Positions 1 to 64,000 of a stretch of 64,000 bases of DNA are shown one piece after another. The notes beneath the pieces were generated by a model that was given only the letters and a program-made list of their open reading frames with translations, was not told the origin of the DNA and did not search any database. The first letter of the stretch is position 1, and every line of letters starts with the position of its first letter. The stretch is from Verrucomicrobium sp. BvORR106 (GTDB lineage: Bacteria > Verrucomicrobiota > Verrucomicrobiia > Verrucomicrobiales > Verrucomicrobiaceae), in the NCBI RefSeq assembly GCF_000739655.1, contig NZ_BATR01000007.1:1-64000 (forward strand). Direction: 5' to 3'. The position numbers were made by a program, and so were the translations under genes.

Positions 1-1521
1 GCTCCTGCTCCTGCCATTTCTCCCTCAGTACCGGCTGAACCCTCGGGTGCCCCGCCCACCGGTGGCGCTCCCGCGAAGGTGATCGACTTTGGTGATCGCC
101 CCAGCGCAGCGACTTCCACCCCCGCTCCGGCCGCCTCCATGGCGGCCGCTGAGTCGGGGCGCGCTCTGGGAGAAGCGCCCTCGACCACCTCCTTCCCGGC
201 CAAGACACCACCGCGCACCATGGGCGCTCTGACTCCGGCAGCCGCCACCCCGGCTCCGGCCCCTGCCCCTGCTCTCACGGTGACAGCAGCCACCCCAGCG
301 GCTCCCGCACCACCTTCTCCTCCTCCCGCTCCCGCCCCGGTCACCCCCGCTCCAGCGGCAGCCACGGCGAACGCCACACCCGCAGCACCGATGGCGAAGG
401 AAGAGGAAACTCTCCGTGCCGCAGTGAAGAAGTCCGAGAAAGCCAAGAAACCCGAGGAGTGGTTCTCCGCCACCCACGATCTGTGCGTGTACCTGTATCG
501 TGATGGCCGCTACCAGGAGGCCCGCGACACCGCGGCAGAACTGGTGGCCAAAGCGGTGAAGACCCTGGGCAAGGACCACAAGGACACCCTCCAGTACTGC
601 AACGACCTGGGTGCCTTCCATTTTTTCCTCAACGAGTATGTGGAAGCAGAAAAGTTCTACCGCATGGCCTTGGAAGGACGCGAAAAGACGCTGGGCAAAG
701 ACCACCGCGAGACACTGCAGAGCTCCAACAACCTGGCCGTGCTGCTCAAGGCCAAGGGTGACCTGCGCGGTGCAGAAGCCCTCTACCGCACCAATCTGGC
801 GGCCAACGAACGCACCGACGGCAAAGACAACCCCTCCACCGCCGCCACCCTGAACAACCTGGGCTTGGTGCTCCTGGATCTGGGAGAACCGGTTGAAGCT
901 GAGCAATGCATCCGCCGCGGGCTCATCATCCGCGAAAAAGAACTGGGCCCGCAATCCACAGACACCCTCGACAGCCAGAACAACCTGGCCCTCATCCTCG
1001 CCAGCAAGCGGGAGTATGAAGAAGCCGCCAAGCTCTACCGGAAGGTGCTCATCGCCCGCGAAGGTCTGCAGGGAAAGGAACACCCGTCCACCTTGAAAGT
1101 GGCCGAACGCCTCGCCGGCGTGCTGGGCAATCTGAACAAGCATGAAGACTCCATCATGCTCTACAAGCGCGTGCTGGATGCCCAGGAACGCAAACTGGGT
1201 CCTGACAACGAGGACACCCTGCTCACTGTTACCAACCTGGCCTACGCCTACTACCTCGACGGCGAATTCGAAGCCGCGGAACCCCTCTTCGAACGCGCCA
1301 TGACCGGGCTCGAAAAGCTGCTGGGCCCCGATCACCCCTATGTCGCCCAGACGGCGCACAACTTCTCCCTCATGCGTGAGAAGCAGGGGAAACTGGACCA
1401 GGCCGCCGTCCTGGCCGCCAAGGCCGTCGCCGCCGCGCAGAAGACCCTGCCAGACAGCCACGCACAGCGGGCCGCTTATGAGAAGCACCTCGCCAGCCTC
1501 CGCTCCTCCGGATCCAGGTAA
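1..1521 (+). CDS. Tetratricopeptide-repeat protein (5' end outside window)
   Basis: The frame is open from base 1 without a convincing start, so the gene begins upstream; the in-frame GTG at 79 is probably internal. The first ~135 visible residues are a Pro/Ala-rich, low-complexity linker, typical of an extracytoplasmic or tethering segment. From about base 460 to 1450 there are roughly seven kinesin-light-chain-type TPRs of ~42 residues, each with the pattern LG(K/P)(D/E)H..TL followed by NNLA(x)LL and a Y..A..LY/F helix. TPR arrays bind protein partners; no catalytic domain is visible. What precedes the linker (often a membrane anchor or kinase in PVC bacteria) cannot be seen. Stop TAA at 1519-1521. 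Confidence 0.85.
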   Translation, partial: APAPAISPSVPAEPSGAPPTGGAPAKVIDFGDRPSAATSTPAPAASMAAAESGRALGEAPSTTSFPAKTPPRTMGALTPAAATPAPAPAPALTVTAATPAAPAPPSPPPAPAPVTPAPAAATANATPAAPMAKEEETLRAAVKKSEKAKKPEEWFSATHDLCVYLYRDGRYQEARDTAAELVAKAVKTLGKDHKDTLQYCNDLGAFHFFLNEYVEAEKFYRMALEGREKTLGKDHRETLQSSNNLAVLLKAKGDLRGAEALYRTNLAANERTDGKDNPSTAATLNNLGLVLLDLGEPVEAEQCIRRGLIIREKELGPQSTDTLDSQNNLALILASKREYEEAAKLYRKVLIAREGLQGKEHPSTLKVAERLAGVLGNLNKHEDSIMLYKRVLDAQERKLGPDNEDTLLTVTNLAYAYYLDGEFEAAEPLFERAMTGLEKLLGPDHPYVAQTAHNFSLMREKQGKLDQAAVLAAKAVAAAQKTLPDSHAQRAAYEKHLASLRSSGSR

Positions 1522-1551
1522 TAACTTCAGGTCACCGGATCTCGTGCACCC

Positions 1552-1893
1552 CTAGTCCACCTTGATACGGGGCTTCATTTTCTCAAAAGTCTTGTCGCCG
1601 ATCCCTTTGACGTTCTTCACGTCCTCCACGGTCTGATAGGGTCGGCCTTTGATAATCGAGTGCGCCGTCTCCGGCCCGACTCCCGGCAGTGTTTCCAGCT
1701 GGACTGCCGTGGCCGTATTGAGATTCAGCACTGCCGTGGCGGGGTCATGAAACTTCCGCCAGGCCGCGATGCCCGCTGCCGCCAGGATCAGGACGGCCAC
1801 CAGCGCGAGAAACAAGTAGTTTCCACGACGCGACGCCGCCTTCCGTTCCTCCCGCCGGCGGATCGCCGACGATTCATCGTAAAGTTCACCCAT
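1552..1893 (-). CDS. Membrane-anchored helix-hairpin-helix protein (ComEA-like)
   Basis: 113 residues. A basic N-terminus is followed by one hydrophobic segment at about residues 25-45, then a ComEA-type helix-hairpin-helix domain (about 57-110) with LNLNTAT, LPGVGPETA and KGIGDKTFEKMKP, the two hairpins expected for non-specific DNA binding. ComEA homologues bind incoming DNA outside the cytoplasmic membrane; many short HhH proteins of this type in non-competent bacteria have no known role. No other competence gene lies nearby, so a role in DNA uptake is only a possibility. It ends 30 bp from the TPR gene, in convergent orientation. Confidence 0.8.
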   Translation of the reverse strand: MGELYDESSAIRRREERKAASRRGNYLFLALVAVLILAAAGIAAWRKFHDPATAVLNLNTATAVQLETLPGVGPETAHSIIKGRPYQTVEDVKNVKGIGDKTFEKMKPRIKVD

Positions 1894-1956
1894 TTCCCGT
1901 GAAGCATACCGGGATTCCCTCCAGGAGGCAACCCGCGGATGTGAGCGACGAACCCC

Positions 1957-2505
1957 TCAGGCGGTGGTCCAGTTCACCACCACGGTCTGCTCCCGCTGGT
2001 TGCGATCCAGGTACTTCACATGGCCATGCTCGGCCCCGTACTCGTGGATGCACTTGGTGACTTTCACGTCATAGCAGCAGTACTCGGCGATCTCCGCCAG
2101 CTTCCCCTGCTGCCACCAGCGGATGGCCTCCAGACCGTCCGCCGTCTTTCCCGCGCCGAGAGTGGCGCTCGCCAGGGACTCCAGCTTCAGCCGGTGGCCC
2201 ACCTTGGTCTCGATGTCCGCCATCAGGTCCAGGCTCTGCAGCTCCTCCTTCAGGTCAAAGGCGTAGTAGCCCATGAGCACCCCGTAGTCGAAGCTGATGT
2301 GGTTGAACCCAATCACGAGGTCAGCCCGGCGCAGCTGGGTAATGAGATCCTGCACGGTGCTCTCCGTGTAGATGTGGTACTGCCCCGTCTTGCTGCTGTA
2401 GGTGCAGCCGATGGACATGCCCATCTGGTGCTTGTTCTGCCAGCCACCGACATCGTTGGCGGTGCGCTGGGTTTCGAGGTCAAAGTAAACAATATCGCGG
2501 GCCAT
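1957..2505 (-). CDS. Predicted 3'-5' exonuclease, DEDDy / RNase H fold
   Basis: 182 residues from the ATG at 2505, preferred over the ATG at 2526 because AGGA lies about 7 nt upstream and the chain then begins directly with the nuclease core. Motif I is YFDLETQ (Asp9, Glu11), motif II is GFNHISFDYGVL, and motif III is EYCCYDVKVT, giving Y-x3-D of the DEDDy class. These acidic residues bind two metal ions in the family. The protein is one domain only, resembling the YprB/RNase H-like group of small predicted exonucleases; whether DNA or RNA is cut is unknown. It follows the RDD gene by 28 bp on the same strand. Confidence 0.72.
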   Translation of the reverse strand: MARDIVYFDLETQRTANDVGGWQNKHQMGMSIGCTYSSKTGQYHIYTESTVQDLITQLRRADLVIGFNHISFDYGVLMGYYAFDLKEELQSLDLMADIETKVGHRLKLESLASATLGAGKTADGLEAIRWWQQGKLAEIAEYCCYDVKVTKCIHEYGAEHGHVKYLDRNQREQTVVVNWTTA

Positions 2506-2533
2506 GGGTTCCTGTGTCCATGGCATGCGGTGG

Positions 2534-3322
2534 TCACTTTGGCAAGTTGCGCATGGCCTCGAGCACTTCCTTGCTCATCAGCAGGGTCAGCACGCCCAGC
2601 ACCAGCAGGAGGGCGACCAGCCCCGCCAGCACCACCATGCGCCAGGGCTCAGGCTGACCATGCTCCACGCGCGTAAGGCAGCTTTCATCCCAGGAGGTGA
2701 CGCCTTTCTGGAGGAGGCGGATGCGCCACCAGGCCATGGCGATGAGGGCAATGACCGGCACCAGACAGAGGCCCATGCCCTTCAGCCACACCTGGACGGA
2801 GCGCAGCAAGGCCTGCTGGTAGGTGGGCAAGCTGCCATCCAGGTTGCGCACCTGAATCCGCAGCAGCGCCTTGCCAGGGGTGGCACCCCGCTGACTAAGG
2901 AACCAGGCCTCCAGCGGGACAAAAAGCAGCAGCGTGACGGAATTGATCAGCCACTGCTCCATCCCCGGCCTCAAGAGCACCTCCGCCGCCTCAGGAGGCA
3001 GCAACCCACGCAAGGCCAACCCCAGCGTGAAGCTAAACCAGAAGTAGTCCACCATACGCGCCCAGAAGCGCATCCAGGGACGTGGGCGATCCAGCTCCTT
3101 CAGGGCCACATGCCGGGCAGCCTCTGCCGCCGCCAGCATTTCAGGAGCCGGGGGCCAGTACCCCTCGAAATCCTCCAGCTCTTTCAAGGGAAGCCAGTCC
3201 GGCACCCCCAGGCGCCACACCAGTTCATCCCCCTTCAGCAGACCATCACGGATCTGCTCGATGATCCGAAATTGCGAATGCGGTCCAGTGCGGTCACCTG
3301 CGATGGAGAGATGATATTCCAT
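2534..3322 (-). CDS. GYF_2-RDD family membrane protein
   Basis: 262 residues. The first ~50 residues form a GYF_2 domain (MEYHLSIAGDRTGPHSQF and a following LVWRLGVPDW), a peptide-binding module usually placed on the cytoplasmic side. Residues ~75-245 form an RDD domain starting at PWMRFWARMVDYF, with the conserved Arg and Asp, and three to four hydrophobic helices. The last helix, near residue 235, is followed by a short tail. RDD proteins are poorly understood; some move sodium or osmolytes. This GYF+RDD pairing is common in Verrucomicrobiota and Planctomycetota. It is probably co-transcribed with the downstream exonuclease. Confidence 0.82.
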   Translation of the reverse strand: MEYHLSIAGDRTGPHSQFRIIEQIRDGLLKGDELVWRLGVPDWLPLKELEDFEGYWPPAPEMLAAAEAARHVALKELDRPRPWMRFWARMVDYFWFSFTLGLALRGLLPPEAAEVLLRPGMEQWLINSVTLLLFVPLEAWFLSQRGATPGKALLRIQVRNLDGSLPTYQQALLRSVQVWLKGMGLCLVPVIALIAMAWWRIRLLQKGVTSWDESCLTRVEHGQPEPWRMVVLAGLVALLLVLGVLTLLMSKEVLEAMRNLPK

Positions 3323-3391
3323 CCTCAGGAATAGGGGTAAGCAGCGGGGCTTCGTCAGCTATGGACGAGGCCCCCGCAGAAATGAGACCGG

Positions 3392-3793
3392 TCAGAGACG
3401 ATAGACGATACGGGCCTTGTCACCATCGTAGTGGGACATCTCCAGCTTCACCTGGTCGCCAATGACGAGACGGATGAAACGCTTGCGCATCTTCCCGGAG
3501 ATATGGGCGAGAACTTCGTGGCCGTTACCCAGCTTCACGCGGAACATGGTGCCAGCGAGCACGGCGGAAACGGTCCCTTCCAGCTCGATCGGCTTGTCCT
3601 TGTCCTCCATGCCCTCAGGGCTCTGGCCCAGCTGAGGACCAGGGCGACCCATGAAGCCACCACGGCCTCTCGGACCCCCGCGCCCGCGCCCGCGACCACC
3701 TCCGCCACTCCGCCGAGGAGGGCCAGCATTTCGGGGTCCAATCCCGCCTTGCGGGGAATCATTGCGGTTCGGTTGATTCGGCTGGGGTGTCAT
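3392..3793 (-). CDS. infA: Translation initiation factor IF-1-like protein with Arg/Gly-rich extension
   Basis: The last 72 residues match a complete IF-1: [40 protein letters not shown] and a closing [19 protein letters not shown], the S1-like OB fold that occupies the ribosomal A site. From the ATG at 3793 the product is 133 residues, with a disordered N-terminal extension rich in Arg-Gly ([14 protein letters not shown]). A second in-frame ATG at 3610, with GAGG about 5 nt upstream, would give exactly the canonical 72-residue IF-1. I keep the longer form because the extension has protein-like composition, but the start is undecided. Longer readings (to 3928) would overlap the neighbouring gene and look non-coding. 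Confidence 0.75.
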
Positions 3794-3914
3794 ATTTGAT
3801 CTACAAAAAAACAAAGGCACAGAGATTGCCCGAAGGTGCCGCCAGAGAAGGGGCCTGACAAGCTGAAAGTGGGCAATCCCTCCTTCACTACACCCGAATC
3901 CCTCTGAATTCTTG

Positions 3915-5996
3915 TTATCTTGGAACAAAAATCAAGGTCCCGGCAGCTTCATCCTTCACATACTTCACGGCCACGGACTTTTCTCCCCTGCCGCGCGGCA
4001 GCAACCAACCTTCCAAATCGAACTCGTACGTGCGACCGTGAGAGTAGCGCGTCCACCCCTGGCAGAGGCCCTGTTTGTCATACACGTACACATCACGCCA
4101 GGCCTTCCGGGCAGTGAGAAGAGGATCCACATAAGCCGTGGCACCTGTGCGCTCCAAGAACTCCGGAAGCAGCACCTGGCTCAATAGCGTGAGGTTATAC
4201 TGCCGCAGCTGATACCGGATGGCCGGGCCGGGCTCCTGCCAGGAGGCAGTGAGGCTGCCGTCACGCTCTCGCAGCACGCCATAGTCCACCAGCCGCTGCT
4301 GGGCGGCCTTCACCGCCTCTTTGGCATCAGACTTGGAGGACGCACCGATGAGCGACTGCAGCTCACTCGTGGGCAGGGACCACAGATCCACCCGGTCCGC
4401 CACCTGGGAGATCGCCCGCTCCATCTGCTGGGCCAGCGGGCTCTTGCCGGTCCCGCCGTCTGCCGTCAGCTTTGTCTTGAGGGCCTCCTGGAGGTTCTTT
4501 TGTGACTGCTCCGCCGCAGCCTTGTCCTCGCCAGCGCTGAGCTTTCGCCAGGCTTCCTGCGCGGGAGCGAGATCCGCAGCCAGTGCTTGAAATGCGGTCA
4601 CGGCTTCTTTCCCGAGCGCCTCGGTCACCAGGCGGATTCCCCGGGTCGCCCCGTCACCCCCCAGCCTGCGCCCCAGAGCCAGCCAGCGGAGATCTGTCGT
4701 CGCCGGCATCCCCAGATCAGGATTTCCCGCGTCGTAGCAGATTTCCTGGATCCGGCCTTCGCCATCATAGAAGCGCATTTCGTTTGCCGGCATGGCAAAG
4801 CAGACAAACGCCGGAGCCGACCAGGAGACCCCGTTTCCCACGAACACCCCCACATCCACCCGGTGGGAGGTGATGCCGGTCGCCGCCTTCGTTTCAGACT
4901 GCCACTTCACCGTGATGCGCGCCGTGTCTCCATTGCCTTGAGGCTCGATCTTCACGCGGTCAGGATCCCCCTGGAGCAGCACCCACTTGTAGGTCAGCGG
5001 ACGACGCATCAGGTCGGGCGACTTGCGCGCCGTGACCACGATTTGCCGCTCCTGGGCGGAGCCACGAAAAACACGGGCGATGACGCCGGGCACGTTCCCC
5101 AGCTTTTCATCTGTCACCGCATCCAGCTCGAAGAAGTCCTTGTTGGCCGAGGCTCCGGTCTCCTCCAGCACCTCCAGGATGGCTACCGGCGGGATGAGCG
5201 GCGGCAGCATGTCATGAGCTTCCGTCACCATCTTTGTTTCATCGATCTGGCCGCCATCGAACACTGGCGGGTGCGCTGCCCCTGTGAAGTAGTCCGCCTC
5301 CGTCTTCACCATGCGGTTGCTCTTGCGGAAGATGGCCTGCAGGGTGGGCGCAAGGATGCGGTTGCGCAGCAGCAACTGCTGCGTCTCCGGCGGCAGCGCA
5401 GCCGCGGCACCAAAGAAGGCCTGGAGGAAGGGCTGGTCCGTGAAGGAGGAGCCTTGGGAGATCACCACGAAGGGCGTGTTCGCCGCATACAGGTCCCCCC
5501 AGCCATTGCGCCCATTCCAGCCAGGGTCGTAATCCTGATGCTCCGGGTAGAAATAGAGGTTGTTCCCCAGATACTGGGCGTTGAGGAACTCGAACCCTTG
5601 CCGGTTGCCCATGTAGAGCCGCGGCAGACTGCCTCCCTTGTCGGCTGGCGCGGACATGGAACAGTTGCCCAACACTGGAAACGGGCGCACTTGGTTGGCT
5701 GGCCCCACATCCGCCTTGCGCTCCTTCTCGGCCGCCGTGGGCTGGTACAAATCCACCTGCGGCCAGACTTTGACGTCGTACTGCGAGTGGCCGCCATCGC
5801 GGTTCTCGTAACGAAACCCGTTGAGCCCTGCCGCCGTGCCCTCACCATGCCACTTCAGGATGAGCTTCCCCACCTCGTCTGATCGCGTGGTGACCTGGGC
5901 GGACAGATTGGGTGAGCCCAGCCACGCGCCAAGGGTGATCAACGCGCCCCAGGCAAAAGTGATGCCGGGAATCTGCCTGGTGAAGCCGTGCTGCAT
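3915..5996 (-). CDS. Secreted protein of unknown function, 693 aa
   Basis: A hydrophobic N-terminus ending near SPNLSAQ (about residue 33) looks like a signal peptide. The remainder has no recognised catalytic motif. Visible blocks are a mixed beta region (about 40-330) rich in aromatic residues, a segment with [19 protein letters not shown] and a following [16 protein letters not shown] strand that resembles a beta-sandwich repeat, a more helical Ala/Lys-rich stretch (about 480-580), and a C-terminal region with [13 protein letters not shown] and GWLLPRGRG. Large secreted proteins of this sort without assignable function are common in Verrucomicrobiota. It is monocistronic, with an inverted repeat 45 bp upstream of the start. 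Confidence 0.7.
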
Positions 5997-6040
5997 GCCT
6001 TTGCCTTTCCTTACATTCCCTTCCCCACAACCCTGCTCCG

Positions 6041-6058
6041 TGTGAAGAATCCTTCACA
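6041..6058. promoter_or_regulatory. Perfect 7-bp inverted repeat upstream of the 693-aa secreted protein
   Basis: TGTGAAG-aatc-CTTCACA is a perfect 18-bp dyad 45 bp before the minus-strand start at 5996. The size and position suit a repressor or activator operator; a small hairpin in the 5' leader is the alternative. The rest of the 271-bp gap between 5996 and 6268 holds no gene; a direct repeat TGTGACA/TGTGACA sits near 6137-6152. Confidence 0.35.
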
Positions 6059-6267
6059 AGAGTACCGTCCAGCAGGAATAACCACCGGGCGCATACGTGT
6101 CAATACGGCTGTTCCTCCGGCATCTCTGCGTTTTGTGTGACAGATGTGACAAAGCAGAGGTTGCGGGCTGGCGGAAGCACGCTAGAGCACCCGTCATCCG
6201 CCGCGAGATCCGCGCCGTACTTCTTCCCGCCAGATTGTTGAGCTGTCTGCCACCCGTCAGAACTGGA

Positions 6268-7155
6268 ATGGCCATCCCTATCATCATCAACCCCGCTGCC
6301 AATAGCACCAAGGCAGCCGCCCAAATGGAGCGCATCCGTCAGCTGCAACCCGCACCGGAGATCCACGTGACTGAAGGCGTGGGGAATGCCCGGGACATCG
6401 CTGCCCGGCTGGCCGCCGAGGGCCGCCCCATCGTGGTGGCAGCAGGAGGAGACGGCACCGTCAATGAAGTGGTGAATGGTCTCGCCTCCCACCATCTGAC
6501 ACTGGCGGATGCTTCCAAGCACACGGCGCTGGGGATCCTGCCCGTGGGCACCATGAATGTGATGGCCTATGAAATGGGCCTGCCAGGACGAAATCTGGAA
6601 GCTTGCTGGGAGGTGATCCAGTCTGGAACAACGCGAGAGATTGACCTGTGGCAGGCGAATGATCAGTACTTTGCCCAACTCGCCGGCGTGGGCTTTGATG
6701 CCGAGATCGTGCAGCAAACCCCATGGGAAATGAAGCGCCGCTTTGGCCCCCTCAGTTATGTGATGACCGCTGCCCGCATCCTAGGCCAGGAAGCCCCAGT
6801 GCTCTCAGTAGAAATCGAGGGGCGCCCCCCACTCTTCGGCTCCGTGGTCCTGCTGGGAAACGGCCGTCACTACGGCGGGCCAGTGCGGGTGTTCCGCGAT
6901 GCCTCCAACACCGACGGCCTCCTGGACGTTCTGATCTTGCATCAGCGTCGTCCGCTGGAGGCCTTCCAATTCCTCGCCGCCCTTGTGGCCACGGGCTACC
7001 AGGAGTGCAATGACATCGACTACCTTCAGGTGAAGTCGCTCAAGGTCACTTCAGAGCAAGTCGTGCCCTATGAGCTTGATGGCGAACTCGGCCAGAACAC
7101 CCCGGTGGAGATCAAACTCGCCCCGTTCAAGTTGAAGGTGCGGACCGGGGTTTGA
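6268..7155 (+). CDS. Diacylglycerol/sphingosine-type lipid kinase family protein
   Basis: 295 residues from the ATG at 6268; upstream in-frame codons do not look coding. The kinase starts with PIIINPAANSTKAAA. The nucleotide-binding signature is AAGGDGTVNEVVNGLA, followed by GILPVGTMNVMAYEMGLPG, which corresponds to the GTxNDFA region of DgkB/YegS. The second domain contains GFDAEIVQQTPW and LLGNGRHYGG, and the C-terminus carries YELDGELG, the metal-coordinating D-G-E turn of the family. Such enzymes phosphorylate diacylglycerol or related lipids at the cytoplasmic membrane; the exact substrate cannot be read from sequence. A strong terminator follows immediately. Confidence 0.88.
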   Translation: MAIPIIINPAANSTKAAAQMERIRQLQPAPEIHVTEGVGNARDIAARLAAEGRPIVVAAGGDGTVNEVVNGLASHHLTLADASKHTALGILPVGTMNVMAYEMGLPGRNLEACWEVIQSGTTREIDLWQANDQYFAQLAGVGFDAEIVQQTPWEMKRRFGPLSYVMTAARILGQEAPVLSVEIEGRPPLFGSVVLLGNGRHYGGPVRVFRDASNTDGLLDVLILHQRRPLEAFQFLAALVATGYQECNDIDYLQVKSLKVTSEQVVPYELDGELGQNTPVEIKLAPFKLKVRTGV

Positions 7156-7258
7156 AGTTTTCAGTTGTTGGCAGCGCCCAACAACGCTCGCCAAAACAAA
7201 GCGGCCTTCGAGTTCCCCCGAAGGCCGCTTTTCATTTCAGTGCTGAAAACTGAAAACT
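7156..7258. terminator. Bidirectional terminator inside a larger inverted repeat
   Basis: The core stem is GCGGCCTTCG (7201-7210) with CGAAGGCCGC (7219-7228), an 8-nt loop, AAA before and TTTT after, so it can end both the lipid kinase (+) and alaS (-) transcripts. It sits inside a second, perfect 10-bp inverted repeat, AGTTTTCAGT (7156-7165) with ACTGAAAACT (7249-7258), giving a two-tier structure that fills the whole convergent gap. Confidence 0.85.
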
Positions 7259-7260
7259 CC

Positions 7261-10014
7261 CTACGCCCCCACCAGCTTACGGGCTTCGTCCAGGGCTGCA
7301 TCCACCTTGGCCACATCCTTGCCGCCCCCGCGGGCGAAGTCCGGCTTGCCGCCGCCTTTGCCGCCCACGATGGGAGCGACGGTTTGGATGATCTTGCCAG
7401 CCTGAGCGCGGGACTGATGGTCCTTGCTCACCGTGGCGATGATGGCCACGCTGCCGCCCGCCGTGCCCGCGAGCACCACGATGCCGCTGAAGAGGCTCTT
7501 CAACGCATCGGACACTGCCATGACGTAGTCGCCGTCCACATCGCCAAGGTTGGCAACGATGGCGTCGTTCGTGGCAGAGCCAAGCAGCGTCTTGGCACGC
7601 CCGGCGGCTTCACGCTGCTGGGCAGACTTGAGCGCCTTTTCCAAAGCCTTCTGCTGATCGAGGAGTGACTCGATCTTCTTCTCCAGATCCAACGTACCCT
7701 GAGCGAGCACTTTGCCTGCGAGCACCTTGAGCAGGTCCGCATCGCTACGGGCCGCCTGATAGGCCTCCAGTCCGGCGACGGCTTCGACACGACGCACACC
7801 AGCGCTCACTGCACTCTCGCCCACCAGGCGGAAGAGGCCGATCTCGCCCGTGGAGCGGGTGTGAGTGCCGCCGCAGAGTTCCATGCTGTAGCCATTGAGG
7901 GCATGGGCCTGGCCGCCGATCTGAACGACGCGAACCTTGTCTCCATACTTCTCTCCGAAGAGCTGCATGATACCCGGGTTTGCCTTCACCTCCGCATAGG
8001 CAAGCTCGTCCCAGGAGACCACATCGTTGGCCACGATACGCTCGTTCACCAGGCGCTCAATGTCAGCCAGCTGTCCGGGGGTAAGGGCCGCGCTGTTGAA
8101 GTCAAAGGTGAGCTTGTCCGGCGTCACGGAGCTCCCCTTCTGAGTGGCTTCCTTGCTCACCACTTCATGGAGAGCCCAGTGCATGATGTGGGTGACCGTG
8201 TGGTGACGCTCGATAGCACGACGGCGGGTGAAATCCACCACCAACTGGGCTTCCATACCCACTGCCGGGGTGTCTTCACCGTCCAGGAAGTGCAACCAGG
8301 TGTTGCCGATTTTCTGTGTATTGGAGATCGGGAAGCTGTCCGCGCCGATGATCAGTGCGCCTGAGTCTCCCACCTGACCGCCCATCTCTGCGTAGAAGGG
8401 AGAGCTGTCGAGTACGACCGCCGACTTGTCCTTCACAGAAACGACTTCCAACACCTTGGCCGGAGCTTCGAGGTTGTCGTAGCCAATGAACTTGGTGGGC
8501 TCTTTGGTTTCAATTTCGCTGAGAGAAACCACCTGTTTCTTGCCCTGACGGTCGGCCAAACCACGCTCCTTCTGTTCCTTGAGGAGGCGCTCGTACTCTG
8601 GCACATCCACGGTCAGGCCGCGCTCACGGGCCAGAAGCTGAGTGAGATCGATGGGGAAGCCAAAGGTATCGGAGAGACGGAAGGCCACCTCACCGGTGAT
8701 CTCCGTGCCTTTACCTGCCAGTTTGTCCGCCTCAGACTCAAAGAGACTGATGCCGCGGTCGAGCGTGCGGTTGAAGCTTTCCTCCTCCATCTTCAGGACG
8801 GATTTCACGTGCTCCTTGCGAGCACGGAGTTCAGGAAACACCTCGCCCATGTGCTGGGCCAGCACATCCACCAGCTTGTAGAAGAAGGGCTCCTTGAACC
8901 CGAGCGTGCGGCCATACTTCACCGCACGGCGCAGGATGCGACGCAGGGTGTAGTTGCGGTCGTTGTTGCCGGGGGAGATGCCATCGGCGATGGAGAAGCT
9001 CAGCGTGCGGATGTGGTCGGCGATGACGCGGAAGGCCACGTCGATCTTCTCCTGCTCCGTATCGCCCGTGCTGCCAGCGACAGGCAGGGTGCTGGCATAA
9101 GCCTTGCCGCTCAGCTTCGAGAGCTCGTCGAAGATGGGCTTGAAGACGTCCGTGTCGTAGTTGCTGATCTTCGCGTTCTCGAAGTCCGTGAAGTTCTTGG
9201 TGCCCTGGATGATGCTGGTCACGCGCTCAAAGCCCATGCCCGTATCCACGTGCTGGGCGGGGAGCTTCGAGAAAGTCTTGTCCGCATTCGCATTGTACTG
9301 GATGAACACGTTGTTCCAGATCTCAATGCAGTCAGCACTGCTGCCGTTCACCAGCTTGGCACCTTCACGCTGGCGGTCTTCGTCCAGATCGCGGGGACCG
9401 GGCGTGAGGTCGATGTGGATCTCCGTGCAGGGACCGCAGGGGCCGGTCTCCGCCATCATCCAGAAGTTGTCCTTCTTGTTGCCGTTGACGATGTGGATAT
9501 CCGGATCCAGGCCCACACTGCGGAATTTCTCCGCCCAGTAGCCCCAGGATTCTTCATCACGCTCGGCGGGATCGCCTTCGCCCGGCTGGTAAATGGTCGC
9601 GAACACGCGGGTCGGCGGGAACTTCCAGCGCTCGATCACGAGTTCCCAGGCCCAGGAGATGGCGTCCTTCTTGAAGTAGTCGCCAAAGCTCCAGTTCCCG
9701 AGCATCTCGAAGAACGTGTGGTGGTAGGTGTCCAGACCCACGTCTTCCAGGTCATTGTGCTTGCCGCCGGCGCGGATGCACTTCTGGGTGTCCGCCGCCC
9801 GGGTGGGCAGTCCTTTGTGCAGGACGCCCGGCCAGGTGTCCACATCCGCCGGACGCTCTCCCAGGAAGATGGGGACGAACTGGTTCATCCCGGCATTCGT
9901 GAAAATGCGCGCTCCGTCCCGGCTCGTGTAGCCGACGTTGTCGCTGGGCACGATCGTGTGCTGCTTCTCTTTGAAGAAGTCGAGGAAACTCTGGCGGATC
10001 TGGGCGCTGGTCAT
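7261..10014 (-). CDS. alaS: Alanyl-tRNA synthetase
   Basis: 917 residues from the ATG at 10014 (start MTSAQIRQSFLDFF); the in-frame extension upstream is low in coding character and is rejected. It ligates alanine to tRNA-Ala. Class II catalytic core: SDNVGYTSRDGARIFTNAGM then QFVPIFLG near the start, with AGKHNDLEDVG and WNNVFIQYN. The editing domain carries HTVTH (about residues 604-608) and CGGTH (about 711), the zinc-binding HxxxH and CxxxH residues. The C-terminal part has the coiled coil (LEKKIESLLDQQKALEKAL) and the DHHA1 domain ending GGGGKPDFARGGGKD-like. Length is slightly above the bacterial norm of about 875. It is divergent from the DUF4870 gene. Confidence 0.97.
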   Translation of the reverse strand: MTSAQIRQSFLDFFKEKQHTIVPSDNVGYTSRDGARIFTNAGMNQFVPIFLGERPADVDTWPGVLHKGLPTRAADTQKCIRAGGKHNDLEDVGLDTYHHTFFEMLGNWSFGDYFKKDAISWAWELVIERWKFPPTRVFATIYQPGEGDPAERDEESWGYWAEKFRSVGLDPDIHIVNGNKKDNFWMMAETGPCGPCTEIHIDLTPGPRDLDEDRQREGAKLVNGSSADCIEIWNNVFIQYNANADKTFSKLPAQHVDTGMGFERVTSIIQGTKNFTDFENAKISNYDTDVFKPIFDELSKLSGKAYASTLPVAGSTGDTEQEKIDVAFRVIADHIRTLSFSIADGISPGNNDRNYTLRRILRRAVKYGRTLGFKEPFFYKLVDVLAQHMGEVFPELRARKEHVKSVLKMEEESFNRTLDRGISLFESEADKLAGKGTEITGEVAFRLSDTFGFPIDLTQLLARERGLTVDVPEYERLLKEQKERGLADRQGKKQVVSLSEIETKEPTKFIGYDNLEAPAKVLEVVSVKDKSAVVLDSSPFYAEMGGQVGDSGALIIGADSFPISNTQKIGNTWLHFLDGEDTPAVGMEAQLVVDFTRRRAIERHHTVTHIMHWALHEVVSKEATQKGSSVTPDKLTFDFNSAALTPGQLADIERLVNERIVANDVVSWDELAYAEVKANPGIMQLFGEKYGDKVRVVQIGGQAHALNGYSMELCGGTHTRSTGEIGLFRLVGESAVSAGVRRVEAVAGLEAYQAARSDADLLKVLAGKVLAQGTLDLEKKIESLLDQQKALEKALKSAQQREAAGRAKTLLGSATNDAIVANLGDVDGDYVMAVSDALKSLFSGIVVLAGTAGGSVAIIATVSKDHQSRAQAGKIIQTVAPIVGGKGGGKPDFARGGGKDVAKVDAALDEARKLVGA

Positions 10015-10104
10015 GGGATGCGGGCGGAAAATGAGCGGGGACACTAGCCCCGTTTCGGCGGTCGGCATAGGAAAAAGTGGGGCACCGGGCGTCGGGAGCC
10101 CCTT

Positions 10105-10126
10105 GGGGCAAGTCGGCGCTTGCCCC
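10105..10126. repeat. 8-bp hairpin in the alaS/DUF4870 divergent region
   Basis: GGGGCAAG (10105-10112) and CTTGCCCC (10119-10126) form a perfect stem with a 6-nt loop, 91 bp ahead of the alaS start on the minus strand and 32 bp ahead of the DUF4870 start. There is no T-box signature. It could be a leader hairpin or a degenerate REP unit. Confidence 0.4.
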
Positions 10127-10157
10127 CACCGGGGGGGTTGTTCTATCTTCGCCCCGT

Positions 10158-10646
10158 ATGGACTCACCACCGCCGCCCCCGCCGTCAGAAGGTCCGAATC
10201 CTCAGTTTCCACCGACTCCGCCTCCCGCAGCGGCGGAGATCCCGCCTCCCCCTCCCCAAGGCCCGTACGGCTCTTACCTCCCAGAGTCGCCCGGCTGGGC
10301 CGCCAGCCCCGATGAACGCAACCTGGCATTGTTTTGCCATCTGGGCAGTCTGGCCGGCTATGTCCTGCCGTTCGGCAACATCCTGGTGCCACTCATTCTG
10401 TGGCTCGTGAACAAGGACAAGATGCCCTTCGTCAACGACCAGGGGAAAGAGTCCGTCAATTTCCAAATCTCCATCACGATCTACGTGGTCGCCTCCGTGG
10501 TGATTACCTTCATCACGTGTGGGTGGGGCTTTCCCGTGCTCTTTGGGCCTCCGATCTTCTCTCTAGTCATGGTTATCATCGCCGGTCTGGAAGCCAACAA
10601 GGGCATCGCCTACCGCTATCCTTTGTGTATCCGGATGATCAATTGA
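10158..10646 (+). CDS. DUF4870 (Tic20-like) small membrane protein
   Basis: 162 residues from the ATG at 10158. The first ~50 residues are Pro-rich (SPPPPPPSEGPNP), probably a flexible cytoplasmic tail. The DUF4870 domain begins at DERNLALFCHLGSLAGY and has PFGNILVPLILWLVNKDKMP followed by NDQGKESVNFQISI, the hallmark of the family, and then two hydrophobic helices. About three to four membrane segments in total. Function is unknown; the fold is related to chloroplast Tic20. It is followed after 111 bp by another small membrane protein on the same strand. Confidence 0.88.
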   Translation: MDSPPPPPPSEGPNPQFPPTPPPAAAEIPPPPPQGPYGSYLPESPGWAASPDERNLALFCHLGSLAGYVLPFGNILVPLILWLVNKDKMPFVNDQGKESVNFQISITIYVVASVVITFITCGWGFPVLFGPPIFSLVMVIIAGLEANKGIAYRYPLCIRMIN

Positions 10647-10757
10647 CCGATGTGACGTAGGCTCGGCCCTTCTCCCGCTCGGCCCCAACGCAGTCCCCCT
10701 CATAGGTTTTCCCTCTCCCTCCTCTACCACCACCTCAACCGCTCCCATTCTCTTCTC

Positions 10758-11099
10758 ATGGACGAAAAAATCCTCTCCAAGCCCAAAGATCCCATCGACG
10801 AATCGCACGAGTCCGTCGGCCTGTTGGATGCCCTGCTGGACCTCTCCTTCAAGACCGCGATCACACCCAAGATCGTGCAGATCCTCTACATCGTTGGTCT
10901 GATTGCCGCCGCCCTCTTCACTGGTCGCTGGGCTCTCGACTCATTCATGCGCGGCATCATGGGCGGCATGACCTCACTTCTCTTCGCCCCTATCCTCTTT
11001 ATCTTGTATGCGCTGCTCACCCGCATCCTGCTCGAGGTCGTGGTGGCCCTGTTCCGGATCCTGGAGCATCTGAAGAGCATTGACCGGAAGACGAAGTAA
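10758..11099 (+). CDS. DUF4282 small membrane protein
   Basis: 113 residues. After a polar N-terminus comes the DUF4282 core: LDLSFKTAITPKIVQILY, a first membrane helix (about 43-62), a short loop, a second helix (about 77-98), and a charged tail SIDRKTK. Members are two-helix membrane proteins of unknown role, often encoded singly. Its spacing to the DUF4870 gene allows co-transcription, but no experimental link is known. The stop TAA at 11097 is followed by the transposase gene after only 20 bp. Confidence 0.85.
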   Translation: MDEKILSKPKDPIDESHESVGLLDALLDLSFKTAITPKIVQILYIVGLIAAALFTGRWALDSFMRGIMGGMTSLLFAPILFILYALLTRILLEVVVALFRILEHLKSIDRKTK

Positions 11100-11119
11100 A
11101 GGGACTCCGTATTGCAAAG

Positions 11120-11722
11120 ATGTACCGTTGGAGGAGCCTTTCCGAAGATGAGCGAAAGGTTCTTCTCCAATGGAGGATCGATCAGTTAAGACCTTTTCAC
11201 AGCCCTCCGCATGGATCGGGCGAAGGGGCCTGTTTACTCACCGCAGCGTGCTTTGAGCATCGCCCCATCATTGGCCAAACAACGGACCGACTACGCAACT
11301 TCTGCGGAGCATTGATTGGCGAACTACAAGCCACTTGTAAGCAAATCCATGCCTGGGTTGTGCTACCCAATCACTATCACGTTCTGGTCACCACAGTGGA
11401 CCTGAAGCGGACTTTGTCTGAACTGGGTCGTTTTCATGGTCGCACCTCCTTTGCATGGAACGGCGAGGAGGTGAGTCGTGGCAGGCAGGTGTGGTGCAAT
11501 GCCCTGGATCGCGACATGCGCAGCGAAGCGCACTTCTGGGCCACCATGAACTACATCCACCACAATCCGGTTCGGCATGGCTACGTCTCCAAATGGCAGG
11601 ACTGGCCATTCTCATCCGCACGTGACTACCTGGAGAGTGTCGGTGAAACAACAGCTGCCCAAACCTGGCGCAATTTCCCTCTCAAAGGCTACGGCGCAGA
11701 TTGGGACGAACCATCCCTATAG
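11120..11722 (+). CDS. REP-associated tyrosine transposase (RAYT, Y1/IS200 superfamily)
   Basis: 200 residues. The HUH metal-binding motif is PNHYHVLV (about residues 82-89) and the candidate catalytic tyrosine lies in NYIHHNPVRHGY (about residue 145); the C-terminus WPFSSARDYL is typical of RAYTs. These single-strand nucleases are thought to mobilise REP palindromes rather than themselves. The gene sits 20 bp after the DUF4282 gene and 17 bp before a REP-like palindrome, without terminal repeats of a classical insertion sequence. The reading frame is intact, so the protein is likely active, and related palindromes occur elsewhere in this window. Confidence 0.9.
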   Translation: MYRWRSLSEDERKVLLQWRIDQLRPFHSPPHGSGEGACLLTAACFEHRPIIGQTTDRLRNFCGALIGELQATCKQIHAWVVLPNHYHVLVTTVDLKRTLSELGRFHGRTSFAWNGEEVSRGRQVWCNALDRDMRSEAHFWATMNYIHHNPVRHGYVSKWQDWPFSSARDYLESVGETTAAQTWRNFPLKGYGADWDEPSL

Positions 11723-11738
11723 CAACGCATCAGGGGCT

Positions 11739-11807
11739 CTGTTTGGAGTACAGACTTTAGTCTGCTCAGGGGTAGCTCGCGCAGGCTGAAGCCTGGACTC
11801 CATACAG
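11739..11807. repeat. REP-like imperfect palindrome next to the RAYT gene
   Basis: Two 27-nt arms (11739-11765 and 11781-11807) pair at about 22 of 27 positions around a 15-nt loop; each arm holds a smaller palindrome (CAGACTTTAGTCTG, CAGGCTGAAGCCTG). The motif GGAGTACAGACTT/AGTCTGC reappears, with compensating changes, in the palindrome at 41794-41866. The position directly behind the transposase stop is that expected for a RAYT substrate. Confidence 0.8.
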
Positions 11808-11892
11808 CTTCCAGCACACCACACAGCCTCTCTCTCCCTCTCCATCTTCGCATCTTCCACGCCTTCATCGCCTGCTGAATGGCGGTTCGTAG

Positions 11893-12732
11893 TTATCCTC
11901 CAGCTCTCCTGACTTCCCTCGGAGTGCGGCCCAACCACAGTTTGTAGGCGGCGGTGAATGCGGAGACGCTACGGTAGCCAACAGCCCAGGCGACGGCTTC
12001 CACCGTGAGGGCTTGTGACTCTAGCAGATAGGTGGCCCTGCGAACTCGCAGATAGCTCAGGTGTTGAAGCGGACTGCGGCCGAGTTCTTCTTGGGTGAGG
12101 CGACGCAGATGGACCTCGCTCATGCTGGCCATACGCGCCAGCTCCGCAGCGGTCCAGGGGTGATCAAGGTGGGCATCGATCTTCTCCCACAACTTGATGA
12201 GGCGACTGTTCGTCGTGATTCTGCCAGCGGCACGCACCACCTGAAGGTGAATGAGCTTCAGCCAGTGTTCGATGATATGAGGATCTGCTGCTCCGTTGAA
12301 CTCTTGATAGAAGCCCAGCATGGCCCATTCGAAAGGACGCGGATCCACCTGGAGCAGGGTGGGTTGTGCCACGGGGATGGTGGGCTCCTTTCTGAGGGGC
12401 TCGTCGTAGAGCACCCAGAGCATGCGCCAGGGGACACCCACGGATTGGGCCCCATGCGTCTGATCTTTGGGAAGGAGGGTGGCGCAGCCGGAGGTGTAGG
12501 ACGTCCATCGGCCTTCCAGCAAGACCTGGCCAGTTCCTTCGAGACAGACGTTGATGTGGGAGAAGTGGGGGTGGTGACGAACGATCTTATATCCCTCCCC
12601 GAGACTGCCCATACCTACACCGATCATGTGGTGCGCCGCAAGGGCTGGGCACACCTGCGAGGAGATGCCCCATTGTCGGGTGTGCGGCCCGACAATGTTC
12701 GTTTCCGGCACATGTTGGATTGGCTGAAGCAT
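11893..12732 (-). CDS. AraC-family transcriptional regulator
   Basis: 279 residues from the ATG at 12732; the longer frame up to 13098 overlaps the divergent gene and is not credible. The N-terminal half looks like a cupin-type effector domain (FSHINVCLEGTGQVLLEG, a following LLPKDQTHGAQSVG). The C-terminal ~100 residues contain the two AraC helix-turn-helix units: WTAAELARMASMSEVHLRR and VEAVAWAVGYRSVSAFTAAY, ending RTPREVRRAGG. Divergent from the DUF1549/DUF1501 pair with an 87-bp shared promoter region, so it probably controlled that pair in response to a sugar or similar ligand. In related PVC genomes such AraC proteins often sit beside sulfatases or sugar catabolism genes. Confidence 0.88.
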   Translation of the reverse strand: MLQPIQHVPETNIVGPHTRQWGISSQVCPALAAHHMIGVGMGSLGEGYKIVRHHPHFSHINVCLEGTGQVLLEGRWTSYTSGCATLLPKDQTHGAQSVGVPWRMLWVLYDEPLRKEPTIPVAQPTLLQVDPRPFEWAMLGFYQEFNGAADPHIIEHWLKLIHLQVVRAAGRITTNSRLIKLWEKIDAHLDHPWTAAELARMASMSEVHLRRLTQEELGRSPLQHLSYLRVRRATYLLESQALTVEAVAWAVGYRSVSAFTAAYKLWLGRTPREVRRAGG

Positions 12733-12819
12733 GGTCGAGCAAACAGATTGAGGTACACTTGCTTTCTGAAAATGCAGGCCGGCAGCATGTGAGCTGCCGT
12801 TCAGCTTCCCACAGTACGC

Positions 12820-15317
12820 ATGAAAAACGTGTTCGTCTTGCGCAGTCCCATTGTTCATCTTGCCTGGCCTTTGCTGCTGTTGCGAGCGCCTGTCTTGCTG
12901 GGTGCTGTGGACTTCGAAAAAGAGGTCTGGCCCATTTTGGTGGAGCATTGTCACTCCTGTCATGGACCGGAGAAACAGAATGGCGGGCTTCGGCTGGACA
13001 ACAAGGCGGATGCCTTCAAACCAGGCGACTCGGGGGATCTCGCCATCGTGCCCCGATCCAGCGACACGAGCCTGTTGGTGACGCTGGTAAGAAGCCACGA
13101 TGAGTCAGACCGGATGCCGAAGAGGGCAGATGCGTTGTCTCCCGCTCAAGTCGAACTGCTGCGCCGATGGGTGGACGAAGGGGCGGTATGGAAGCAGGAT
13201 TCTCAACCAGTGAAGTCGGGCAAGACGGAAATGGTGGTGACAGATAAGGACAGGCAGTACTGGGCTTTCCGTCCGCTGCAAACCATCGTGCCGCCCAAGG
13301 TTCAGAACGAGACTGGGCCGAAGACGCCCATCGATCTTTTCATACTGGCAGCGCTTGAAAGCAAAGGGCTGGCCCCCTCCCCACGCATTAGCCGGAGTCA
13401 GGAGGTTCGGCGGCTCACTTACAACCTCACGGGACTGCCGCCTACTCCGGAGGAGACTGCAGCTTATGAAAAGGATACTTCGGGGAATGCCTATGAGGAA
13501 CTGGTAAGTCGCCTGCTGGGATCTCCGCACTATGGGGAGAAGCGGGGCCGCATGTGGCTGGATGTGGCGCGCTATGCAGACAGCGATGGGTTTGAAGCTG
13601 ACTACGACAGGCCTAGCGCTACCGCGATTTTGTGATCAGGGCGTGGAACGATGACATGCCCTTTGACCAGTTCGTGCGCTGGCAGCTTGCGGGGGATGAG
13701 CTGGCCCCAGATTCTCCGGAAGCGCTGGCGGCCACCGGCTTCCTCGCTGCTGGCCCGCAGGCGGAGACGCAGGCGACTGATCTGCCGGAAAACAAGGAGA
13801 AGGTCCGCTATGACAATCTGGACGATATCGTCTCAACGGTGGGATCCGCGTTCTTGGGCGTCACCATCGGTTGTGCCCGCTGTCATGACCACAAGTATGA
13901 TCCGGTGCCGACACGGGATTACTACAGCCTGCTGGGTGCATTCGCCACGGCCCGACGTGGCGACCAGCCCCAGTCGCGCGCGCATCGCGAGCTGGGCCTC
14001 TGGCTGGAGCACCGTCAGGCGGAGTGGAGGGAGCAGCACATGGAGATGCTGCAAATTCCAGAAAAGGATCGGGTGCTGTTGCGGGCGGTCTTGAACAAGA
14101 ACAATCAAACGCAGAAGGCGGTGTTCAAGAAATGGAGCGGTCCCCTGGTGGCAACGGAGGCGGATCTGCGGGCGTTCCTCACAGATGCCCAGAAGGCTGA
14201 GTTGACGGTATTGGAGGGCAGGACCAGAGCCGCAGGCATCAAGGATGTCCCCACGGTCTATGCGATGCTGGACTATAGCGCCACGCCTGAGCCCAACTGG
14301 CTGCTTCACAGAGGCGATCCCATGCAAAAGGCGGAGCCTCTGACGTTGGGCTTCCTCCAGGCGCTCACGCGTGACAGATCCGCCGAGGATTATTGGAAAC
14401 AAGCTCGCGCCACCAGTCCCAGTACTTCAACAGGCCAACGGGCAGCGCTTGCGCAGTGGATCACAGACCCCAAACAAGGGGCTGGAGCCTTGCTGGCACG
14501 AGTGATCGTGAACCGGGTCTGGCAGCAGCATTTCGGCGAGGGGCTGGTGCGCACGGCGGGAGACTTCGGTCTGCAGGGTGACAAGCCCTCCCATCCCGAG
14601 CTTCTGGACTGGCTGGCGGGAGAACTGATCCGCAGCGGATGGAGGCTGAAGACCATCGAGAGGATGATCCTCAGCAGCGAGGTTTACAGCGAGGACACGT
14701 CATGGGATGGGGCCAGGGCGAAGGTGGACCCAGAGAACAGGTTGCTCTGGCGGCGGCGTCCACAACGACTGACCGGAGAGGAACTGAGAGATGCTGTCCT
14801 GCTGACCAGCGGCCGCCTGCAGGCCGAGGCATTTGGACCGGGCTTCAAGCCACCTGTGCCTGCGGAGGCCATGTCCACCCGCTCGGCAGACAAGTATCCC
14901 GACAAAGCGGAGGATGGCCCCGCACTGTGGAAGCGGGCGGTGTACATGTATGTGAAGCGTTCCGTGCGCTTCCCGATGATGGAGGTCTTCGATGCACCGG
15001 AGCCTCTGTCGGCGTGCAGCCGTCGGGCAGTGACGACTGCGCCGACACAGCAGCTCACACTCTTGAATGATCCTTTCATTCGACTTCGAGCGGCGGATTT
15101 CGCGAACCGGATTGCGATCGCGAAGCCGGGCGATATGAGCGGGCAGGTCAGGCTGGCGTTTCAGCTTGCGCTAGGGCGATCGCCGCAGGCTGCTGAGATG
15201 GCCAAGGCTGTGACGTTTATCCAAACAAGACAGAGCATGGGAGCGCCTGAGATCCTTGCCTGGACGGACTTCTGTCACGCACTTTTCACCCTCAACGAAT
15301 TCATCTATGTCGATTAA
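12820..15317 (+). pseudogene. PSD1/DUF1549/DUF1553 planctomycete-type cytochrome c protein, frameshifted
   Basis: Two reading frames together make one protein of about 830 residues. The first (12820-13635) has a signal peptide, the c-type heme site CHSCH (residues 44-48) of the PSC/PSD1 domain and the start of DUF1549 (PIDLFILAALESKGL, NLTGLPPTPEE). It ends at TGA 13633. The second frame carries on with RYRDFVIRAWNDDMPFDQF and the DUF1553 part ending at 15317. In that frame a TAG lies at 13614-13616, so the shift must fall within about 13612-13617; a few residues expected between RP and RYRDF are missing, suggesting a small deletion. The family is secreted and always paired with DUF1501; its reaction is unproven. 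Confidence 0.88.
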
Positions 15318-16745
15318 CGCCTCCTTTCAATCCTGTGGTCGCCACGATGGGTTCTGCAACCGTCGCGAAGCTCTGCAACGAGCTGGGAATGGCTTCGGCA
15401 TGCTGGCCCTGGCCGGATTGCTGGGATATGACGGGCTGCTGAATGCGGCACCAGCGGAGAACGCGACGTTGAATCCCTTCGAGCCAAAGATGCCGCACTT
15501 TGCGCCCAAAGCGAAGTCGGTCATCTGGCTGTTCATGGAAGGCGGGCCCAGCGGGTTCGACCTTTTTGATCCAAAGCCCGCGCTGACGAAGTACCATGGC
15601 ATGCGTCCGCAGATGGACATTCACACGCATTTCGGCAACCCGGGTCCGCTGTTGAAGTCCCCTTACGCCTTTCAGCAGTATGGCCAGAGCGGGGCCTGGG
15701 TCTGCGAGAAACTGCCGCACATCGCCCGGCAGGTGGATGACATTTGCTTCATCAAGTCTGCTTTGCCGAGTCGAACAACCACGCACCAGCTTTGATGCAG
15801 ATGAACACAGGGGTGACACGGGTGGGCATGCCGAGTGCCGGCTCCTGGGTAAGCTATGGGCTCGGAACGCAAAATCAGAACTTGCCGAGTTTCGTTGTAT
15901 TACAAAACTCTCGCGGCACCAAAGGGGGGCCTGCGAACTGGAGCTCGGGGTTCCTGCCTGGGGCTTATCAGGGGACGACGTTCCGCTCTGGCAAGAGCCC
16001 GATCATGAATCTGAAGCTGCCTCAAGACGTGGATCCGTCATCGCAGAGAGCGATGCTGGATTTGGCGTCGAGTCTGAACGGGGATCATCTCTCCAGTCAT
16101 AAGGGCGAGTCTGATTTGTTGGCTCGTATTCAAAGCTATGAGCTGGCCTTCCGCATGCAGAGTGAAGCACAAGAAGTGGTCGATCTGGGGCAGGAGTCGG
16201 AACAGACGCGTAGCAGCTACGGGCTGGACCAGGAGTTGACGAGACCTTTTGGTGAGAAGTGCCTGCTGGCACGTCGACTGGTGGAGCGTGGGGTGCGGTT
16301 CGTACAGGTGTATTGCAACGATGAATGGGATGCACATGCCTCACTGCAGAAGAATCATGATGCGCGATGTGCGGAGACGGACAAGCCAGTGGCAGCGCTC
16401 CTGCAAGACTTAAAGCAACGGGGACTGCTGCAGGATACCTTGGTGATCTGGGGAGGAGAGTTCGGCCGCATGCCGGTGTCCGAGCAGGGGGCGGGGCGAG
16501 ATCACAATCCTGGAGCCTTTGTCACCTGGATGGCTGGCGCAGGCATCAAGCCAGGCATGAGCTATGGCGAGAGTGATGAAATCGGTTGGAAGGCGGCGGT
16601 GGATCCGGTGTCAGTGCATGATTTGCACGCGACGATGCTGCATTTGCTGGGGCTGCATCACAAGAAGCTGACCTATGAACACAATGGACGTCCGTTTCGA
16701 TTGACGGATGTGGAGGGGAATGTGCTGACGAAGATTCTGGCTTGA
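15307..16745 (+). pseudogene. DUF1501 protein, frameshifted
   Basis: Starts at the ATG at 15307, overlapping the previous stop by 11 bp, the coupled arrangement usual for DUF1549-DUF1501 pairs. The N-terminus has CNRREALQRAGNGFGMLAL, a twin-arginine-like leader, then FMEGGPSGFDLFDPKPAL. The frame breaks at about 15762-15768: CFIKSAL changes to an off-frame tail ending at 15795, while the correct continuation AESNNHAPALMQMNTG is in the frame running to 16745. Restoring one T (GCTTTGCC to GCTTTTGCC) rejoins them as KSAFAESNNHAP. The rest is complete (VIWGGEFGRMP, GRDHNPGAFVTWMAG, HDLHATMLHLLGL). DUF1501 belongs to the alkaline phosphatase/sulfatase fold. Confidence 0.88.
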
Positions 16746-16758
16746 GTTGCAACGTCAT

Positions 16759-16901
16759 CAGTAAAGGGAGGCAGGGACTTTCCAGTCCCGGACCCATCGC
16801 ACGTCCCAGCGCATCATCCGGTGATTGACACCCAACCGGATGCCGCGTCATGGGACGTTTGTTACGGACCGGGACAAGAATGTCCCTCCCTCCTTTTACT
16901 G
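16759..16901. repeat. Three-tier nested palindrome, 143 bp
   Basis: Outer arms 16759-16794 and 16866-16901 pair at about 30 of 36 positions (CAGTAAAGGGAGG against CCTCCTTTTACTG). Inside are ACGTCCCA (16801-16808) with TGGGACGT (16851-16858), and CATCCGGT (16815-16822) with ACCGGATG (16835-16842). Each outer arm also contains its own small palindrome (GGGACTTTCCAGTCCC; GGGACAAGAATGTCCC). No ORF of quality lies in it. It directly follows the degraded DUF1501 gene. Confidence 0.85.
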
Positions 16902-17103
16902 ACCGCCTCCGTGCGACTGCTCAGGTGAGTGAGCGAAAGCCCTCCGTCTCCCGCCTCCCACCCCGCTCGCCATGCCGAAGGCATCCCAGAAGGCAACCGG
17001 GGGTCTGGGCTGTCCCCCAGTCACCGAACGTTCATCCAACACATCATGCCCCCAGTCACCCTTTTTGCCCACCACTCCCAACACCTGGCGGCGCAGCCGC
17101 TGT

Positions 17104-17245
17104 GGAGTGCGCGCGTGAAGCGCCGCTTTCGACTGCCGACAACAATCCCCCACAACCTCAACACTCCCGCCAGCCCCCCTGCTCCACCCATCAGGTTCAA
17201 GGAAACCCAACAATCCACCACAGCGGCGCTTCACGCACGCACTCC
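17104..17245. repeat. BIME-like pair of inverted GGAGTGCG...GCCGCT units
   Basis: The 24-nt arms 17104-17127 and 17222-17245 are inverted copies with one mismatch, 94 bp apart. The unit GGAGTGCGCGCGTGAAGCGC followed by CGCT is itself a hairpin, and the same unit in the same inverted arrangement occurs twice at 53.3-53.8 kb. The flanking sequence 16902-17395 (about 490 bp) has no credible gene; it contains small hairpins such as CCCCGCAAGCGGGG (about 17251-17264). Confidence 0.8.
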
Positions 17246-17395
17246 ATAGCCCCGCAAGCGGGGCCAGGCGTTGTTCGCCCCCAGACTTCGGAACCTCTTC
17301 CGGCCTCCAATCTCACTTGGACTTCCGAGCTTCACGCCCCCAAATCCAGAAGGGATCGCAAAACAACTATACCAAAAAAACTCTCCGCCTCCCCC

Positions 17396-18745
17396 TCACT
17401 CCCCCACCGGCCGATGACTCGGGATCTGCGCCTTAAAATCTCCCAAACTGTTCCAATGCTCGCGCTTCTCCAGATCCACCTCCGCCATCACCACGGTGCC
17501 CCATTCTTTTCCTTGGGCAAGGACCCGGCCATCGTGCCCAAACACGGCTGAGATCATCCAGCCGTCCTCGGGTTTCATGTAGGTGCTGCTCACAAGGTAC
17601 ACGTGATTCTCACAAGCCCGCGCCTGGGCCAGGAGGGGATTGCAACCCCACACGGGCCACGCGATGACCTCGGCACCGTTCACGGTCAGATTGCGGGCGA
17701 CCTCGGGGAAAAAGCCGTCGTAGCAGACCATCATGCCCAGCTTGCCAAAGCGGGTCTCGAACACAGGAAATTCATGCCCGGGGGCCACGCCGGCCTCCAC
17801 CTCGCTGCGTGGCAGGCAGGTCTTTCGGTACTTGCCTTGAACCCTGCCATCCGGACCGATCAAGACGGCCACGTTGTACACCACCTCTTTGTCCTGCTCC
17901 ACCAGTCCGGCCACGATGTAGAGATCATGCTTCTTGGCGAGCCCTCCGAAGTACTCGGTCACCGATCCCGGCACGGGCTCGGCGCATTCATGCATCTTCT
18001 TGCCGGTGCCGTAGTACGTCAGCGTTTCCGGCAGCACCACCAGATCCGCCTTCTGCTTGGCGGCCTCTTCAATCAAGGGGGCAAACAACGCGGCCTTCTC
18101 CAGCATCGTCTTCCCTTCTCGTGGCTGATAGTGCACCGTCGCCAGCCGGGCCTTCCGTTCTGGCATGGCCGCGACCTGCTCCAGACGGATATCGCTCCAG
18201 CTCACCCGGGCCTGGGGCCGCCACTGCAGCCAGAGTTCCACCACCGCCACAGTCGCCCCATTGGGTGCGAGGTAAGTACCCGACATCTCCTGCCAGCCAT
18301 CCTTCACCACGCCGGTGCGGGCCGGATACTCCGGCTCTGCCTGCGGCGGTTCGCCAGGCCGGTAGGCGGTGAAGGTCGGTTCTGCATGCCGCACCGTCTT
18401 GCCTGCGGCATCCCGCCACAACACACGGGCTACGACCTGCTGTCCCTCGTGATTGACCCCTTCCGCCTGATACCACGCCGTGAACCGCCAGGGTTTGCCT
18501 CCTTGAACCGGGATCTCCCGGGTCCAGCAGCCTTGCAGGCCCTCGCGCTGATCCGCCGCGATCACCCAGGCCCCCTTCCCATCCCGTCCCCCGATGTCCA
18601 CATGGCTGAAGACAGGGGCAATGCCCGGACGGGGCACGTAGGAGCGCCAGTCCGGCCCCGGCATGGGCGTGGAAACGTTCGCTGCCAGCAGAGCGCCAGC
18701 CATTCCAAGGACAAGAGTGACGGCGATGCTGGCAGCGAGCTTCAT
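17396..18745 (-). CDS. Secreted carbon-nitrogen hydrolase (nitrilase superfamily)
   Basis: 449 residues with a signal peptide (about 1-22). Residues ~25-190 form a beta-rich accessory domain ([33 protein letters not shown]), resembling a carbohydrate-binding sandwich. The nitrilase domain follows with the Glu-Lys-Cys triad: [23 protein letters not shown] and [16 protein letters not shown]. These enzymes hydrolyse amides or nitriles through a Cys thioester; the secreted form with an accessory domain is frequent in PVC bacteria and its substrate is unknown. It ends 14 bp after the metalloprotease upstream and may share its transcript. Confidence 0.88.
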
Positions 18746-18759
18746 GATCGTGAGCTAAA

Positions 18760-21585
18760 TTATGATTTCTTGTCGTCCAGACCGCGCTCGATCTTATAGA
18801 GCACGAACTGGGCATGAGCCTCATTGGCCGCCGCCACGGGATGATCCCGGTACTGGGACTGGATGGTGCGCAGCTGCGCCAAGGCCACACTCTGAACCGC
18901 CGGCTGATAGGCGCGACCGTTCACGATGTTCAGCAGGCGGTCCACGTAGTCCAGCTGGAGGTTCTGCCTCTGCGTGCTGACGGCAGCATCGGCCGCCTCA
19001 CCCTTCATGATGGCAGCGGTGAGGTCCCCCATCATGGTCCCGAGGACATAACCATTGCCATACAGCGTGCTGTCCAGGATGCGGTGCTGCGTGTTCGGGT
19101 GCATGAGCTGGTCCAGCAGGGAGCGCTGGACCTTGAGGGCGCGCTCATGCAGTTTGGGATCCTCGCCGTTGTCGCGGAAGTCAAACCCGCGACGCTGCTG
19201 CTGGAGGTGGGCCAGGAGCGGCTCCGGCGCAACCCAGGCCTCCGGTCCGAAGGCGTACTTCGCCAGTGCGGCCATGGCGGCCTTTTGCTTTTCCACCTCT
19301 ACGGGGCGGAAGGGATTTGGCGGATTGTCCTTCACCTGGCCGACATAGGCACGCTCTACGTACACGCCTCCCACGTAGCGGGAGATGGCGGTGAGGGCAT
19401 TCCCCGACTCCGACGTCAGCGAGATGTAGGCGTTGGTCAGCTCCTGCCAGCTCTTGCCCTGGGTGGGGTAGTCAGCGAGAAGCTTGCCCGTGGCCTGCTT
19501 CACCAGTTCACAACGAGCCACGCCATAAGCCACCGGATCACTGCTCATGTCAAAAAGCATGGCTCGTGGGTCAATAGCCTTGCCGTTGGCGCGCATGTCA
19601 TCCGCATCATTGGCAAACGCGAGTTGGGACTCATGCGAACGCCCGGCGATGGTGGCGAGGCGCTTGGTCTCCTCCTGAGGCTCTGGGGCGGCAACGCTGT
19701 AGCCGTAGTCAATGGCCCAGTCATCATACGGCCCGGGGGCATTGATGTAATACTGCCCCTGGCGCGCCCGATCCGGCCCCAAGTTCAACGGCATGTAGTC
19801 CATGACGGATCCACTCAGGCTGGTCTTCTCCGTCAGCGCGCGGTTCTGCAATTCTTCCGGTGAATGCAGATGGCTCGCGCGGAAGTTGTGGTTCAATCCG
19901 AGAGTGTGCCCCAACTCGTGCAGGATCAACTGTGTGAGGCTTTCCTTGAGCATCACATCGAAGTCCACGTCATCCGCCTTTCGCAGGCGCATCATCTGGT
20001 TCCCAAAGAGCAGCCCCTGCTGCATGACATTCGCGGCCATGCAGGAGTTCTTGTCAAAGAGATTGCCGCCCTCGGCCGCATCCATCCCGGCCAGACCCAC
20101 CTCGTTCCAGAGACGGCGGGCCATGAGGCGGTTCTTCACAAACACAAACTCCAGCATGATGTCGGAGCCCAGAATCTGCCCGGTTCGAGGGTTCACAAAG
20201 CTGGGTCCGTAGCCGCCAAAGGGAGCCTTGGGCGAGGAGGTCCAGCGCAGCACGTTGTACTGGATGTCATCCGCATCCCAGTCCGCGTCGTCCGGCTGTT
20301 CCTTGATGATGAGGGCGTTCTTGAAGCCGATCTTCTCAAAGGACTTGTTCCACTGCAGGGCGGCGAGGCGGATGGTGTCGCGGAATTCCAGGGGCGTGGT
20401 GTTCTCAATCCACCACACGATGGGCTCCACGGGTTCGCTCAGAGCTGCGTTGGGATCCTTCTTTTTGAGGTCCCAGCGGTGGATGAAGTCGCGCCACGGG
20501 GTCACCTCCGTGGAGGTCTGGTCCGTGAGTTGGGTCATGAAATAACCCACCCGTGGATCATCCACGCGGGGCTGGTAGCCGTTGTCCGGCATGGCGATGA
20601 GCGTGTGCTGGATGGTCACGCTCACGTAGCGGGGGTCCACCACATCGCCCAGTTGTTTGTCATTGTCATTCCGTGGCGGCGTCGGGTTGTCGAACACGTA
20701 CTCCACCGAGCAGAGCGTGTTCTTCGGGTAGGACTTCAGTTTGGTGAACTTCGTCTTTGTTTCGGAGAGCTTCCCGAGGAAGGCCTTCTCCCCGCCGCCA
20801 GGCTTCACCTGTAGCAGGGTCTCCTTCAGGAAGAGGTTACCGGCATTGAGCAGCACGCCCTCCGTGTTCTCTGCCACCACCGCTTCCACCGCCATGACCG
20901 CATGGCTGGTGTTGGCCTGGGCTGCCCGGGCCAGTGGGTGCATGGGGTCAAAGTAGAAGGCGGTGTTCTGTTTGACGAACTCCACCTTGTCGTAGCTGCG
21001 CTTCATGACGAAGACCGTCTCATCATGGAACTGGCCGCGGTTGTGACCGGCAGCGAGCACCCCCTCCACCGTGTGGGTGAAGTAGATGAACTCCTTCTCC
21101 ATCTGATCCTTCCGCACAAAGAGATAGACCGTGCCGTTTTCGCGATCGCGATGTAGGTTGAAGAGCCCTTTGATCTCATCGCAGTTCTTCGTCACATCGG
21201 CGATGGTCTTTTTCTTGGGCGGCGCCGGCACGACCGTCACCGGGGCGGGGCGTTTTTCCTCCACCTTGGCCGCAGGAGCTTCCACAGGATTGGGTTTCAC
21301 CTCCGGTTTGGCTGGCGGCGTTGCCGGGGCAGGGGTCGGAACCGGAGCGGGGACTGGCGACGGTGCAGGAGCCGGGGCCGGAGCGGGCGTCGGTTCTGGC
21401 TTGGGGGCCGTTCCGGATCCTGGGGCTGGGGCCGGCGCGGGTGCAGGCGCAGGCGTTGGAGCCGGAGCAGGTGTAGGCGTGGGGACGGGCTGGGGAGCAG
21501 GCTCCTGGGCTGCGCTCCAGACGGCGACGATCAAACAGGTCAGAGGTAGCGCGAGCAACCCGACTGGGCGGAGGGATAGTTTCAT
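18760..21585 (-). CDS. Secreted zinc-dependent metalloprotease (DUF5117/DUF4953 type)
   Basis: 941 residues. A signal peptide is followed by a long Pro-Ala-rich linker (about 27-130, runs of PAPAPAP), then a DUF5117-like region and the gluzincin/metzincin-like core with LILHELGHTLGLNHNFRAS at about residues 552-570. HELGH supplies two zinc ligands and the catalytic Glu, and the later His in GLNHN the third ligand. SVMDYMPLN, a few residues beyond, fits a Met-turn. The C-terminal DUF4953 portion extends to VLYKIERGLDDKKS. It probably degrades extracellular or periplasmic proteins. The same strand carries the nitrilase gene 14 bp downstream. Confidence 0.88.
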   Translation of the reverse strand: MKLSLRPVGLLALPLTCLIVAVWSAAQEPAPQPVPTPTPAPAPTPAPAPAPAPAPGSGTAPKPEPTPAPAPAPAPSPVPAPVPTPAPATPPAKPEVKPNPVEAPAAKVEEKRPAPVTVVPAPPKKKTIADVTKNCDEIKGLFNLHRDRENGTVYLFVRKDQMEKEFIYFTHTVEGVLAAGHNRGQFHDETVFVMKRSYDKVEFVKQNTAFYFDPMHPLARAAQANTSHAVMAVEAVVAENTEGVLLNAGNLFLKETLLQVKPGGGEKAFLGKLSETKTKFTKLKSYPKNTLCSVEYVFDNPTPPRNDNDKQLGDVVDPRYVSVTIQHTLIAMPDNGYQPRVDDPRVGYFMTQLTDQTSTEVTPWRDFIHRWDLKKKDPNAALSEPVEPIVWWIENTTPLEFRDTIRLAALQWNKSFEKIGFKNALIIKEQPDDADWDADDIQYNVLRWTSSPKAPFGGYGPSFVNPRTGQILGSDIMLEFVFVKNRLMARRLWNEVGLAGMDAAEGGNLFDKNSCMAANVMQQGLLFGNQMMRLRKADDVDFDVMLKESLTQLILHELGHTLGLNHNFRASHLHSPEELQNRALTEKTSLSGSVMDYMPLNLGPDRARQGQYYINAPGPYDDWAIDYGYSVAAPEPQEETKRLATIAGRSHESQLAFANDADDMRANGKAIDPRAMLFDMSSDPVAYGVARCELVKQATGKLLADYPTQGKSWQELTNAYISLTSESGNALTAISRYVGGVYVERAYVGQVKDNPPNPFRPVEVEKQKAAMAALAKYAFGPEAWVAPEPLLAHLQQQRRGFDFRDNGEDPKLHERALKVQRSLLDQLMHPNTQHRILDSTLYGNGYVLGTMMGDLTAAIMKGEAADAAVSTQRQNLQLDYVDRLLNIVNGRAYQPAVQSVALAQLRTIQSQYRDHPVAAANEAHAQFVLYKIERGLDDKKS

Positions 21586-21634
21586 ATCAAAATGGCTATT
21601 GCCAAAGACGCACCGCTGGGGCGTTTTTTTAGGA

Positions 21635-22630
21635 TTACTTTGCCGCGAGGCTCGAAGAATCCCAATCCAGGCTCACAAAAACGGGGCGATGGTCTGAGCC
21701 AAAGTCCGGTCCCACCTCACGTCCGCCCACCTTCCAGTCAGGAGAGACGAAGACGTGATCAATCATGATCCGGTCGGGAAGCCACACATGTCGTGTGGCC
21801 TCAAAGAGCCGCCCCTGACTGGTGTCCACCAGCTGGGTCTGGTGCAAAAAGTCCTTGTAGAGCCAGGCCCAGGGGGTGCAGTTGAAATCGCCCGCCACAA
21901 TCACGGCATGCCCCTCCTGCTGCCGTTGCAAGCTCCACAGCCTGATCTCTTCATGCATGACGCGCCGGTCCGCAATCTCGCCCGCTGACGTCGGATGCGA
22001 GGCGTGCACGTTCAGCAGACTCACCGTCCGCCCCTCAAACGCGAACTCGGCGAACATCCCGATTTTCTTGGGGCCATTTTCCCCCAGTTTGTGAAGGCCG
22101 GCCTTATGCCAGGGCCCCCGGCTCAGGATGGCCAGGCCCCATGATCCCTTGCGATGATACTCCAGCCGCTGGTGGGGATAGAGGTCCTTCAGGCGGGGCA
22201 GCATCTCTGCCCAGCGAGGCGAAACTTCCTGCAGCACCACCACATCGGGCTGACGCTCCCGCAACAGGGCCTCCAGCGCCGCATGATTCTGGTTCCGGCG
22301 GAGGAGGTTGATAGTGGCAATCTCCAGCGTCGAGTCATTGGCCACCACCGTGGCAGGTGCGGCAGCGGGCTGAGCATGAGGCCACAGCGCTGCGACATTC
22401 AATGCCAATCCCACCGAGCTGAGCCCGACGAGCTTCCACCGACGCAACCCCAAGCAGAGCAACAGTCCGAGTGCGAACGCCACCACATATTGGGGTCGCA
22501 GGTGATTGTACAGATCCGGGTACCAGTGCCAGCGGCCCGCAAATCCCAGCAGAGTCACCACCAGTCCCGCCGACAATCCCAACTCCAGCCAGTGCCGGAC
22601 AACAAATCGGAGAAGGCTTCGAACTTTCAT
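21635..22630 (-). CDS. Membrane-anchored endonuclease/exonuclease/phosphatase family protein
   Basis: 331 residues. Three hydrophobic segments in the first ~90 residues anchor it in the membrane. The EEP domain (about 103-325) has IATINLLRRNQN, VVVLQEVSPRW (metal-binding Glu), LLNVHASHP, VAGDFNCTPW and FGSDHRPVFVSL, the conserved Asn/Glu, Asp-x-Asn and SDH triplet. The family includes sphingomyelinases, nucleases and inositol phosphatases; three helices plus EEP is the usual layout in bacteria, with the active site outside the membrane. Substrate cannot be told. It lies 49 bp upstream of the metalloprotease on the same strand. Confidence 0.88.
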   Translation of the reverse strand: MKVRSLLRFVVRHWLELGLSAGLVVTLLGFAGRWHWYPDLYNHLRPQYVVAFALGLLLCLGLRRWKLVGLSSVGLALNVAALWPHAQPAAAPATVVANDSTLEIATINLLRRNQNHAALEALLRERQPDVVVLQEVSPRWAEMLPRLKDLYPHQRLEYHRKGSWGLAILSRGPWHKAGLHKLGENGPKKIGMFAEFAFEGRTVSLLNVHASHPTSAGEIADRRVMHEEIRLWSLQRQQEGHAVIVAGDFNCTPWAWLYKDFLHQTQLVDTSQGRLFEATRHVWLPDRIMIDHVFVSPDWKVGGREVGPDFGSDHRPVFVSLDWDSSSLAAK

Positions 22631-22654
22631 TTCGGCAGAGTGGGAGTCACTGGG

Positions 22655-23020
22655 TCAGTTCAGCCCAAAGATCTCCGCATCCCTCACCACGGGATAAGCC
22701 CGCCCACCCTGCGCACTTTCCGTCAGCAGCAGCAGTTGCTGCAGCCCGGCAGGGATTTCAGAAAACAACAAGGTGACCAGAAATTCCGGTCCCGCCTCGC
22801 TCACGTCCAACGGGGTGCATTCGATCACCCACCCCTGCACACTCCATTCACGATGAAGCCCAAGCAGATCCGTCTGGATCGAGAGGGCCAGTTCTGAAGA
22901 GACTTCCAAGGCCCTGCTGCTGGCGAAGATCACGCCAGTAGTGCTGATGGAACACATCCGGGTGACAACACTGCCCCCGCTCGCCGCTTTTGCCTTCCGT
23001 TGGTTCGCTCGTGTACCCAT
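22655..23020 (-). CDS. Small protein of unknown function, possibly PilZ-like
   Basis: 121 residues from the ATG at 23020 (MGTRANQRKAKAASGG); an ATG at 23059 is the alternative. After a basic N-terminus the chain reads TRMCSISTTGVIFASSRALE and later GWVIECTPLDVSE, which recalls the strand pattern of PilZ domains (NISxxG and a later C). The Arg motif RxxxR that binds cyclic di-GMP is not clear, so PilZ is only a suggestion. It stops 24 bp before the EEP gene and may form an operon with it. Confidence 0.5.
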   Translation of the reverse strand: MGTRANQRKAKAASGGSVVTRMCSISTTGVIFASSRALEVSSELALSIQTDLLGLHREWSVQGWVIECTPLDVSEAGPEFLVTLLFSEIPAGLQQLLLLTESAQGGRAYPVVRDAEIFGLN

Positions 23021-23109
23021 GGCTTTGCCTTGGTTTGTGCAACGGAAGGCAAGCTGCATGGGGTGCTCGGTGGTGTCAACCGAGTTGCATGTGAAAGATG
23101 AATATCTTC

Positions 23110-24102
23110 TTAATCAGAAGAGCGTGGATCAAAGGCATCCCGCAATCCGTCACCGAGGAAATTCAGTGCGAGCAACGAGGTGGACATCAAGCCCGCAGGG
23201 AAAGCGAGCAGCCACCACTTGCTGTCGAGTGGATTGATGACCTGCGCCCCATCCTTGAGCAGCGAGCCCCAGCTGGCCGCCGGATCTTCAATGCCCAGTC
23301 CGAGGAAACTGAGGAAGCTCTCGTCCCGGATCACTGCCGGGATGGTGAGCGTCAGATAGGTGAGCACGATGGTGCTCAGATTCGGCCACAGATGCTTCCA
23401 TATGATGGACCAACCCTTCTGCCCCATGGCACGGCTGGCAGTCACAAATGCCAGCTCCTTCAAGACCAGCACTTGACCACGAACGATGCGCGCCATGGTG
23501 AGCCACTGGATGAACCCCAGGGAGAGCACCAGCAGGAAGATCCGCTTGTAGGGAATCATTGCACCAGCCCAAGCCTCCACCCAGCCCCAGTGCTCCCGCT
23601 GCCCCCAGAGGCGGAGGCCGTCCAGGGCATCCGTGAAATAACCATCGAAGGCCGCGATGAAGATCATCACAAAGAGCAGGCTGGGCACCGAGTTCAAGAT
23701 GTCCACCAGCCGCATCATGCCGCCATCCACCCGGCCGCCGGCATAGCCACTGATCATGCCATAGGTGCCGCCAATCACGAGGCTCACCAGCGCCGCCACC
23801 AGGCCCACCCCCAGGCTGACCCGGGCTCCCGTGAGCAGGCGATAGAAAAGATCCTGCCCGTTCACATCCGTGCCCAGCAAGTGGCGGGAGATGCCGCCTT
23901 CGCACCAGGACGGTGGGACATAGGAAGACTCACTCACCATCTTCACCTCCGCAGGCAGGAACACCGGCACCACGATGGCCGCCAAAGCCACCACCACCAG
24001 GTACCAGAAGCAGAGCACGGCCACGCGATTGCGACGCAGCACCTGCCAGCCATTGGGAGGCGTACCGGTCCATCGGTTGGGCGTCGCGACAGCGTCAGGC
24101 AT
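23110..24102 (-). CDS. ABC transporter permease, OppC/DppC type
   Basis: 330 residues with an N-terminal helix and five more hydrophobic segments. The OppC signature is present: HLLGTDVNGQDLFYRLLTGA, the periplasmic region, and the cytoplasmic EAA loop VTASRAMGQKGWSIIWKHLW with later FLSFLGLGIEDPAASWG. It ends with LNFLGDGLRDAFDPR, diagnostic of dipeptide/oligopeptide/nickel importers. Its start overlaps the OppB-type permease by 8 bp, so the two are co-translated and form the membrane channel. No ATPase or binding protein for them is in this window. Confidence 0.93.
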   Translation of the reverse strand: MPDAVATPNRWTGTPPNGWQVLRRNRVAVLCFWYLVVVALAAIVVPVFLPAEVKMVSESSYVPPSWCEGGISRHLLGTDVNGQDLFYRLLTGARVSLGVGLVAALVSLVIGGTYGMISGYAGGRVDGGMMRLVDILNSVPSLLFVMIFIAAFDGYFTDALDGLRLWGQREHWGWVEAWAGAMIPYKRIFLLVLSLGFIQWLTMARIVRGQVLVLKELAFVTASRAMGQKGWSIIWKHLWPNLSTIVLTYLTLTIPAVIRDESFLSFLGLGIEDPAASWGSLLKDGAQVINPLDSKWWLLAFPAGLMSTSLLALNFLGDGLRDAFDPRSSD

Positions 24103-25012
24103 GCAACTGAATGCGTTTGTCGAGGAACGTGTACAGCACGTCCACCACGAAGTTGAAGAACACCAGCAGAGCGGAGTACACCACCACCGCCCCGGTCAGC
24201 AGGAAGGGGTCCGTGTTCTGAATGGCATTCACGAACACCATACCGAGACCGGAGATGTTGAAGACACTCTCCACCACAAAGGAGCCAGTGAGCACATAGG
24301 CGGCCATCGGCCCCATATAGGTGATGACGGGCAGGATGGCCACCTTCATGGCATGCCGTGCCAGGGCCGTCGCATCATCCAGACCTTTCGCCTTGGCCGT
24401 GCGCATGTAGTTCTGCGACTTCACATCCAGCAGGCTGTTCCGCGTCAACCGGGCCACGTAGGCCAGGAACGGAAGAGCCAGGCAGATCGAGGGCATGATG
24501 AGCTGCGGGATCGTGCCAAAGCCCCCGATGGGCAGCCAGCCGAGCTTCAGGCCAAATAAAGCGACAAAGAGCGGCCCGGTGATGAAGGACGGAATACTGA
24601 TGGCCGCAAGGGCGACGAACATGCTGGCGACGTCCAGACCAGAATCCTTCCGCATCGCCGCTACAAACCCCATCGCCACGCCACCCACGGCCGCGATGAC
24701 AAAGGCGCTGCCACCCAGGATCAGCGAATTCGGCAGCTTCTGCCCCAAGACTTCCGCCACCGAGAGATTCTGATACCGCAGCGAAACATTGAGGTCTCCA
24801 CGCAGCAGGCGTTTCACATAGCGCTGCAACTGCCACCACTTGGGGCCATCCAGCTCCGCATTTTTCTCGCGTTCAGCCTTGGCTGCTGCGGTAAGCTTCT
24901 CCCTCTCAAACGGTCCACCCTTTTGAGAGATGGACAGGAGGAACGTCAGCGACACCACGAACCCCAGCACCACGAGGCTGCTGAGGAAACGTCGGAGGAT
25001 GAACGCGAACAT
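24095..25012 (-). CDS. ABC transporter permease, OppB/DppB type
   Basis: 305 residues. The N-terminal FILRRFLSSLVVLGFVVSLTF helix is followed by a charged insert (about 33-75, GPFEREKLTAAAKAEREKN) that replaces the short loop of standard OppB. GDLNVSLRYQNLSVAEVLGQ and the EAA-like YMRTAKAKGLDDATALARHA are intact, as is the C-terminal YTFLDKRI. First gene of a two-gene permease operon. The partner proteins (solute-binding protein, two ATPases) must be encoded elsewhere; the insert may interact with a particular binding protein. Confidence 0.92.
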   Translation of the reverse strand: MFAFILRRFLSSLVVLGFVVSLTFLLSISQKGGPFEREKLTAAAKAEREKNAELDGPKWWQLQRYVKRLLRGDLNVSLRYQNLSVAEVLGQKLPNSLILGGSAFVIAAVGGVAMGFVAAMRKDSGLDVASMFVALAAISIPSFITGPLFVALFGLKLGWLPIGGFGTIPQLIMPSICLALPFLAYVARLTRNSLLDVKSQNYMRTAKAKGLDDATALARHAMKVAILPVITYMGPMAAYVLTGSFVVESVFNISGLGMVFVNAIQNTDPFLLTGAVVVYSALLVFFNFVVDVLYTFLDKRIQLHA

Positions 25013-25099
25013 CGGCCCCCGACTTAGGCGCGACAGCGCTCAAGGGCAAGAGCCAATGTGGGTGGAGAGGAGGTCTGGGGTTGAGGGACGTGCTATAAA

Positions 25100-25289
25100 T
25101 TAACCACAGAGGCACAGAGAACACAGAGACTGATTTTTAGACAGAATTAACGGAATTAACAAAATTCGGTTTCGGGCGGCGGACAGGGGTGCACTCAAAG
25201 TCATTCCGCAGCTGCCCCCTAATTCGGTGAATTCTGTCTGACTTCAGTTTCAGTTCTAGTCTCTGTGCTCTCTGTGTCTCTGTGGTTAA
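25100..25289. repeat. 190-bp palindromic element, ACCACAGAGGCACAGAG family, copy 1
   Basis: Left arm TTAACCACAGAGGCACAGAG..ACAGAGACT then AGACAGAATTAA; right arm GAATTCTGTCTGAC then AGTCTCTGTGCTC..TCTGTGGTTAA. The element fills most of the 305-bp gap between the OppB-type gene and the next gene. Two related copies lie at 60692-60886 and 61316-61482. No ORF; each arm would form a long hairpin. Confidence 0.9.
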
Positions 25290-25317
25290 ACCTCTACCCC
25301 CAAGCCACCCCTGATTT

Positions 25318-28300
25318 CTACTCGAGGGTAATACCGCCCCAGTAGCCGAACTCCCAGGCCCAGCCGGTGGCGGCGCCTTCGAGTTTCAGATCCACTTCCT
25401 GGCCGGCGAATTCGCTGAGGTCGGCGGTGACGGCCTTCCAGCGGTCGCCATCGTGGCCGATGACCTGCTTCTTGATGACCTTGTCCCCCACCTTGATGCG
25501 CAGTTCCCAGTCGCCCTGATCATGGGCGGCCACCACCACGGAGAGCTTGTGCGGCTTGCCGGGAGCGAGCTTCACCTTGCGCTCCAGCGTTGCCGGCTTG
25601 TTCTCCGCAAATGGGTGCATGAGCAGCACGTTCTTGCGGCCTTGGTACTCCGGCAGTTTCACCGGCGTGCGCTCGAAGTCGGGCGCGGAGACTTTCCACT
25701 CGGGATTCCACAGGGAGACACTTTCCCAATCGATCGCGCGCCAGTTGGTCCCGCCGGAAGGCTTCTTCGCCACCGGGGCGTCCATGTTGGTGCTGAGAGC
25801 GATCTTCTTCTCCTTGGTCAGCGGGCCTTCGTCCGGGGGTGCCAGGATGTACCAGATGAGGTTGCGGAACGCGTCGTCAGGGAGTGCACCGAAGCCCATG
25901 GGCATGAGGCTCTGGTGGGTGTTCTCCACCTTGGCCACCTGATCCCGCGGCACGATCTGCTCTGCCCCGCCGATGGCGAGGAGCTTCACGTGAGAGGGCG
26001 TGTCTTCCACCACACGACCGCTCACCGTGCGGTTGTCCTTGGTGGTCACGTTCACGGCTTCATAGCCATTGCCGATGATCTGGTTGGGATCGATCACGTT
26101 GGAGAGCAACGCATCGAGATTGCTGCGACCGCTGCCGATCAGTTCCGGCCCAACCTTCTGCCCACCACCAAAGAACTCATGACAGGTGGCGCACGTGGCC
26201 TGGAACATGATCTTGCCCATGGCGAGATCCGGCTCCCCTTCCATGCAGACTTTGCGCTTGGCCGCGATGAGGGCCTTGACGTCCGCGTTGGATTCACGCC
26301 ACACGCCCAGCAGGTCTTCTGCCCGCTTTTTCAGAGCAGCGTCCTTTTGGGTGGCGAAGAAGCGGCTCACGATCACCGGCACGTCGGCACGGGCCACGCG
26401 ATTGTCCTTCACCGCATCCAGCAACAGAGCGGCCCATTGAGGGCGGCTGGTCAGGGTTTGGGAAATAGCGGTGCGCACTGCCGGACTGGCTTTGGCCCAA
26501 CGCTGCAGAAGCAGCGCTGGCATGGCCTCACCACCCGCCTCAGCCGTGGTACGCACGGCTTCCAGCAAAAGCGGCTCGGGCACGTCCGACTTCACCAGAG
26601 ACTGAAGACCGTCTTGAATGGCTGCCCCACCGGCCTTGCGAGCCACCTGCAGTGCATCGATGCGCTGTTGCAGCGGCGTCTTGTCATTGAGCACCAGGGT
26701 CATGGTCTCAGCCACAGCCGACTTGTCCCCCCAGAGCACGGCCAGGTTGTGCGCCTGCTTGCGCACCTCGTCATTCTTGCTGGCACGCCACGTGGCGAGC
26801 TGGGCGGCGGGATCGACCGTGGGTTTCAGGACACCACTCTCCTGCCCCTTCACCAAGCCGTCGAGCGTGGTGGCGAGAAGGGCGTCTTCACCTTCCAGTT
26901 TGGCGGCGAACTGCAGCGCGAGATCCATGTTCTTCGCGTCCCTCGTATCCGACAGACGGCGCATGGCCTTGTATGCCAGGGTCCGCGACATGGGCTGGGA
27001 AGCGGGAGCCACTGAGGCCAGCCACGGGATCCACTTGTCCGGCTTCGCGGAGAGGTTGGGTTCGAGGGCCATCCAGAGATGGAACGCGATGAGTCGATCG
27101 TTCTCTGCGCCGCTGGATTTCAGGAGGTTTTCAAGGAAGGCAGGATGCAGGTTGCCAATGCTGTAGGCCGAGCTTCGCGCGGGCGGATCCAACACCAGCG
27201 TGTTCTTGTCCGGCTCAGGCAGACGGCTGGTCCGCCCCAGCGGGGTGGGAATGTGATACTTCTCACGCATCATGCCGCGCAGCGACGTCGCAACGGCTTT
27301 GCGGACCACAGGCTCCTTGTCGAGTGCCAGTGTTTCCAGCAGCGGGAAACGCAGCTGGTCTCCATCCAGCTTCGGCCCGTAGTGATGGAACATGTCCAGA
27401 GACTCTCCGGTCAGCCGTGCCGCCCAAATGCGAATGGAGGCATCCGAGTCCACTGCGGCAAGTTTGACGGCTTCCATCGTCTGCTCATCACCACCACATG
27501 CATGCAGCGCCCAAAGACACTCCAGACGCACTGGGACATCCTTTGAAGACTTGAAAAGCTCAAGCAGCAGGACTGGCGCCGACTCGTCCCTTCTCTCCTG
27601 CAAACATCTTCTCGCCGTGCGCCGCACCCAGTTGTTAGAGTGCGCCACCAACTTCACCAGTTCCGGCGTGGCGAGCTTGTCCAGATTCAGGTCCTTTGAT
27701 TCCCTCGAACCCACGCTGGCCTTCACCAGCGCCGGATCGTCCTTGCCGGTGTACACCACGCGCCAGATGCGGCCGCGGGCGCGGTCCACGCCTTCAGGAT
27801 TGGCCTTGGCATTCTGATAGCAAGGGTACTTGTCGCACCAGTCCATCACCCAGAGGAAACCATCCGGGCCCGTCTTCGTGCTCACGGGGCGGAACCACCC
27901 GTCGTTGGCACGCAGGAAGTCGCGCACCGGGGCGGCCTTGAAGCTGGCTCCCACGGGGTTCACCACTTCTTCATGGACGGCGTTGTCGTGAATGTTGCCG
28001 ATGAACAAGTGCCCGTTCGTGTCTGCGGGATAGCGACCACCCTGATAAATCTGGATGCCGGCGTAGGCAGCACGGAAGTGCTTGAAGTTCACGATGCTGG
28101 GCAGCAGCTCGTACGAGTACGGATTCTCCGGCGCTCCACCCTGTCGGACGTAGAGCCCGCCAGGGGACATATGAAACAAGTGGTCAATGACGCAGGCGCT
28201 GACGAAGTGATTGCCCGCAGCGTCAAAATCACATCCCCAGGGGTTGCTGGTTCCGTCTGCATACACCTCGAACATCCACGGAGCAGCCTTGGACTTGTAG

Positions 28301-29043
28301 TGCGCCTCAGAAGCCCACGATCCCACCGGCTTGCACCGCCCGATGCCAGCATTGAACACGACACCTTGATCCTTGGGATCCCCCGGGCGACGCACCTTGG
28401 AGTGGGTGAACACACCGTGCGTCATGTAGAGCCAGCCGTCCGGCCCCCAGGAGAAAGAGTTCAGGAGCTCATGCGTGTCCTCGCGGCCGAAACCTGTGAG
28501 CACCACGCGCCATTCATCCGGTTTGTCATCGCCATCATTGTCCCGGAAGTGCAGCAGATGCGGCTGCTGGCCAATGTACACGCCGCCATCTCCGTAAAGG
28601 ATGCCGCAGGCGAGATTCAGACCTTCCAGGAAGACGGTGCGCTTGTCGGCCACGCCATCATTGTCGGTGTCCTCCAGAATGACCACGCGATCTCGCGGAA
28701 TCGGCCCCTTCAGATCCGGCATAGGATGGTAGAGATCATCCTTGGCCTCACCGCCAAAGGGGGCGGGTGCCGTGGACCCTTCCGGATATTCGTAGAGCTC
28801 CACCACCCAGAGTCGCCCCTTGGGATCCCAGGCCATGCCCACGGGATTCTCGATCATCGGTTCATGGGCAAAACACCGTACCTCATACCCAGGCGGCACG
28901 GTCGTTTTCTTCTGCGCCTCTTCCGGGGAGGGGCAGATGGAATTCGCGGGAGCGCGCTCGCCGACCAGCTCTTTGCTGGCGGTCTGAGCATGCGCCATCC
29001 CGGTCAATCCCAGGGCGAGCAGCAGAAGATAGGAAGGTCTCAT
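25318..29043 (-). CDS. PVC-type 'membrane-bound dehydrogenase' with HEAT repeats and c-type heme domain
   Basis: 1241 residues from the ATG at 29043, which begins a clear signal peptide (RPSYLLLLALGLTGMAHAQ). Residues ~45-420 form a beta-propeller (PPGYEVRCFAHEPMIENPVG, WVVELYEYPEG, VVILEDTDNDGVADK) of the Pirellula/Verrucomicrobium N-terminal type, related to PQQ-dependent sugar dehydrogenases. A HEAT-like region (about 450-900) follows. The heme domain has CATCH at about residue 951 and the distal GSGRSNLDALLSNVIDPN then VSGRVVEDTPSHVKLL. The last ~150 residues look like a beta-sandwich. Thought to oxidise sugars in the periplasm, passing electrons to cytochromes; not proven. It is monocistronic. 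Confidence 0.92.
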   Translation of the reverse strand: MRPSYLLLLALGLTGMAHAQTASKELVGERAPANSICPSPEEAQKKTTVPPGYEVRCFAHEPMIENPVGMAWDPKGRLWVVELYEYPEGSTAPAPFGGEAKDDLYHPMPDLKGPIPRDRVVILEDTDNDGVADKRTVFLEGLNLACGILYGDGGVYIGQQPHLLHFRDNDGDDKPDEWRVVLTGFGREDTHELLNSFSWGPDGWLYMTHGVFTHSKVRRPGDPKDQGVVFNAGIGRCKPVGSWASEAHYKSKAAPWMFEVYADGTSNPWGCDFDAAGNHFVSACVIDHLFHMSPGGLYVRQGGAPENPYSYELLPSIVNFKHFRAAYAGIQIYQGGRYPADTNGHLFIGNIHDNAVHEEVVNPVGASFKAAPVRDFLRANDGWFRPVSTKTGPDGFLWVMDWCDKYPCYQNAKANPEGVDRARGRIWRVVYTGKDDPALVKASVGSRESKDLNLDKLATPELVKLVAHSNNWVRRTARRCLQERRDESAPVLLLELFKSSKDVPVRLECLWALHACGGDEQTMEAVKLAAVDSDASIRIWAARLTGESLDMFHHYGPKLDGDQLRFPLLETLALDKEPVVRKAVATSLRGMMREKYHIPTPLGRTSRLPEPDKNTLVLDPPARSSAYSIGNLHPAFLENLLKSSGAENDRLIAFHLWMALEPNLSAKPDKWIPWLASVAPASQPMSRTLAYKAMRRLSDTRDAKNMDLALQFAAKLEGEDALLATTLDGLVKGQESGVLKPTVDPAAQLATWRASKNDEVRKQAHNLAVLWGDKSAVAETMTLVLNDKTPLQQRIDALQVARKAGGAAIQDGLQSLVKSDVPEPLLLEAVRTTAEAGGEAMPALLLQRWAKASPAVRTAISQTLTSRPQWAALLLDAVKDNRVARADVPVIVSRFFATQKDAALKKRAEDLLGVWRESNADVKALIAAKRKVCMEGEPDLAMGKIMFQATCATCHEFFGGGQKVGPELIGSGRSNLDALLSNVIDPNQIIGNGYEAVNVTTKDNRTVSGRVVEDTPSHVKLLAIGGAEQIVPRDQVAKVENTHQSLMPMGFGALPDDAFRNLIWYILAPPDEGPLTKEKKIALSTNMDAPVAKKPSGGTNWRAIDWESVSLWNPEWKVSAPDFERTPVKLPEYQGRKNVLLMHPFAENKPATLERKVKLAPGKPHKLSVVVAAHDQGDWELRIKVGDKVIKKQVIGHDGDRWKAVTADLSEFAGQEVDLKLEGAATGWAWEFGYWGGITLE

Positions 29044-29190
29044 AAAAAGGAAGTTGCGAGGTGAAATGCTACGAAACCCTCCCTGGGATCTCACGGACAT
29101 CTTTTATGACGAATCGGACACAGCCCTCCTCCCAACCACGCATCCCAAGATGCGCCTTGTGACAGTGAAAATTCTCTCCAACGTCCTCCC

Positions 29191-30198
29191 ATGCAGAAAA
29201 AACGGACCGTTAAGATCAACAAGCCCCCGATTCTCTACCCTGAAACCCAGAGAATCATCGCCCGGGTGGAGAAGAAACTGGACGGTCCCTTCATCGCCTA
29301 CTGGTCCAGCGGAAACGGTTCCGTGTGCCACAATGACGTGGCGGCCTTCTTTGAGGTGCTGAAAAACCTCGGCCACCAGAAGCATCTCTATCTTTTCATC
29401 AAGTCCAACGGCGGCAACGGGCAGGCCGCCCTGCGCATCGTGAACCTGCTGCGACAATACGCCACGAAGATCACTGCCCTGGTCCCGCTGGAGTGCGCCA
29501 GCGCCGCCACTATGATGGCGATCGGGGCCGATGAGATCCAGATGGGCCCCCTGGCCTACCTCACGGCGGTGGACACCTCCCTCACCCATGCGCTCTCCCC
29601 GGTGGATCGCAACAACTACGCCGTGGCCGTGAGCCAGGACGAGCTGAACCGCGTGCTGCGCCTGTGGCGAGAGTCCTCCCAAACCGGCGATACCAACCCC
29701 TATAAAAACCTCTACGATCACGTGCACCCGCTCGTCTTCGGGGCCATCGACCGCGCCAGTTCCCTCTCCATCAAGATTTGCGAGGAGATCCTCTCTTATC
29801 ATTTAAAGGACGCGACCCAGCGTGAGCGCATCAGCAAGCACCTCAACTCCGCCTACCCCAGCCACGGCTACCCGATCATGTTGCGTGAGGCCAAGCGCGT
29901 GGGTCTGAAGGTCACCGAGCTGGATCCCGAGCTGAACGATCTGCTGGTGAGCCTGAGCGAGCGCTACTCGGAAATGGGGCAGCAGGCCATCACCGACTTC
30001 GACGAGAAGAACTACCACGACCACGAGATCCTCAACATCATCGAGGGCAAGGGCGTGAGCTTCAACTTCCAGAACGACAAGGACTGGCACTACCGCGAAA
30101 ACGAACGGCGCTGGGTGCCGCTCAATGACCAGAGCGCCTGGAACAAAAACACCATGGTGGCGGGCAAATTGCGCACGACCCGCTTCCACATTCGTTAA
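29191..30198 (+). CDS. SDH_sah-family (ClpP/crotonase-fold) serine protease-like protein
   Basis: 335 residues. The core resembles the ClpP-like SDH proteinase family (PF01972): LYLFIKSNGGNGQAALRIVN, then VPLECASAATMMAIGADEIQ, where the Ser of CASAATMMA fits the nucleophile position, and MGPLAYLTAVDTSL. The C-terminal half is helical (AYPSHGYPIMLREAKRVGLK) and ends HYRENERRWVPL, features of this family. No signal peptide or membrane segment, so it is cytoplasmic. The family contains a serine dehydrogenase degrading protease from Pseudomonas; actual substrates in other bacteria are unknown. Promoter probably in the 147-bp gap shared with the divergent dehydrogenase gene. Confidence 0.82.
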   Translation: MQKKRTVKINKPPILYPETQRIIARVEKKLDGPFIAYWSSGNGSVCHNDVAAFFEVLKNLGHQKHLYLFIKSNGGNGQAALRIVNLLRQYATKITALVPLECASAATMMAIGADEIQMGPLAYLTAVDTSLTHALSPVDRNNYAVAVSQDELNRVLRLWRESSQTGDTNPYKNLYDHVHPLVFGAIDRASSLSIKICEEILSYHLKDATQRERISKHLNSAYPSHGYPIMLREAKRVGLKVTELDPELNDLLVSLSERYSEMGQQAITDFDEKNYHDHEILNIIEGKGVSFNFQNDKDWHYRENERRWVPLNDQSAWNKNTMVAGKLRTTRFHIR

Positions 30199-30200
30199 GT

Positions 30201-30216
30201 TCAGGGAACGCCCTGA
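30201..30216. repeat. Short perfect hairpin after the SDH-like gene
   Basis: TCAGGG-aacg-CCCTGA immediately follows the stop at 30198. No T-run, so it is a weak candidate for transcript end or mRNA processing between this gene and the parvulin gene 28 bp on. Confidence 0.35.
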
Positions 30217-30243
30217 GGCCGCTCGTGCCCCACTCTGCCTGGC

Positions 30244-31299
30244 ATGAAGCCCCTCACTCGCCCCCGATTCACCATGCCATCCCATGGGCTCTCCTGGCCT
30301 GTGGTGATGGTGATGTTGGCCCTGATCGCCTCAGCGGCAGCCTTCTGGTGGCACCTCCAGGAGCGGGCCCATGAGGCCCAGGTGGTAGCGCGAGTGGGGC
30401 CGACAGCGACCTCACGGGAGATCACCCGCCGCCAGATTGCCGAGGCGCTGCGTTCCCAGCTTTGGTCTCGCAGCGAGGCCTGGGAGGCACTGGCTCCCGT
30501 CTTGCAGCAGCAACGTCGTGTGGAAGCGCTCGATCGCCTGATCGCCTCTCATGCGCTCCAGCAGTGGGCGCTCGCCCAGCAGGCCCCTGAGCACCCCACT
30601 GCCGCAGAGGATGCTCTGCAGACCTTCATCAAGCAGTTCGAGATCCCCGACTCCTGGCGGCAACGCTCCGCCCTGCAGCAGATGAATGAAGTCCAGCTCC
30701 ACATCTGGATGGAAGACGAGACCCGTCAGAGGCTGGCTTTCGATGCCGAGGTCAATCGCCGCATCACCACCGTGACACCCCAGGAGATCAAGGCATGGAT
30801 CCAGGATCACGCCACACAGGTGCGCCTGCCAGAGCGAATCTCCGCCAGCCACGTCTTCCTGAGCGGGCATGACAAAGACAAGCCAGACCGGACAGCAGAA
30901 ATCAATGACCTGCATCGACGTCTCTTGGCCGGTGAAGTCAAACTCTCCGCCCTGGCAGGTGAGGTCTCTGAAGACGGGCGCAGCAACAAGCTGGGCGGAA
31001 GTCTCGGCTGGTTCAGCCGGGACCGGGTGCCGGCAGATTTCGCGGAGAAGGTCTTCTCCCAGAAGACAGGAGAACTGGGCATCCCCTTCCGCACCGGACT
31101 GGGCTGGCACATCGTCCAGGTGCAGGCCAGACGCCCGGCCCGTGCCGCCACGTTTGAAGAAGCGCAGGCAGAAGTCGCCGCCCACCTCACCTCCACCCGC
31201 CGCAGCGCGGAATCCACCCGGCTCATGGAGGAGATCCTGAAGCTCACCACCGTGGAAAAGCATCTGGATCGCCTCAGTGGTGTGGTGCCGGAAAGCTAG
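30244..31299 (+). CDS. Membrane-anchored peptidylprolyl isomerase, parvulin type
   Basis: 351 residues. One hydrophobic helix (about 19-37) near the N-terminus anchors or exports it. A SurA-like helical region (residues ~45-190; RRQIAEALRSQLWSRSEAW, ITTVTPQEIKAWI) precedes a single parvulin domain (about 198-300): RISASHVFLSGHD, LAGEVSEDGRSNKLGGSLGW, FSRDRVPADFAEKVFS and RTGLGWHIVQVQARRPAR, the usual PpiC core. It folds exported proteins by isomerising Xaa-Pro bonds. Unlike E. coli SurA it has one isomerase domain instead of two. Confidence 0.9.
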   Translation: MKPLTRPRFTMPSHGLSWPVVMVMLALIASAAAFWWHLQERAHEAQVVARVGPTATSREITRRQIAEALRSQLWSRSEAWEALAPVLQQQRRVEALDRLIASHALQQWALAQQAPEHPTAAEDALQTFIKQFEIPDSWRQRSALQQMNEVQLHIWMEDETRQRLAFDAEVNRRITTVTPQEIKAWIQDHATQVRLPERISASHVFLSGHDKDKPDRTAEINDLHRRLLAGEVKLSALAGEVSEDGRSNKLGGSLGWFSRDRVPADFAEKVFSQKTGELGIPFRTGLGWHIVQVQARRPARAATFEEAQAEVAAHLTSTRRSAESTRLMEEILKLTTVEKHLDRLSGVVPES

Positions 31300-31357
31300 G
31301 TCGCGGGACCATGCGCAACCTCATTGCGTATTCCAGCAGTCCGCCTACTCTAGCGCC

Positions 31358-34156
31358 ATGTTTGGCAGCAAAAATAACAGCGTGGGCATCATCGGCCTGG
31401 GCATCATCGGAAGCCGGGTGGCTGAGCGCCTTCGCAACGCGGACTTCAACGTCTATGTCTGGAACCGCTCCATCAAGCCCGAGCCAAACTTCATGGCCTC
31501 TCCGGCAGAGGTCGCGGAAGTCGCCCAGGTGATTCAGATTTTTGTGCGCGATGCCGAGGCTCTTGTCGCCGTGATGGAAGACATGAAAGAGGCCCTGACG
31601 CCGGATCACGTGGTGCTCTGCCATTCAACCGTGAACCCCTGGGGCATCCGTCGGGCGGCGGCCATCGCCAGCAGGGTGGGCGCAGCGTTCCTGGACGCCC
31701 CCTTCACCGGCAGCCGGACTGCAGCGGAAAAGGGCCAGCTCGTCTATTATATTGGCGGGGATGCGGCACCTCTGGATCGGGCGAAAAAGGCCCTCGAAAC
31801 CAGCGGCAAGAAAATCGTCCAACTGGGCAAGACGGGCGATGCCACCGTCCTCAAGATCGCCACCAATCTTATTAGCGCGGCCGTGGTGGAAGCGCTCGCC
31901 GAAGCCATCGCCATCACCAAGGCCGAGGGCATCGATGTTTCCAAGCTGCAGGAAGCCCTCGCTGACAACGCGAACTCCTCCGCGCTCCTCACCATGAAGC
32001 TGCCCACCATGGCAGCCCGCAGCTATGCGCCGCATTTTTCCTTGAAGAACATGCTCAAGGACGCCCGCTACGCCCAGGCGATCGCGGATGAGAAGGGTCT
32101 GGCTCTGCCGGTGCTCAATGCTTCCGCCCAGGCCATGGATCGCGGGGTGCGCAGCGGTCAGGGAGAGTTCGACTACTCCGTGGTTCTGGAAAACTACGCC
32201 CCCATGCTCCGGGCCGTGGAAGAACGCGCCGCCCGGCTCAAGGCCAAGGAGGCCGCTCCAGCCCCGACGCCCGCCCCCGTCGAACCCACTCCCACGACAG
32301 AGACACTGTCTCCGGAAGCGGACAAGAAGACGCAGAAGGATGAGGTGAAGCCTGAGGAAGCTGGCAAAGATCAACCCGCAGGTGAAAGCGTGACCGCCCC
32401 GGCCTCACCCGCCGAGGCAGACAAAGCCAAGACTGCCACCCACACCAAACTCGTCCCCGCCTCCGTCTCTGCAGACACCGCGCCACTCGCCAAAAAAGCA
32501 GAGGATGCCCAAGATAAAACCTCTGCGGAAAAGAACGCCGAAACTACCATCGCCAAAGACGGCACTGCCCCAGTACCGGAGTCCAAAGACAAGGACGCTG
32601 ACAAGGAGAAGGTAGCACCTGAAGTCGCCGTGACGGGTGAAACCGCCGCGGTAAAGAAAGACAAGGTCGAGGGTGGGACCACTCTGGAGGTCACCAAGGC
32701 GACCGATGAGAAGAAAGCGGAAACAGAAACCCCGACCGCGTCAGGTCTGCCCAAACCGCCGGCCATCGCCAAAGCAGGCCTGAAGCCCGAAGCCCCGGGA
32801 GCAGACAAAACCGAAGCGGCTCCGGACGGCAAGACTGCAACGGGCACAGGAACGCCACCCAAACCAGGCGATCCCGTGAAGCCGGGCGCTGCCGCCCCCA
32901 AGGCGGAAGTTGCCCCCGTGGTCAAGCAGCCCTCCTTCGTGAGCCGCCTCTTCCGCGGCATCACCGGCCGAGGAAAGAAGGATCAAGAGACCAAGTCAGC
33001 ACCGCCCGTGGTCAAAGCTTTCAAGACCCCCGACGCTCCAAGCCCGGCCGCAGCCAAGCCTGCCGCTCCGGTCGCGCCCGGGAAGGACAAGGAGAAAGAC
33101 AAAGACAAGGGCAAGGACAAATCAAAGGAGAAAGAGAAGGACAAGCACGCGACCCCGGTCCCAACAGGCAAGTCGCCCGGCGGATCGCTCGCGGCCGTTC
33201 TGTCTGTGGACACCACCGAGGGCAAGGCCCCCATTCCTGCTCCTGAGACTGCCGCCCTGCCAGCCACCAAACTGCCACCGCCCCCGATCAAACCCGTCAA
33301 ACCCTTCCGGCCAAAGAACCCCTCTGCGCCAGCCACCACGCTGGTCGCCAAGCTCCTTAGCGACACCGACGTGGAGGACGAGGATGACGACAAAGATGAA
33401 CCAGTCGCCATCCCCACTCTTGCCGTCCCCTTGGAAGAGAAAGAGAAAAAGGAGTCAATTAGCGAGACCCCTGCTGCCAACAGCGAGGAAACCATCTCAC
33501 CCGTCGTGGCAGAGGCCCTCCCCACTCCCGCCGACTCCGAACCAGTCAGCGCGCCTGCCTCTGAGCCTACTCAAGGCGAAGTGGAAACCGCGCCTCAGGA
33601 CGAGAAACTTGCCGTGGCTGAGAGCATCGCAGATGTCCCCGCAGAGGAGCCTATCGGAGACGCACCTGCCGCAGCGGAGGTTGCCGCCGAAACTGAACCT
33701 GTGATCGAGCCCGCACCTGCGCTCGCATCGACCGTGGAATCAAAAGCGGAACCTGCGGCAGAACTGGAATCAGAACCGGAACCACAACCAGAACCCGCCC
33801 CAGAGCCCACCTTCGACGCAAGCAAGTCGCTGGAAGACATCACCCGCGAGGTCAACGCCAAGCTCTCTGCCTTCCCGAAAATCCCGGAACGCACCGTCGT
33901 CCAGCCGGAGAGCGAAGAACCCGCCCCCCCGCCGGCTCCCGTCACTCCACCCCAGACCCGGCTGGAGGGCACGCGTGGTTTCATCGTTCCCAATCTGGCC
34001 CCATCGCCCCCCACATCCGCGACCACGGAACCCGTGGAGAAGGGCAAGTCCTCACGGAAAAGGGCCCCGTCGCAGCCGGAAAAAACGGAGCCAGAGGCCC
34101 CGCACGAACCTGAAGCAGCTGCTCAGGCGGATCGTGAAGCCCCTCCCCAAGCCTGA
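31358..34156 (+). CDS. 3-hydroxyisobutyrate/6-phosphogluconate dehydrogenase-like protein with long disordered tail
   Basis: 932 residues from the ATG at 31358. The first ~290 are a complete beta-hydroxyacid dehydrogenase: VGIIGLGIIGSRVAERLRNA with the GxGxxG NAD(P) loop, LDAPFTGSRTAAEKGQL, the catalytic-Lys helix VLKIATNLISAAVVEAL and the C-terminal helices with FSLKNMLKDARYAQAIADE. From about residue 298 to the end the chain is low-complexity Pro/Ala/Glu/Lys, including a KDKEKDKDKGKDKSKEKEKD stretch and a short basic patch SRLFRGITGRGKK, with no globular domain. The family normally ends at ~290-300 residues. YgfZ starts 2 bp after its stop, so they share an operon. Which acid it reduces is unknown. 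Confidence 0.85.
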   Translation: MFGSKNNSVGIIGLGIIGSRVAERLRNADFNVYVWNRSIKPEPNFMASPAEVAEVAQVIQIFVRDAEALVAVMEDMKEALTPDHVVLCHSTVNPWGIRRAAAIASRVGAAFLDAPFTGSRTAAEKGQLVYYIGGDAAPLDRAKKALETSGKKIVQLGKTGDATVLKIATNLISAAVVEALAEAIAITKAEGIDVSKLQEALADNANSSALLTMKLPTMAARSYAPHFSLKNMLKDARYAQAIADEKGLALPVLNASAQAMDRGVRSGQGEFDYSVVLENYAPMLRAVEERAARLKAKEAAPAPTPAPVEPTPTTETLSPEADKKTQKDEVKPEEAGKDQPAGESVTAPASPAEADKAKTATHTKLVPASVSADTAPLAKKAEDAQDKTSAEKNAETTIAKDGTAPVPESKDKDADKEKVAPEVAVTGETAAVKKDKVEGGTTLEVTKATDEKKAETETPTASGLPKPPAIAKAGLKPEAPGADKTEAAPDGKTATGTGTPPKPGDPVKPGAAAPKAEVAPVVKQPSFVSRLFRGITGRGKKDQETKSAPPVVKAFKTPDAPSPAAAKPAAPVAPGKDKEKDKDKGKDKSKEKEKDKHATPVPTGKSPGGSLAAVLSVDTTEGKAPIPAPETAALPATKLPPPPIKPVKPFRPKNPSAPATTLVAKLLSDTDVEDEDDDKDEPVAIPTLAVPLEEKEKKESISETPAANSEETISPVVAEALPTPADSEPVSAPASEPTQGEVETAPQDEKLAVAESIADVPAEEPIGDAPAAAEVAAETEPVIEPAPALASTVESKAEPAAELESEPEPQPEPAPEPTFDASKSLEDITREVNAKLSAFPKIPERTVVQPESEEPAPPPAPVTPPQTRLEGTRGFIVPNLAPSPPTSATTEPVEKGKSSRKRAPSQPEKTEPEAPHEPEAAAQADREAPPQA

Positions 34157-34158
34157 AC

Positions 34159-35103
34159 ATGACCAAGGAACGTTTCGAGGAAATTTCTCAGGAAGGCGGC
34201 TTCGTCGACCTCAGCGCCCGGGCCAAGTGGCTCCTCCGCGGGGGCGACCGGGTTCGCTATCTCAACGGGCAGGTGACGAACAACATCAAGACCGCCAGCG
34301 AATCCCGGTCGGTCTATGCCTGTGTGACCAATGTCAAAGGCCGGGTGGAAGGGGATGTCTTCGTCCACTCCAGCCTCGTTGAGGGCGGCCAGGTTCTGGT
34401 GGTGGATGCCGAACCCGGTCTCCGTGAGACCTTGGGCGTGCGACTGGACCGGTACATCATTGCCGATGATGCCGAACTCGTGGACGTGAGCGACGAGTGG
34501 CAGCTCTGGCATGCCTTCGGCGGGAAAGCCGCCCAGTTTCAGGAAATCCCCCTGCCTGAGGGGGCTCACCGTACCAGCGCCTGGCGTTTTGGTCAGGACG
34601 GCGTGGACCTCTGGTGGCCAGTCGCGGCGGACGCTCCGCCTTCCCTTGATACCGCGGGAACACCCCTGACGGCTGGGGAACTTGAGGTCTGGCGAATCTG
34701 CGCCGGCGTGCCAGCCTGGCCGGACGAGCTCAATACGGAGGTCTTCCCGCCTGAAGCCGGTCTTCAAGAGCGGGCCATGGACTACGCCAAGGGCTGCTAC
34801 ATCGGGCAGGAAATCCTCTCCCGGATCAAGACCACCGGCAAGATGCCCCAGAGTCTGGTGCGCCTCCAGGCCCGTGAGAACGCTGCTGTCCCTCTTTCCG
34901 TCGGTGCCCTGTTGTTTCACCGGAATGAGGACGGTAAGGAGTCCAAAGTGGGGCACGTGACCAGTGTCACCCGGCATCCCGTGCATGGTCTCCCGATTGG
35001 CCTAGGCTACGTGAAGCAGGCATTTGCCTCTGTTCATTCGCTATTGCTTGCGTCCGAAGAGCCGCCTAAGATAACTTTCGAAGTTGATATTCTTACCTCA
35101 TGA
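34159..35103 (+). CDS. ygfZ: Folate-binding protein YgfZ / GcvT-like
   Basis: 314 residues. The N-terminal half follows the GcvT fold (RYLNGQVTNNIKTASESRSV, CVTNVKGRVEGDVFV), and the family signature is KGCYIGQEILSRIKTTGKMP, with the conserved Cys needed for YgfZ activity. Preceded by DELNTEVFPPEAGLQ, also conserved. YgfZ uses tetrahydrofolate and supports repair or assembly of Fe-S enzymes. It begins 2 bp after the dehydrogenase-tail gene and overlaps the next gene by 4 bp (ATGA), giving a three-gene operon. Confidence 0.9.
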   Translation: MTKERFEEISQEGGFVDLSARAKWLLRGGDRVRYLNGQVTNNIKTASESRSVYACVTNVKGRVEGDVFVHSSLVEGGQVLVVDAEPGLRETLGVRLDRYIIADDAELVDVSDEWQLWHAFGGKAAQFQEIPLPEGAHRTSAWRFGQDGVDLWWPVAADAPPSLDTAGTPLTAGELEVWRICAGVPAWPDELNTEVFPPEAGLQERAMDYAKGCYIGQEILSRIKTTGKMPQSLVRLQARENAAVPLSVGALLFHRNEDGKESKVGHVTSVTRHPVHGLPIGLGYVKQAFASVHSLLLASEEPPKITFEVDILTS

Positions 35104-35447
35104 ACTGGAATCTTGCGCTGCTCCCGGTCCTGGCCCTATCCACCCTTGTGCTGGCATCTTGTGAATCAACAGGCCCTGCAGGGGGCACGGTGATTTCGAA
35201 CCCCAATGCGGACGAAGTCACCCACATGGAGAGCCAGTGGGGCATGAAACCCCGGATCGTGAAGCCCCGTCTGCGCCCCATGGAACCTGGCGACCTGCCG
35301 GAGAATACCACGCCGACGCCGAATCCCACCTACAGTGCGGAACCCGAATCCGCCCCTACGGCCGCGACTCCGCCCCCCCGGCTTCAGGAGCCCGTCGCCC
35401 CGGAAGCTCCGACGGTGGACCAGGCGACCATTCAGAAACTGCGCTGA
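35100..35447 (+). CDS. Small predicted lipoprotein
   Basis: 115 residues. Signal peptide MNWNLALLPVLALSTLVLASC ends in the lipobox L-A-S-C, so Cys21 would be lipidated. The mature part is polar and Pro/Glu-rich without a recognisable fold; IVKPRLRPMEPGDLPENTTP is its only distinctive stretch. It starts within the ygfZ stop (ATGA) and is translationally coupled to it. Function unknown; its place in this operon suggests an envelope role. Confidence 0.75.
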   Translation: MNWNLALLPVLALSTLVLASCESTGPAGGTVISNPNADEVTHMESQWGMKPRIVKPRLRPMEPGDLPENTTPTPNPTYSAEPESAPTAATPPPRLQEPVAPEAPTVDQATIQKLR

Positions 35448-35605
35448 TCCGGCCTGAAGGGTGCTCCCCCCTGGATTCCTCATCTCAGGGGCGGGGTCTG
35501 TCTCCCTCGCGATGTGTCTTCACACAGATTCACGCGTAAAACCGCTCGCACAAAAGGCCAATCAAGGCTAACCACGCTACGCACAACCCGCACCCCAACG
35601 TCCCC

Positions 35606-36376
35606 ATGAAGTTGTCCTTCCGCTGCCTGTTTTTGGCCACGCTCCTTGCCCTGCCTGCCGTCCATGCTGAGCAACCTGCAGCAACGGCCTCGTCCAAGCC
35701 GGTCGCCGCAGTCAAAAAGCAACTTCCTGCCGAAGCGCAGAACCTCGTCGAGGAGTCCCACAAGCTGGCGGTGATGAAAGTCGTCTTTGGTGGTGAGGAA
35801 CGCCAGATCGTGTTTGAGCTCCTCCCAAACGACGCCCCGGTCACCGTCCAGAACTTCGTGGACAACGTGAACAAGGGCACCTACAACGGCCAGGCCTTCC
35901 ACCGCGCCGTTGACGGCTATCTCGTACAGACCGGGGACCCTACCAGCAAGGACAAAAATCAGCGGGACCAGTGGGGCCTCGGTGAGGAATACACCATCCC
36001 AGGTGAGTTCAAGCTTCCCCACAGCACCGGCTCCGTCGCCATGGCCCGCCGCGGTGACAAGGTGAACCCGAACCGCAAATCCAACGGCACCCAGTTCTAC
36101 TTCGCCGTGGGTGACATGAGCAGCCTCAACGGCCAATACAGCGTCTTTGGCAAAGTGGTGGTGGGCCTGGACGACCTGAAGGAACTCTCCAAGGTGGCTA
36201 CTGACTCCAACGACTGCCCGCTGGAGCGCGCCGAGATCAAGAGCATCAAAGTGGTGGACCAGAAGGGTCCCATGGTGGCCATGGCCTCCAGCAGCGCCAA
36301 CAAAGGCAAGCGCGGCAAGACCAAGCCCGACTCACTGAAGGGCCCCTTCGAAAAGTTCCTGGAGCGCGTGTGGTAA
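35606..36376 (+). CDS. Exported peptidylprolyl isomerase, cyclophilin type
   Basis: 256 residues with a signal peptide (about 1-22). After a linker, the cyclophilin domain spans about 50-225: VFELLPNDAPVTVQNFVDNV, YNGQAFHRAVDGYLVQTGDP, GSVAMARRGDKVNP, SNGTQFYFAVGDMSSLNGQY and VFGKVVVGLDDLKEL. The Phe-His-Arg (FHR) catalytic motif is intact. A basic C-terminal tail of ~30 residues (SANKGKRGKTKPDS) is added. A strong terminator follows 36 bp after the stop. Confidence 0.93.
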   Translation: MKLSFRCLFLATLLALPAVHAEQPAATASSKPVAAVKKQLPAEAQNLVEESHKLAVMKVVFGGEERQIVFELLPNDAPVTVQNFVDNVNKGTYNGQAFHRAVDGYLVQTGDPTSKDKNQRDQWGLGEEYTIPGEFKLPHSTGSVAMARRGDKVNPNRKSNGTQFYFAVGDMSSLNGQYSVFGKVVVGLDDLKELSKVATDSNDCPLERAEIKSIKVVDQKGPMVAMASSSANKGKRGKTKPDSLKGPFEKFLERVW

Positions 36377-36411
36377 GCCTCGCGGGGAACGTAGTCTAAA
36401 CTGACCTTTCG

Positions 36412-36450
36412 GGCAGTGGAGCCACAGCGTCTCCACTGCCTTTTTCTTTT
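36412..36450 (+). terminator. Rho-independent terminator after the cyclophilin gene
   Basis: GGCAGTGGAG (36412-36421) pairs perfectly with CTCCACTGCC (36431-36440) around a 9-nt loop, followed by TTTTTCTTTTTG. Confidence 0.92.
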
Positions 36451-36465
36451 TGTTGTCTCCTTTTC

Positions 36466-36539
36466 ATCAAAAGGGCGGTTCTCCTCTGAGTTTGCCGATC
36501 CGCCTGTTTACATGCTTGCCAAAGCTGCGCCCTTTTGAT
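36466..36539. promoter_or_regulatory. 12-bp perfect inverted repeat upstream of the Ser/Thr kinase gene
   Basis: ATCAAAAGGGCG (36466-36477) and CGCCCTTTTGAT (36528-36539) are exact inverted copies separated by 50 bp, about 70 bp before the kinase start. TTGACT (36539-36544) at the right edge resembles a -35 box, but no good -10 follows at 17 bp. Paired operators allowing DNA looping would fit; a mobile palindrome remnant is the alternative. Confidence 0.45.
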
Positions 36540-36608
36540 TGACTTTGGGATTACCCTAAACCGCCACACTGCGGGTGATTCGCATCGCCCGGTTTTCTAC
36601 TTCAGCAC

Positions 36609-39122
36609 ATGAGTCAAACCCGCTACGAAGTCCTGGGAAAAATTGCCGACGGCGGCCTGGGAAGTGTCTTCAAAGCGTATGACCGGAATCTTCGGCGGGA
36701 AGTCGCGCTCAAGCGGGTGCGAGCCGAATCGGCCGAGGAAGCAGACCGCCAGGCTGAGCAGCTCTTTGAGGAGGCGCGCACGCTCTCCACGCTCCAGCAT
36801 CCTCACATCGTCACCATCTTCGATGTCGGCAAGGATGAAGAAGGTGCCTACATCGTGATGGAACTGCTCAAGGGGGAAACCCTTGAGGACATCATCGAGC
36901 GCGGCGCTCTGAACGAAGGGGACTTCCGGCAGCTGGTGAGCCAGTCCCTGGAAGGGATGATCGCCGCCCATGCCACGGGCCTGATCCACCTCGACATCAA
37001 GCCTCAGAACTTCATGGTGATCTGGCTGCCCAGCGGCAAGTTCCAGATCAAGATTCTCGACTTCGGCCTCTCCAAGATCGCGCACCAGCCGATGGTGCAG
37101 GAGACCGATGCGGAAGGTGCCATCCTGGGCAGCATCTTCTTCATGGCTCCGGAGCAGTTCGAGCGCTCTCCGGTGGATGTGCGTACGGACCTGTATTCGC
37201 TCGGCTGCGTTTATTACTTCTCCCTCACCCAGCAGTACCCCTTCCAGGGTGAGACCGCGCCGGAGGTGATGGCCAGCCACCTCTACCACAGCTTCATCCC
37301 GCTGGCGCAGTTGCGCCCTGACCTGCCGGTGGACCTCTGCCGTTGGGTGGAGTGGCTCATGAGCCGCTCTCCCGATCGCCGGCCAGCCACGATGGACAAC
37401 GCTTTTGAGTGGTTCCAGGCCGGTCAGGCTCCACTGACGCCGGAGGAAGAGGATGCCATCGCTCGTCGCCCGCCACCGCCGGACATCCTGCACGCGCCAC
37501 CGTCCGCTCCCAACTTCAGTGGCACCGCCAGTCAGGCCCTGCGGAGAAGCGCCCCCAAGTTCACCCGGCCCGGCAGCGTCACCCAGGCCCTCGGCTCCAA
37601 GCCCGTGCCCAAGCCGTTGGCGAAGCCGGTCAACATCACAGCGGCAGCCGCTCCCAAGCACCTCCAGCACAAGAAAGCATTGCCCAAGTGGCTCACAGCT
37701 GGCGTACCCGCCACGCTCGTCATCGGGACTGCGCTCTTCTTCGGCACCCAGTACGTGCAGCGGATGATGGGGGAGAGCCGGTTCGAGGCACTCGCTCACA
37801 TGAGCAAGCCCACGGGATCCGCCAAGGATGTGAACCTGCTCTTGGGCTTCCTGGAAGACTCCCGCAATAGCGACACCGCAGCCGAAGTGCTGGGCAAGTT
37901 TGAGGAAAAAGACGTCACCAACAAGCTGATCCTTCAGCACATCCCCCGTGCCAAAGAGCCGTGGGCGAGGAAAAACATCGCCATCCTCGCCGGCAATCGC
38001 GGGATCACGGACTCGGTTGAAGCGCTCATGCGCCACTTGGGCCGCGCCTCAGAACGCGAGGTGAGGATCGCCACTTGGAACGCCCTCAGCCGGGTGGCCA
38101 CTCCTGCAGAAGTCCCTTTCATGCTGGAGGATGTCTCGGGTTCCGATGCGGATGAACTCCGCGCGGCCGAAGGCGCCTTGGTGAACGCGTCGCGCAAGGA
38201 GCCAGACGCGGAGCGCCGCAGTCTGCCGGTGCTGCAGGGTTACCGCGCGAACTCTGGAACCGATGATGTGCAGGCGATGTTGCTGCGCGCCCTGGGCCGA
38301 CTCGGTGGTTCCAACGCCCTGGACGACATGCGGAAGGCCCTGGAGGATGGCAACGCCAAGCTCCGCACCGCTTCCGCGCTCGCGCTGGGAGATTGGCCCA
38401 CCGCCGAGCCGGTGGCCGCACTGGAGGCCTTCATCTCACGTGAGAAAGACTCGCTCGTCCGCACCCATGCGATCAACAGCCTGGGCAACCTCGCCCCTCT
38501 CTCCGGTGAAATCCCGCAGGAGGAAATCGCCGTGGTGCTCTCAAAGGCCTTCGATGCCACCCGCGATGGCCGTGAGCAAGGAGCCATCTTAGGCGCCATC
38601 GCCCGCGTCGCCGATCCTGCTGCGGTGAATTTCTTCCGCGATCTCGGCAACCGCGAACCCCGCCGCAAGCCGGTGGCAGACAGCGCCATCCGCACGATCA
38701 ACCACGCGCTCGACCGCTTGATTCCCGTGACGGCGGAGCCTACCACCCTGGATTCCGCGAAGGCAGAACTGCCTCCTGGCCCGCTCACCGTCGCAGAGGG
38801 AGCGATCATCAACTGGATCAACACCGGCGATCAGGTGAACTGGCTCGTGAAGATCGAGCAGCCGGGTGAGTACGAACTCCAGATCAACCAGTCTTTCGAC
38901 AAGGCCAGTCCGGGACGATACCGCGCCACCATCGGCAAGGAATCCTACTTGAAGAACGTGGAAAAAACTTCCAGCGCCGCAGAGTTCAAGACCGTGACTG
39001 CGGGCAAGGCCCGGTTCGAGAAGCCCGGCCTTTACCGCATCTGGATTCGCCCGCAACTCATCGCGGATGGCGAGTACCTCATGCGCCTGAAAGACGCCAC
39101 CCTCACCCGGGTGGGCAGCTGA
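36609..39122 (+). CDS. Membrane-spanning Ser/Thr protein kinase with HEAT repeats
   Basis: 837 residues. Kinase domain ~7-270: GKIADGGLGSVFKAYD, VALKRVRAE (Lys), HPHIVTIFDVG, LIHLDIKPQNFM (residues 127-129 HLD instead of HRD), ILDFGLSK and MAPEQF. A Pro/Ala linker leads to one membrane helix (about residues 360-380, AGVPATLVIGTALFFGTQ). The outer part contains HEAT-like repeats (about 395-700, e.g. LGRLGGSNALDDMRKALEDG) and a C-terminal beta-sandwich (about 725-837, EQPGEYELQINQSFDKASPG) like carbohydrate-binding or DUF5077 domains. So a cytoplasmic kinase is joined to an external sensor. Missing Arg makes it a non-RD kinase, activated without the usual phospho-loop contact. Confidence 0.9.
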   Translation: MSQTRYEVLGKIADGGLGSVFKAYDRNLRREVALKRVRAESAEEADRQAEQLFEEARTLSTLQHPHIVTIFDVGKDEEGAYIVMELLKGETLEDIIERGALNEGDFRQLVSQSLEGMIAAHATGLIHLDIKPQNFMVIWLPSGKFQIKILDFGLSKIAHQPMVQETDAEGAILGSIFFMAPEQFERSPVDVRTDLYSLGCVYYFSLTQQYPFQGETAPEVMASHLYHSFIPLAQLRPDLPVDLCRWVEWLMSRSPDRRPATMDNAFEWFQAGQAPLTPEEEDAIARRPPPPDILHAPPSAPNFSGTASQALRRSAPKFTRPGSVTQALGSKPVPKPLAKPVNITAAAAPKHLQHKKALPKWLTAGVPATLVIGTALFFGTQYVQRMMGESRFEALAHMSKPTGSAKDVNLLLGFLEDSRNSDTAAEVLGKFEEKDVTNKLILQHIPRAKEPWARKNIAILAGNRGITDSVEALMRHLGRASEREVRIATWNALSRVATPAEVPFMLEDVSGSDADELRAAEGALVNASRKEPDAERRSLPVLQGYRANSGTDDVQAMLLRALGRLGGSNALDDMRKALEDGNAKLRTASALALGDWPTAEPVAALEAFISREKDSLVRTHAINSLGNLAPLSGEIPQEEIAVVLSKAFDATRDGREQGAILGAIARVADPAAVNFFRDLGNREPRRKPVADSAIRTINHALDRLIPVTAEPTTLDSAKAELPPGPLTVAEGAIINWINTGDQVNWLVKIEQPGEYELQINQSFDKASPGRYRATIGKESYLKNVEKTSSAAEFKTVTAGKARFEKPGLYRIWIRPQLIADGEYLMRLKDATLTRVGS

Positions 39123-39152
39123 TCTGGGAGCCGCCGTTTTCCGTCCGCCGTC

Positions 39153-39601
39153 ATGCCGTCCTCCTCCCCTCCCTTTCCGATCTGGCTGGTGGCGCTGATT
39201 CCGCTGGCCTTCTTCATCGTCTTTCCGCTCTTCTGGTGCTTCGTGGTCTGGCTCATCAGCCAGTTCAGCGGCTGGTCCAGGCTGGCATCCACCTATGCCG
39301 CCAAGTCCCCCCCGAAGGGAAGATGTGGTCAGGCCAGTTCGGCATGGTGGGAGTGGCCAGCTACAAGGGGGTGTTAACCATCCATGCTGGACCCGCTGGT
39401 TTCTACATCGAGACCCCCTGGCTCTTCCGCACCGGACACCCCCGGCTGTTCATCCCCTGGGCGGACATCCACAATCTGCAATTCAGCCGCCTCTTCTGGG
39501 GTCGCGAGATGGCGGGCTTCGCCATCGGTCATCCCAAGCTTGGATCTATGCGCCTGCCTGCGGAGATCATCCGCGAAGCACCGCTGCCGGGTTCTAGCTA
39601 G
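39153..39601 (+). pseudogene. Small membrane protein of unknown function, frameshifted at a C tract
   Basis: The first frame (39153 onward) gives an N-terminal helix WLVALIPLAFFIVFPLFWCF and then QFSGWSRLASTYAAKSPP before running out of frame to 39377. The second frame contains PEGKMWSGQFGMVGVASYKG and a beta-rich domain to LPGSS at 39601. They meet at a run of seven C (39307-39313); eight would give one continuous 149-residue protein. Without the fix, only a short peptide is made. It follows the kinase stop by 30 bp. Confidence 0.7.
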
Positions 39602-39699
39602 CACACAGTGCCATATCAGAACGCCAGGGCGCTGGATGGCGGAGCAACCTACCGGCGGAGACATCGTGTGCTTGAGCACTGCATCCTGCCCTTTACGCC

Positions 39700-40221
39700 A
39701 TGAGTGGATTTAGCGCTGGCTTCGTTCGAATTCCTGAAAACACGGATTCGGATGCGTTTGCTCAAGCTATTGCCGATGGATTTTTCTCATGGCCGCAAGT
39801 GAGGGATGGTTGCCGCGTTCAGTACGCACAGGGCTTCCAATGGCTTCACCTCTTCGGTTTTTCCAATGACGGGGACAAGGCGACCGACACAATCATCCAT
39901 CCAGCATTGCGCCCCCTGGCGGCAGAAACAATAAGCCTCACCGTACAGAATAGCAGCTCAACCTCCTTTTACCGGCATCACATTAATGAGCGATGCTTGC
40001 GAGCCATCTTCAGCACAGAGGGCGGGGTAATCCAGAACTTTGGCGAAGAGGAGCCCTGGGAGGAAATCGGTCGACGAAAGCTGATCTCAAGGCTGGGGAA
40101 GGAAACTGGGTGGCCTGCTCTGTTTGACGTAAAAGACATCATCAAGTCATTCGGGCTCCCTTCACCTTGGAGCAGAGAAACCCCCGAAGTGTGGGACCTC
40201 GATTTTAGCTGGGAAGACTGA
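39700..40221 (+). CDS. Hypothetical protein, 173 aa
   Basis: Soluble, no signal peptide or membrane helix. Acidic, with aromatic-rich segments QGFQWLHLFGFSNDGDK and a C-terminal EVWDLDFSWED. I do not recognise the family. Its sequence is lower in GC than the surrounding genes and it opens a patch of accessory genes (39.7-42 kb) that ends in palindromic repeats, so a recently acquired gene is plausible. Confidence 0.55.
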   Translation: MSGFSAGFVRIPENTDSDAFAQAIADGFFSWPQVRDGCRVQYAQGFQWLHLFGFSNDGDKATDTIIHPALRPLAAETISLTVQNSSSTSFYRHHINERCLRAIFSTEGGVIQNFGEEEPWEEIGRRKLISRLGKETGWPALFDVKDIIKSFGLPSPWSRETPEVWDLDFSWED

Positions 40222-40389
40222 ATATCGGCCACGCAACGAAAGGGCTAAAATACCGCCGCGAAAGGCCAGCAAGCGGGTGCGGGCAATCGGCCACCGCCCG
40301 TCGTCTGCCCCGTGGTTTGGGCATCCTCTCGACCCCTTGCCAACTGGGGCCAAATACTCCACATTGCCACCGGCAACCCCACGCAAGCC

Positions 40390-40854
40390 ATGTCCAGCGA
40401 ATCAAATCTCAGCGGAAACCGAAGGCTCAAAAGGATGGACAACGTCCTCATCGTTGTTGACGACCTGGAAGCCGTGAAGACTTTTTTCCTCGAACTCGGT
40501 CTTGTTCTCGAGGGAGAAACAACCGTCGAAGGCCCAATGGTCGGGCAACTGATCGGGCTCAAGGATGTCCGGGCCACCCTGGCAATGCTGAGAACTCCCG
40601 ACGGACAGGGCATTGAACTCGACAAGTTCCACACCCCTGAACCCGTCCGGTTTGGCCCCGTGGACGCTCCCGTGAACACGATGGGCATCCGTCGCGTCAT
40701 GTTCGCGGTCGAAAACATCAACGCCGTCGTTGCGCACATGCTCGACCACGGTGCCGAGCTCATCGGCGAAATGAACTACGAGAACGCGTATCGCCTCGCC
40801 TACATCCGCGGACCTGAGGGCATCATTGTCGGCCTGGCCGAGCAGCTTGGCTGA
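40390..40854 (+). CDS. VOC (glyoxalase/dioxygenase superfamily) protein
   Basis: 154 residues from the ATG at 40390; the ATG at 40435 (MDNVLIVVDDLEAV) is a possible shorter start. One VOC module pair: MDNVLIVVDDLEAVKTFFLE, LGLVLEGETT, GQGIELDKFHTPEP with His/Glu-type ligands of the superfamily, then GIRRVMFAVENINAVV, and YIRGPEGIIVGLAEQLG at the end. VOC proteins include glyoxalase I, bleomycin-resistance proteins and ring-cleaving dioxygenases; the exact function cannot be told. A 121-bp piece of this gene is repeated 1,004 bp downstream. Confidence 0.85.
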   Translation: MSSESNLSGNRRLKRMDNVLIVVDDLEAVKTFFLELGLVLEGETTVEGPMVGQLIGLKDVRATLAMLRTPDGQGIELDKFHTPEPVRFGPVDAPVNTMGIRRVMFAVENINAVVAHMLDHGAELIGEMNYENAYRLAYIRGPEGIIVGLAEQLG

Positions 40855-40912
40855 CGCTTGATTGGATTCTTTTGCAAGTTCAACCACAACCCCAAACACA
40901 CACTGCACTAAC

Positions 40913-41539
40913 ATGACCCCCGGCCCCACCCTCATCATGAAGGTTCCCGGCTGCAACAAGCCGGTCAAAATCGCTACCGACGGTTCTGGTAATACATTTG
41001 GCGCAACATTTTGGACAGATGGAAAGTGTGAAGCCCCCTGTCTCTCAGACGAGCCCTGGCTAAGAAAAAGCCCCGCAGAGGGAGTTCTCTTCTGGTCAGA
41101 CGAGTGCGAAGAAATCGGTCAAATCAGCTACTTCGACGATGAACCACCGAACCCTGATTGGAAGGATCTTGAATATGCCGAAGACCCCGTTGAGGAAGAC
41201 TACATCGTTGCCGTGAACAGCGGTGTCGCCGATACCAATGAAAAAATGAGGTATGTCCGGATGAGACTCTGGTGGCTCGGGAATGACCAGATACGTCAAT
41301 CGGAAGCATCAACGTTGTCAGATCTCCATCTCCAGAATCTCGAAGCATTTGCCGCCATCTTGTCAGAAGACGATCCGGATCAGCGGCTGATGAAAGCGGA
41401 AGCGTTGCGCGAGCTGTCACGTTTTGGCGAAGCGTTGACCTTGCTTACAGGCAGTTTGCCTGATGAAGCCCAGGATGCTGTCGAGTTCATCAAAAAGCTT
41501 GCGGAGGCTCAGAACTACAGCGTGGCGGCACTGCCGTAG
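40913..41539 (+). CDS. Hypothetical protein, 208 aa
   Basis: From the ATG at 40913. Cys residues cluster in the N-terminal part (VPGCNKPVKI, KCEAPC, DECEEIG), as in a metal-binding or redox site. The middle is acidic, and the C-terminal third contains LRELSRFGEALTLL, TPR-like helices. No signal peptide. Family not recognised. It lies between the VOC gene and a truncated VOC copy and belongs to the same accessory patch. Confidence 0.55.
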   Translation: MTPGPTLIMKVPGCNKPVKIATDGSGNTFGATFWTDGKCEAPCLSDEPWLRKSPAEGVLFWSDECEEIGQISYFDDEPPNPDWKDLEYAEDPVEEDYIVAVNSGVADTNEKMRYVRMRLWWLGNDQIRQSEASTLSDLHLQNLEAFAAILSEDDPDQRLMKAEALRELSRFGEALTLLTGSLPDEAQDAVEFIKKLAEAQNYSVAALP

Positions 41540-41597
41540 CAGAACTCCAAGAAGCGCGCCAGGGACGCCGCCTTCTCGAGTCACTGGATTCCATCTT

Positions 41598-41718
41598 ACT
41601 CCCGACGGACAGGACGTTGAGCTGGACAAATTTCACACGCCCGAACCCCTCAGGTTTGGCCCCATGGACGCTCCCGTGAACACCATGGGCATTCGCCGTG
41701 TCATGTTCGCTGTCGAAA
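41598..41718 (+). pseudogene. Truncated duplicate of the VOC gene
   Basis: The segment matches 40594-40714 base for base in register (offset 1,004, no indels) with a handful of substitutions, keeping the reading frame of ELDKFHTPEPLRFGPMDAPV and IRRVMFAVE. It has no start region and breaks off into the palindromic element beginning at 41729. It is a decayed partial copy, probably left by duplication of a VOC + 208-aa gene unit. Confidence 0.85.
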
Positions 41719-41728
41719 AGAAGTTTTT

Positions 41729-41933
41729 CATTCTCATACAAAGGCACCAAGGCACGAAGACGGCTTCCTGATGTAGTCGGCGGGGCTCTGTTCGTAAGTT
41801 CAAATTTCAGTTTGCCTCAGCACGCCTTACCCTTGATGCACTGAGGCAAACTGAAGTTTGTACTACCAACAGCTTCATCTGGATCCTCGCCACATGAATC
41901 TTCTTTGTGCCTTCGTGCCTTTGTGTGAGGATG
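41729..41933. repeat. Nested palindrome (CAAAGGCACGAAGG-type outer arms, REP-like core)
   Basis: Outer arms CATTCTCATACAAAGGCACC (41729 on, to 41760) and CTTTGTGCCTTCGTGCCTTT (41904 on, within 41901-41933) pair at about 27 of 31 positions. The core, 41794-41820 with 41841-41866, contains TTTGCCTCAG/CTGAGGCAAA and the TACAAACTTCAGTTTGC motif related to the palindrome behind the RAYT gene. The rest of the non-coding stretch 41934-42165 shows nothing recognisable. Confidence 0.8.
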
Positions 41934-42165
41934 AATCGTAACGCCCAATCAGGTTCAGGAGTCAATCGTCGAGGCGACCAGGACCCACCCCTGCACGGCA
42001 CTGGACCGCCGCGAACGACTCTTTGTCTCCCCCTCTCTTCAGGCTGTCACACACCCCCTCCCTAGCAGATTATTCACAAATCCTCTCTCCTCATCGACAT
42101 CGGCCACGACACCCGGCCCCTTGCCTGGAAAAGCGTCAATCTAACAATCAAGACCAAACAACTTA

Positions 42166-42939
42166 TCACCCTCCCCACGGCGGCTCCGCATCCACCTCGG
42201 ACCCGCTCAACACCACTGCCACGGCAGAGGTGCGATTTTCCACATTCAGCTTGGCCAGGATGCGCCGCACGTGCTCGTGGATCGTCCTCACTCCCACGCG
42301 AAGGATCGTGGCCATTTCTTCGTCCCGCTTGCCCCGTGTCATCCAGAAAAGCACCTCGCGCTCCCGCGGTGTGAGGTGACCGTTGGTCTTGAACCGGGCA
42401 AACAGAGCACACCTCCCCATGACCCGCTGCACATGAGGTTGCAGCATACCCAGCAGTTCCACCTGCTCATCGGAATAGATGCGATCGTGATTGATGACAA
42501 AGGCCATGGCTCCATCTGGCACGCCCACCAGCATGCACGCCTGATCGCGAAAGGTGTGCAGCTTGTTCACATGCCCGTAGAGCGAGATTTCACGCAACTG
42601 GCGCTCGCTGACGAAATCGGACAGACGCTGCACCGGCATAGGTCCGTGCTTGATGAGATGTTGCACTCCGGGATGATCATGGATGAGCTGCGACACCACC
42701 TCATGGATCTCCGGCAGTGCTTCCGTGTAACGGTCGTCTATGTGCTTCATAGACAAATCCACCGGATTCACATGATCCACGGAAAGACTGCTCATGGGTA
42801 GCAGTTGCTCAATCGCATCCATGATGCCCGTCAACGGGTTCTCACCCGTGGGTTCCCCGTAGATCCGGTGCAAACAATCTGAAAAGGCCTTGAGGCGGGC
42901 TTGAGACAAGTAACCGGAGGCCATACGCAAAAGTATCAT
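42166..42939 (-). CDS. LuxR-family transcriptional regulator
   Basis: 257 residues. The C-terminal ~65 residues are a LuxR/GerE helix-turn-helix: HLTPREREVLFWMTRGKRDE, then VGVRTIHEHVRRILAKLNVE with the usual K/H-V-x-x-I recognition helix. The N-terminal ~180 residues form a sensing domain of unidentified type (GVPDGAMAFVINHDRIY), GAF-like at best. No phospho-receiver is present. The neighbour on the same strand is kdpE, 71 bp upstream, but the gap and lack of shared signal give no firm link to potassium control. An ATG at 42924 is the alternative start. Confidence 0.85.
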   Translation of the reverse strand: MILLRMASGYLSQARLKAFSDCLHRIYGEPTGENPLTGIMDAIEQLLPMSSLSVDHVNPVDLSMKHIDDRYTEALPEIHEVVSQLIHDHPGVQHLIKHGPMPVQRLSDFVSERQLREISLYGHVNKLHTFRDQACMLVGVPDGAMAFVINHDRIYSDEQVELLGMLQPHVQRVMGRCALFARFKTNGHLTPREREVLFWMTRGKRDEEMATILRVGVRTIHEHVRRILAKLNVENRTSAVAVVLSGSEVDAEPPWGG

Positions 42940-43010
42940 CGGATGCGAAACATTCGCAACCGTGAAATCAGGGCGGAAAATGCTTCGTGCGCAGAAGTTC
43001 GAACCAAGAA

Positions 43011-43709
43011 CTAAGAATCCTCCACCACCATCCGATAACCAATCCCCGGCTCATTGCGAATCTGCACGCCTGCCGCGTCGCCCAGCTTCTTGCGCAGATG
43101 GGCCACATACACGCGCAGGTACTGGGCCTGTTCCGTGGCATTGGGGCCCCACACGTCTTTCAGGATCTGCTTCTGCGTGATCACCCTGCCCACATTGCGG
43201 GCCAGCAGCTTGAGCAGGTTGTATTCGATCGGCGTGAGCTTGAGCTCGGCGCCGGCGAGTTTCACCTCCCGTGCGGCGAGATCGAGGAATAACTTTCCCA
43301 GCTCCAGAGCAGGTTCCTCCGGGGTCTTGCGTCGTCTTTGAATCGCCACCAAACGAGCCGCCAGTTCTGCGGTGGAAAATGGCTTTGTGACATAGTCATC
43401 CGCGCCGTTCTCCAGCGCCGCCACCTTGGTGGCCTCTTGGTCACGAACCGACAAAACAAGCACCGGGGTCTCAGTCCATTCACGAAGCCGCTTGAGCACC
43501 TCCAGTCCGTCCATGTCGGGCAGACCCAGATCCAGCAGGATCACATCAGGATGACGGAACGCCGCCTCAGAGAGACCCAGCGAGCCGGTGCCCGCTTCAA
43601 AGACTTCATAGCCCTTGCTCTCCAGCGCCAGACGCAGCAAACGCCGCAGCTGCACCTCATCATCCACCACGAGGGCACGACCTTGGCTGGGTATCGAGGA
43701 AACACTCAT
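43011..43709 (-). CDS. kdpE: KdpE response regulator
   Basis: 232 residues. Receiver domain: ALVVDDEVQLRRLL, phospho-acceptor Asp in VILLDLGLPDMDG, and YVTKPFSTAELAARL with the conserved Lys. The winged-helix DNA-binding domain follows (LTPIEYNLLKLLARNVGRVI, QAQYLRVYVAHLRKKLG, EPGIGYRMV). It activates the kdp operon when phosphorylated by KdpD at low potassium or high osmolarity. Start overlaps kdpD by 4 bp (ATGA). Last gene of the operon. Confidence 0.96.
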   Translation of the reverse strand: MSVSSIPSQGRALVVDDEVQLRRLLRLALESKGYEVFEAGTGSLGLSEAAFRHPDVILLDLGLPDMDGLEVLKRLREWTETPVLVLSVRDQEATKVAALENGADDYVTKPFSTAELAARLVAIQRRRKTPEEPALELGKLFLDLAAREVKLAGAELKLTPIEYNLLKLLARNVGRVITQKQILKDVWGPNATEQAQYLRVYVAHLRKKLGDAAGVQIRNEPGIGYRMVVEDS

Positions 43710-46363
43710 GGAAGCGATGGTGTGAGCAGGGTTTCCACAGGCAGGGTGATCACAAATTCCGCGCCGCCGCCGGGACGGTTCGAGGCTTTCACCTCGCCAT
43801 CCAGCGAGCGCAGCAACGCCCGTGTGATCGACAGGCCCAGTCCGGTGCCGCCCGTGGGGCTGCCAGGCCCGCGATAAAACTTCTGGAACACCTGCTCCTC
43901 CGCCTCGGCCGGCAGGCCTGGGCCGCGATCCGCAATACGCACGGTCAGCGTGCCACCGTGACCCAGGGTGGCCTGAACCTCTACAGGACTGCCTGGAGGG
44001 GTGTACACCGCCGCATTGTGCAGGATGTTGGCCAGGGCCTGGGAGAAGAGATTGGGGTCCAGTTTCACAGCGGGAAGATCCGGTGAAACGTCGAGGGTGA
44101 GCGGATGATTGTCGAGCGCCGCCCCGGCGGATTCTTTTGCCTGCTCGATCAGATCACCGACCACACACCACTCCCGCACCGGCCGGACGGCGGCGGACTC
44201 GATGCGGGTCATTTGCAGCAGATGATTCACCACCCGCTGCAAACGCGCCGATGCGGTGTGAATCTCATCCAGATACGCGTTCTTGGTGCCGGAAAGCCCC
44301 TCGAGAGCTGCGTGAATGACGGCAAGCGGTGTCTTCAACTCATGCGAGACGCTGTCCAGCAGCGTGCGCTGCAGACGCTCCGACTGCTCCATGAGCTCCG
44401 CATGACGCACAGCAAAGATGAAGTGCTCCTTCTCCAGCACCAGTGCCAGCTGGAGCGCGAAGGCCTCGATGGACTGACGGGTGGTGAAGTCCATGATTGA
44501 CGCCTCCCGCAGACGCACGCCGAACACGCCCATCTGTGAAGTGGCGGTTTGCAGCGGGAACCACGCCGCCTCGGACTCAGGCAGAGTGTCCGTGAACCGG
44601 CCGGCAGCCTGCTTGTTCTGATAGCTCCAGTTGATCACGCCCCACTCCTTTCCACTGGGTTGGAAGGTGCTGGCCGCATGCACGGCATGGGGAAGGGAAC
44701 GATCCAGATTGCGCACGACCACGGCCGTGTCCGCGCGAAGGAACTCATTGATGGCAGTCAGCGCCTCCTCCAGCCCCCGCTCGGGTTCAGCCGTCAACGC
44801 GGCGCTCTGGGTAACACGCAACAGGGCGGCGGTCTGCCTCTGCCTCCGACGCTCCGCCTGCTCCCGTTGGCGCAATCTCGTGGTGAGATGCCCCATGCTG
44901 AAGGCCACAATGAAGAACATCACGAACATGACGATGTCATGCGGCTGATTGATGTGGAACGTGAACCGCGGAGGGATGAAGAAATAATCCCACTGAAACG
45001 CGCTCAGCGCCGCCATCAACAGCACCGGCCCACGGGCCAGCCGCACGGCGGCCAGGATGACCACCAGCAGAAACAGCAACCCGACGAAGACGTAGCCGGT
45101 ATAGGCCAGTGCCAGCCAGCCCAGCACGGCTGCGCCAAAGGTAAGACCGATGGCCCAGAAGTACTCTGGCAGGACTCCGCCTGTCATCACCGCCTCCGCT
45201 GTCTGCAGCCTGGACGTTTCCGTCTGACTTCCGCTGCTTTCCGGCCGCACCATGCAGACGTCAATGTCACCACTTTCCTGGACGAGCCGGTCTGACAGGG
45301 ACTTGCGCCACCACGACGAACCTCCGGGCTTGCCCACCACGATCTGGCTGACGTTGCGCTCGCGGGCGACCTGCAAAAGCGCTGCGGCCACATCCTCTCC
45401 AGAAACGCTCACCACCTCTGCGCCCAGCTTGCGGGCCAGGGCGAGGGAACGGGCAAGACGCTCCTGCTCCGCTGGCACCAGCCGCCGGGTGCTGTCCACC
45501 CAGGCCACAATCCACTGACAGCCGAGCCGGGCAGCGGCGCGACGCGTCCAGCGGATGAGACTTTCGGAATACGGACTGGGGCCCACCCCCACGAGGAGAC
45601 GCGCCTGCGTCTTCCACGCCGTGCTGACCCTTCGAGCCCGCCGGATGTCCACCAGATCACGGTCCACATGTTCCGCCGTGAACCGGAGTGCCATCTCCCT
45701 CAGTGCGGTGAGATTGCCCTCCTTGAAGAAGTTGGATACGGCCCACTCCGCACGGTCGCCAAGGTAAACCTTGCCTGAGGCCATGCGGTCCAGGAGTTTC
45801 TCGACACTCAGGTCAACGAGCTCAATCTCATCGGCATGATCCAGGATGGAATCCGGCACCGTTTCCCGAATGGTCACATCAGTGATCTGACGGACGATGT
45901 CCACCTGGCTCTCAATGTGCTGAACGTTGACGGTCGTATAGACATCCAGGCCTGCGCCGACGAGTTCGAGCACGTCCTGATAGCGCTTGGCATGGCGGGA
46001 GCCGGGCACATTGCTATGGGCCAGCTCATCCACCAGCACCAGATCCGGCCGCTGCTGTAACACAGCATCCAGATCAAACTCCTCCAGCGTGTGCCCCCGA
46101 TGCTCCAACTGCCGGCGGGGCAGGACAGGAAGCCCCGTCAGCAGAGCAGCGGTCTCTGACCGTCCATGCGTCTCCACCACGCCCACCAGCACCCGGGCTC
46201 CTTCCTTCTGCCTCTGCCGGGCCGCCTGGAGCATGGCGTAAGTCTTGCCCACGCCCGGGCACATCCCCAGGAAGATGAAGAGCCTTCCGAGACGGGATGC
46301 CTGCTCGGTGCGCTGCAGCTCAGCCAGCAGGGCATCGGGGTCGGGGCGCTGGGGTTCAGTCAT
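43706..46363 (-). CDS. kdpD: KdpD sensor histidine kinase
   Basis: 885 residues from the ATG at 46363, chosen over the GTG at 46399 because the latter overlaps the previous gene by 20 bp. Order: KdpD domain with the nucleotide loop GMCPGVGKTYAML (about 35) and LVLVDELAHSNVPGSRH, a USP-like domain (LVGVGPSPYSE), four closely spaced membrane helices (DUF4118, about 395-490), a GAF-like region, then the kinase core: DSVSHELKTPLAVIHAALE (phospho-His) and the N and G boxes ANILHNAAVYTPPG, DRGPGLPAEAE and TGLGLSITRALL. All elements are present, so it senses potassium and phosphorylates KdpE. Confidence 0.96.
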   Translation of the reverse strand: MTEPQRPDPDALLAELQRTEQASRLGRLFIFLGMCPGVGKTYAMLQAARQRQKEGARVLVGVVETHGRSETAALLTGLPVLPRRQLEHRGHTLEEFDLDAVLQQRPDLVLVDELAHSNVPGSRHAKRYQDVLELVGAGLDVYTTVNVQHIESQVDIVRQITDVTIRETVPDSILDHADEIELVDLSVEKLLDRMASGKVYLGDRAEWAVSNFFKEGNLTALREMALRFTAEHVDRDLVDIRRARRVSTAWKTQARLLVGVGPSPYSESLIRWTRRAAARLGCQWIVAWVDSTRRLVPAEQERLARSLALARKLGAEVVSVSGEDVAAALLQVARERNVSQIVVGKPGGSSWWRKSLSDRLVQESGDIDVCMVRPESSGSQTETSRLQTAEAVMTGGVLPEYFWAIGLTFGAAVLGWLALAYTGYVFVGLLFLLVVILAAVRLARGPVLLMAALSAFQWDYFFIPPRFTFHINQPHDIVMFVMFFIVAFSMGHLTTRLRQREQAERRRQRQTAALLRVTQSAALTAEPERGLEEALTAINEFLRADTAVVVRNLDRSLPHAVHAASTFQPSGKEWGVINWSYQNKQAAGRFTDTLPESEAAWFPLQTATSQMGVFGVRLREASIMDFTTRQSIEAFALQLALVLEKEHFIFAVRHAELMEQSERLQRTLLDSVSHELKTPLAVIHAALEGLSGTKNAYLDEIHTASARLQRVVNHLLQMTRIESAAVRPVREWCVVGDLIEQAKESAGAALDNHPLTLDVSPDLPAVKLDPNLFSQALANILHNAAVYTPPGSPVEVQATLGHGGTLTVRIADRGPGLPAEAEEQVFQKFYRGPGSPTGGTGLGLSITRALLRSLDGEVKASNRPGGGAEFVITLPVETLLTPSLP

Positions 46364-46379
46364 CGCGATGGCAGGTGGA

Positions 46380-47822
46380 TCAAAGCGTCTCAGAGGCACC
46401 GGGTTTCACCCGCTTGTTCTTAACACGAGTCTGGGGAAATGCCTGCTTGTCTTTCTGATAATAGCAGATCTCCACCAGGGTCGGCCAGAGTTCGAGCGAG
46501 GCGTGGATCTGGCTGATGACATCATCTACAATACGACTCACGTTCTGCTGGAAGAAGTCCGGCTCAAAGCCATAGAACACCTTCGCCAGATTCTCCGCAA
46601 AGACCTTGAGCGTCTGCTGCCGGGCGGGATCCTTGCAGGCCGACGCCGCAGCCTGGACGCGGGCGTGCACGGCCGTCACCTTCCCCAAGATCTCCTGGGT
46701 GTCCTCCAGGGTCACCTCACCGTTGTAGCGGAACTTGATACCGAGATCATCCCGGTGATACACGCTGTCCTTGATCTTCTTCTTGAGCAGGCTGCACAGC
46801 TCCTCGTTGAAGACCTCCATGGCCAGGGGATTGCGCATGTAGTTGTTCTTCGTATGGCGCTGCACCGCGTCCACATGAGCGGCGGCCACGCCAGGCTGCT
46901 GGATCCAGAGCCGGTAGATGTAGTCCTCGAACCTCAGTCGGGTGGGAAAGAACGGCGGCAGGCCCAGGCGGTTGTCATAGCCAGCCACCCCACAGTCGAT
47001 GCGCCAGTTCTTCTTCGTCACCACGGGTCGGAAGTTCACCAGCACATAGACGTCATTCAGGGCATCGATGTCCGTCTGGCTCTCGTCCCCCAGAAACATC
47101 TCCACGTAGTCGAGCGCATCGATGTCGTTGGTGCCGGTGCGGTAGGTCTGCGCGATCTTCACCACTGCATCCTTCGACAACGGCCCGGACTGGAGCATGA
47201 GCGAATTCTCACGGGAGAAACTGGTGGTGGTGTTGGTCTCCAGATCCATGGCCGTATCCACCACGAGCTCCCCTTTTTCGTAGTTAGCAGGCATCTGCCC
47301 GGCCTTCTTGCCAAGGGCATCTTTGAAGGCAGCGAGCAAGTCGAACGATTTGCTGACGTAGCCATTCTGCGAGGTGCGGCAGAGCTTGCCCCGGCAGATC
47401 TCGTTGGCCCCAAGAGTCTCCATGCTCTCCTCAATGAATGCATCGGGCCGCATGTCATCGTCCGAGCTGATCAGGTAGTGCCCCAGCGTGTAGATGAGGG
47501 TGAAGTTGCGGTTCCCCCCGTAGCTGGGGCGGAAGAGACTGCGAACCAGGGACTCCAGCTTGCGGTCACGCAGCTTGCGGTTCAGGAAATCAATGAACTG
47601 CTCCTTCTCCCTCGGCCCCACATAATAGAGTTCATTGGCCGTGCGCGTCTGCTCCAGCAGCTCGTAGTACTTCTGGTGGGCGGCCAGGCTGGAGTCGTCA
47701 AAGATCACCATGCGTGCCGCATGGCCGTTGCGCCAGAAATTGTCATCATAGGCCTCGATGGTCGCGGGCACGTCCCGCAATCGATAGGTGGGAATGGCAA
47801 AGATGGTTTGAGCCTGATTCAT
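46380..47822 (-). CDS. Glycosyltransferase-like (GT-A fold) protein inside the kdp operon
   Basis: 480 residues. N-terminal IFAIPTYRLRDVPATIEAYD and MVIFDDSS recall GT-A family transferases. HYLISSDDDMRPDAFIE holds a DxD-type metal motif, and RLRFEDYIYRLWIQQ resembles the later E-D acceptor motif of GT2 proteins. The last ~150 residues are helical (QTLKVFAENLAKVFYGFEPD) and unfamiliar. No membrane helix. It sits between the small membrane protein and kdpD, 16 bp before kdpD on the same strand, so it should be transcribed with the potassium system, although no glycosylation role is known there. Function inferred from motifs only. Confidence 0.65.
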   Translation of the reverse strand: MNQAQTIFAIPTYRLRDVPATIEAYDDNFWRNGHAARMVIFDDSSLAAHQKYYELLEQTRTANELYYVGPREKEQFIDFLNRKLRDRKLESLVRSLFRPSYGGNRNFTLIYTLGHYLISSDDDMRPDAFIEESMETLGANEICRGKLCRTSQNGYVSKSFDLLAAFKDALGKKAGQMPANYEKGELVVDTAMDLETNTTTSFSRENSLMLQSGPLSKDAVVKIAQTYRTGTNDIDALDYVEMFLGDESQTDIDALNDVYVLVNFRPVVTKKNWRIDCGVAGYDNRLGLPPFFPTRLRFEDYIYRLWIQQPGVAAAHVDAVQRHTKNNYMRNPLAMEVFNEELCSLLKKKIKDSVYHRDDLGIKFRYNGEVTLEDTQEILGKVTAVHARVQAAASACKDPARQQTLKVFAENLAKVFYGFEPDFFQQNVSRIVDDVISQIHASLELWPTLVEICYYQKDKQAFPQTRVKNKRVKPGASETL

Positions 47823-47871
47823 GGCAGTGGGTTGTGAAGAATGAACTGACGGTTTGCGAACCGCCCACGGA

Positions 47872-47922
47872 GGGGCAGTCCCGGGACCACCCTTTCGATG
47901 AGGGAGGTCTCGGGATTGTCCC
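47872..47922. repeat. Imperfect palindrome inside the kdp operon
   Basis: GGGGCAGTCCCGGGACCACC against GGAGGTCTCGGGATTGTCCC, arms of about 21 nt around a short loop TTTCGATG, in the 134-bp gap before the glycosyltransferase-like gene. It may act as a transcript processing or attenuation site, or be one more REP-type insertion. Confidence 0.6.
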
Positions 47923-47956
47923 GCCCGCCTGGCTGGAGCCGGCGGACGGCGACACG

Positions 47957-48382
47957 CTAGGGCAGTTCATCCAGGGCCAGGTTCAACCGCCACACATTGA
48001 CCCGGTCGGTCCCGATCGCCCGGGACGGCGGCGGCTCCGTCAGCTTCTCAATGAGCTGCTCCACCTTCTGCACTCCGGCGGCATCCAGATGCCGCTCCCG
48101 GGCAATCCGTTCGATTTGTTGCTTCGCCTGGAACGGGCTGAGGAAAGGGCGGGGCGTTTCTGTGGTTGGCTCATCGAGCTCGAAGTAGCGGGGACCGGTG
48201 AGCTTCTCCGCCAGCAACTGCTCCGCGACCACCTTTTCATCCGGTATCGGCCTGGCATCATCGGCACGCAGGTGCCGCATGTAGGCGGCCATGCCGGAGA
48301 ACAGAAGAAACATCAACACGAGGCCCGCCGCAAAGAACCCCATGATGCGAATGGGAAAACTGTCATTGGTTTGCGCTTTCAT
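47957..48382 (-). CDS. Small membrane protein of the kdp operon
   Basis: 141 residues from the ATG at 48382 (MKAQTNDSFPIRIMG); the in-frame extension upstream overlaps kdpC and is rejected. One N-terminal helix (about 12-34, MGFFAAGLVLMFLLFSGMAA) then a polar part with PYFELDEP-like GPRYFELDEP and IERIARERHLDAAGVQKVEQ, which resembles the hairpin of KdpC-linked or SPOR-less periplasmic proteins but is not identified. The closing VNVWRLNLALDELP resembles the last residues of KdpC (VNVLQLNLELE), suggesting descent from or interaction with KdpC. 79 bp after kdpC. Confidence 0.65.
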   Translation of the reverse strand: MKAQTNDSFPIRIMGFFAAGLVLMFLLFSGMAAYMRHLRADDARPIPDEKVVAEQLLAEKLTGPRYFELDEPTTETPRPFLSPFQAKQQIERIARERHLDAAGVQKVEQLIEKLTEPPPSRAIGTDRVNVWRLNLALDELP

Positions 48383-48461
48383 GGCTTGGATAAATGGGGA
48401 TGGTTGAAAGACCGGGAGGGACTTGGGAATCACCTTCCCGGTCAGGCATGAGTCGGATTGA

Positions 48462-49079
48462 TCAAGGCGTCCCCGTGCTGCTGGTGGCGCTGTGCGGCAT
48501 CCGCTCCAGCTCAAGATTGAGTTGGAGCACGTTCACGCCCGCATCGCCCAGCAGGCCGGCATCAGGCTTCTGCGTGCAGCGGGCGATGAGCACGCGCACC
48601 TGCTCCACGGTGAGATTCCTCGCCCGGGCCACCCGACCTGCTTGCAGCTCGGCATTGCGGAGACTGATGTGGGGATCCAGGCCGCTGCCGGAGGCCGTCA
48701 CTGCATCCGCGGGCACAGATTCGGTCTCGGCAAGGCCGTTGGCGGTTCGATAAGCCGCAACACGTTCTTTGATGGCATCCGCCAGCTTCTGGGACGTTGG
48801 GCCGAGGTTGCTGCCGCTGGAGCTGGCAGCGTCATAGCCAAACGCACCGGCCGCAGAGGGGCGCGGCTGGAACCACGCCTCCCCAGTGAAGTTCTGCCCC
48901 AGCAGAGTGGAGCCTCTCACCGTGCCATCGGCATCCTTGATGAGGCTGCCATTGGCCTTGTCGGGAAAGGCGGTCTGGGCCACTGCCCAGACCACGAGGG
49001 GGTAGGCGCCGCAAAGCACCACAGTGAAGACGAGCGTGGACACCACGGCTCCGCGAAGGTCATGAATGAGTTGTTTCAT
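48462..49079 (-). CDS. kdpC: K+-transporting ATPase subunit C
   Basis: 205 residues. One N-terminal helix (LVFTVVLCGAYPLVVWAVAQ), then GSTLLGQNFTGEAWFQPRPS, the KdpC signature, and SGSNLGPTSQKLADAI, SGLDPHISLRNAELQAGRVA, ARNLTVEQVRVLI and VNVLQLNLELERMPH. KdpC binds the pump and raises its ATP affinity. 8 bp after kdpB. Confidence 0.97.
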   Translation of the reverse strand: MKQLIHDLRGAVVSTLVFTVVLCGAYPLVVWAVAQTAFPDKANGSLIKDADGTVRGSTLLGQNFTGEAWFQPRPSAAGAFGYDAASSSGSNLGPTSQKLADAIKERVAAYRTANGLAETESVPADAVTASGSGLDPHISLRNAELQAGRVARARNLTVEQVRVLIARCTQKPDAGLLGDAGVNVLQLNLELERMPHSATSSTGTP

Positions 49080-49087
49080 AGTGTGTA

Positions 49088-51109
49088 TCAGGCAAGGTGA
49101 AGGGTGGTGATGATGACATCGATGGCCTTGATGCCCGCGAAGGGCAGGACCAGGCCGCCGAGCCCGTAGATGCAGAGGTTGCGACGGAGCACCGCCACCG
49201 CCCCCACGGGCCGGTAGGCCACACCACGAAGGGCCAGGGGAATGAGGGCGATGATGATGAGCGCGTTGAAGACAATGGCGCTGAGGATGGCGCTCTGCGG
49301 CGAAGCCAGGCCCATGATGTTGAGCGGGGCGATGGCCGGGAAGGTCACCATCAACATGGCCGGGATGATGGCAAAGTACTTGGCCACGTCGTTGGCGATG
49401 CTGAAGGTCGTCAGCGAGCCGCGGGTCATGAGGAGTTGTTTCCCAATCTCCACGATCTCGATGAGCTTGGTGGGGTTGCTGTCCAGGTCCACCATGTTGC
49501 CAGCTTCACGTGCGGCCTGGGTGCCGGTGTTCATGGCCACGCCCACATCCGCCTGGGCCAGGGCCGGGGCATCATTGGTGCCGTCACCCGTCATGGCGAC
49601 GAGGTGCCCCTCCGCCTGCTCCGTACGGATGCGCTTGAGCTTGTCCTCCGGTGTGGCCTGGGCCATGAAGTCATCCACGCCCGCTTCGGCAGCGATGGCG
49701 GCGGCAGTCATGGGGTTGTCCCCGGTGATCATCACGGTGCGGATGCCCATCTTGCGCAGTTGGGCGAAGCGCTCCTTGATCCCTCCTTTGACCACGTCCT
49801 TGAGCTCCACCACACCGAGCACACGGGAACCTTCCGCCACCACCAGGGGCGTGCGACCGGCCCGGGCGGCAGCTTCCACCATCTTCTCGACTTCGGTGGG
49901 ATAAGCGCCTCCCAACGCCTCGATGTGGCGGCGGACGGATTCCGCCGCGCCCTTGCGAATGCTGCGCCCGTCGAGATCCACCCCACTCATCCGGGTCTGG
50001 GCGGTGAAGGGAACGAAGGTGGCATGGGGTTCTGCCAGCTCACGACCGCGGATGTTGAACTTCTCCTTGGCCAGCACCACGATGCTGCGGCCCTCCGGCG
50101 TCTCGTCCGCCAGGGAGGCGAGTTGTGCGACGTCCGCCAGTTCCTGCTCGGACACACCCGGAGCAGGGCGGAAGTCTGAAGCCATGCGGTTGCCGATCGT
50201 GATCGTGCCCGTCTTGTCAAGCAGCAGGACATCGATGTCGCCGGCCGCTTCCACGGCGCGCCCACTGGTGGCCATGACGTTGCGACGGATGAGACGATCA
50301 ATCCCGCTGATGCCGATGGCACTCAGCAGCCCACCGATGGTGGTGGGAATGAGGCACACGAGCAGGGCAATGAGCACCGGCAAGGTGAAGTTCGTCCCGG
50401 CATAGATGCCAAACGGCTTCAACGTCACCACCACAAGCAGAAAGATGAGTGTGAGGGCCGAGAGCAGAATCGTCAGGGCGATCTCGTTGGGCGTCTTCTG
50501 ACGCTTGGCTCCTTCCACCATCGAGATCATGCGATCCAGGAAGGTGTTCCCCTTCTCCGAAGTGATTCGGATGATGATACGGTCACTGATGACCTTGGTA
50601 CCGCCGGTGACCGCACTGCGATCACCGCCACTTTCACGAATCACCGGAGCGGACTCACCCGTGATGGCGGCCTCGTCCACGCTGGCGATGCCCTCGATCA
50701 CCTCGCCATCGGCAGGGATGACATCTCCGGCATCACACACCACGACATCGCCCTTTTGCAGCTCGGGAGCAGGGACCCGCTCCTCCTTGCCGCTGCGCAC
50801 ACGGCGGGCAACGGTGTCTTTACGCGCCTTGCGCAAGGAGTCCGCCTGGGCCTTGCCACGACCTTCGGCCATTGCCTCCGCGAAGTTGGCGAACAACACC
50901 GTGAACCAGAGCCAGATGGCCAACTGGACAATGAAGAAGCGGTCAGCGCTGGCGGTGAAGATGCTGGCGGTGGTCAGCACCGCGCCAACCATCGTCACAA
51001 ACATGACGGGGTTCTTGAACATGAGGCGCGGGTCGAGCTTCTTGAACGCCCCGCCGACCGCCGGTCCGGCGATCTTCCAGTCAAACAGAGAAGGAACTTG
51101 ATGAGACAT
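49088..51109 (-). CDS. kdpB: K+-transporting ATPase subunit B (P-type ATPase)
   Basis: 673 residues. Motifs: [16 protein letters not shown] (TGES), [14 protein letters not shown] with the phosphorylated Asp, [14 protein letters not shown] (nucleotide domain), [14 protein letters not shown] and [20 protein letters not shown], plus the membrane segment [20 protein letters not shown]. It energises potassium uptake through KdpA. 19 bp after kdpA and 8 bp before kdpC. Full length. Confidence 0.98.
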
Positions 51110-51128
51110 GGTCTTAGGAAATAAAGGT

Positions 51129-52940
51129 TTAGAACAACTGGCCCTTGAGCATCAGGAAGTGCTCGACAATGGGGCCCAGGGCGAGGGCAGGCAGGAAGTT
51201 GAGCGCCCCAACGAGCAGCACGGTGCCAATCAGCAGGACGGTGAACGTGACCCCTGCCACCGGAAACGTGCCGACACTTGGAGGGGAGATCTTTTTCTGC
51301 ACCAGAGAACCGGCCAGCGCCATGATGGGGATGATCATGAGGAAACGGCCGATGAGCATGGCAAAGCCAAGCGTGACGTTGTAGTGCGGATCACCGTTGG
51401 CAGGATTCGCCGTGAGACCACCAAAGGCACTGCCGTTGTTGGCGGTGGTGGAACTGTAGGCATACAGCATTTCGCTGAACCCGTGCGGGCCGGCATTGTT
51501 GAGACCGGCCAGGCCCCAGTCACTCACGGATGCCCAGGCGGTGAAGCCGAGGATGGACAGGCACAGGACCAGCAGCGAGAGCATGGCCATCTTCACATCA
51601 TAGGCGTGGATCTTTTTGCCCAGATACTCGGGCGTACGCCCCACCATGAGTCCCGCGATGAACACGGCGAGCACCACAAAGACGAGCATGCCATAGAGCC
51701 CGGCACCCACCCCACCGATCACCACCTCGCCCAGTTCCATCATGAACAAGGGCACCAGGCCGCCGATGGCCGTGAATGAGTCATGCATGGCATTCACCGC
51801 ACCGCAGGAGGCGGCGGTGGTCACCGTGGCGAACAGTGAGGAATTCATGATGCCAAAGCGCACCTCCTTGCCTTCCATGTTGCCATCCGTGAGCGAGACG
51901 CCGAGCGCCTGGTGAATGGGATTGCCCCGGGCCTCTGCCCACCAGCAAATCAACACCCCGGCCACGAACAGGGTCATCATCGCGCCCCAGACCGACCAGC
52001 CATGCGCCTGGTTTTTGGTCATGCGGCCGAGGTAGTAAGTCAGCCCGCTGCCGATCGCGAAGATCGAGAGCATCTGCAAGAAGTTCGACAACGGCGTGGG
52101 GTTTTCGAAAGGGTGAGCCGCATTGGCATTGGCAAAACCACCGCCATTGGTGCCCAGCATCTTGATCGCCACCTGGGAGGCCATGGGCCCCTGCACAATG
52201 GTTTGCGTCGTGATGACCTGCTCCTCCATGACGGGTTTGCCATCGGCACCCTGGACGGTTTCGCCCGCCTCAGTCTTCTTCTCCACCTGCACCTTCTGCG
52301 GCTCCAGAAGCGTGGCGGTGTCATAGGGCTTGAAGTTCTGGATCATGCCCTGGGAGACCAGGAAGATCGCGAACACCAGGCTCAGAGGCAGCAGCAGGTA
52401 GTAGGTGGATCGAACCAGATCGACCCAGAAATTTCCCAGCACTCCGGTGGACTGGCGCGTGATGCCACGCACAAGGGCGGCCGCGATGGCGATGCCTGTG
52501 GCAGCCGAGGTGAAGTTGTGAAGGGTCAGCCCCACCATCTGGGAGAAGTAGGACACCGTCCCCTCCCCGCCGTAGCTCTGCCAGTTGGTGTTGGTGGTGA
52601 AGCTGATGGCCGTGTTGAAAGCCAGATGATGATTCAACGGCCCGAGCCCCTGGGGGTTGAAGGGCAGCAGATGCTGCAACCGCAGGATGGCGTAGGTGAA
52701 CGCACAGCCTGCCACGCTGAAGAGCAGCATGGCCACGGTGTATTGCTTCCAGTTCTGCTCCCGCGTGCGGTCCACGCCCATGAGAGCATAGGTGAGTCTT
52801 TCCAAAGGACCCAACACCGGGTCCAGGAAGGTCCGCCCCTGCGGATCCAAAACCCGCGTGAGATAGAGGCCGAGAGGCTTGGTGATCACGGCCAGCAACC
52901 CGATGAAAAGGGCGAGCTGCAGCCAGTCTGATGTGTGCAT
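51129..52940 (-). CDS. kdpA: K+-transporting ATPase subunit A
   Basis: 603 residues with about ten membrane helices. Selectivity-filter regions are recognisable: [52 protein letters not shown] and [14 protein letters not shown], along with [20 protein letters not shown]. It forms the channel-like potassium path of KdpFABC. 33 bp after kdpF. Slightly long (usual 557-580) owing to an insert near residues 225-260 ([17 protein letters not shown]). Confidence 0.98.
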
Positions 52941-52973
52941 GAAATGGATGGGTGAAAGAGTTTCAGGAAAGAA

Positions 52974-53057
52974 TCAGAACTTCTCCGGACGGATCATGGC
53001 CGTGAAGAGGTAGATGAAGAGGAGCAGCGCGACGCCGCCCACGAGGATGGTTTCCAT
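52974..53057 (-). CDS. kdpF: K+-transporting ATPase subunit F (27 aa)
   Basis: Very short ORF: METILVGGVALLLFIYLFTA then MIRPEKF. This is the KdpF pattern (one helix followed by RPE-F), the stabilising peptide of KdpFABC. It begins 20 bp after the preceding 27-aa ORF and ends 33 bp before kdpA. Confidence 0.92.
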   Translation of the reverse strand: METILVGGVALLLFIYLFTAMIRPEKF

Positions 53058-53077
53058 GGTGTGCGTGGAGGGCGGGG

Positions 53078-53161
53078 TTAGAGTTTCTCGCAGAACCGGA
53101 CATAGAGTCCGCTCACGAGGAAGAAGCCGGTGAAGGCAGCGATGTAGAGGAGGTCAGTCAT
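53078..53161 (-). CDS. 27-aa single-helix peptide at the head of the kdp operon
   Basis: Reads MTDLLYIAAFTGFFLVSGLY then VRFCEKL. A small single-helix ORF with the ending Y-V-R-x-C-E-x-L precedes kdpF in many bacterial kdp operons, usually without a name; this one has the same form and spacing (20 bp to kdpF). Probably an additional small subunit or regulator. The promoter should lie just upstream, between 53162 and about 53260. Confidence 0.75.
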   Translation of the reverse strand: MTDLLYIAAFTGFFLVSGLYVRFCEKL

Positions 53162-53297
53162 GGGTGGTTCCGGGTTGGATGTTTCATTGGAACCACGATC
53201 CTCCACCCGCTCTGGCCCTCGAATTAAAAGGGGGCCAAGAGGTGTTAAAAAAGTGTTAAAACGACGGGGCGGATGGGGGATGCGCCTGGGCCACCGG

Positions 53298-53820
53298 CAT
53301 CGCGAGCCCGCCGGGCACCCTCTGTCCTCAGCACCTCTATCACCTGACGGCGCAGCCGTTTTGGGACTGCGGTGAGCATCACCGCTTTCGCTACGCCTTG
53401 TGAGGTTCGATCCCCCTCACCACCTTCCAGCGAAGCCGACCATCATCCCTCCGTTCACGTATCCCGGCTTCAGTCAGACAGGACTCCCCAAAGCGGCGAT
53501 TCTCGCCGCACTCCTAAAGATGCTTCGCATCCAGGTGATGAACATCCATCCTGGCCTGCCATTCAATCACCCTCCGATATCGCAAGCCCGCCAGGCACCC
53601 TCTGCCCTCAGCGTCCCCATCACCTGACGGCGCAGCCGTTTTGGGACTGCGGTGAGCATCACCGCTTTCGCTACGCCTTGTGAGGTTCGATCCCCTTACA
53701 CCTTCCAGCGAAGCCGACCATCATCCCTCCGTTCACGTCTCCCCGCCTTCAGTCCAACACAGGACTCCCCAAAGCGGCGATTCTCGCCGCACTCCTAAAG
53801 ATGCTTCGCATCCAGGTGGA
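53298..53820. repeat. Imperfect tandem duplication (period ~280 bp) of a BIME-like unit
   Basis: Unit A (about 53298-53540) and unit B (about 53578-53820) are nearly identical, e.g. CACCTGACGGCGCAGCCGTT at 53341 and 53621. Each has a forward GGGACTGCGGTGAGCATCAC hairpin (53363-53390; 53643-53670) and an inverted AAAGCGGCGATTCTCGCCGC hairpin (53490-53514; 53771-53795) about 100 bp apart, the layout also seen at 17104-17245. Together with the rest of 53162-54009, this 848-bp stretch has no gene. Confidence 0.9.
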
Positions 53821-53880
53821 GGATGCCTAAAAGAGGCCGGACATGAAGTCGGCTTGCAACATCGGAGGCGAAAGGCGTTT

Positions 53881-53908
53881 CCTCTCACCTCTCACCTCTC
53901 ACCTCTCA
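53881..53908. repeat. Four tandem copies of CCTCTCA
   Basis: A perfect 7-bp tandem repeat, four units, between the duplication and the hairpin cluster. Short tandem repeats of this kind change length by slippage; no gene would be affected here. Confidence 0.9.
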
Positions 53909-53922
53909 CCCCATCCCCCCCA

Positions 53923-53997
53923 GGCGCTCGCGCCGCCTAAACCAGCGGAGCGCCTCAACAGCCCGCTTGCGGGCCCCTCAACCAGCGCGCAGCGCGC
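53923..53997. repeat. Cluster of four tiny self-complementary hairpins
   Basis: GGCGCTCGCGCC (53923-53934), GCGGAGCGC (53945-53953), GCCCGCTTGCGGGC (53961-53974) and GCGCGCAGCGCGC (53985-53997), separated by similar linkers (CTAAAC, CTCAAC). Each is a different GC palindrome with a 1-4-nt loop, and the linkers repeat while the stems vary. Confidence 0.8.
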
Positions 53998-54009
53998 CTA
54001 AACCTCTCC

Positions 54010-54858
54010 TCAAGCAAACTTCCGCATCCGTGCCCGCACGTCATCCTTCAGGCGATCCACAAATCCCAGGGCAAATTCTTCAGGGTTCAAGGTATCATCC
54101 TGGATGAGCGGCGTCAGATCCATCGCAAACGTGAGCGAGTTAGTCGCATCGGTCGTGTGGGAGTCAAAATAGGTCGCATTCGCACGGCGCAGGCCTTCCT
54201 CGGCCAGGTCATAGCGCTTGCCACCGCTGATCTGGGAGTCGAACACTGCGAGCAGCGCACCGATCAAATGCGGATACTGGTCCACCCAGAGCATCACCTT
54301 GTCCTCGCTGAGCAGCCAGTCCAGTTTGCGCCAGACTTCACAGCCGTACACCCGCTGGGGGCGGGCCTCTTTGGGCAGGGAGCGCAGGGCTTCCAGGCAA
54401 CGCAGGAAGGTGGCCACATGGGTGTCATGACGGTCCGCCGGATTGTGCAGATACACAAACTGGGGCTGAGTCAGCTTGAGGATGCGCAGAAGGTCATCAG
54501 AGACGTCTTCTTTGCGGCCGGTCTTCACGTCTTCGCTGGGATAGCCCAGCTGGACCATTACACTGTACTCGCCGACGAAGGCGGCCTTCCGCTGCTCGTG
54601 CTTGCGCACTTCCAGCATCTCCTCATCCGTGTAGTGGGCATACGGCCCCTTTCTCGGGCTGCCGGATCCGTTCGTCACCACCACGCCGCCGAACCACTTT
54701 TCATCCCGCCGAAAGCACTCGGTGATGCCGTGATAGGCCGCGATTTCCAGGTCGTCCTGGTGGCTGACGATGCCAAGGTGGGTCACCCGGGCAAATGCCT
54801 GGGCGGGGTCAGTCTGATCGGGGACAAACAGGTCGGCTTTGGAGTGGCGAAAGAGCAT
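54010..54858 (-). CDS. PIG-L family (LmbE-like) deacetylase
   Basis: 282 residues from the ATG at 54858 (MLFRHSKADLFVPD); the extra 49 codons up to 55005 look non-coding. The zinc site is visible: LGIVSHQDDLEIAAYHG (HxDD) near residue 30 and YLHNPADRHDTHVATFLRC (the distal His) near residue 148. The family removes acetyl groups from N-acetylglucosamine-type compounds such as GlcNAc-PI or mycothiol precursors. The substrate is unknown and the neighbours offer no hint. Divergent from phoH. Confidence 0.9.
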   Translation of the reverse strand: MLFRHSKADLFVPDQTDPAQAFARVTHLGIVSHQDDLEIAAYHGITECFRRDEKWFGGVVVTNGSGSPRKGPYAHYTDEEMLEVRKHEQRKAAFVGEYSVMVQLGYPSEDVKTGRKEDVSDDLLRILKLTQPQFVYLHNPADRHDTHVATFLRCLEALRSLPKEARPQRVYGCEVWRKLDWLLSEDKVMLWVDQYPHLIGALLAVFDSQISGGKRYDLAEEGLRRANATYFDSHTTDATNSLTFAMDLTPLIQDDTLNPEEFALGFVDRLKDDVRARMRKFA

Positions 54859-55149
54859 GGCAGGTGGTTCACGATGAGCGGAAACCGCCTCGGGGCAAGG
54901 CGATTGGTGGCATTCCGAAAGACGAATGTCCGAAACCGGCACATTGGGAGCAAAAATCTCCAAGTTTCGGACCGGGCGGCCCAAGGTTACCGGAGCATCT
55001 GGCACGCTTTAGGCATGCAACAGATCTGTCACGCGATTCTCCATGAAAATGGAGGGATCGTGGTTTTTATGCTTGCAGTTGCCACTCAAAGTCGTGTTTA
55101 CTTTGACGAACTTAATTAATTCGGATGTACGCTTCATCCGCACGACCCC

Positions 55150-55195
55150 AACCGCCCGAGGACGCCTCTGCGTTCCTTATGGGCGGTTTTCTTTT
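55150..55195 (+). terminator. Terminator-like hairpin upstream of the phoH gene
   Basis: AACCGCCC (55150-55157) pairs with GGGCGGTT (55181-55188), with an inner GAGG-acg-CCTC hairpin, followed by TTCTTTTT. No CDS ends just upstream on this strand, so it may end a short RNA starting near 55100 or act as an attenuator for phoH (start 55269). See findings. Confidence 0.6.
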
Positions 55196-55268
55196 TCCGC
55201 CATGGTCGGGCTAACCCCACTGCTGGCTGGTCAACCCTGAACCTTCAACCACCCCAACAACACCCTAT

Positions 55269-56858
55269 ATGCTCCACGAAGCCGCTCCTTCCCCCGAACT
55301 GATGCTGAGTCTCGAAGAGGAAATCACTAACGGGAGGGAAAACGGCAACGGGGGCGGCGTCCAGTACGGAAGCGGCGGAACAGGGACGCGAAGGAAGCGA
55401 GGAGTCAACGGGCGGAACGGCTCCGCCCAGAGCACCCGGGTGAAGTCCTTTGTGCTGGACACCAACGTGCTGCTGCATGATCCGGCCTGCCTGCAAAGGT
55501 TCGAGGACAATGAAGTGTGCATCCCCGTGGATGTGCTGGGCGAGCTGGACCGGTTCAAGAACGAACCCAGCGATCGAGGAGCCAACGCCCGCGAGGTGCA
55601 CCGTGCCCTCTCCCGCGCCTTTTCACAGCCCGGCGCGGACGTCATGCAGGGGGTGACCACTGCCGGCGGAGGCCGCGTGCGCCTGGTGGTGTTTGACCTC
55701 AAGGAAGCGCTTCAATCCAAGCCGGTGCAGCGCTTTGAACGCGTGTTTCATGACATGGAGAAGCCGGATCACCGCATCCTCGCCTGCGCCCTCTGGCTGG
55801 GTCACATCGCGGATCATCCGGTGATCCTGGTAAGCAAGGATCTGAACATGCAGCTCAAGGCCCGCGCCGTGGGCATGCCCTGTGAGGACTATCTGCATGA
55901 CAAGGTGGAGGCCCGCGAAGTTTCCCAAACCGAGCTCGTCACCGTGCAGGTGACCTCACATGAGCTGCAGCGCTTTGCCAGCAGCGCCACGCTGGAGCTG
56001 GAGCCACGCCGCTATCCCGCGCTGGCCGTGAACGAATACGTCCTGCTCTCCGCCGGGGAGAAGAACACCATGCCCGCGCGCTTCAGCGCCACGGGCTCCT
56101 TCATCAAACTGCAGGTGCCGGAGTCGCTCAAGATCCTGCAGGGCCGCACCATCAAGCCCATGAACCTGGGCCAGGCCTGCCTGCTGGATGCGCTCATGAA
56201 CCCGGAGATCTCCCTGGTCACCTGCTTCGGCCAGGCGGGCACGGGCAAGACGCTGCTGGCCTGTGCCGCAGGTCTCTCCCAGGTGATGGGAAACACCTAC
56301 TCCGGCATCACCGTGAGCCGCCCCATCGTCGCCATGGGCCAGGGCATCGGCTTCCTCCCCGGTTCCCTGCATGAGAAGATGCGCCCCTGGCTCCAGCCGG
56401 TGTACGATGCCCTGGATCTGCTGACCCGCCCTGCTGCCAATCCCAGCTTCAGCAAGAAGAAGACCTCCCGTCATGGCAACCCCAACCCGCCCCTGCAGAG
56501 CATGGCCTCCGGCAGCGCCGCCGCCCCCTACGATCCGCTGGTGCAGTCCGGCGTGATCGAGATCGAGGCGCTCTGCTACATCCGCGGCCGCAGCATCCCG
56601 GACCGTTTCTTCATCCTGGATGAGGCGCAGCAGCTCACCCCGCTGGAGGCCAAGACCGTGGTCACCCGCATGTCCCGTGGCAGCAAGCTGGTCCTCATCG
56701 GCGATCCCGCCCAGATCGACAACCCATATGTGGACAGCCGCAGCAACGGCCTGGTGTACACCCGCCAGCGCATGCGCGGCCAGTCCTTTGCCGCACACGT
56801 CCCGCTGGGCAAGGGCGAGCGCAGCCCGCTCGCGGAAGCCGGGGCCCGCCTGCTGTAG
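55269..56858 (+). CDS. PIN domain-PhoH family ATPase (YlaK-like)
   Basis: 529 residues. A low-complexity Gly-rich N-terminus (about 20-55) precedes a PIN domain (about 58-185): KSFVLDTNVLLHDP, IPVDVLGELDRFK and HRILACALWLG with the acidic metal residues of PIN nucleases. PhoH-like ATPase (about 300-500): CFGQAGTGKTLLACAAGL (Walker A), YIRGRSIPDRFFILDEAQQL (Walker B) and LVLIGDPAQIDNPYVDSRSN. A PIN-PhoH fusion is a known RNA helicase/ribonuclease architecture. A terminator follows. Confidence 0.93.
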   Translation: MLHEAAPSPELMLSLEEEITNGRENGNGGGVQYGSGGTGTRRKRGVNGRNGSAQSTRVKSFVLDTNVLLHDPACLQRFEDNEVCIPVDVLGELDRFKNEPSDRGANAREVHRALSRAFSQPGADVMQGVTTAGGGRVRLVVFDLKEALQSKPVQRFERVFHDMEKPDHRILACALWLGHIADHPVILVSKDLNMQLKARAVGMPCEDYLHDKVEAREVSQTELVTVQVTSHELQRFASSATLELEPRRYPALAVNEYVLLSAGEKNTMPARFSATGSFIKLQVPESLKILQGRTIKPMNLGQACLLDALMNPEISLVTCFGQAGTGKTLLACAAGLSQVMGNTYSGITVSRPIVAMGQGIGFLPGSLHEKMRPWLQPVYDALDLLTRPAANPSFSKKKTSRHGNPNPPLQSMASGSAAAPYDPLVQSGVIEIEALCYIRGRSIPDRFFILDEAQQLTPLEAKTVVTRMSRGSKLVLIGDPAQIDNPYVDSRSNGLVYTRQRMRGQSFAAHVPLGKGERSPLAEAGARLL

Positions 56859-56885
56859 TTCATTTACTCCCGCTCTCAGACACCG

Positions 56886-56925
56886 ATGCCGGCCTGGGCT
56901 CATCGCCCAGGCCGGCATTGTTTTG
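56886..56925 (+). terminator. Rho-independent terminator after phoH
   Basis: ATGCCGGCCTGGGC (56886-56899) and GCCCAGGCCGGCAT (56905-56918) make a 14-bp perfect stem with a TCATC loop, followed by TGTTTTGG. Confidence 0.9.
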
Positions 56926-56970
56926 GCCCCCCTGAGGCACATCACGGATGTTGCCCCATCGAACCTGTGA

Positions 56971-58215
56971 CTAGGGATTCCCCACCCGTCCCATCACCAG
57001 GATCAAACCGCTGGGCTGATGGCGGATGTAGAAAAGGAACGGGTGGTTGGCGATGAAGAGCACGGGGATCGGCCCCTTCTCCTCCGGAGGCTTGCCGCCG
57101 CCAAAAGGATCTGCAGGCGCATAGAGGGCAGACGTCGCCTCTGCCCCCGCTTCATTGACATCCACTGTGGTCTCCTTGTAGAGTCCACTGAGAAAGAGAG
57201 GCTGGCTCCGGCTCATCGGCCCCAACTCCGCACCCCCGGGAGTGATCACTCTTCCGGCCCCCAAGGCACGTAGCAGCATCGAAAGCTCCCCGCCCAGGGA
57301 AAAGGAGAACCGGGGCAGGTGCACCGTCACCTGAGTGGACTCAAGTTTGCCGATGGCCTCCTCCAGCCCAACCTGAGTGAGAGCCTTTTCCACCGCGGGC
57401 AGCCCGTCCTGTGCGGCAGGCAGCAGGATGAGCATGCTGTAGTCCTGTGACCGGTCCCCCATTGGCATCTCCAGCAGCCCATACCCCTGGGCCTCCATCT
57501 TGACGTGACGCAGAGTGCCTTTCCTCCGCATCATCATGACCTGCTTGTCCCTCCTGACTGAGGGCACCCAGAACACCCGTTGCACAGTATCCTGCGGAGG
57601 AAAGCGGTCTGCCCATGGCCCCTTGAAATACAGCGTGTTCACCAGAGCCAGCGCATTGGGATCACTCCCCAGCCCCCCTTTAGGCACCAGATCCGTGATG
57701 CGTCCCCGGGTCCCCCGCCGGATCAGCTCGTTGATGGCTTCCGCGGCACTCGCGGGATCGTCACTCTTGAGCACCTGAGGTAGCACCCCGTATGTATTCT
57801 GGGCCGCATCCAGAAAGGGATCCTCCAGTTGTACGCCTTTGCGTATCAGCAGATTCATCGTCGAATCGATGATCACTTTGCCATCCGCCGCCGATTTCCC
57901 CAATGACTCCCCGAGGCGCTTGATGGCCTCAGATCGAGCGGCAGCATCCCCCTCCCATCCCAGCAGTTGGAGCAATTCTTCCCGGGTTTTCCCCTCCGAT
58001 CCCTCCATCACCAGGGACAGGGTGCGATGCAGGGCATACGGACACATCACGTAGTTGTCCGGCATCGTTTGCAATGCGGGTGCCAGCTTGAAGGCCAGGA
58101 CATTCGATGCCCGGGCCCCCACCCGAGGTGTATCTGCCTGCGCAGCACCATGCCCCAGCGGCCCCAGTAAACCTGCGACCACCCATCCCGCCCACCAGCG
58201 TGAACACACTTTCAT
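56971..58215 (-). CDS. Serpin-family protease inhibitor
   Basis: 414 residues with a signal peptide (about 1-28). Serpin core: NYVMCPYALHRTLSLVMEGS, NALALVNTLYFKGPWADRF (the hallmark N-x-x-Y-F-K-G-x-W) and the C-terminal VLFIANHPFLFYIRHQPSG. The hinge of the reactive loop is VDVNEAGAEATSALYAP, with the small residues expected of an inhibitory serpin, and the loop continues through PADPFGGGKPPEEKGP. Serpins trap serine or cysteine proteases by loop insertion. Secreted here, so its target is probably an extracellular protease. Monocistronic. Confidence 0.9.
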   Translation of the reverse strand: MKVCSRWWAGWVVAGLLGPLGHGAAQADTPRVGARASNVLAFKLAPALQTMPDNYVMCPYALHRTLSLVMEGSEGKTREELLQLLGWEGDAAARSEAIKRLGESLGKSAADGKVIIDSTMNLLIRKGVQLEDPFLDAAQNTYGVLPQVLKSDDPASAAEAINELIRRGTRGRITDLVPKGGLGSDPNALALVNTLYFKGPWADRFPPQDTVQRVFWVPSVRRDKQVMMMRRKGTLRHVKMEAQGYGLLEMPMGDRSQDYSMLILLPAAQDGLPAVEKALTQVGLEEAIGKLESTQVTVHLPRFSFSLGGELSMLLRALGAGRVITPGGAELGPMSRSQPLFLSGLYKETTVDVNEAGAEATSALYAPADPFGGGKPPEEKGPIPVLFIANHPFLFYIRHQPSGLILVMGRVGNP

Positions 58216-58370
58216 GAAGCAAAATCATGCCGCCCGCTTCGAAGGAAGAGAAGAAAAAAATCTGCAACTATGCCTTCCGGCCAACGTTCATCCAGCCTCG
58301 TGCTCCATGCCATCCGCTCCGGAGTGCGTGCCAAACCATAACATCAGCAATCCTCATTCAGATACCGATT

Positions 58371-58742
58371 ATGAAAACGATGCTTACCCTTTTCGCCCTC
58401 GCTCTCAGCGCCTCCCTTGCCCTGGCCGCCGATGGCGACAAGCCCAAGGGCCCCGGTGGTGACGGCGCCAAGCGCAACCCTGAAGAAGCCTTCAAGAAGC
58501 TCGACGCCAATGGCGACGGCTCCCTGAGCAAGGACGAGTTCAAGGCCGCCCCCTTCGCCCAGAAGAATCCTGAGCGCGCTGAAAAAGGCTTCGAACTCAA
58601 GGACAAGGACAAGGATGGCAAGCTCTCCAAGGAAGAGTTCGCCGCCCGCCCTGAAGGCCGCCCCGGCAAGCCCGGTGAAGAGGGCAAAAAGCCCGCCAAG
58701 CCCGAAGGTGAGAAAAAGCCTGAAGGCGACAAGAAGCCCTGA
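58371..58742 (+). CDS. Secreted EF-hand protein 1
   Basis: 123 residues. Signal peptide ends near ALAADGD. Two calcium-binding loops: DANGDGSLSKDE and DKDKDGKLSKEE, both with Asp at 1, 3, 5 and an acidic residue at 12, so both look functional. A Lys/Pro/Glu-rich tail (GKKPAKPEGEKKPEGDKK) completes it. Probably an extracytoplasmic calcium-binding protein; a paralog follows. Confidence 0.85.
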   Translation: MKTMLTLFALALSASLALAADGDKPKGPGGDGAKRNPEEAFKKLDANGDGSLSKDEFKAAPFAQKNPERAEKGFELKDKDKDGKLSKEEFAARPEGRPGKPGEEGKKPAKPEGEKKPEGDKKP

Positions 58743-58757
58743 TCCAGTCCCCTCCAC

Positions 58758-58809
58758 CGCCCCCTGGCTGTCATTTTCCTGAAAAATAGGTGCAATGACG
58801 GCGGGGGCG
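58758..58809. repeat. Imperfect inverted repeat between the EF-hand genes
   Basis: CGCCCCCTGGCTGTCATT (58758-58775) against AATGACGGCGGGGGCG (58794-58809), with small mismatches. It lies 15 bp after the first EF-hand stop, so it may attenuate or end that transcript. Confidence 0.55.
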
Positions 58810-58896
58810 CTTCGTTTCAGCAGCAAGCACCTTCAGGCCCCGGCCTGCCGCGTGCCACTGAAACCCAAAGCATAACCAAACTAGAGTAACATAGTC

Positions 58897-59193
58897 ATGA
58901 AAATCACCGCAGTTCTCTTTGCCCTTCTTGCCACCGCTTCCCTTTCCTTTGCCGCTGACGAAGCCGCCAAGAAGCCCGAAGGAGACAAGCCCAAGGGCCC
59001 GACTGAAGCCGCCTTCACCAAGAAAGACGGCAACGGCGACGGCAAGCTGACCAAGGAAGAGTTCACCAAGGGCGCTCCCGACGCAGCCAAGGCTGAGAAG
59101 CAGTTCGACCGCAAAGACAAAGACAAGAGCGGCGACATCAGCAAGGAAGAATTCCTTGCCGCTGGTCCCAAGAAGGAAAAGGAAGCCAAGTAA
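58897..59193 (+). CDS. Secreted EF-hand protein 2
   Basis: 98 residues. Signal peptide MKITAVLFALLATASLSFAA. Two EF-hand loops, DGNGDGKLTKEE and DKDKSGDISKEE, with intact ligand positions. The Lys/Glu-rich ending (GPKKEKEAK) matches the first protein in style. Gene pair by tandem duplication (same architecture, 154 bp apart). Terminator 50 bp after the stop. Confidence 0.85.
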   Translation: MKITAVLFALLATASLSFAADEAAKKPEGDKPKGPTEAAFTKKDGNGDGKLTKEEFTKGAPDAAKAEKQFDRKDKDKSGDISKEEFLAAGPKKEKEAK

Positions 59194-59243
59194 TCTGGCT
59201 CTCCCTTCCACCAACGTACGGGACTACCCGATCGTTTGATTTC

Positions 59244-59280
59244 GGCCGCCTTCACGAGAGTGAAGGTGGCCTTTTCTTTT
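59244..59280 (+). terminator. Rho-independent terminator after the EF-hand pair
   Basis: GGCCGCCTTCAC (59244-59255) pairs with GTGAAGGTGGCC (59260-59271) with one G-T wobble, loop GAGA, then TTTTCTTTT. Confidence 0.9.
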
Positions 59281-59338
59281 GCTGGCAGGAAAGCGGGGGC
59301 TTCTGCCAAAATGGCGGCTCGATCACCGTTTTTCTCTC

Positions 59339-59785
59339 ATGCCACCCCCTGCCGTCAAACCCGTCGATCCGGCGGAACTCCCTTCACTTGCCCTGGCCAC
59401 CATGCGTGCCGCCAAGTTCCCCATGCTCTCCAGCATGGATGGCGATCAGCCCCGCGTGCGCCCCGTCTCCCCTGTGAAGACAGATGGGTTTACCGTCTTC
59501 ATCGCCAATCTGCGCAGCTACCACAAGACGGAAGAGATCGCCCAGAATCCCAAGGTGGAGCTGTGCTACCTGGACGCCGATCACAATCAGGTCCGTATCA
59601 CCGGGGCGGCGGAAGTCGTCACCGACCGCGCCCTGCTGGAAGACATCTGGGCGGGCAACGCCCTGCTGCGGGCCTATCTGGGCACGCCGGACAATCCTGA
59701 ACTCATCATCTACCGCATCCAGCCCCACCGTGTGCGGTACATGCGGGAATGGGCGCTGCACTACCATGAAGTGCCGCTGATGTAA
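59339..59785 (+). CDS. Pyridoxamine 5'-phosphate oxidase family protein
   Basis: 148 residues from the ATG at 59339. Split-barrel flavin-binding fold: AAKFPMLSSMDGDQPRVRPV, TVFIANLRSYHKTEEIAQN, KVELCYLDADHNQVRITGAA and YRIQPHRVRYMREW. The pattern fits the general-stress/PNPOx-like subgroup (single domain, FMN or F420 binding) rather than PdxH itself. Cytoplasmic. Not clearly part of an operon, although the next gene starts 21 bp on. Confidence 0.88.
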   Translation: MPPPAVKPVDPAELPSLALATMRAAKFPMLSSMDGDQPRVRPVSPVKTDGFTVFIANLRSYHKTEEIAQNPKVELCYLDADHNQVRITGAAEVVTDRALLEDIWAGNALLRAYLGTPDNPELIIYRIQPHRVRYMREWALHYHEVPLM

Positions 59786-59805
59786 CGAATCAGCCCCTTT
59801 TCCTT

Positions 59806-60690
59806 ATGCGCCGTCGCACCTTTCTCGCCACCCTCACCTCTGCCGCCGCGCCAATCTGCGCCCAGGAACCGACTCCCACAGCAGTAGCGAAGCCCACGCT
59901 GCACCTCGCCCGGGAGGGCCACTGGCTGGTCGTCAATGGCGGCCACCTGCCGAAGGGTGAGATCCGCATCAACTACCTGGAGGCTTACTGCCGCGCCGGC
60001 TCCACTGCGGCGGACTGGGTCACACACACGACGGTGGGACATACGACAGAGCTCATCTCCGCCCCACCCGACGGCAAGAGCCTGAACCTCCGCTGTCAGG
60101 TGAAAGACGGACTGGTGGTGGACCATGAAATCCGGGCCGGGGACGATGAAATCACCTTCACCCTCAAGGTCCACAATCCCACCCACCACCTCAACGAGGC
60201 TCACTGGGCCCAGCCGTGCATCCGCCTGGGAGACTTCGCCGGGGGCGAGACCGCCGACCCCAAGGAGGTGAACATCAAGCTGGACCGTAGTTTCATCTTC
60301 CTCAACGGGTGCCTCACCCGGCTGCCCACCAATCCCTGGGCCACCCAGGCACTCCACACCCCTGGACAGGTCTGGTGCCCCAAGGACGTGCCACGCACTG
60401 ATGTGAACCCGCGTCCGTTGAGCACCCTCGTCCCCAGCCACGGACTCATCGGCTGCTTCAGCCAGGATGATCAGTGGATCTTCGCCGTCGCCTTCAGCCC
60501 CTACCAGGAGCTGTTCCAAGGAGTGGCCCGCTGCCTTCACAGCGACTTCCGCATCGGCGAGGTGAAGCCCGGCGAAACTAAGTCGATCCTGGGGAAAATC
60601 TACATCGTCCCCAATGCGAGGGATGAGGGCGCGGCGCTGCTGCAGAGGTATCAAAAGGACTTTGGCAGCGGAGGCGGAGGCAATGATTAG
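59806..60690 (+). CDS. Exported hypothetical protein, 294 aa
   Basis: N-terminus MRRRTFLATLTSAAAPICAQ is a short export signal with consecutive Arg, Tat-like but not a full twin-arginine motif. The body is beta-rich (KSLNLRCQVKDG, DEITFTLKVHNPTHHLNEAH) with His/Trp-rich segments HWAQPCIRLGDF and LHTPGQVWCPKDVPR. Family not recognised; such single exported beta proteins are typical of this phylum. Ends 2 bp before a palindromic element. Confidence 0.7.
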   Translation: MRRRTFLATLTSAAAPICAQEPTPTAVAKPTLHLAREGHWLVVNGGHLPKGEIRINYLEAYCRAGSTAADWVTHTTVGHTTELISAPPDGKSLNLRCQVKDGLVVDHEIRAGDDEITFTLKVHNPTHHLNEAHWAQPCIRLGDFAGGETADPKEVNIKLDRSFIFLNGCLTRLPTNPWATQALHTPGQVWCPKDVPRTDVNPRPLSTLVPSHGLIGCFSQDDQWIFAVAFSPYQELFQGVARCLHSDFRIGEVKPGETKSILGKIYIVPNARDEGAALLQRYQKDFGSGGGGND

Positions 60691-60691
60691 A

Positions 60692-60886
60692 TTTAACCAC
60701 AGAGGCACAGATAACACAGAGACTGGAACTGAGGTTTAGACAGAATTAACGGAATCTACGGAATTAGGATTCAGCTTCCGGAGAATGCGAGTGGACGCCA
60801 AGCCGAAGCTCGAAACGCAATTTTGTTAATTCCATTAATTCTGTCTAAAACAGTATTCCTCTGTGTGCTCTGTGCCTCTGTGGTTG
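60692..60886. repeat. 195-bp palindromic element, ACCACAGAGGCACAGAG family, copy 2
   Basis: TTTAACCACAGAGGCACAGA..AACACAGAGACT on the left, with TTAGACAGAATTAACGGAAT, and right arm TTAATTCTGTCTAAA..TCTGTGTGCTCTGTGCCTCT ending TGTGGTT. Same layout as 25100-25289. It occupies nearly all of the gap to the next small gene and would overlap its promoter. Confidence 0.9.
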
Positions 60887-60910
60887 CAAAAAATTTCACC
60901 GCCCAAACTC

Positions 60911-61291
60911 ATGTTGAAACACTATTTCCTAGTCATCCTCCTTGCCGCGTTGACCGCACCTTTCGCCTCGTCGCTCAAAGCCGACTCCGCGCAAACTGTC
61001 TCCTCATCACTGGCAGGATGTTATGTCCGTGAATCAGACGACAGCCAGACGCAGTCCACCATCGTCTTGAGCATTCACGCCCCCTCGCATGATGTGCTTC
61101 GCGTGACCGCCGTACAGGTGCGTCAGGCCGATTTGCTAGCCAGTCCCGAGGTCTCCGTCATTACCAGTTTGAAATATGATCAAAGCACCCAGACGCTGGT
61201 CAAAGAGTCGGGGCAGGTTTGGGCTGAGCTTGCCACCAAGCAGGGTAAGGCAACCTTGAAAGTCGCCAGTGAAGTGCACACCCGAGAGTGA
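60911..61291 (+). CDS. Secreted hypothetical protein, 126 aa, between two palindromic elements
   Basis: From the ATG at 60911; an upstream in-frame start lies inside the repeat arm. Signal peptide FLVILLAALTAPFASSLKAD. The mature domain is beta-rich with SDDSQTQSTIVLSIHAPSHD and CY at the processed N-terminus (LAGCYVRE), and Gln-rich segments. Family not recognised. It is flanked on both sides by copies of the same palindromic element (24 bp before and 24 bp after), which makes it look like cargo or an island between insertions. Confidence 0.6.
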   Translation: MLKHYFLVILLAALTAPFASSLKADSAQTVSSSLAGCYVRESDDSQTQSTIVLSIHAPSHDVLRVTAVQVRQADLLASPEVSVITSLKYDQSTQTLVKESGQVWAELATKQGKATLKVASEVHTRE

Positions 61292-61315
61292 GCAGAGGCG
61301 GAGGCAACCGTTGAG

Positions 61316-61482
61316 TTTAACCACAGAGGCACAGAGAGCGCAGAGGAATGATTTTTTAGACAGAATTAACAAAATTCACAGAATTAGAATTCAACAACAT
61401 CTCGGCCAAATAGAAGCTGAACCCTAATTCTGTCTAAACCTCAGTTGCATTCCCTCTGTGTTCTCTGTGCCTCTGTGGTTAA
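61316..61482. repeat. 167-bp palindromic element, ACCACAGAGGCACAGAG family, copy 3
   Basis: Left arm TTTAACCACAGAGGCACAGA then TTTAGACAGAATTAAC; right arm CTAATTCTGTCTAAAC..TCTGTGTTCTCTGTGCCTCT and GTGGTTAA. Shorter loop than the other two copies. It fills the gap to the TauE/SafE gene. Confidence 0.9.
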
Positions 61483-61487
61483 AAATT

Positions 61488-62246
61488 TCACCGCCCCGCG
61501 ACCAGATCCCAAAACAGCTTCGCAGTAAGCACCGCCACCACGGTCAAAAACACCGGCCGGATGAATTGCGCGCCTTTCTTCACCACCAGCCCGGACCCCA
61601 GCCTCGCCCCCAACAGTTGTCCGGCAATCATGGCCCCACCGGCTCCGAAGTGCACGGCGTCATGTGCCAGGAAGATGCCCAGGGCTCCCACGTTGCTGGC
61701 CAGATTGGCTGTCTTCGTATAGCCCGTGGCCGTCCTGAGATCCAGCCCCAGCAAGGTCACCACGGCCACCGTCCAGAATGAGCCCGTCCCAGGGCCGAAA
61801 AAGCCATCGTAGAACCCCAGCGCGAGACCTGCCAGCAAGGCGAACACCACAGGAGCCACGCGTTGCTGACCGGCGGTGAGGCCGAATTTCCGGTTCAGCA
61901 TGGTGTACACCGCCACGGCCGCCAGCAGCCACGGAATGAGTTGTTTCAACAAACTCGTATCGAGCGCGCTCACCGCCCAGGCACCGGCCATGGAGGAGAA
62001 CAGGGCTGCCACCACCGCCAGCCAGAGCCAGCGCGTTCCCAGCAGTCCGGCCCGGGCATATCTCACGACGGCGATGAGCGTGCCGAAGGAGGACTGGAGC
62101 TTGTTGGTGCCCAGAGCCACCTGCGGCGGGAGGCCAACGGCCAGCAGCGCCGGCACCGTCACGAGCCCGCCACCGCCCGCGATGGAATCGATGAAACCAC
62201 CTGCGAAGCCCGCCAGGAACAGGAGGAACCAGACATAAAGTGGCAT
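61488..62246 (-). CDS. TauE/SafE (DUF81) family membrane permease
   Basis: 252 residues, about eight hydrophobic helices. The family's first repeat GFAGGFIDSIAGGGGLVTVPALL and its counterpart GFYDGFFGPGTGSFW are both present, as is GTNKLQSSFGT. Members move sulfite, sulfonates or related anions across the membrane. No sulfur-metabolism neighbours to fix the substrate. The stop lies 5 bp from copy 3 of the palindromic element. Confidence 0.93.
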   Translation of the reverse strand: MPLYVWFLLFLAGFAGGFIDSIAGGGGLVTVPALLAVGLPPQVALGTNKLQSSFGTLIAVVRYARAGLLGTRWLWLAVVAALFSSMAGAWAVSALDTSLLKQLIPWLLAAVAVYTMLNRKFGLTAGQQRVAPVVFALLAGLALGFYDGFFGPGTGSFWTVAVVTLLGLDLRTATGYTKTANLASNVGALGIFLAHDAVHFGAGGAMIAGQLLGARLGSGLVVKKGAQFIRPVFLTVVAVLTAKLFWDLVAGR

Positions 62247-62264
62247 AAGCAGCGGATCGTGCGG

Positions 62265-64000
62265 CTAGAGCTTGGGAGCGGCGGGTTTGATCGGGGCCTG
62301 CTGGCCACTGACCACGCCCCGGACTTTGGCCGGTCTTTTATAAACCCGATCCCCACAGGCGATGTAGATCTCTTCCAGATCCTTGCCGGCAAAGCAGACG
62401 TCATAAGGCTGAGCCGGGGTGGGGATGATGAAGTTCACCCGGCCAGCCTGATCACACACTTGAATGCCCATCCGTGTGGCCACATAGAGGCGGCCTTCTG
62501 CATCCACGCACAGGCCTTCCGCATCAACGTCGCCCATGCGCGAAGCGGGATCCCGCTGGAGCTGGAAGTATGGCTGGCCAAACTTGAGCATTCCATCTGC
62601 CCGGAGCTGATAGGCGGTGATCATCTCATCGCGATCAAGACCGGTCGCGTACAGCAAGGTTTGGTCAGGAGACAGGGTCAGACGCAGAGGGCGGCCCCCG
62701 ATTTGACGACTGGAGAGATGCAACGCCTCTCCCTGTGGCGACACAACCGAGATGCCAGCATCGCCTCCGACCCACCCTGTATAGATGACCCAGCCTGAAT
62801 AAGTCACCACCATGTGGCCAGGAAATCGGGCATCGTGGGATTTCGCGATGCTGACCGCTTCATCGGCAACCGGCTCCCCCTGTCCATTGAGACTGGCGAT
62901 CTGGTACTGATCCTCGTTGGTGGCGAGACGGCTCCAGCCCGCCACGCGAAGTTTGCCATCACGCCCCACTTGAGCACTGCGAGCCTCCGCCCATGCGCCT
63001 CCAAATGGTGAGAATTTCCCATCCAAACTCAGTTTCCACAGGCCTTGCTGAGACAGCACCCCATCTCCTTGAGGATTCTTCACCTGGAGATCTCGGCCAG
63101 TGAAGAAGACCTCGCCTGCCGCGTTCGCAGTCATGGTCTGGGCCTTGTCGAACCCTTCCGGCAGCGGCACCTCCGTCCACGGCACATCCGCTTTCACCAC
63201 CTCATAACCTTTCCACTTGGAGTCTCCCCGCGGATTCACTTTCACCGGCTCTTCTGGGTACCCTTTCCACAGCCACTTCAGGGCCTCGGGGAAGAGGGTG
63301 GTGGCGTGCTTCTGGTTGTGCCCACCTTCACCCCACTCGTGATTCACTTCATAACCCGCCCAGATGAAGGACCGCTCCATCATCTGGTTGGCCATCCACC
63401 AGTCACCACAATAGAGGTTATTGTCCCCCGTGCCGCTCTGGAGAAACAGGCGCAATGGCTTGGGCTCCACCTTACGGACGAGGACGGGAAGCTGATCGGC
63501 ATTGTGAATGCCGACGTAGGTGCCCACGTTGGTGAACACACGGCGGAACGCATCGGGGCGATGCCACGCTGCCACGAAGGCGCAGATGCCACCGCTGCTG
63601 CTGCCTGCGATGGCGCGAGCATTGGGGTCCTTGCTCAGGTTGAGCTGATGCTTCGTTTCCAGCGCCGGCAGCAATTCCTCCAGGAGGAAGCGCACGTAGT
63701 CGTCTGTGACGCTGTCGTACTCGTGGCTGCGATTGAACCGCGACAGTGCCTGATCATGAGCCGCAGGCACCACCCCGGGTTTGATGAAAATTCCGATCAG
63801 GGGCGGGACCTCCTTCCGGGCAATCAGGTTGTCGAGGACGATCGGAGCCTGATAGATCACGCCGTCCTGAAAGACCATGAAGGGCGACGGCTTTGACCGG
63901 TCCAAGCCCGCGGGAAGGTAGATGGACACCTCCCTTTCCGTGCCCGGAAAAATGGAGTGACTGGTGAACGTGTCCTTCACCATCATCCCTTTGGCTACCC
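62265..64000 (-). CDS. Esterase with C-terminal beta-propeller (5' end outside window)
   Basis: The frame is open to the window edge, and the esterase start normally lies further upstream (KG-M-M-V-K-D here is probably internal). The esterase part (about the first 270 residues) has ARAIAGSSSGGICAFVAAWH with the nucleophile Ser, LFLQSGTGDNNLYCGDWW and HEWGEGGHNQKHATTLFP with the likely catalytic His; similar to IroE/putative esterases. Then a beta-propeller of SMP-30/gluconolactonase type (MTANAAGEVFFTGRDLQVKN, DAEGLCVDAEGRLYVATRMG, NFIIPTPAQPYDVCFAGKD). Fusion of both is common in PVC bacteria and thought to act on sugar esters or lactones. It is 18 bp from the TauE/SafE gene on the same strand. 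Confidence 0.88.
   Translation of the reverse strand, partial: VAKGMMVKDTFTSHSIFPGTEREVSIYLPAGLDRSKPSPFMVFQDGVIYQAPIVLDNLIARKEVPPLIGIFIKPGVVPAAHDQALSRFNRSHEYDSVTDDYVRFLLEELLPALETKHQLNLSKDPNARAIAGSSSGGICAFVAAWHRPDAFRRVFTNVGTYVGIHNADQLPVLVRKVEPKPLRLFLQSGTGDNNLYCGDWWMANQMMERSFIWAGYEVNHEWGEGGHNQKHATTLFPEALKWLWKGYPEEPVKVNPRGDSKWKGYEVVKADVPWTEVPLPEGFDKAQTMTANAAGEVFFTGRDLQVKNPQGDGVLSQQGLWKLSLDGKFSPFGGAWAEARSAQVGRDGKLRVAGWSRLATNEDQYQIASLNGQGEPVADEAVSIAKSHDARFPGHMVVTYSGWVIYTGWVGGDAGISVVSPQGEALHLSSRQIGGRPLRLTLSPDQTLLYATGLDRDEMITAYQLRADGMLKFGQPYFQLQRDPASRMGDVDAEGLCVDAEGRLYVATRMGIQVCDQAGRVNFIIPTPAQPYDVCFAGKDLEEIYIACGDRVYKRPAKVRGVVSGQQAPIKPAAPKL

Follow-up and report, generated by a model that had tools for sequence, protein, structure and literature searches.

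This locus raises the question of what kind of element is represented by three long palindromes that stand in the window, i.e. in the whole stretch of 64,000 nt of Verrucomicrobium sp. BvORR106 DNA that was analysed. The existence of these palindromes, originally noticed from the letters alone, is borne out. They extend over positions 25100-25289, 60692-60886 and 61316-61483, their outer arms are 93-94% complementary, and comparison of their folding energies with those of shuffled sequences yields z = -12.06, -11.97 and -12.12, respectively. Each copy is nested, consisting of an outer arm built of ACCACAGAG words and an inner arm built of GACAGAATTAAC words. Matches to ACCACAGAGNCACAGAG with up to two mismatches occur six times in the window compared to 0.02 expected, and all six are arms of the three copies. 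The positions of the arms and of a further palindrome are as follows:

25100-25131, + strand: left outer arm of copy 1, ACCACAGAG words, 32 nt, 94% complementary to 25258-25289
25136-25158, + strand: left inner arm of copy 1 (TTTAGACAGAATTAACGGAATTA), inverted-repeat pair
25220-25239, - strand: right inner arm of copy 1, inverted-repeat pair
25258-25289, - strand: right outer arm of copy 1, inverted-repeat pair with 25100-25131
60692-60721, + strand: left outer arm of copy 2, inverted-repeat pairs
60735-60772, + strand: left inner arm of copy 2, inverted-repeat pair
60812-60849, - strand: right inner arm of copy 2, inverted-repeat pair
60859-60885, - strand: right outer arm of copy 2, inverted-repeat pair
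61316-61346, + strand: left outer arm of copy 3, inverted-repeat pair
61355-61370, + strand: left inner arm of copy 3
61423-61438, - strand: right inner arm of copy 3
61453-61483, - strand: right outer arm of copy 3, inverted-repeat pair
41727-41935, no strand assigned: fourth palindrome, of another word family (CACGAAGG words), with arms at 41727-41760 and 41902-41935

All three copies sit between ORFs and close to gene ends; a single base separates the left outer arm of copy 2 from the stop codon of the ORF at 59806-60690. The copies carry terminal inverted repeats and are too short to hold a transposase, and the description of the element as repeated, non-coding and transposase-free is supported. 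A scan of the window against Rfam yields no family at gathering score and no rRNA family. Within the fourth palindrome a second one is nested (41797-41864), and the words of the fourth palindrome are those found in the arms of L033, a GxxExxY gene of the same genome.

The window palindromes are part of a multicopy family of elements of about 150-200 bp, mosaics and solo arms among them, which is present in this genome (G000) as well as in congeners. Along its entire length, copy 2 matches at about 75-86% with other copies in G000 and in the congeners G001 and G003, and the loop of copy 1 aligns with the family once this copy is inverted, which contradicts the initial view that the loops are unrelated. 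That view had also included arms varying together under pairing constraints. Across 26 aligned family copies (alignment A2, comprising 26 of 38 elements from hand-chosen loci, with mosaic or truncated elements left out) compensatory change on both sides is found in 0 of 55 pairs, and the paired cells amount to 95.0% compared to 95.2% in shuffles. RNA-pairing covariation is rejected on these grounds, and with regard to covariation of this type the arms inside the window family do evolve without it, an outcome which the original prediction had itself named as adverse. When different families are compared, the arms of any one element do match each other, for which a common origin as an inverted repeat is explanation enough without selection for pairing.

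A relative that hints at a function, which had been thought to be lacking, is provided by genes of the GxxExxY family (TIGR04256/PF13366, PD-(D/E)XK nuclease). Both arm types of the window copies enclose a gene of this family within the same genus. The outer-arm type encloses L130 of G001, which lies inside TTTAACCACAGAGACACAGAGAGCACAGAGGAATGAT, with 5, 7 and 2 mismatches in 37 nt to window copies 1, 2 and 3, respectively, the last value referring to the left outer arm of copy 3 plus the next bases compared with the left arm of L130. The inner-arm type encloses L176 of G003, which lies inside TTTGGACAGAATTAACAGAATTTACAAAATTAG, with 4, 5 and 4 mismatches in 33 nt; in 12 of 26 family members the difference to the inner arm of L176 amounts to 3 of 33. 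Three PF13366 genes were found in the own genome, all three within inverted word arms and none on the contig of the window. As these three carry words other than ACCACAGAG, the outer arms of the window are without a resident partner. The window arms consist of inverted, iterated words of 8-11 bp, the same words as in the gene-bearing copy. Since the 106-137 nt between the outer arms contain no GxxExxY gene, we regard the window copies as gene-less derivatives and not as full members.

The association of such arms with GxxExxY genes extends across phyla. Inverted arms in which words are iterated at a period of 8-11 bp, with a score of at least 15, flank 55 of 72 sampled GxxExxY genes in relatives and 44 of the 78 scored loci in a set from many phyla (80 loci, each gene located by HMM; L246 and L279 unscored). 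The sampled loci are among the best-scoring matches, orthologues included, and do not represent a random draw. Forty GxxExxY loci were picked by hand among the matches listed, in list order and with some skipped. At the same score, none of the shifted controls from the same contigs is positive (0 of 268 for relatives, 0 of 424 for many phyla), nor is any of 30 ribosomal S15 genes. A score of 13 is missed by 14 of 72 and 17 of 78 GxxExxY genes in the two sets and reached by 5 of 268 and 4 of 424 controls. That the word occurs in unrelated phyla, as stated from the outset, holds true, with ACCACAGAG-type arms flanking GxxExxY genes at, e.g., L262, L305, L318 and L322. The arms have a polarity, CRCNRA being found in both arms on the strand running from outside to inside at 72 of 99 loci and on the other strand at 10 of 99. 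The best word period is 9 in 45 arms, 8 in 26, 10 in 13 and 11 in 4.

Arm words and proteins diverge together. Over 118 loci with a score of at least 13 (L245, taken as the same locus as L168 with the same arms, was left out), similarity of the words correlates with protein relatedness at r = 0.334 for pairs under 70% identity and at r = 0.256 for relatives against the all-phyla set; in both cases 0 of 2000 permutations reach the observed value. Joint inheritance alone would lead to such co-divergence as well. A word is more frequent in genomes in which a typed GxxExxY gene bears it than in the others (p = 0.008 for 4 versus 30 genomes, 0.0026 for 7 versus 27 and 0.0011 for 13 versus 21), in a test which leaves the kinship of the genomes in the data. 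Word-rich genomes lacking a typed gene occur as well, with 84 occurrences of ACCACAGAG in G000 and 42 in G003, 40 of CACGGAAT, and 53 and 23 of GACAGGATTAAC.

The GxxExxY protein itself shows six invariant residues in 21 sequences, namely E23, D62, E72, K74, Q86 and Y90. A structure model computed from an alignment (A3) reaches a pLDDT of 95, compared to 38 for the single-sequence model of L245. Its top fold match is 4ic1 (Z 9.4), while the homing endonuclease I-Bth0305I ranks lower (Z 6.5). SSO0001 is a Cas4 protein, and QxxxY is a Cas4/RecB-type motif. By sequence, a single match to solved structures is obtained at E up to 1 (E 0.49), and among models of defence systems Cas4b scores best (E 0.011).

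At fixed intergenic sites palindromes are replaced between sister species. Of 14 sites read, 7 show an altered or replaced palindrome or none at all, and at some of them the replacing palindrome carries the words of four-helix (IVP) genes. The other 7 of 14 keep the same element at 83-93% identity, and current activity therefore looks low. Copies 2 and 3 agree over 16 bp of their right flank (AAAAATTTCACCGCCC) and over at least 11 bp of the left one (GGCGGAGGCAA), and in G003 one element stands for both, its left arm being that of copy 2 and its loop and right arm those of copy 3. The assumption of three independent insertions is thus not confirmed in full for copies 2 and 3, given their common flanks. 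A counterpart of copy 3 is absent from G001; this sole absence read for target-site duplication gives a poor alignment at the junction. Among the few sites open to such a reading, to which replaced sites do not contribute, none proved to be a clean empty site bearing a target-site duplication. L031 and L176 have flanks about 90% identical and an interior aligning over only 111 bp; here a free-standing GxxExxY nuclease gene appears to have been exchanged at a fixed site.

In our view the three palindromes probably belong, as gene-less and non-autonomous members, to a transposase-free class of GxxExxY elements, a class which is widespread and apparently undescribed. In its gene-bearing form such an element comprises an inward-pointing array of words of about 9 bp, the GxxExxY gene and the same array inverted. 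The nuclease may recognise the word arrays, either in duplex form or folded into the hairpin or cruciform which they can adopt, and would cut within or close to these arrays. An element would then be placed, replaced or nested at the cut when another copy serves for repair. In this way the nuclease would move these elements, with the gene-less copies presumably riding on it in trans.

Among the alternatives, a MITE whose parent IS is extinct or has escaped notice, with the arms as its terminal inverted repeats and GxxExxY as passenger cargo inserting in the same sites, seems unlikely to us. Its features would fit (terminal inverted repeats, multicopy and intergenic occurrence, a length of 150-200 bp), as would the observation that none of the three nuclease genes of G000 has ACCACAGAG arms. 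However, arms of this grammar enclose GxxExxY genes in many phyla, iterated words of fixed polarity are to our knowledge not usual at IS ends, and no target-site duplication was seen at the few sites open to test. The transposase search in the genome covered the Y1 family, which bears on the idea of REPIN- or BIME-like repeats mobilised by a tyrosine transposase of the RAYT (Y1) type. The genome does yield 18 Y1_Tnp matches, and seven of the eight best loci have strong inverted flanks of BIME type (score 36-64). Yet neither the outer (17-mer) nor the inner (16-mer) arm motif (up to three mismatches, up to 1.5 kb) is found at any of the 18 loci, nor is GACAGAATTAA (up to one mismatch) at any of the eight re-checked ones. 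The bare 9-mer ACCACAGAG (up to one mismatch) occurs 0-2 times per re-checked locus, which we take as chance, and the RAYT arms are built of other words. With no Y1 locus flanked by the arm motifs, mobilisation by RAYT is rejected for these words within the own genome, and this explanation is very improbable.

A role in the transcript for which the arms are kept, be it that of a structured RNA (acting as regulator, mRNA stabiliser or bidirectional terminator) or that of a repeat carrying a promoter, would agree with the very stable folds (z about -12) and with the intergenic position close to gene ends. Moreover, three promoter-like sites are present in 60400-61800 compared to 0.7 (sd 0.8) in shuffles, two of which start within an inner arm (copies 2 and 3). 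The missing compensatory changes, with paired cells no more frequent than in shuffles, argue against this, as does the observation that orthologous sites can hold a different palindrome or none. A known RNA family is rejected by the missing Rfam match in the window, and a terminator role at copies 2 and 3 by the scan of 60400-61800, which shows no intrinsic-terminator pattern there; the two patterns it does show, at 61490-61542, do not exceed shuffles. Overall, a transcript role appears quite unlikely. We regard as least probable that the palindromes are passive DNA, i.e. word arrays which grow by slippage and turn palindromic by template switching, a trapped gene being incidental. Iterated degenerate words, mosaics, solo arms and recombination between copies are compatible with such an origin, but two specific gene families are enclosed while S15 is not (0 of 30), and words as well as polarity recur across phyla, in step with the protein.

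Under the preferred reading as GxxExxY elements, the family can be set beside known systems. It resembles REPIN/REP sequences with RAYT (TnpA-REP) in its gene-less intergenic palindromes dispersed through the genome and in a small single gene which is located elsewhere and associated with those repeats (PMC3116915, PMC2817692 and PMC8266576). The gene is, however, a PD-(D/E)XK nuclease here and a Y1 transposase there, and palindromes of 150-200 bp with iterated 8-11 bp words contrast with REP repeats of 20-40 bp bearing a GTAG or CGTC tag (PMC3733652). The gene-bearing form resembles the 23S rRNA intervening sequences with S23p/IVP, described in PMC4990558 as a short ORF within a long inverted repeat; insertions in rRNA genes come in ORF-bearing and ORF-less forms at the same sites, as PMC11270868 states. 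Iterated-word arms with a score of at least 13 enclose 32 of 38 IVP genes compared to 1 of 218 controls, one of 39 loci (L061) not having been located. In contrast to the 23S intervening sequences, which lie in rRNA, the window copies lie between protein genes and lack such an ORF, and the GxxExxY fold differs from the four-helix S23p. For ERIC, which is an imperfect palindrome, no mobiliser is known to us, whereas a gene-bearing partner is identified for the window family. By description, ERIC and other bacterial MITEs are like this family mostly intergenic, in the 100-200 bp class, present in many copies and non-autonomous (PMC10969869 and PMC2759123). Like a homing endonuclease, GxxExxY is a free-standing nuclease gene which appears to be exchanged at fixed sites; long inverted word arrays as arms and the fold, nearest to 4ic1, set it apart, and no host-gene target emerged.

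A wider reading, which we put forward tentatively as somewhat less probable than its opposite, is that GxxExxY nuclease genes and IVP/four-helix genes constitute two parallel classes of transposase-free selfish elements whose only common design is a gene or nothing between inverted arrays of a short iterated word. Each nuclease would read its own word in a CRCNRA-centred code at a spacing of about 9 bp, and cutting at palindromes would lead to mutual insertion and replacement at fixed intergenic sites. If true, the ACCACAGAG, CGCAGATT, GACAGGATTAAC and CACGAAGG repeats dispersed over bacterial genomes would be accounted for. In the accessible portions of the open-access literature, including papers naming GxxExxY, PF13366 or 23S_rRNA_IVP, we found no description of the association of arms and GxxExxY genes; the repeat words as text in papers gave no title on bacterial repeats among the matches listed, and we found no origin assigned to repeats of this kind. 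The link gives GxxExxY, so far a family of unknown function, a probable role and the repeats a probable parent, and a single purified GxxExxY protein together with the DNA of its arms makes both testable. Should the word arrays be recognition sites, the pairs of arm and protein from many phyla would form a natural data set for a DNA-recognition code. The parallel with the four-helix IVP genes may also be relevant to the 23S rRNA intervening sequences, which are still unexplained.

The three palindromes are present in the window at the places where the original prediction had located them. Matches to the arms exceed chance by far (6 in the window versus 0.02 expected), the outer arms are 93-94% complementary within the three copies, and all three form stable folds with z near -12. 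Each copy consists of an outer arm (outer word, ACCACAGAG) and an inner arm (inner word) mirrored around a loop. Together with a fourth palindrome and two promoter-like hexamer pairs they are arranged as follows:

25100-25289, palindrome copy 1
41727-41935, fourth palindrome, built from CACGAAGG words, with a second palindrome nested at 41797-41864
60692-60886, palindrome copy 2
60820-60847, minus strand, promoter-like hexamer pair starting inside the inner arm of copy 2
61316-61483, palindrome copy 3
61357-61384, plus strand, promoter-like hexamer pair starting inside the inner arm of copy 3

Copy 2 is separated by one base from the stop codon of the preceding ORF, and copy 3 is flanked by two ORFs which both end towards it. 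The region of copies 2 and 3 holds three promoter-like pairs versus 0.7 in shuffles. Nowhere in the window does a match to a known RNA family attain that family's gathering score.

Throughout the 8.69 Mb genome the outer word has 95 and the inner word 74 matches (at most two mismatches, both strands). Among the fetched loci, outer arms (at most three mismatches) are paired at 22 places and unpaired at 47; three unpaired ones in the window, away from copies 1-3, are probably due to chance. The available loci of this genome and of two congeners, G001 and G003, yield 38 distinct elements of 147-200 bp possessing both outer arms, 36 of which show the inner word on one or both sides (at most three mismatches). 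Since the majority of these can be aligned as a single oriented family, a minority being mosaic, and since the identity within a genome among 26 aligned copies lies at 0.74 in the median and rises to at most 0.93, the loops are not unrelated as had been supposed. Nor do the arms co-vary as a pairing constraint would demand. When two stems comprising 55 pairs were written out on the 26 aligned copies and compared with 500 shuffles, none of the 55 pairs displayed changes on both sides, paired cells were no more frequent than in the shuffles (95.0% versus 95.2%), and the observed covariation score was reached by all 500 of them. Covariation is likewise absent from all 31 pairs of the structure which RNAalifold itself proposes. 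The arms are conserved as sequence, a substitution in one arm occurring without compensation in the other.

All three GxxExxY genes found in this genome (PF13366; TIGR04256) lie between inverted arms, the words of which are all different (GACAGGATTAAC, ACTAATTGACACTAATGG and CACGAAGG). The third of these word families, surrounding the gene at locus L033, is that of the fourth window palindrome; at this locus a further CACGAAGG arm copy is seen at 2623-2658, about 700 bp past the GxxExxY element. Both words of the window copies enclose GxxExxY genes in the congeners. The arm TTTAACCACAGAGACACAGAGAGCACAGAGGAATGAT of locus L130 in G001 deviates from copies 1, 2 and 3 at 5, 7 and 2 of 37 positions, while the arm TTTGGACAGAATTAACAGAATTTACAAAATTAG of locus L176 in G003 deviates from them at 4, 5 and 4 of 33 positions and from 12 of the 26 family members at 3 of 33. 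These matches lead us to read the window copies as an inner-type palindrome nested in an outer-type palindrome, both without a gene, and we consider it probable that they are related to the GxxExxY elements.

To assess generality, GxxExxY genes were relocated by HMM and 250 bp per side were compared as an inverted pair, which gives the scores below. Scores of at least 15 and at least 13 are attained by 55 and 58 of 72 genes of relatives (shifted same-contig controls: 0 and 5 of 268) and by 44 and 61 of 78 scored loci from many phyla (shifted controls: 0 and 4 of 424), the loci having been drawn from best matches, with some mutually orthologous and L245 duplicating L168. Record titles of the latter set include Planctomycetes, Bacteroidetes, Chloroflexi, Cyanobacteria, Spirochaetes, Acidobacteria, Nitrospirae and Proteobacteria. 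None of 30 ribosomal S15 genes of relatives reaches 13; of 2000 positions picked at random over 400 kb of G003 and compared with a wider flank, 9 reach 15. The motif CRCNRA occurs in both arms on the outside-to-inside strand at 72 of 99 loci (opposite strand: 10 of 99), with 375 occurrences versus 54 on the other strand and 37.8 in shuffles (largest 53). The most frequent best period is 9, followed by 8, 10 and 11. Near-perfect, exceptionally long arms enclose the GxxExxY genes at L172, L169 and L135 of genomes G014 and G004 (inverted-repeat scores 124, 63 and 57), which are perhaps young copies.

Within the GxxExxY protein, E23, D62, E72-x-K74, Q86 and Y90 are kept in 21 relatives and form a PD-(D/E)XK site plus a QxxxY motif. 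An AlphaFold2 model computed from 24 sequences (pLDDT 95, pTM 0.86) has as its top structural match 4ic1, SSO0001 (Foldseek E 1.8e-3; VIA Z 9.4 over 95 residues), below which same-fold nucleases are intermixed with unrelated proteins at Z 6-8. A sequence search of solved structures with E up to 1 returned a sole match (E 0.49). The conserved site, the model and its structural matches make it very likely that this protein is a nuclease.

Arm words and protein diverge together. Across 118 loci, arm-word similarity increases with protein identity (r = 0.334 over every pair below 70% identity; 0.508 among the relatives alone, and 0.256 both inside the all-phyla set and across the two sets), and none of 2000 permutations reaches r in any grouping. 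With only part of the GxxExxY genes typed and kinship ignored, copies of a word elsewhere are commoner in genomes whose typed gene bears that word (p = 0.008, 0.0026 and 0.0011 for three words). For each word there are also word-rich genomes without such a typed gene; the present genome and G003 are rich in ACCACAGAG without a typed ACCACAGAG gene, yet a divergent form of the ACCACAGAG arm occurs at L134 of G003.

Fourteen sites of this genome could be read by their flanks in G003 and/or G001. The same element is kept at seven (L007, L020, L022, L063, L065, L067 and L075), the outer arm is kept around a different interior at three (L066, L069 and L026, the last with a GAATTAGGAATG-type palindrome), and one half is changed at L064/L242. 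At two sites the palindrome is a different one: in G003 the genes which flank copy 1 here enclose a GAATTTGGAATGAGGAATGA palindrome, and at the L226 site, anchored by a single flank, the present genome has a ATTATGAATTATGAATTAG palindrome. The remaining locus, that of copies 2 and 3, is without copy 3 in G001 and a hybrid in G003 (L157), where copy 2 contributes the left arm, copy 3 the loop together with the right arm, and the small gene separating the copies (ORF 60863-61291) is missing, as recombination between copies 2 and 3 would give. Among gene-bearing sites, L032/L186 and L033/L204 share the same element; at L031/L176 the flanks are about 90% identical and the interiors, with variant arms, alignable over only 111 bp.

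Inverted arms of iterated words also surround genes of the four-helix family IVP (PF05635; L052-L060, L325-L353), 32 of the 38 located (of 39) scoring at least 13 versus 1 of 218 controls. Their words differ from those of GxxExxY arms, with best periods of 7 (26 arms) and 10 (6 arms), and the arm words of IVP gene L058 are similar to the GAATTAGGAATG palindromes which replace or nest in ACCACAGAG elements. At L024, L026, L072 and L087, single outer ACCACAGAG arms or ones with a degraded partner have a GAATTAGGAATG-type palindrome shortly after them, which looks like the insertion of one palindrome into another; at L092 a lone outer arm precedes a long minisatellite whose units are TGGAGTGG-like.

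That palindromic repeats without a gene can have a partner form with one is already known in general, and the division into gene-bearing and gene-less forms works as in REPIN-RAYT systems. The gene and the repeat words, however, are not those of such systems, and the RAYT genes (Y1 transposases) of this genome, which have BIME-like flanks of their own, lack the window arms; we therefore reject both a resident RAYT as partner of these arms and membership in REPIN-RAYT. A prior description of the palindrome/GxxExxY association was not found in open-access full text; one may exist in subscription papers or database notes. What has been observed is that the arms are shared, that they accompany the gene and that their words diverge with the protein, and further that gene-less forms are multicopy and that palindromes replace one another or are nested. 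That the nuclease is the agent of element movement is a reading we put forward tentatively: it would recognise and cut the word arrays or hairpins formed by them, whereupon repair would copy another element into the break.
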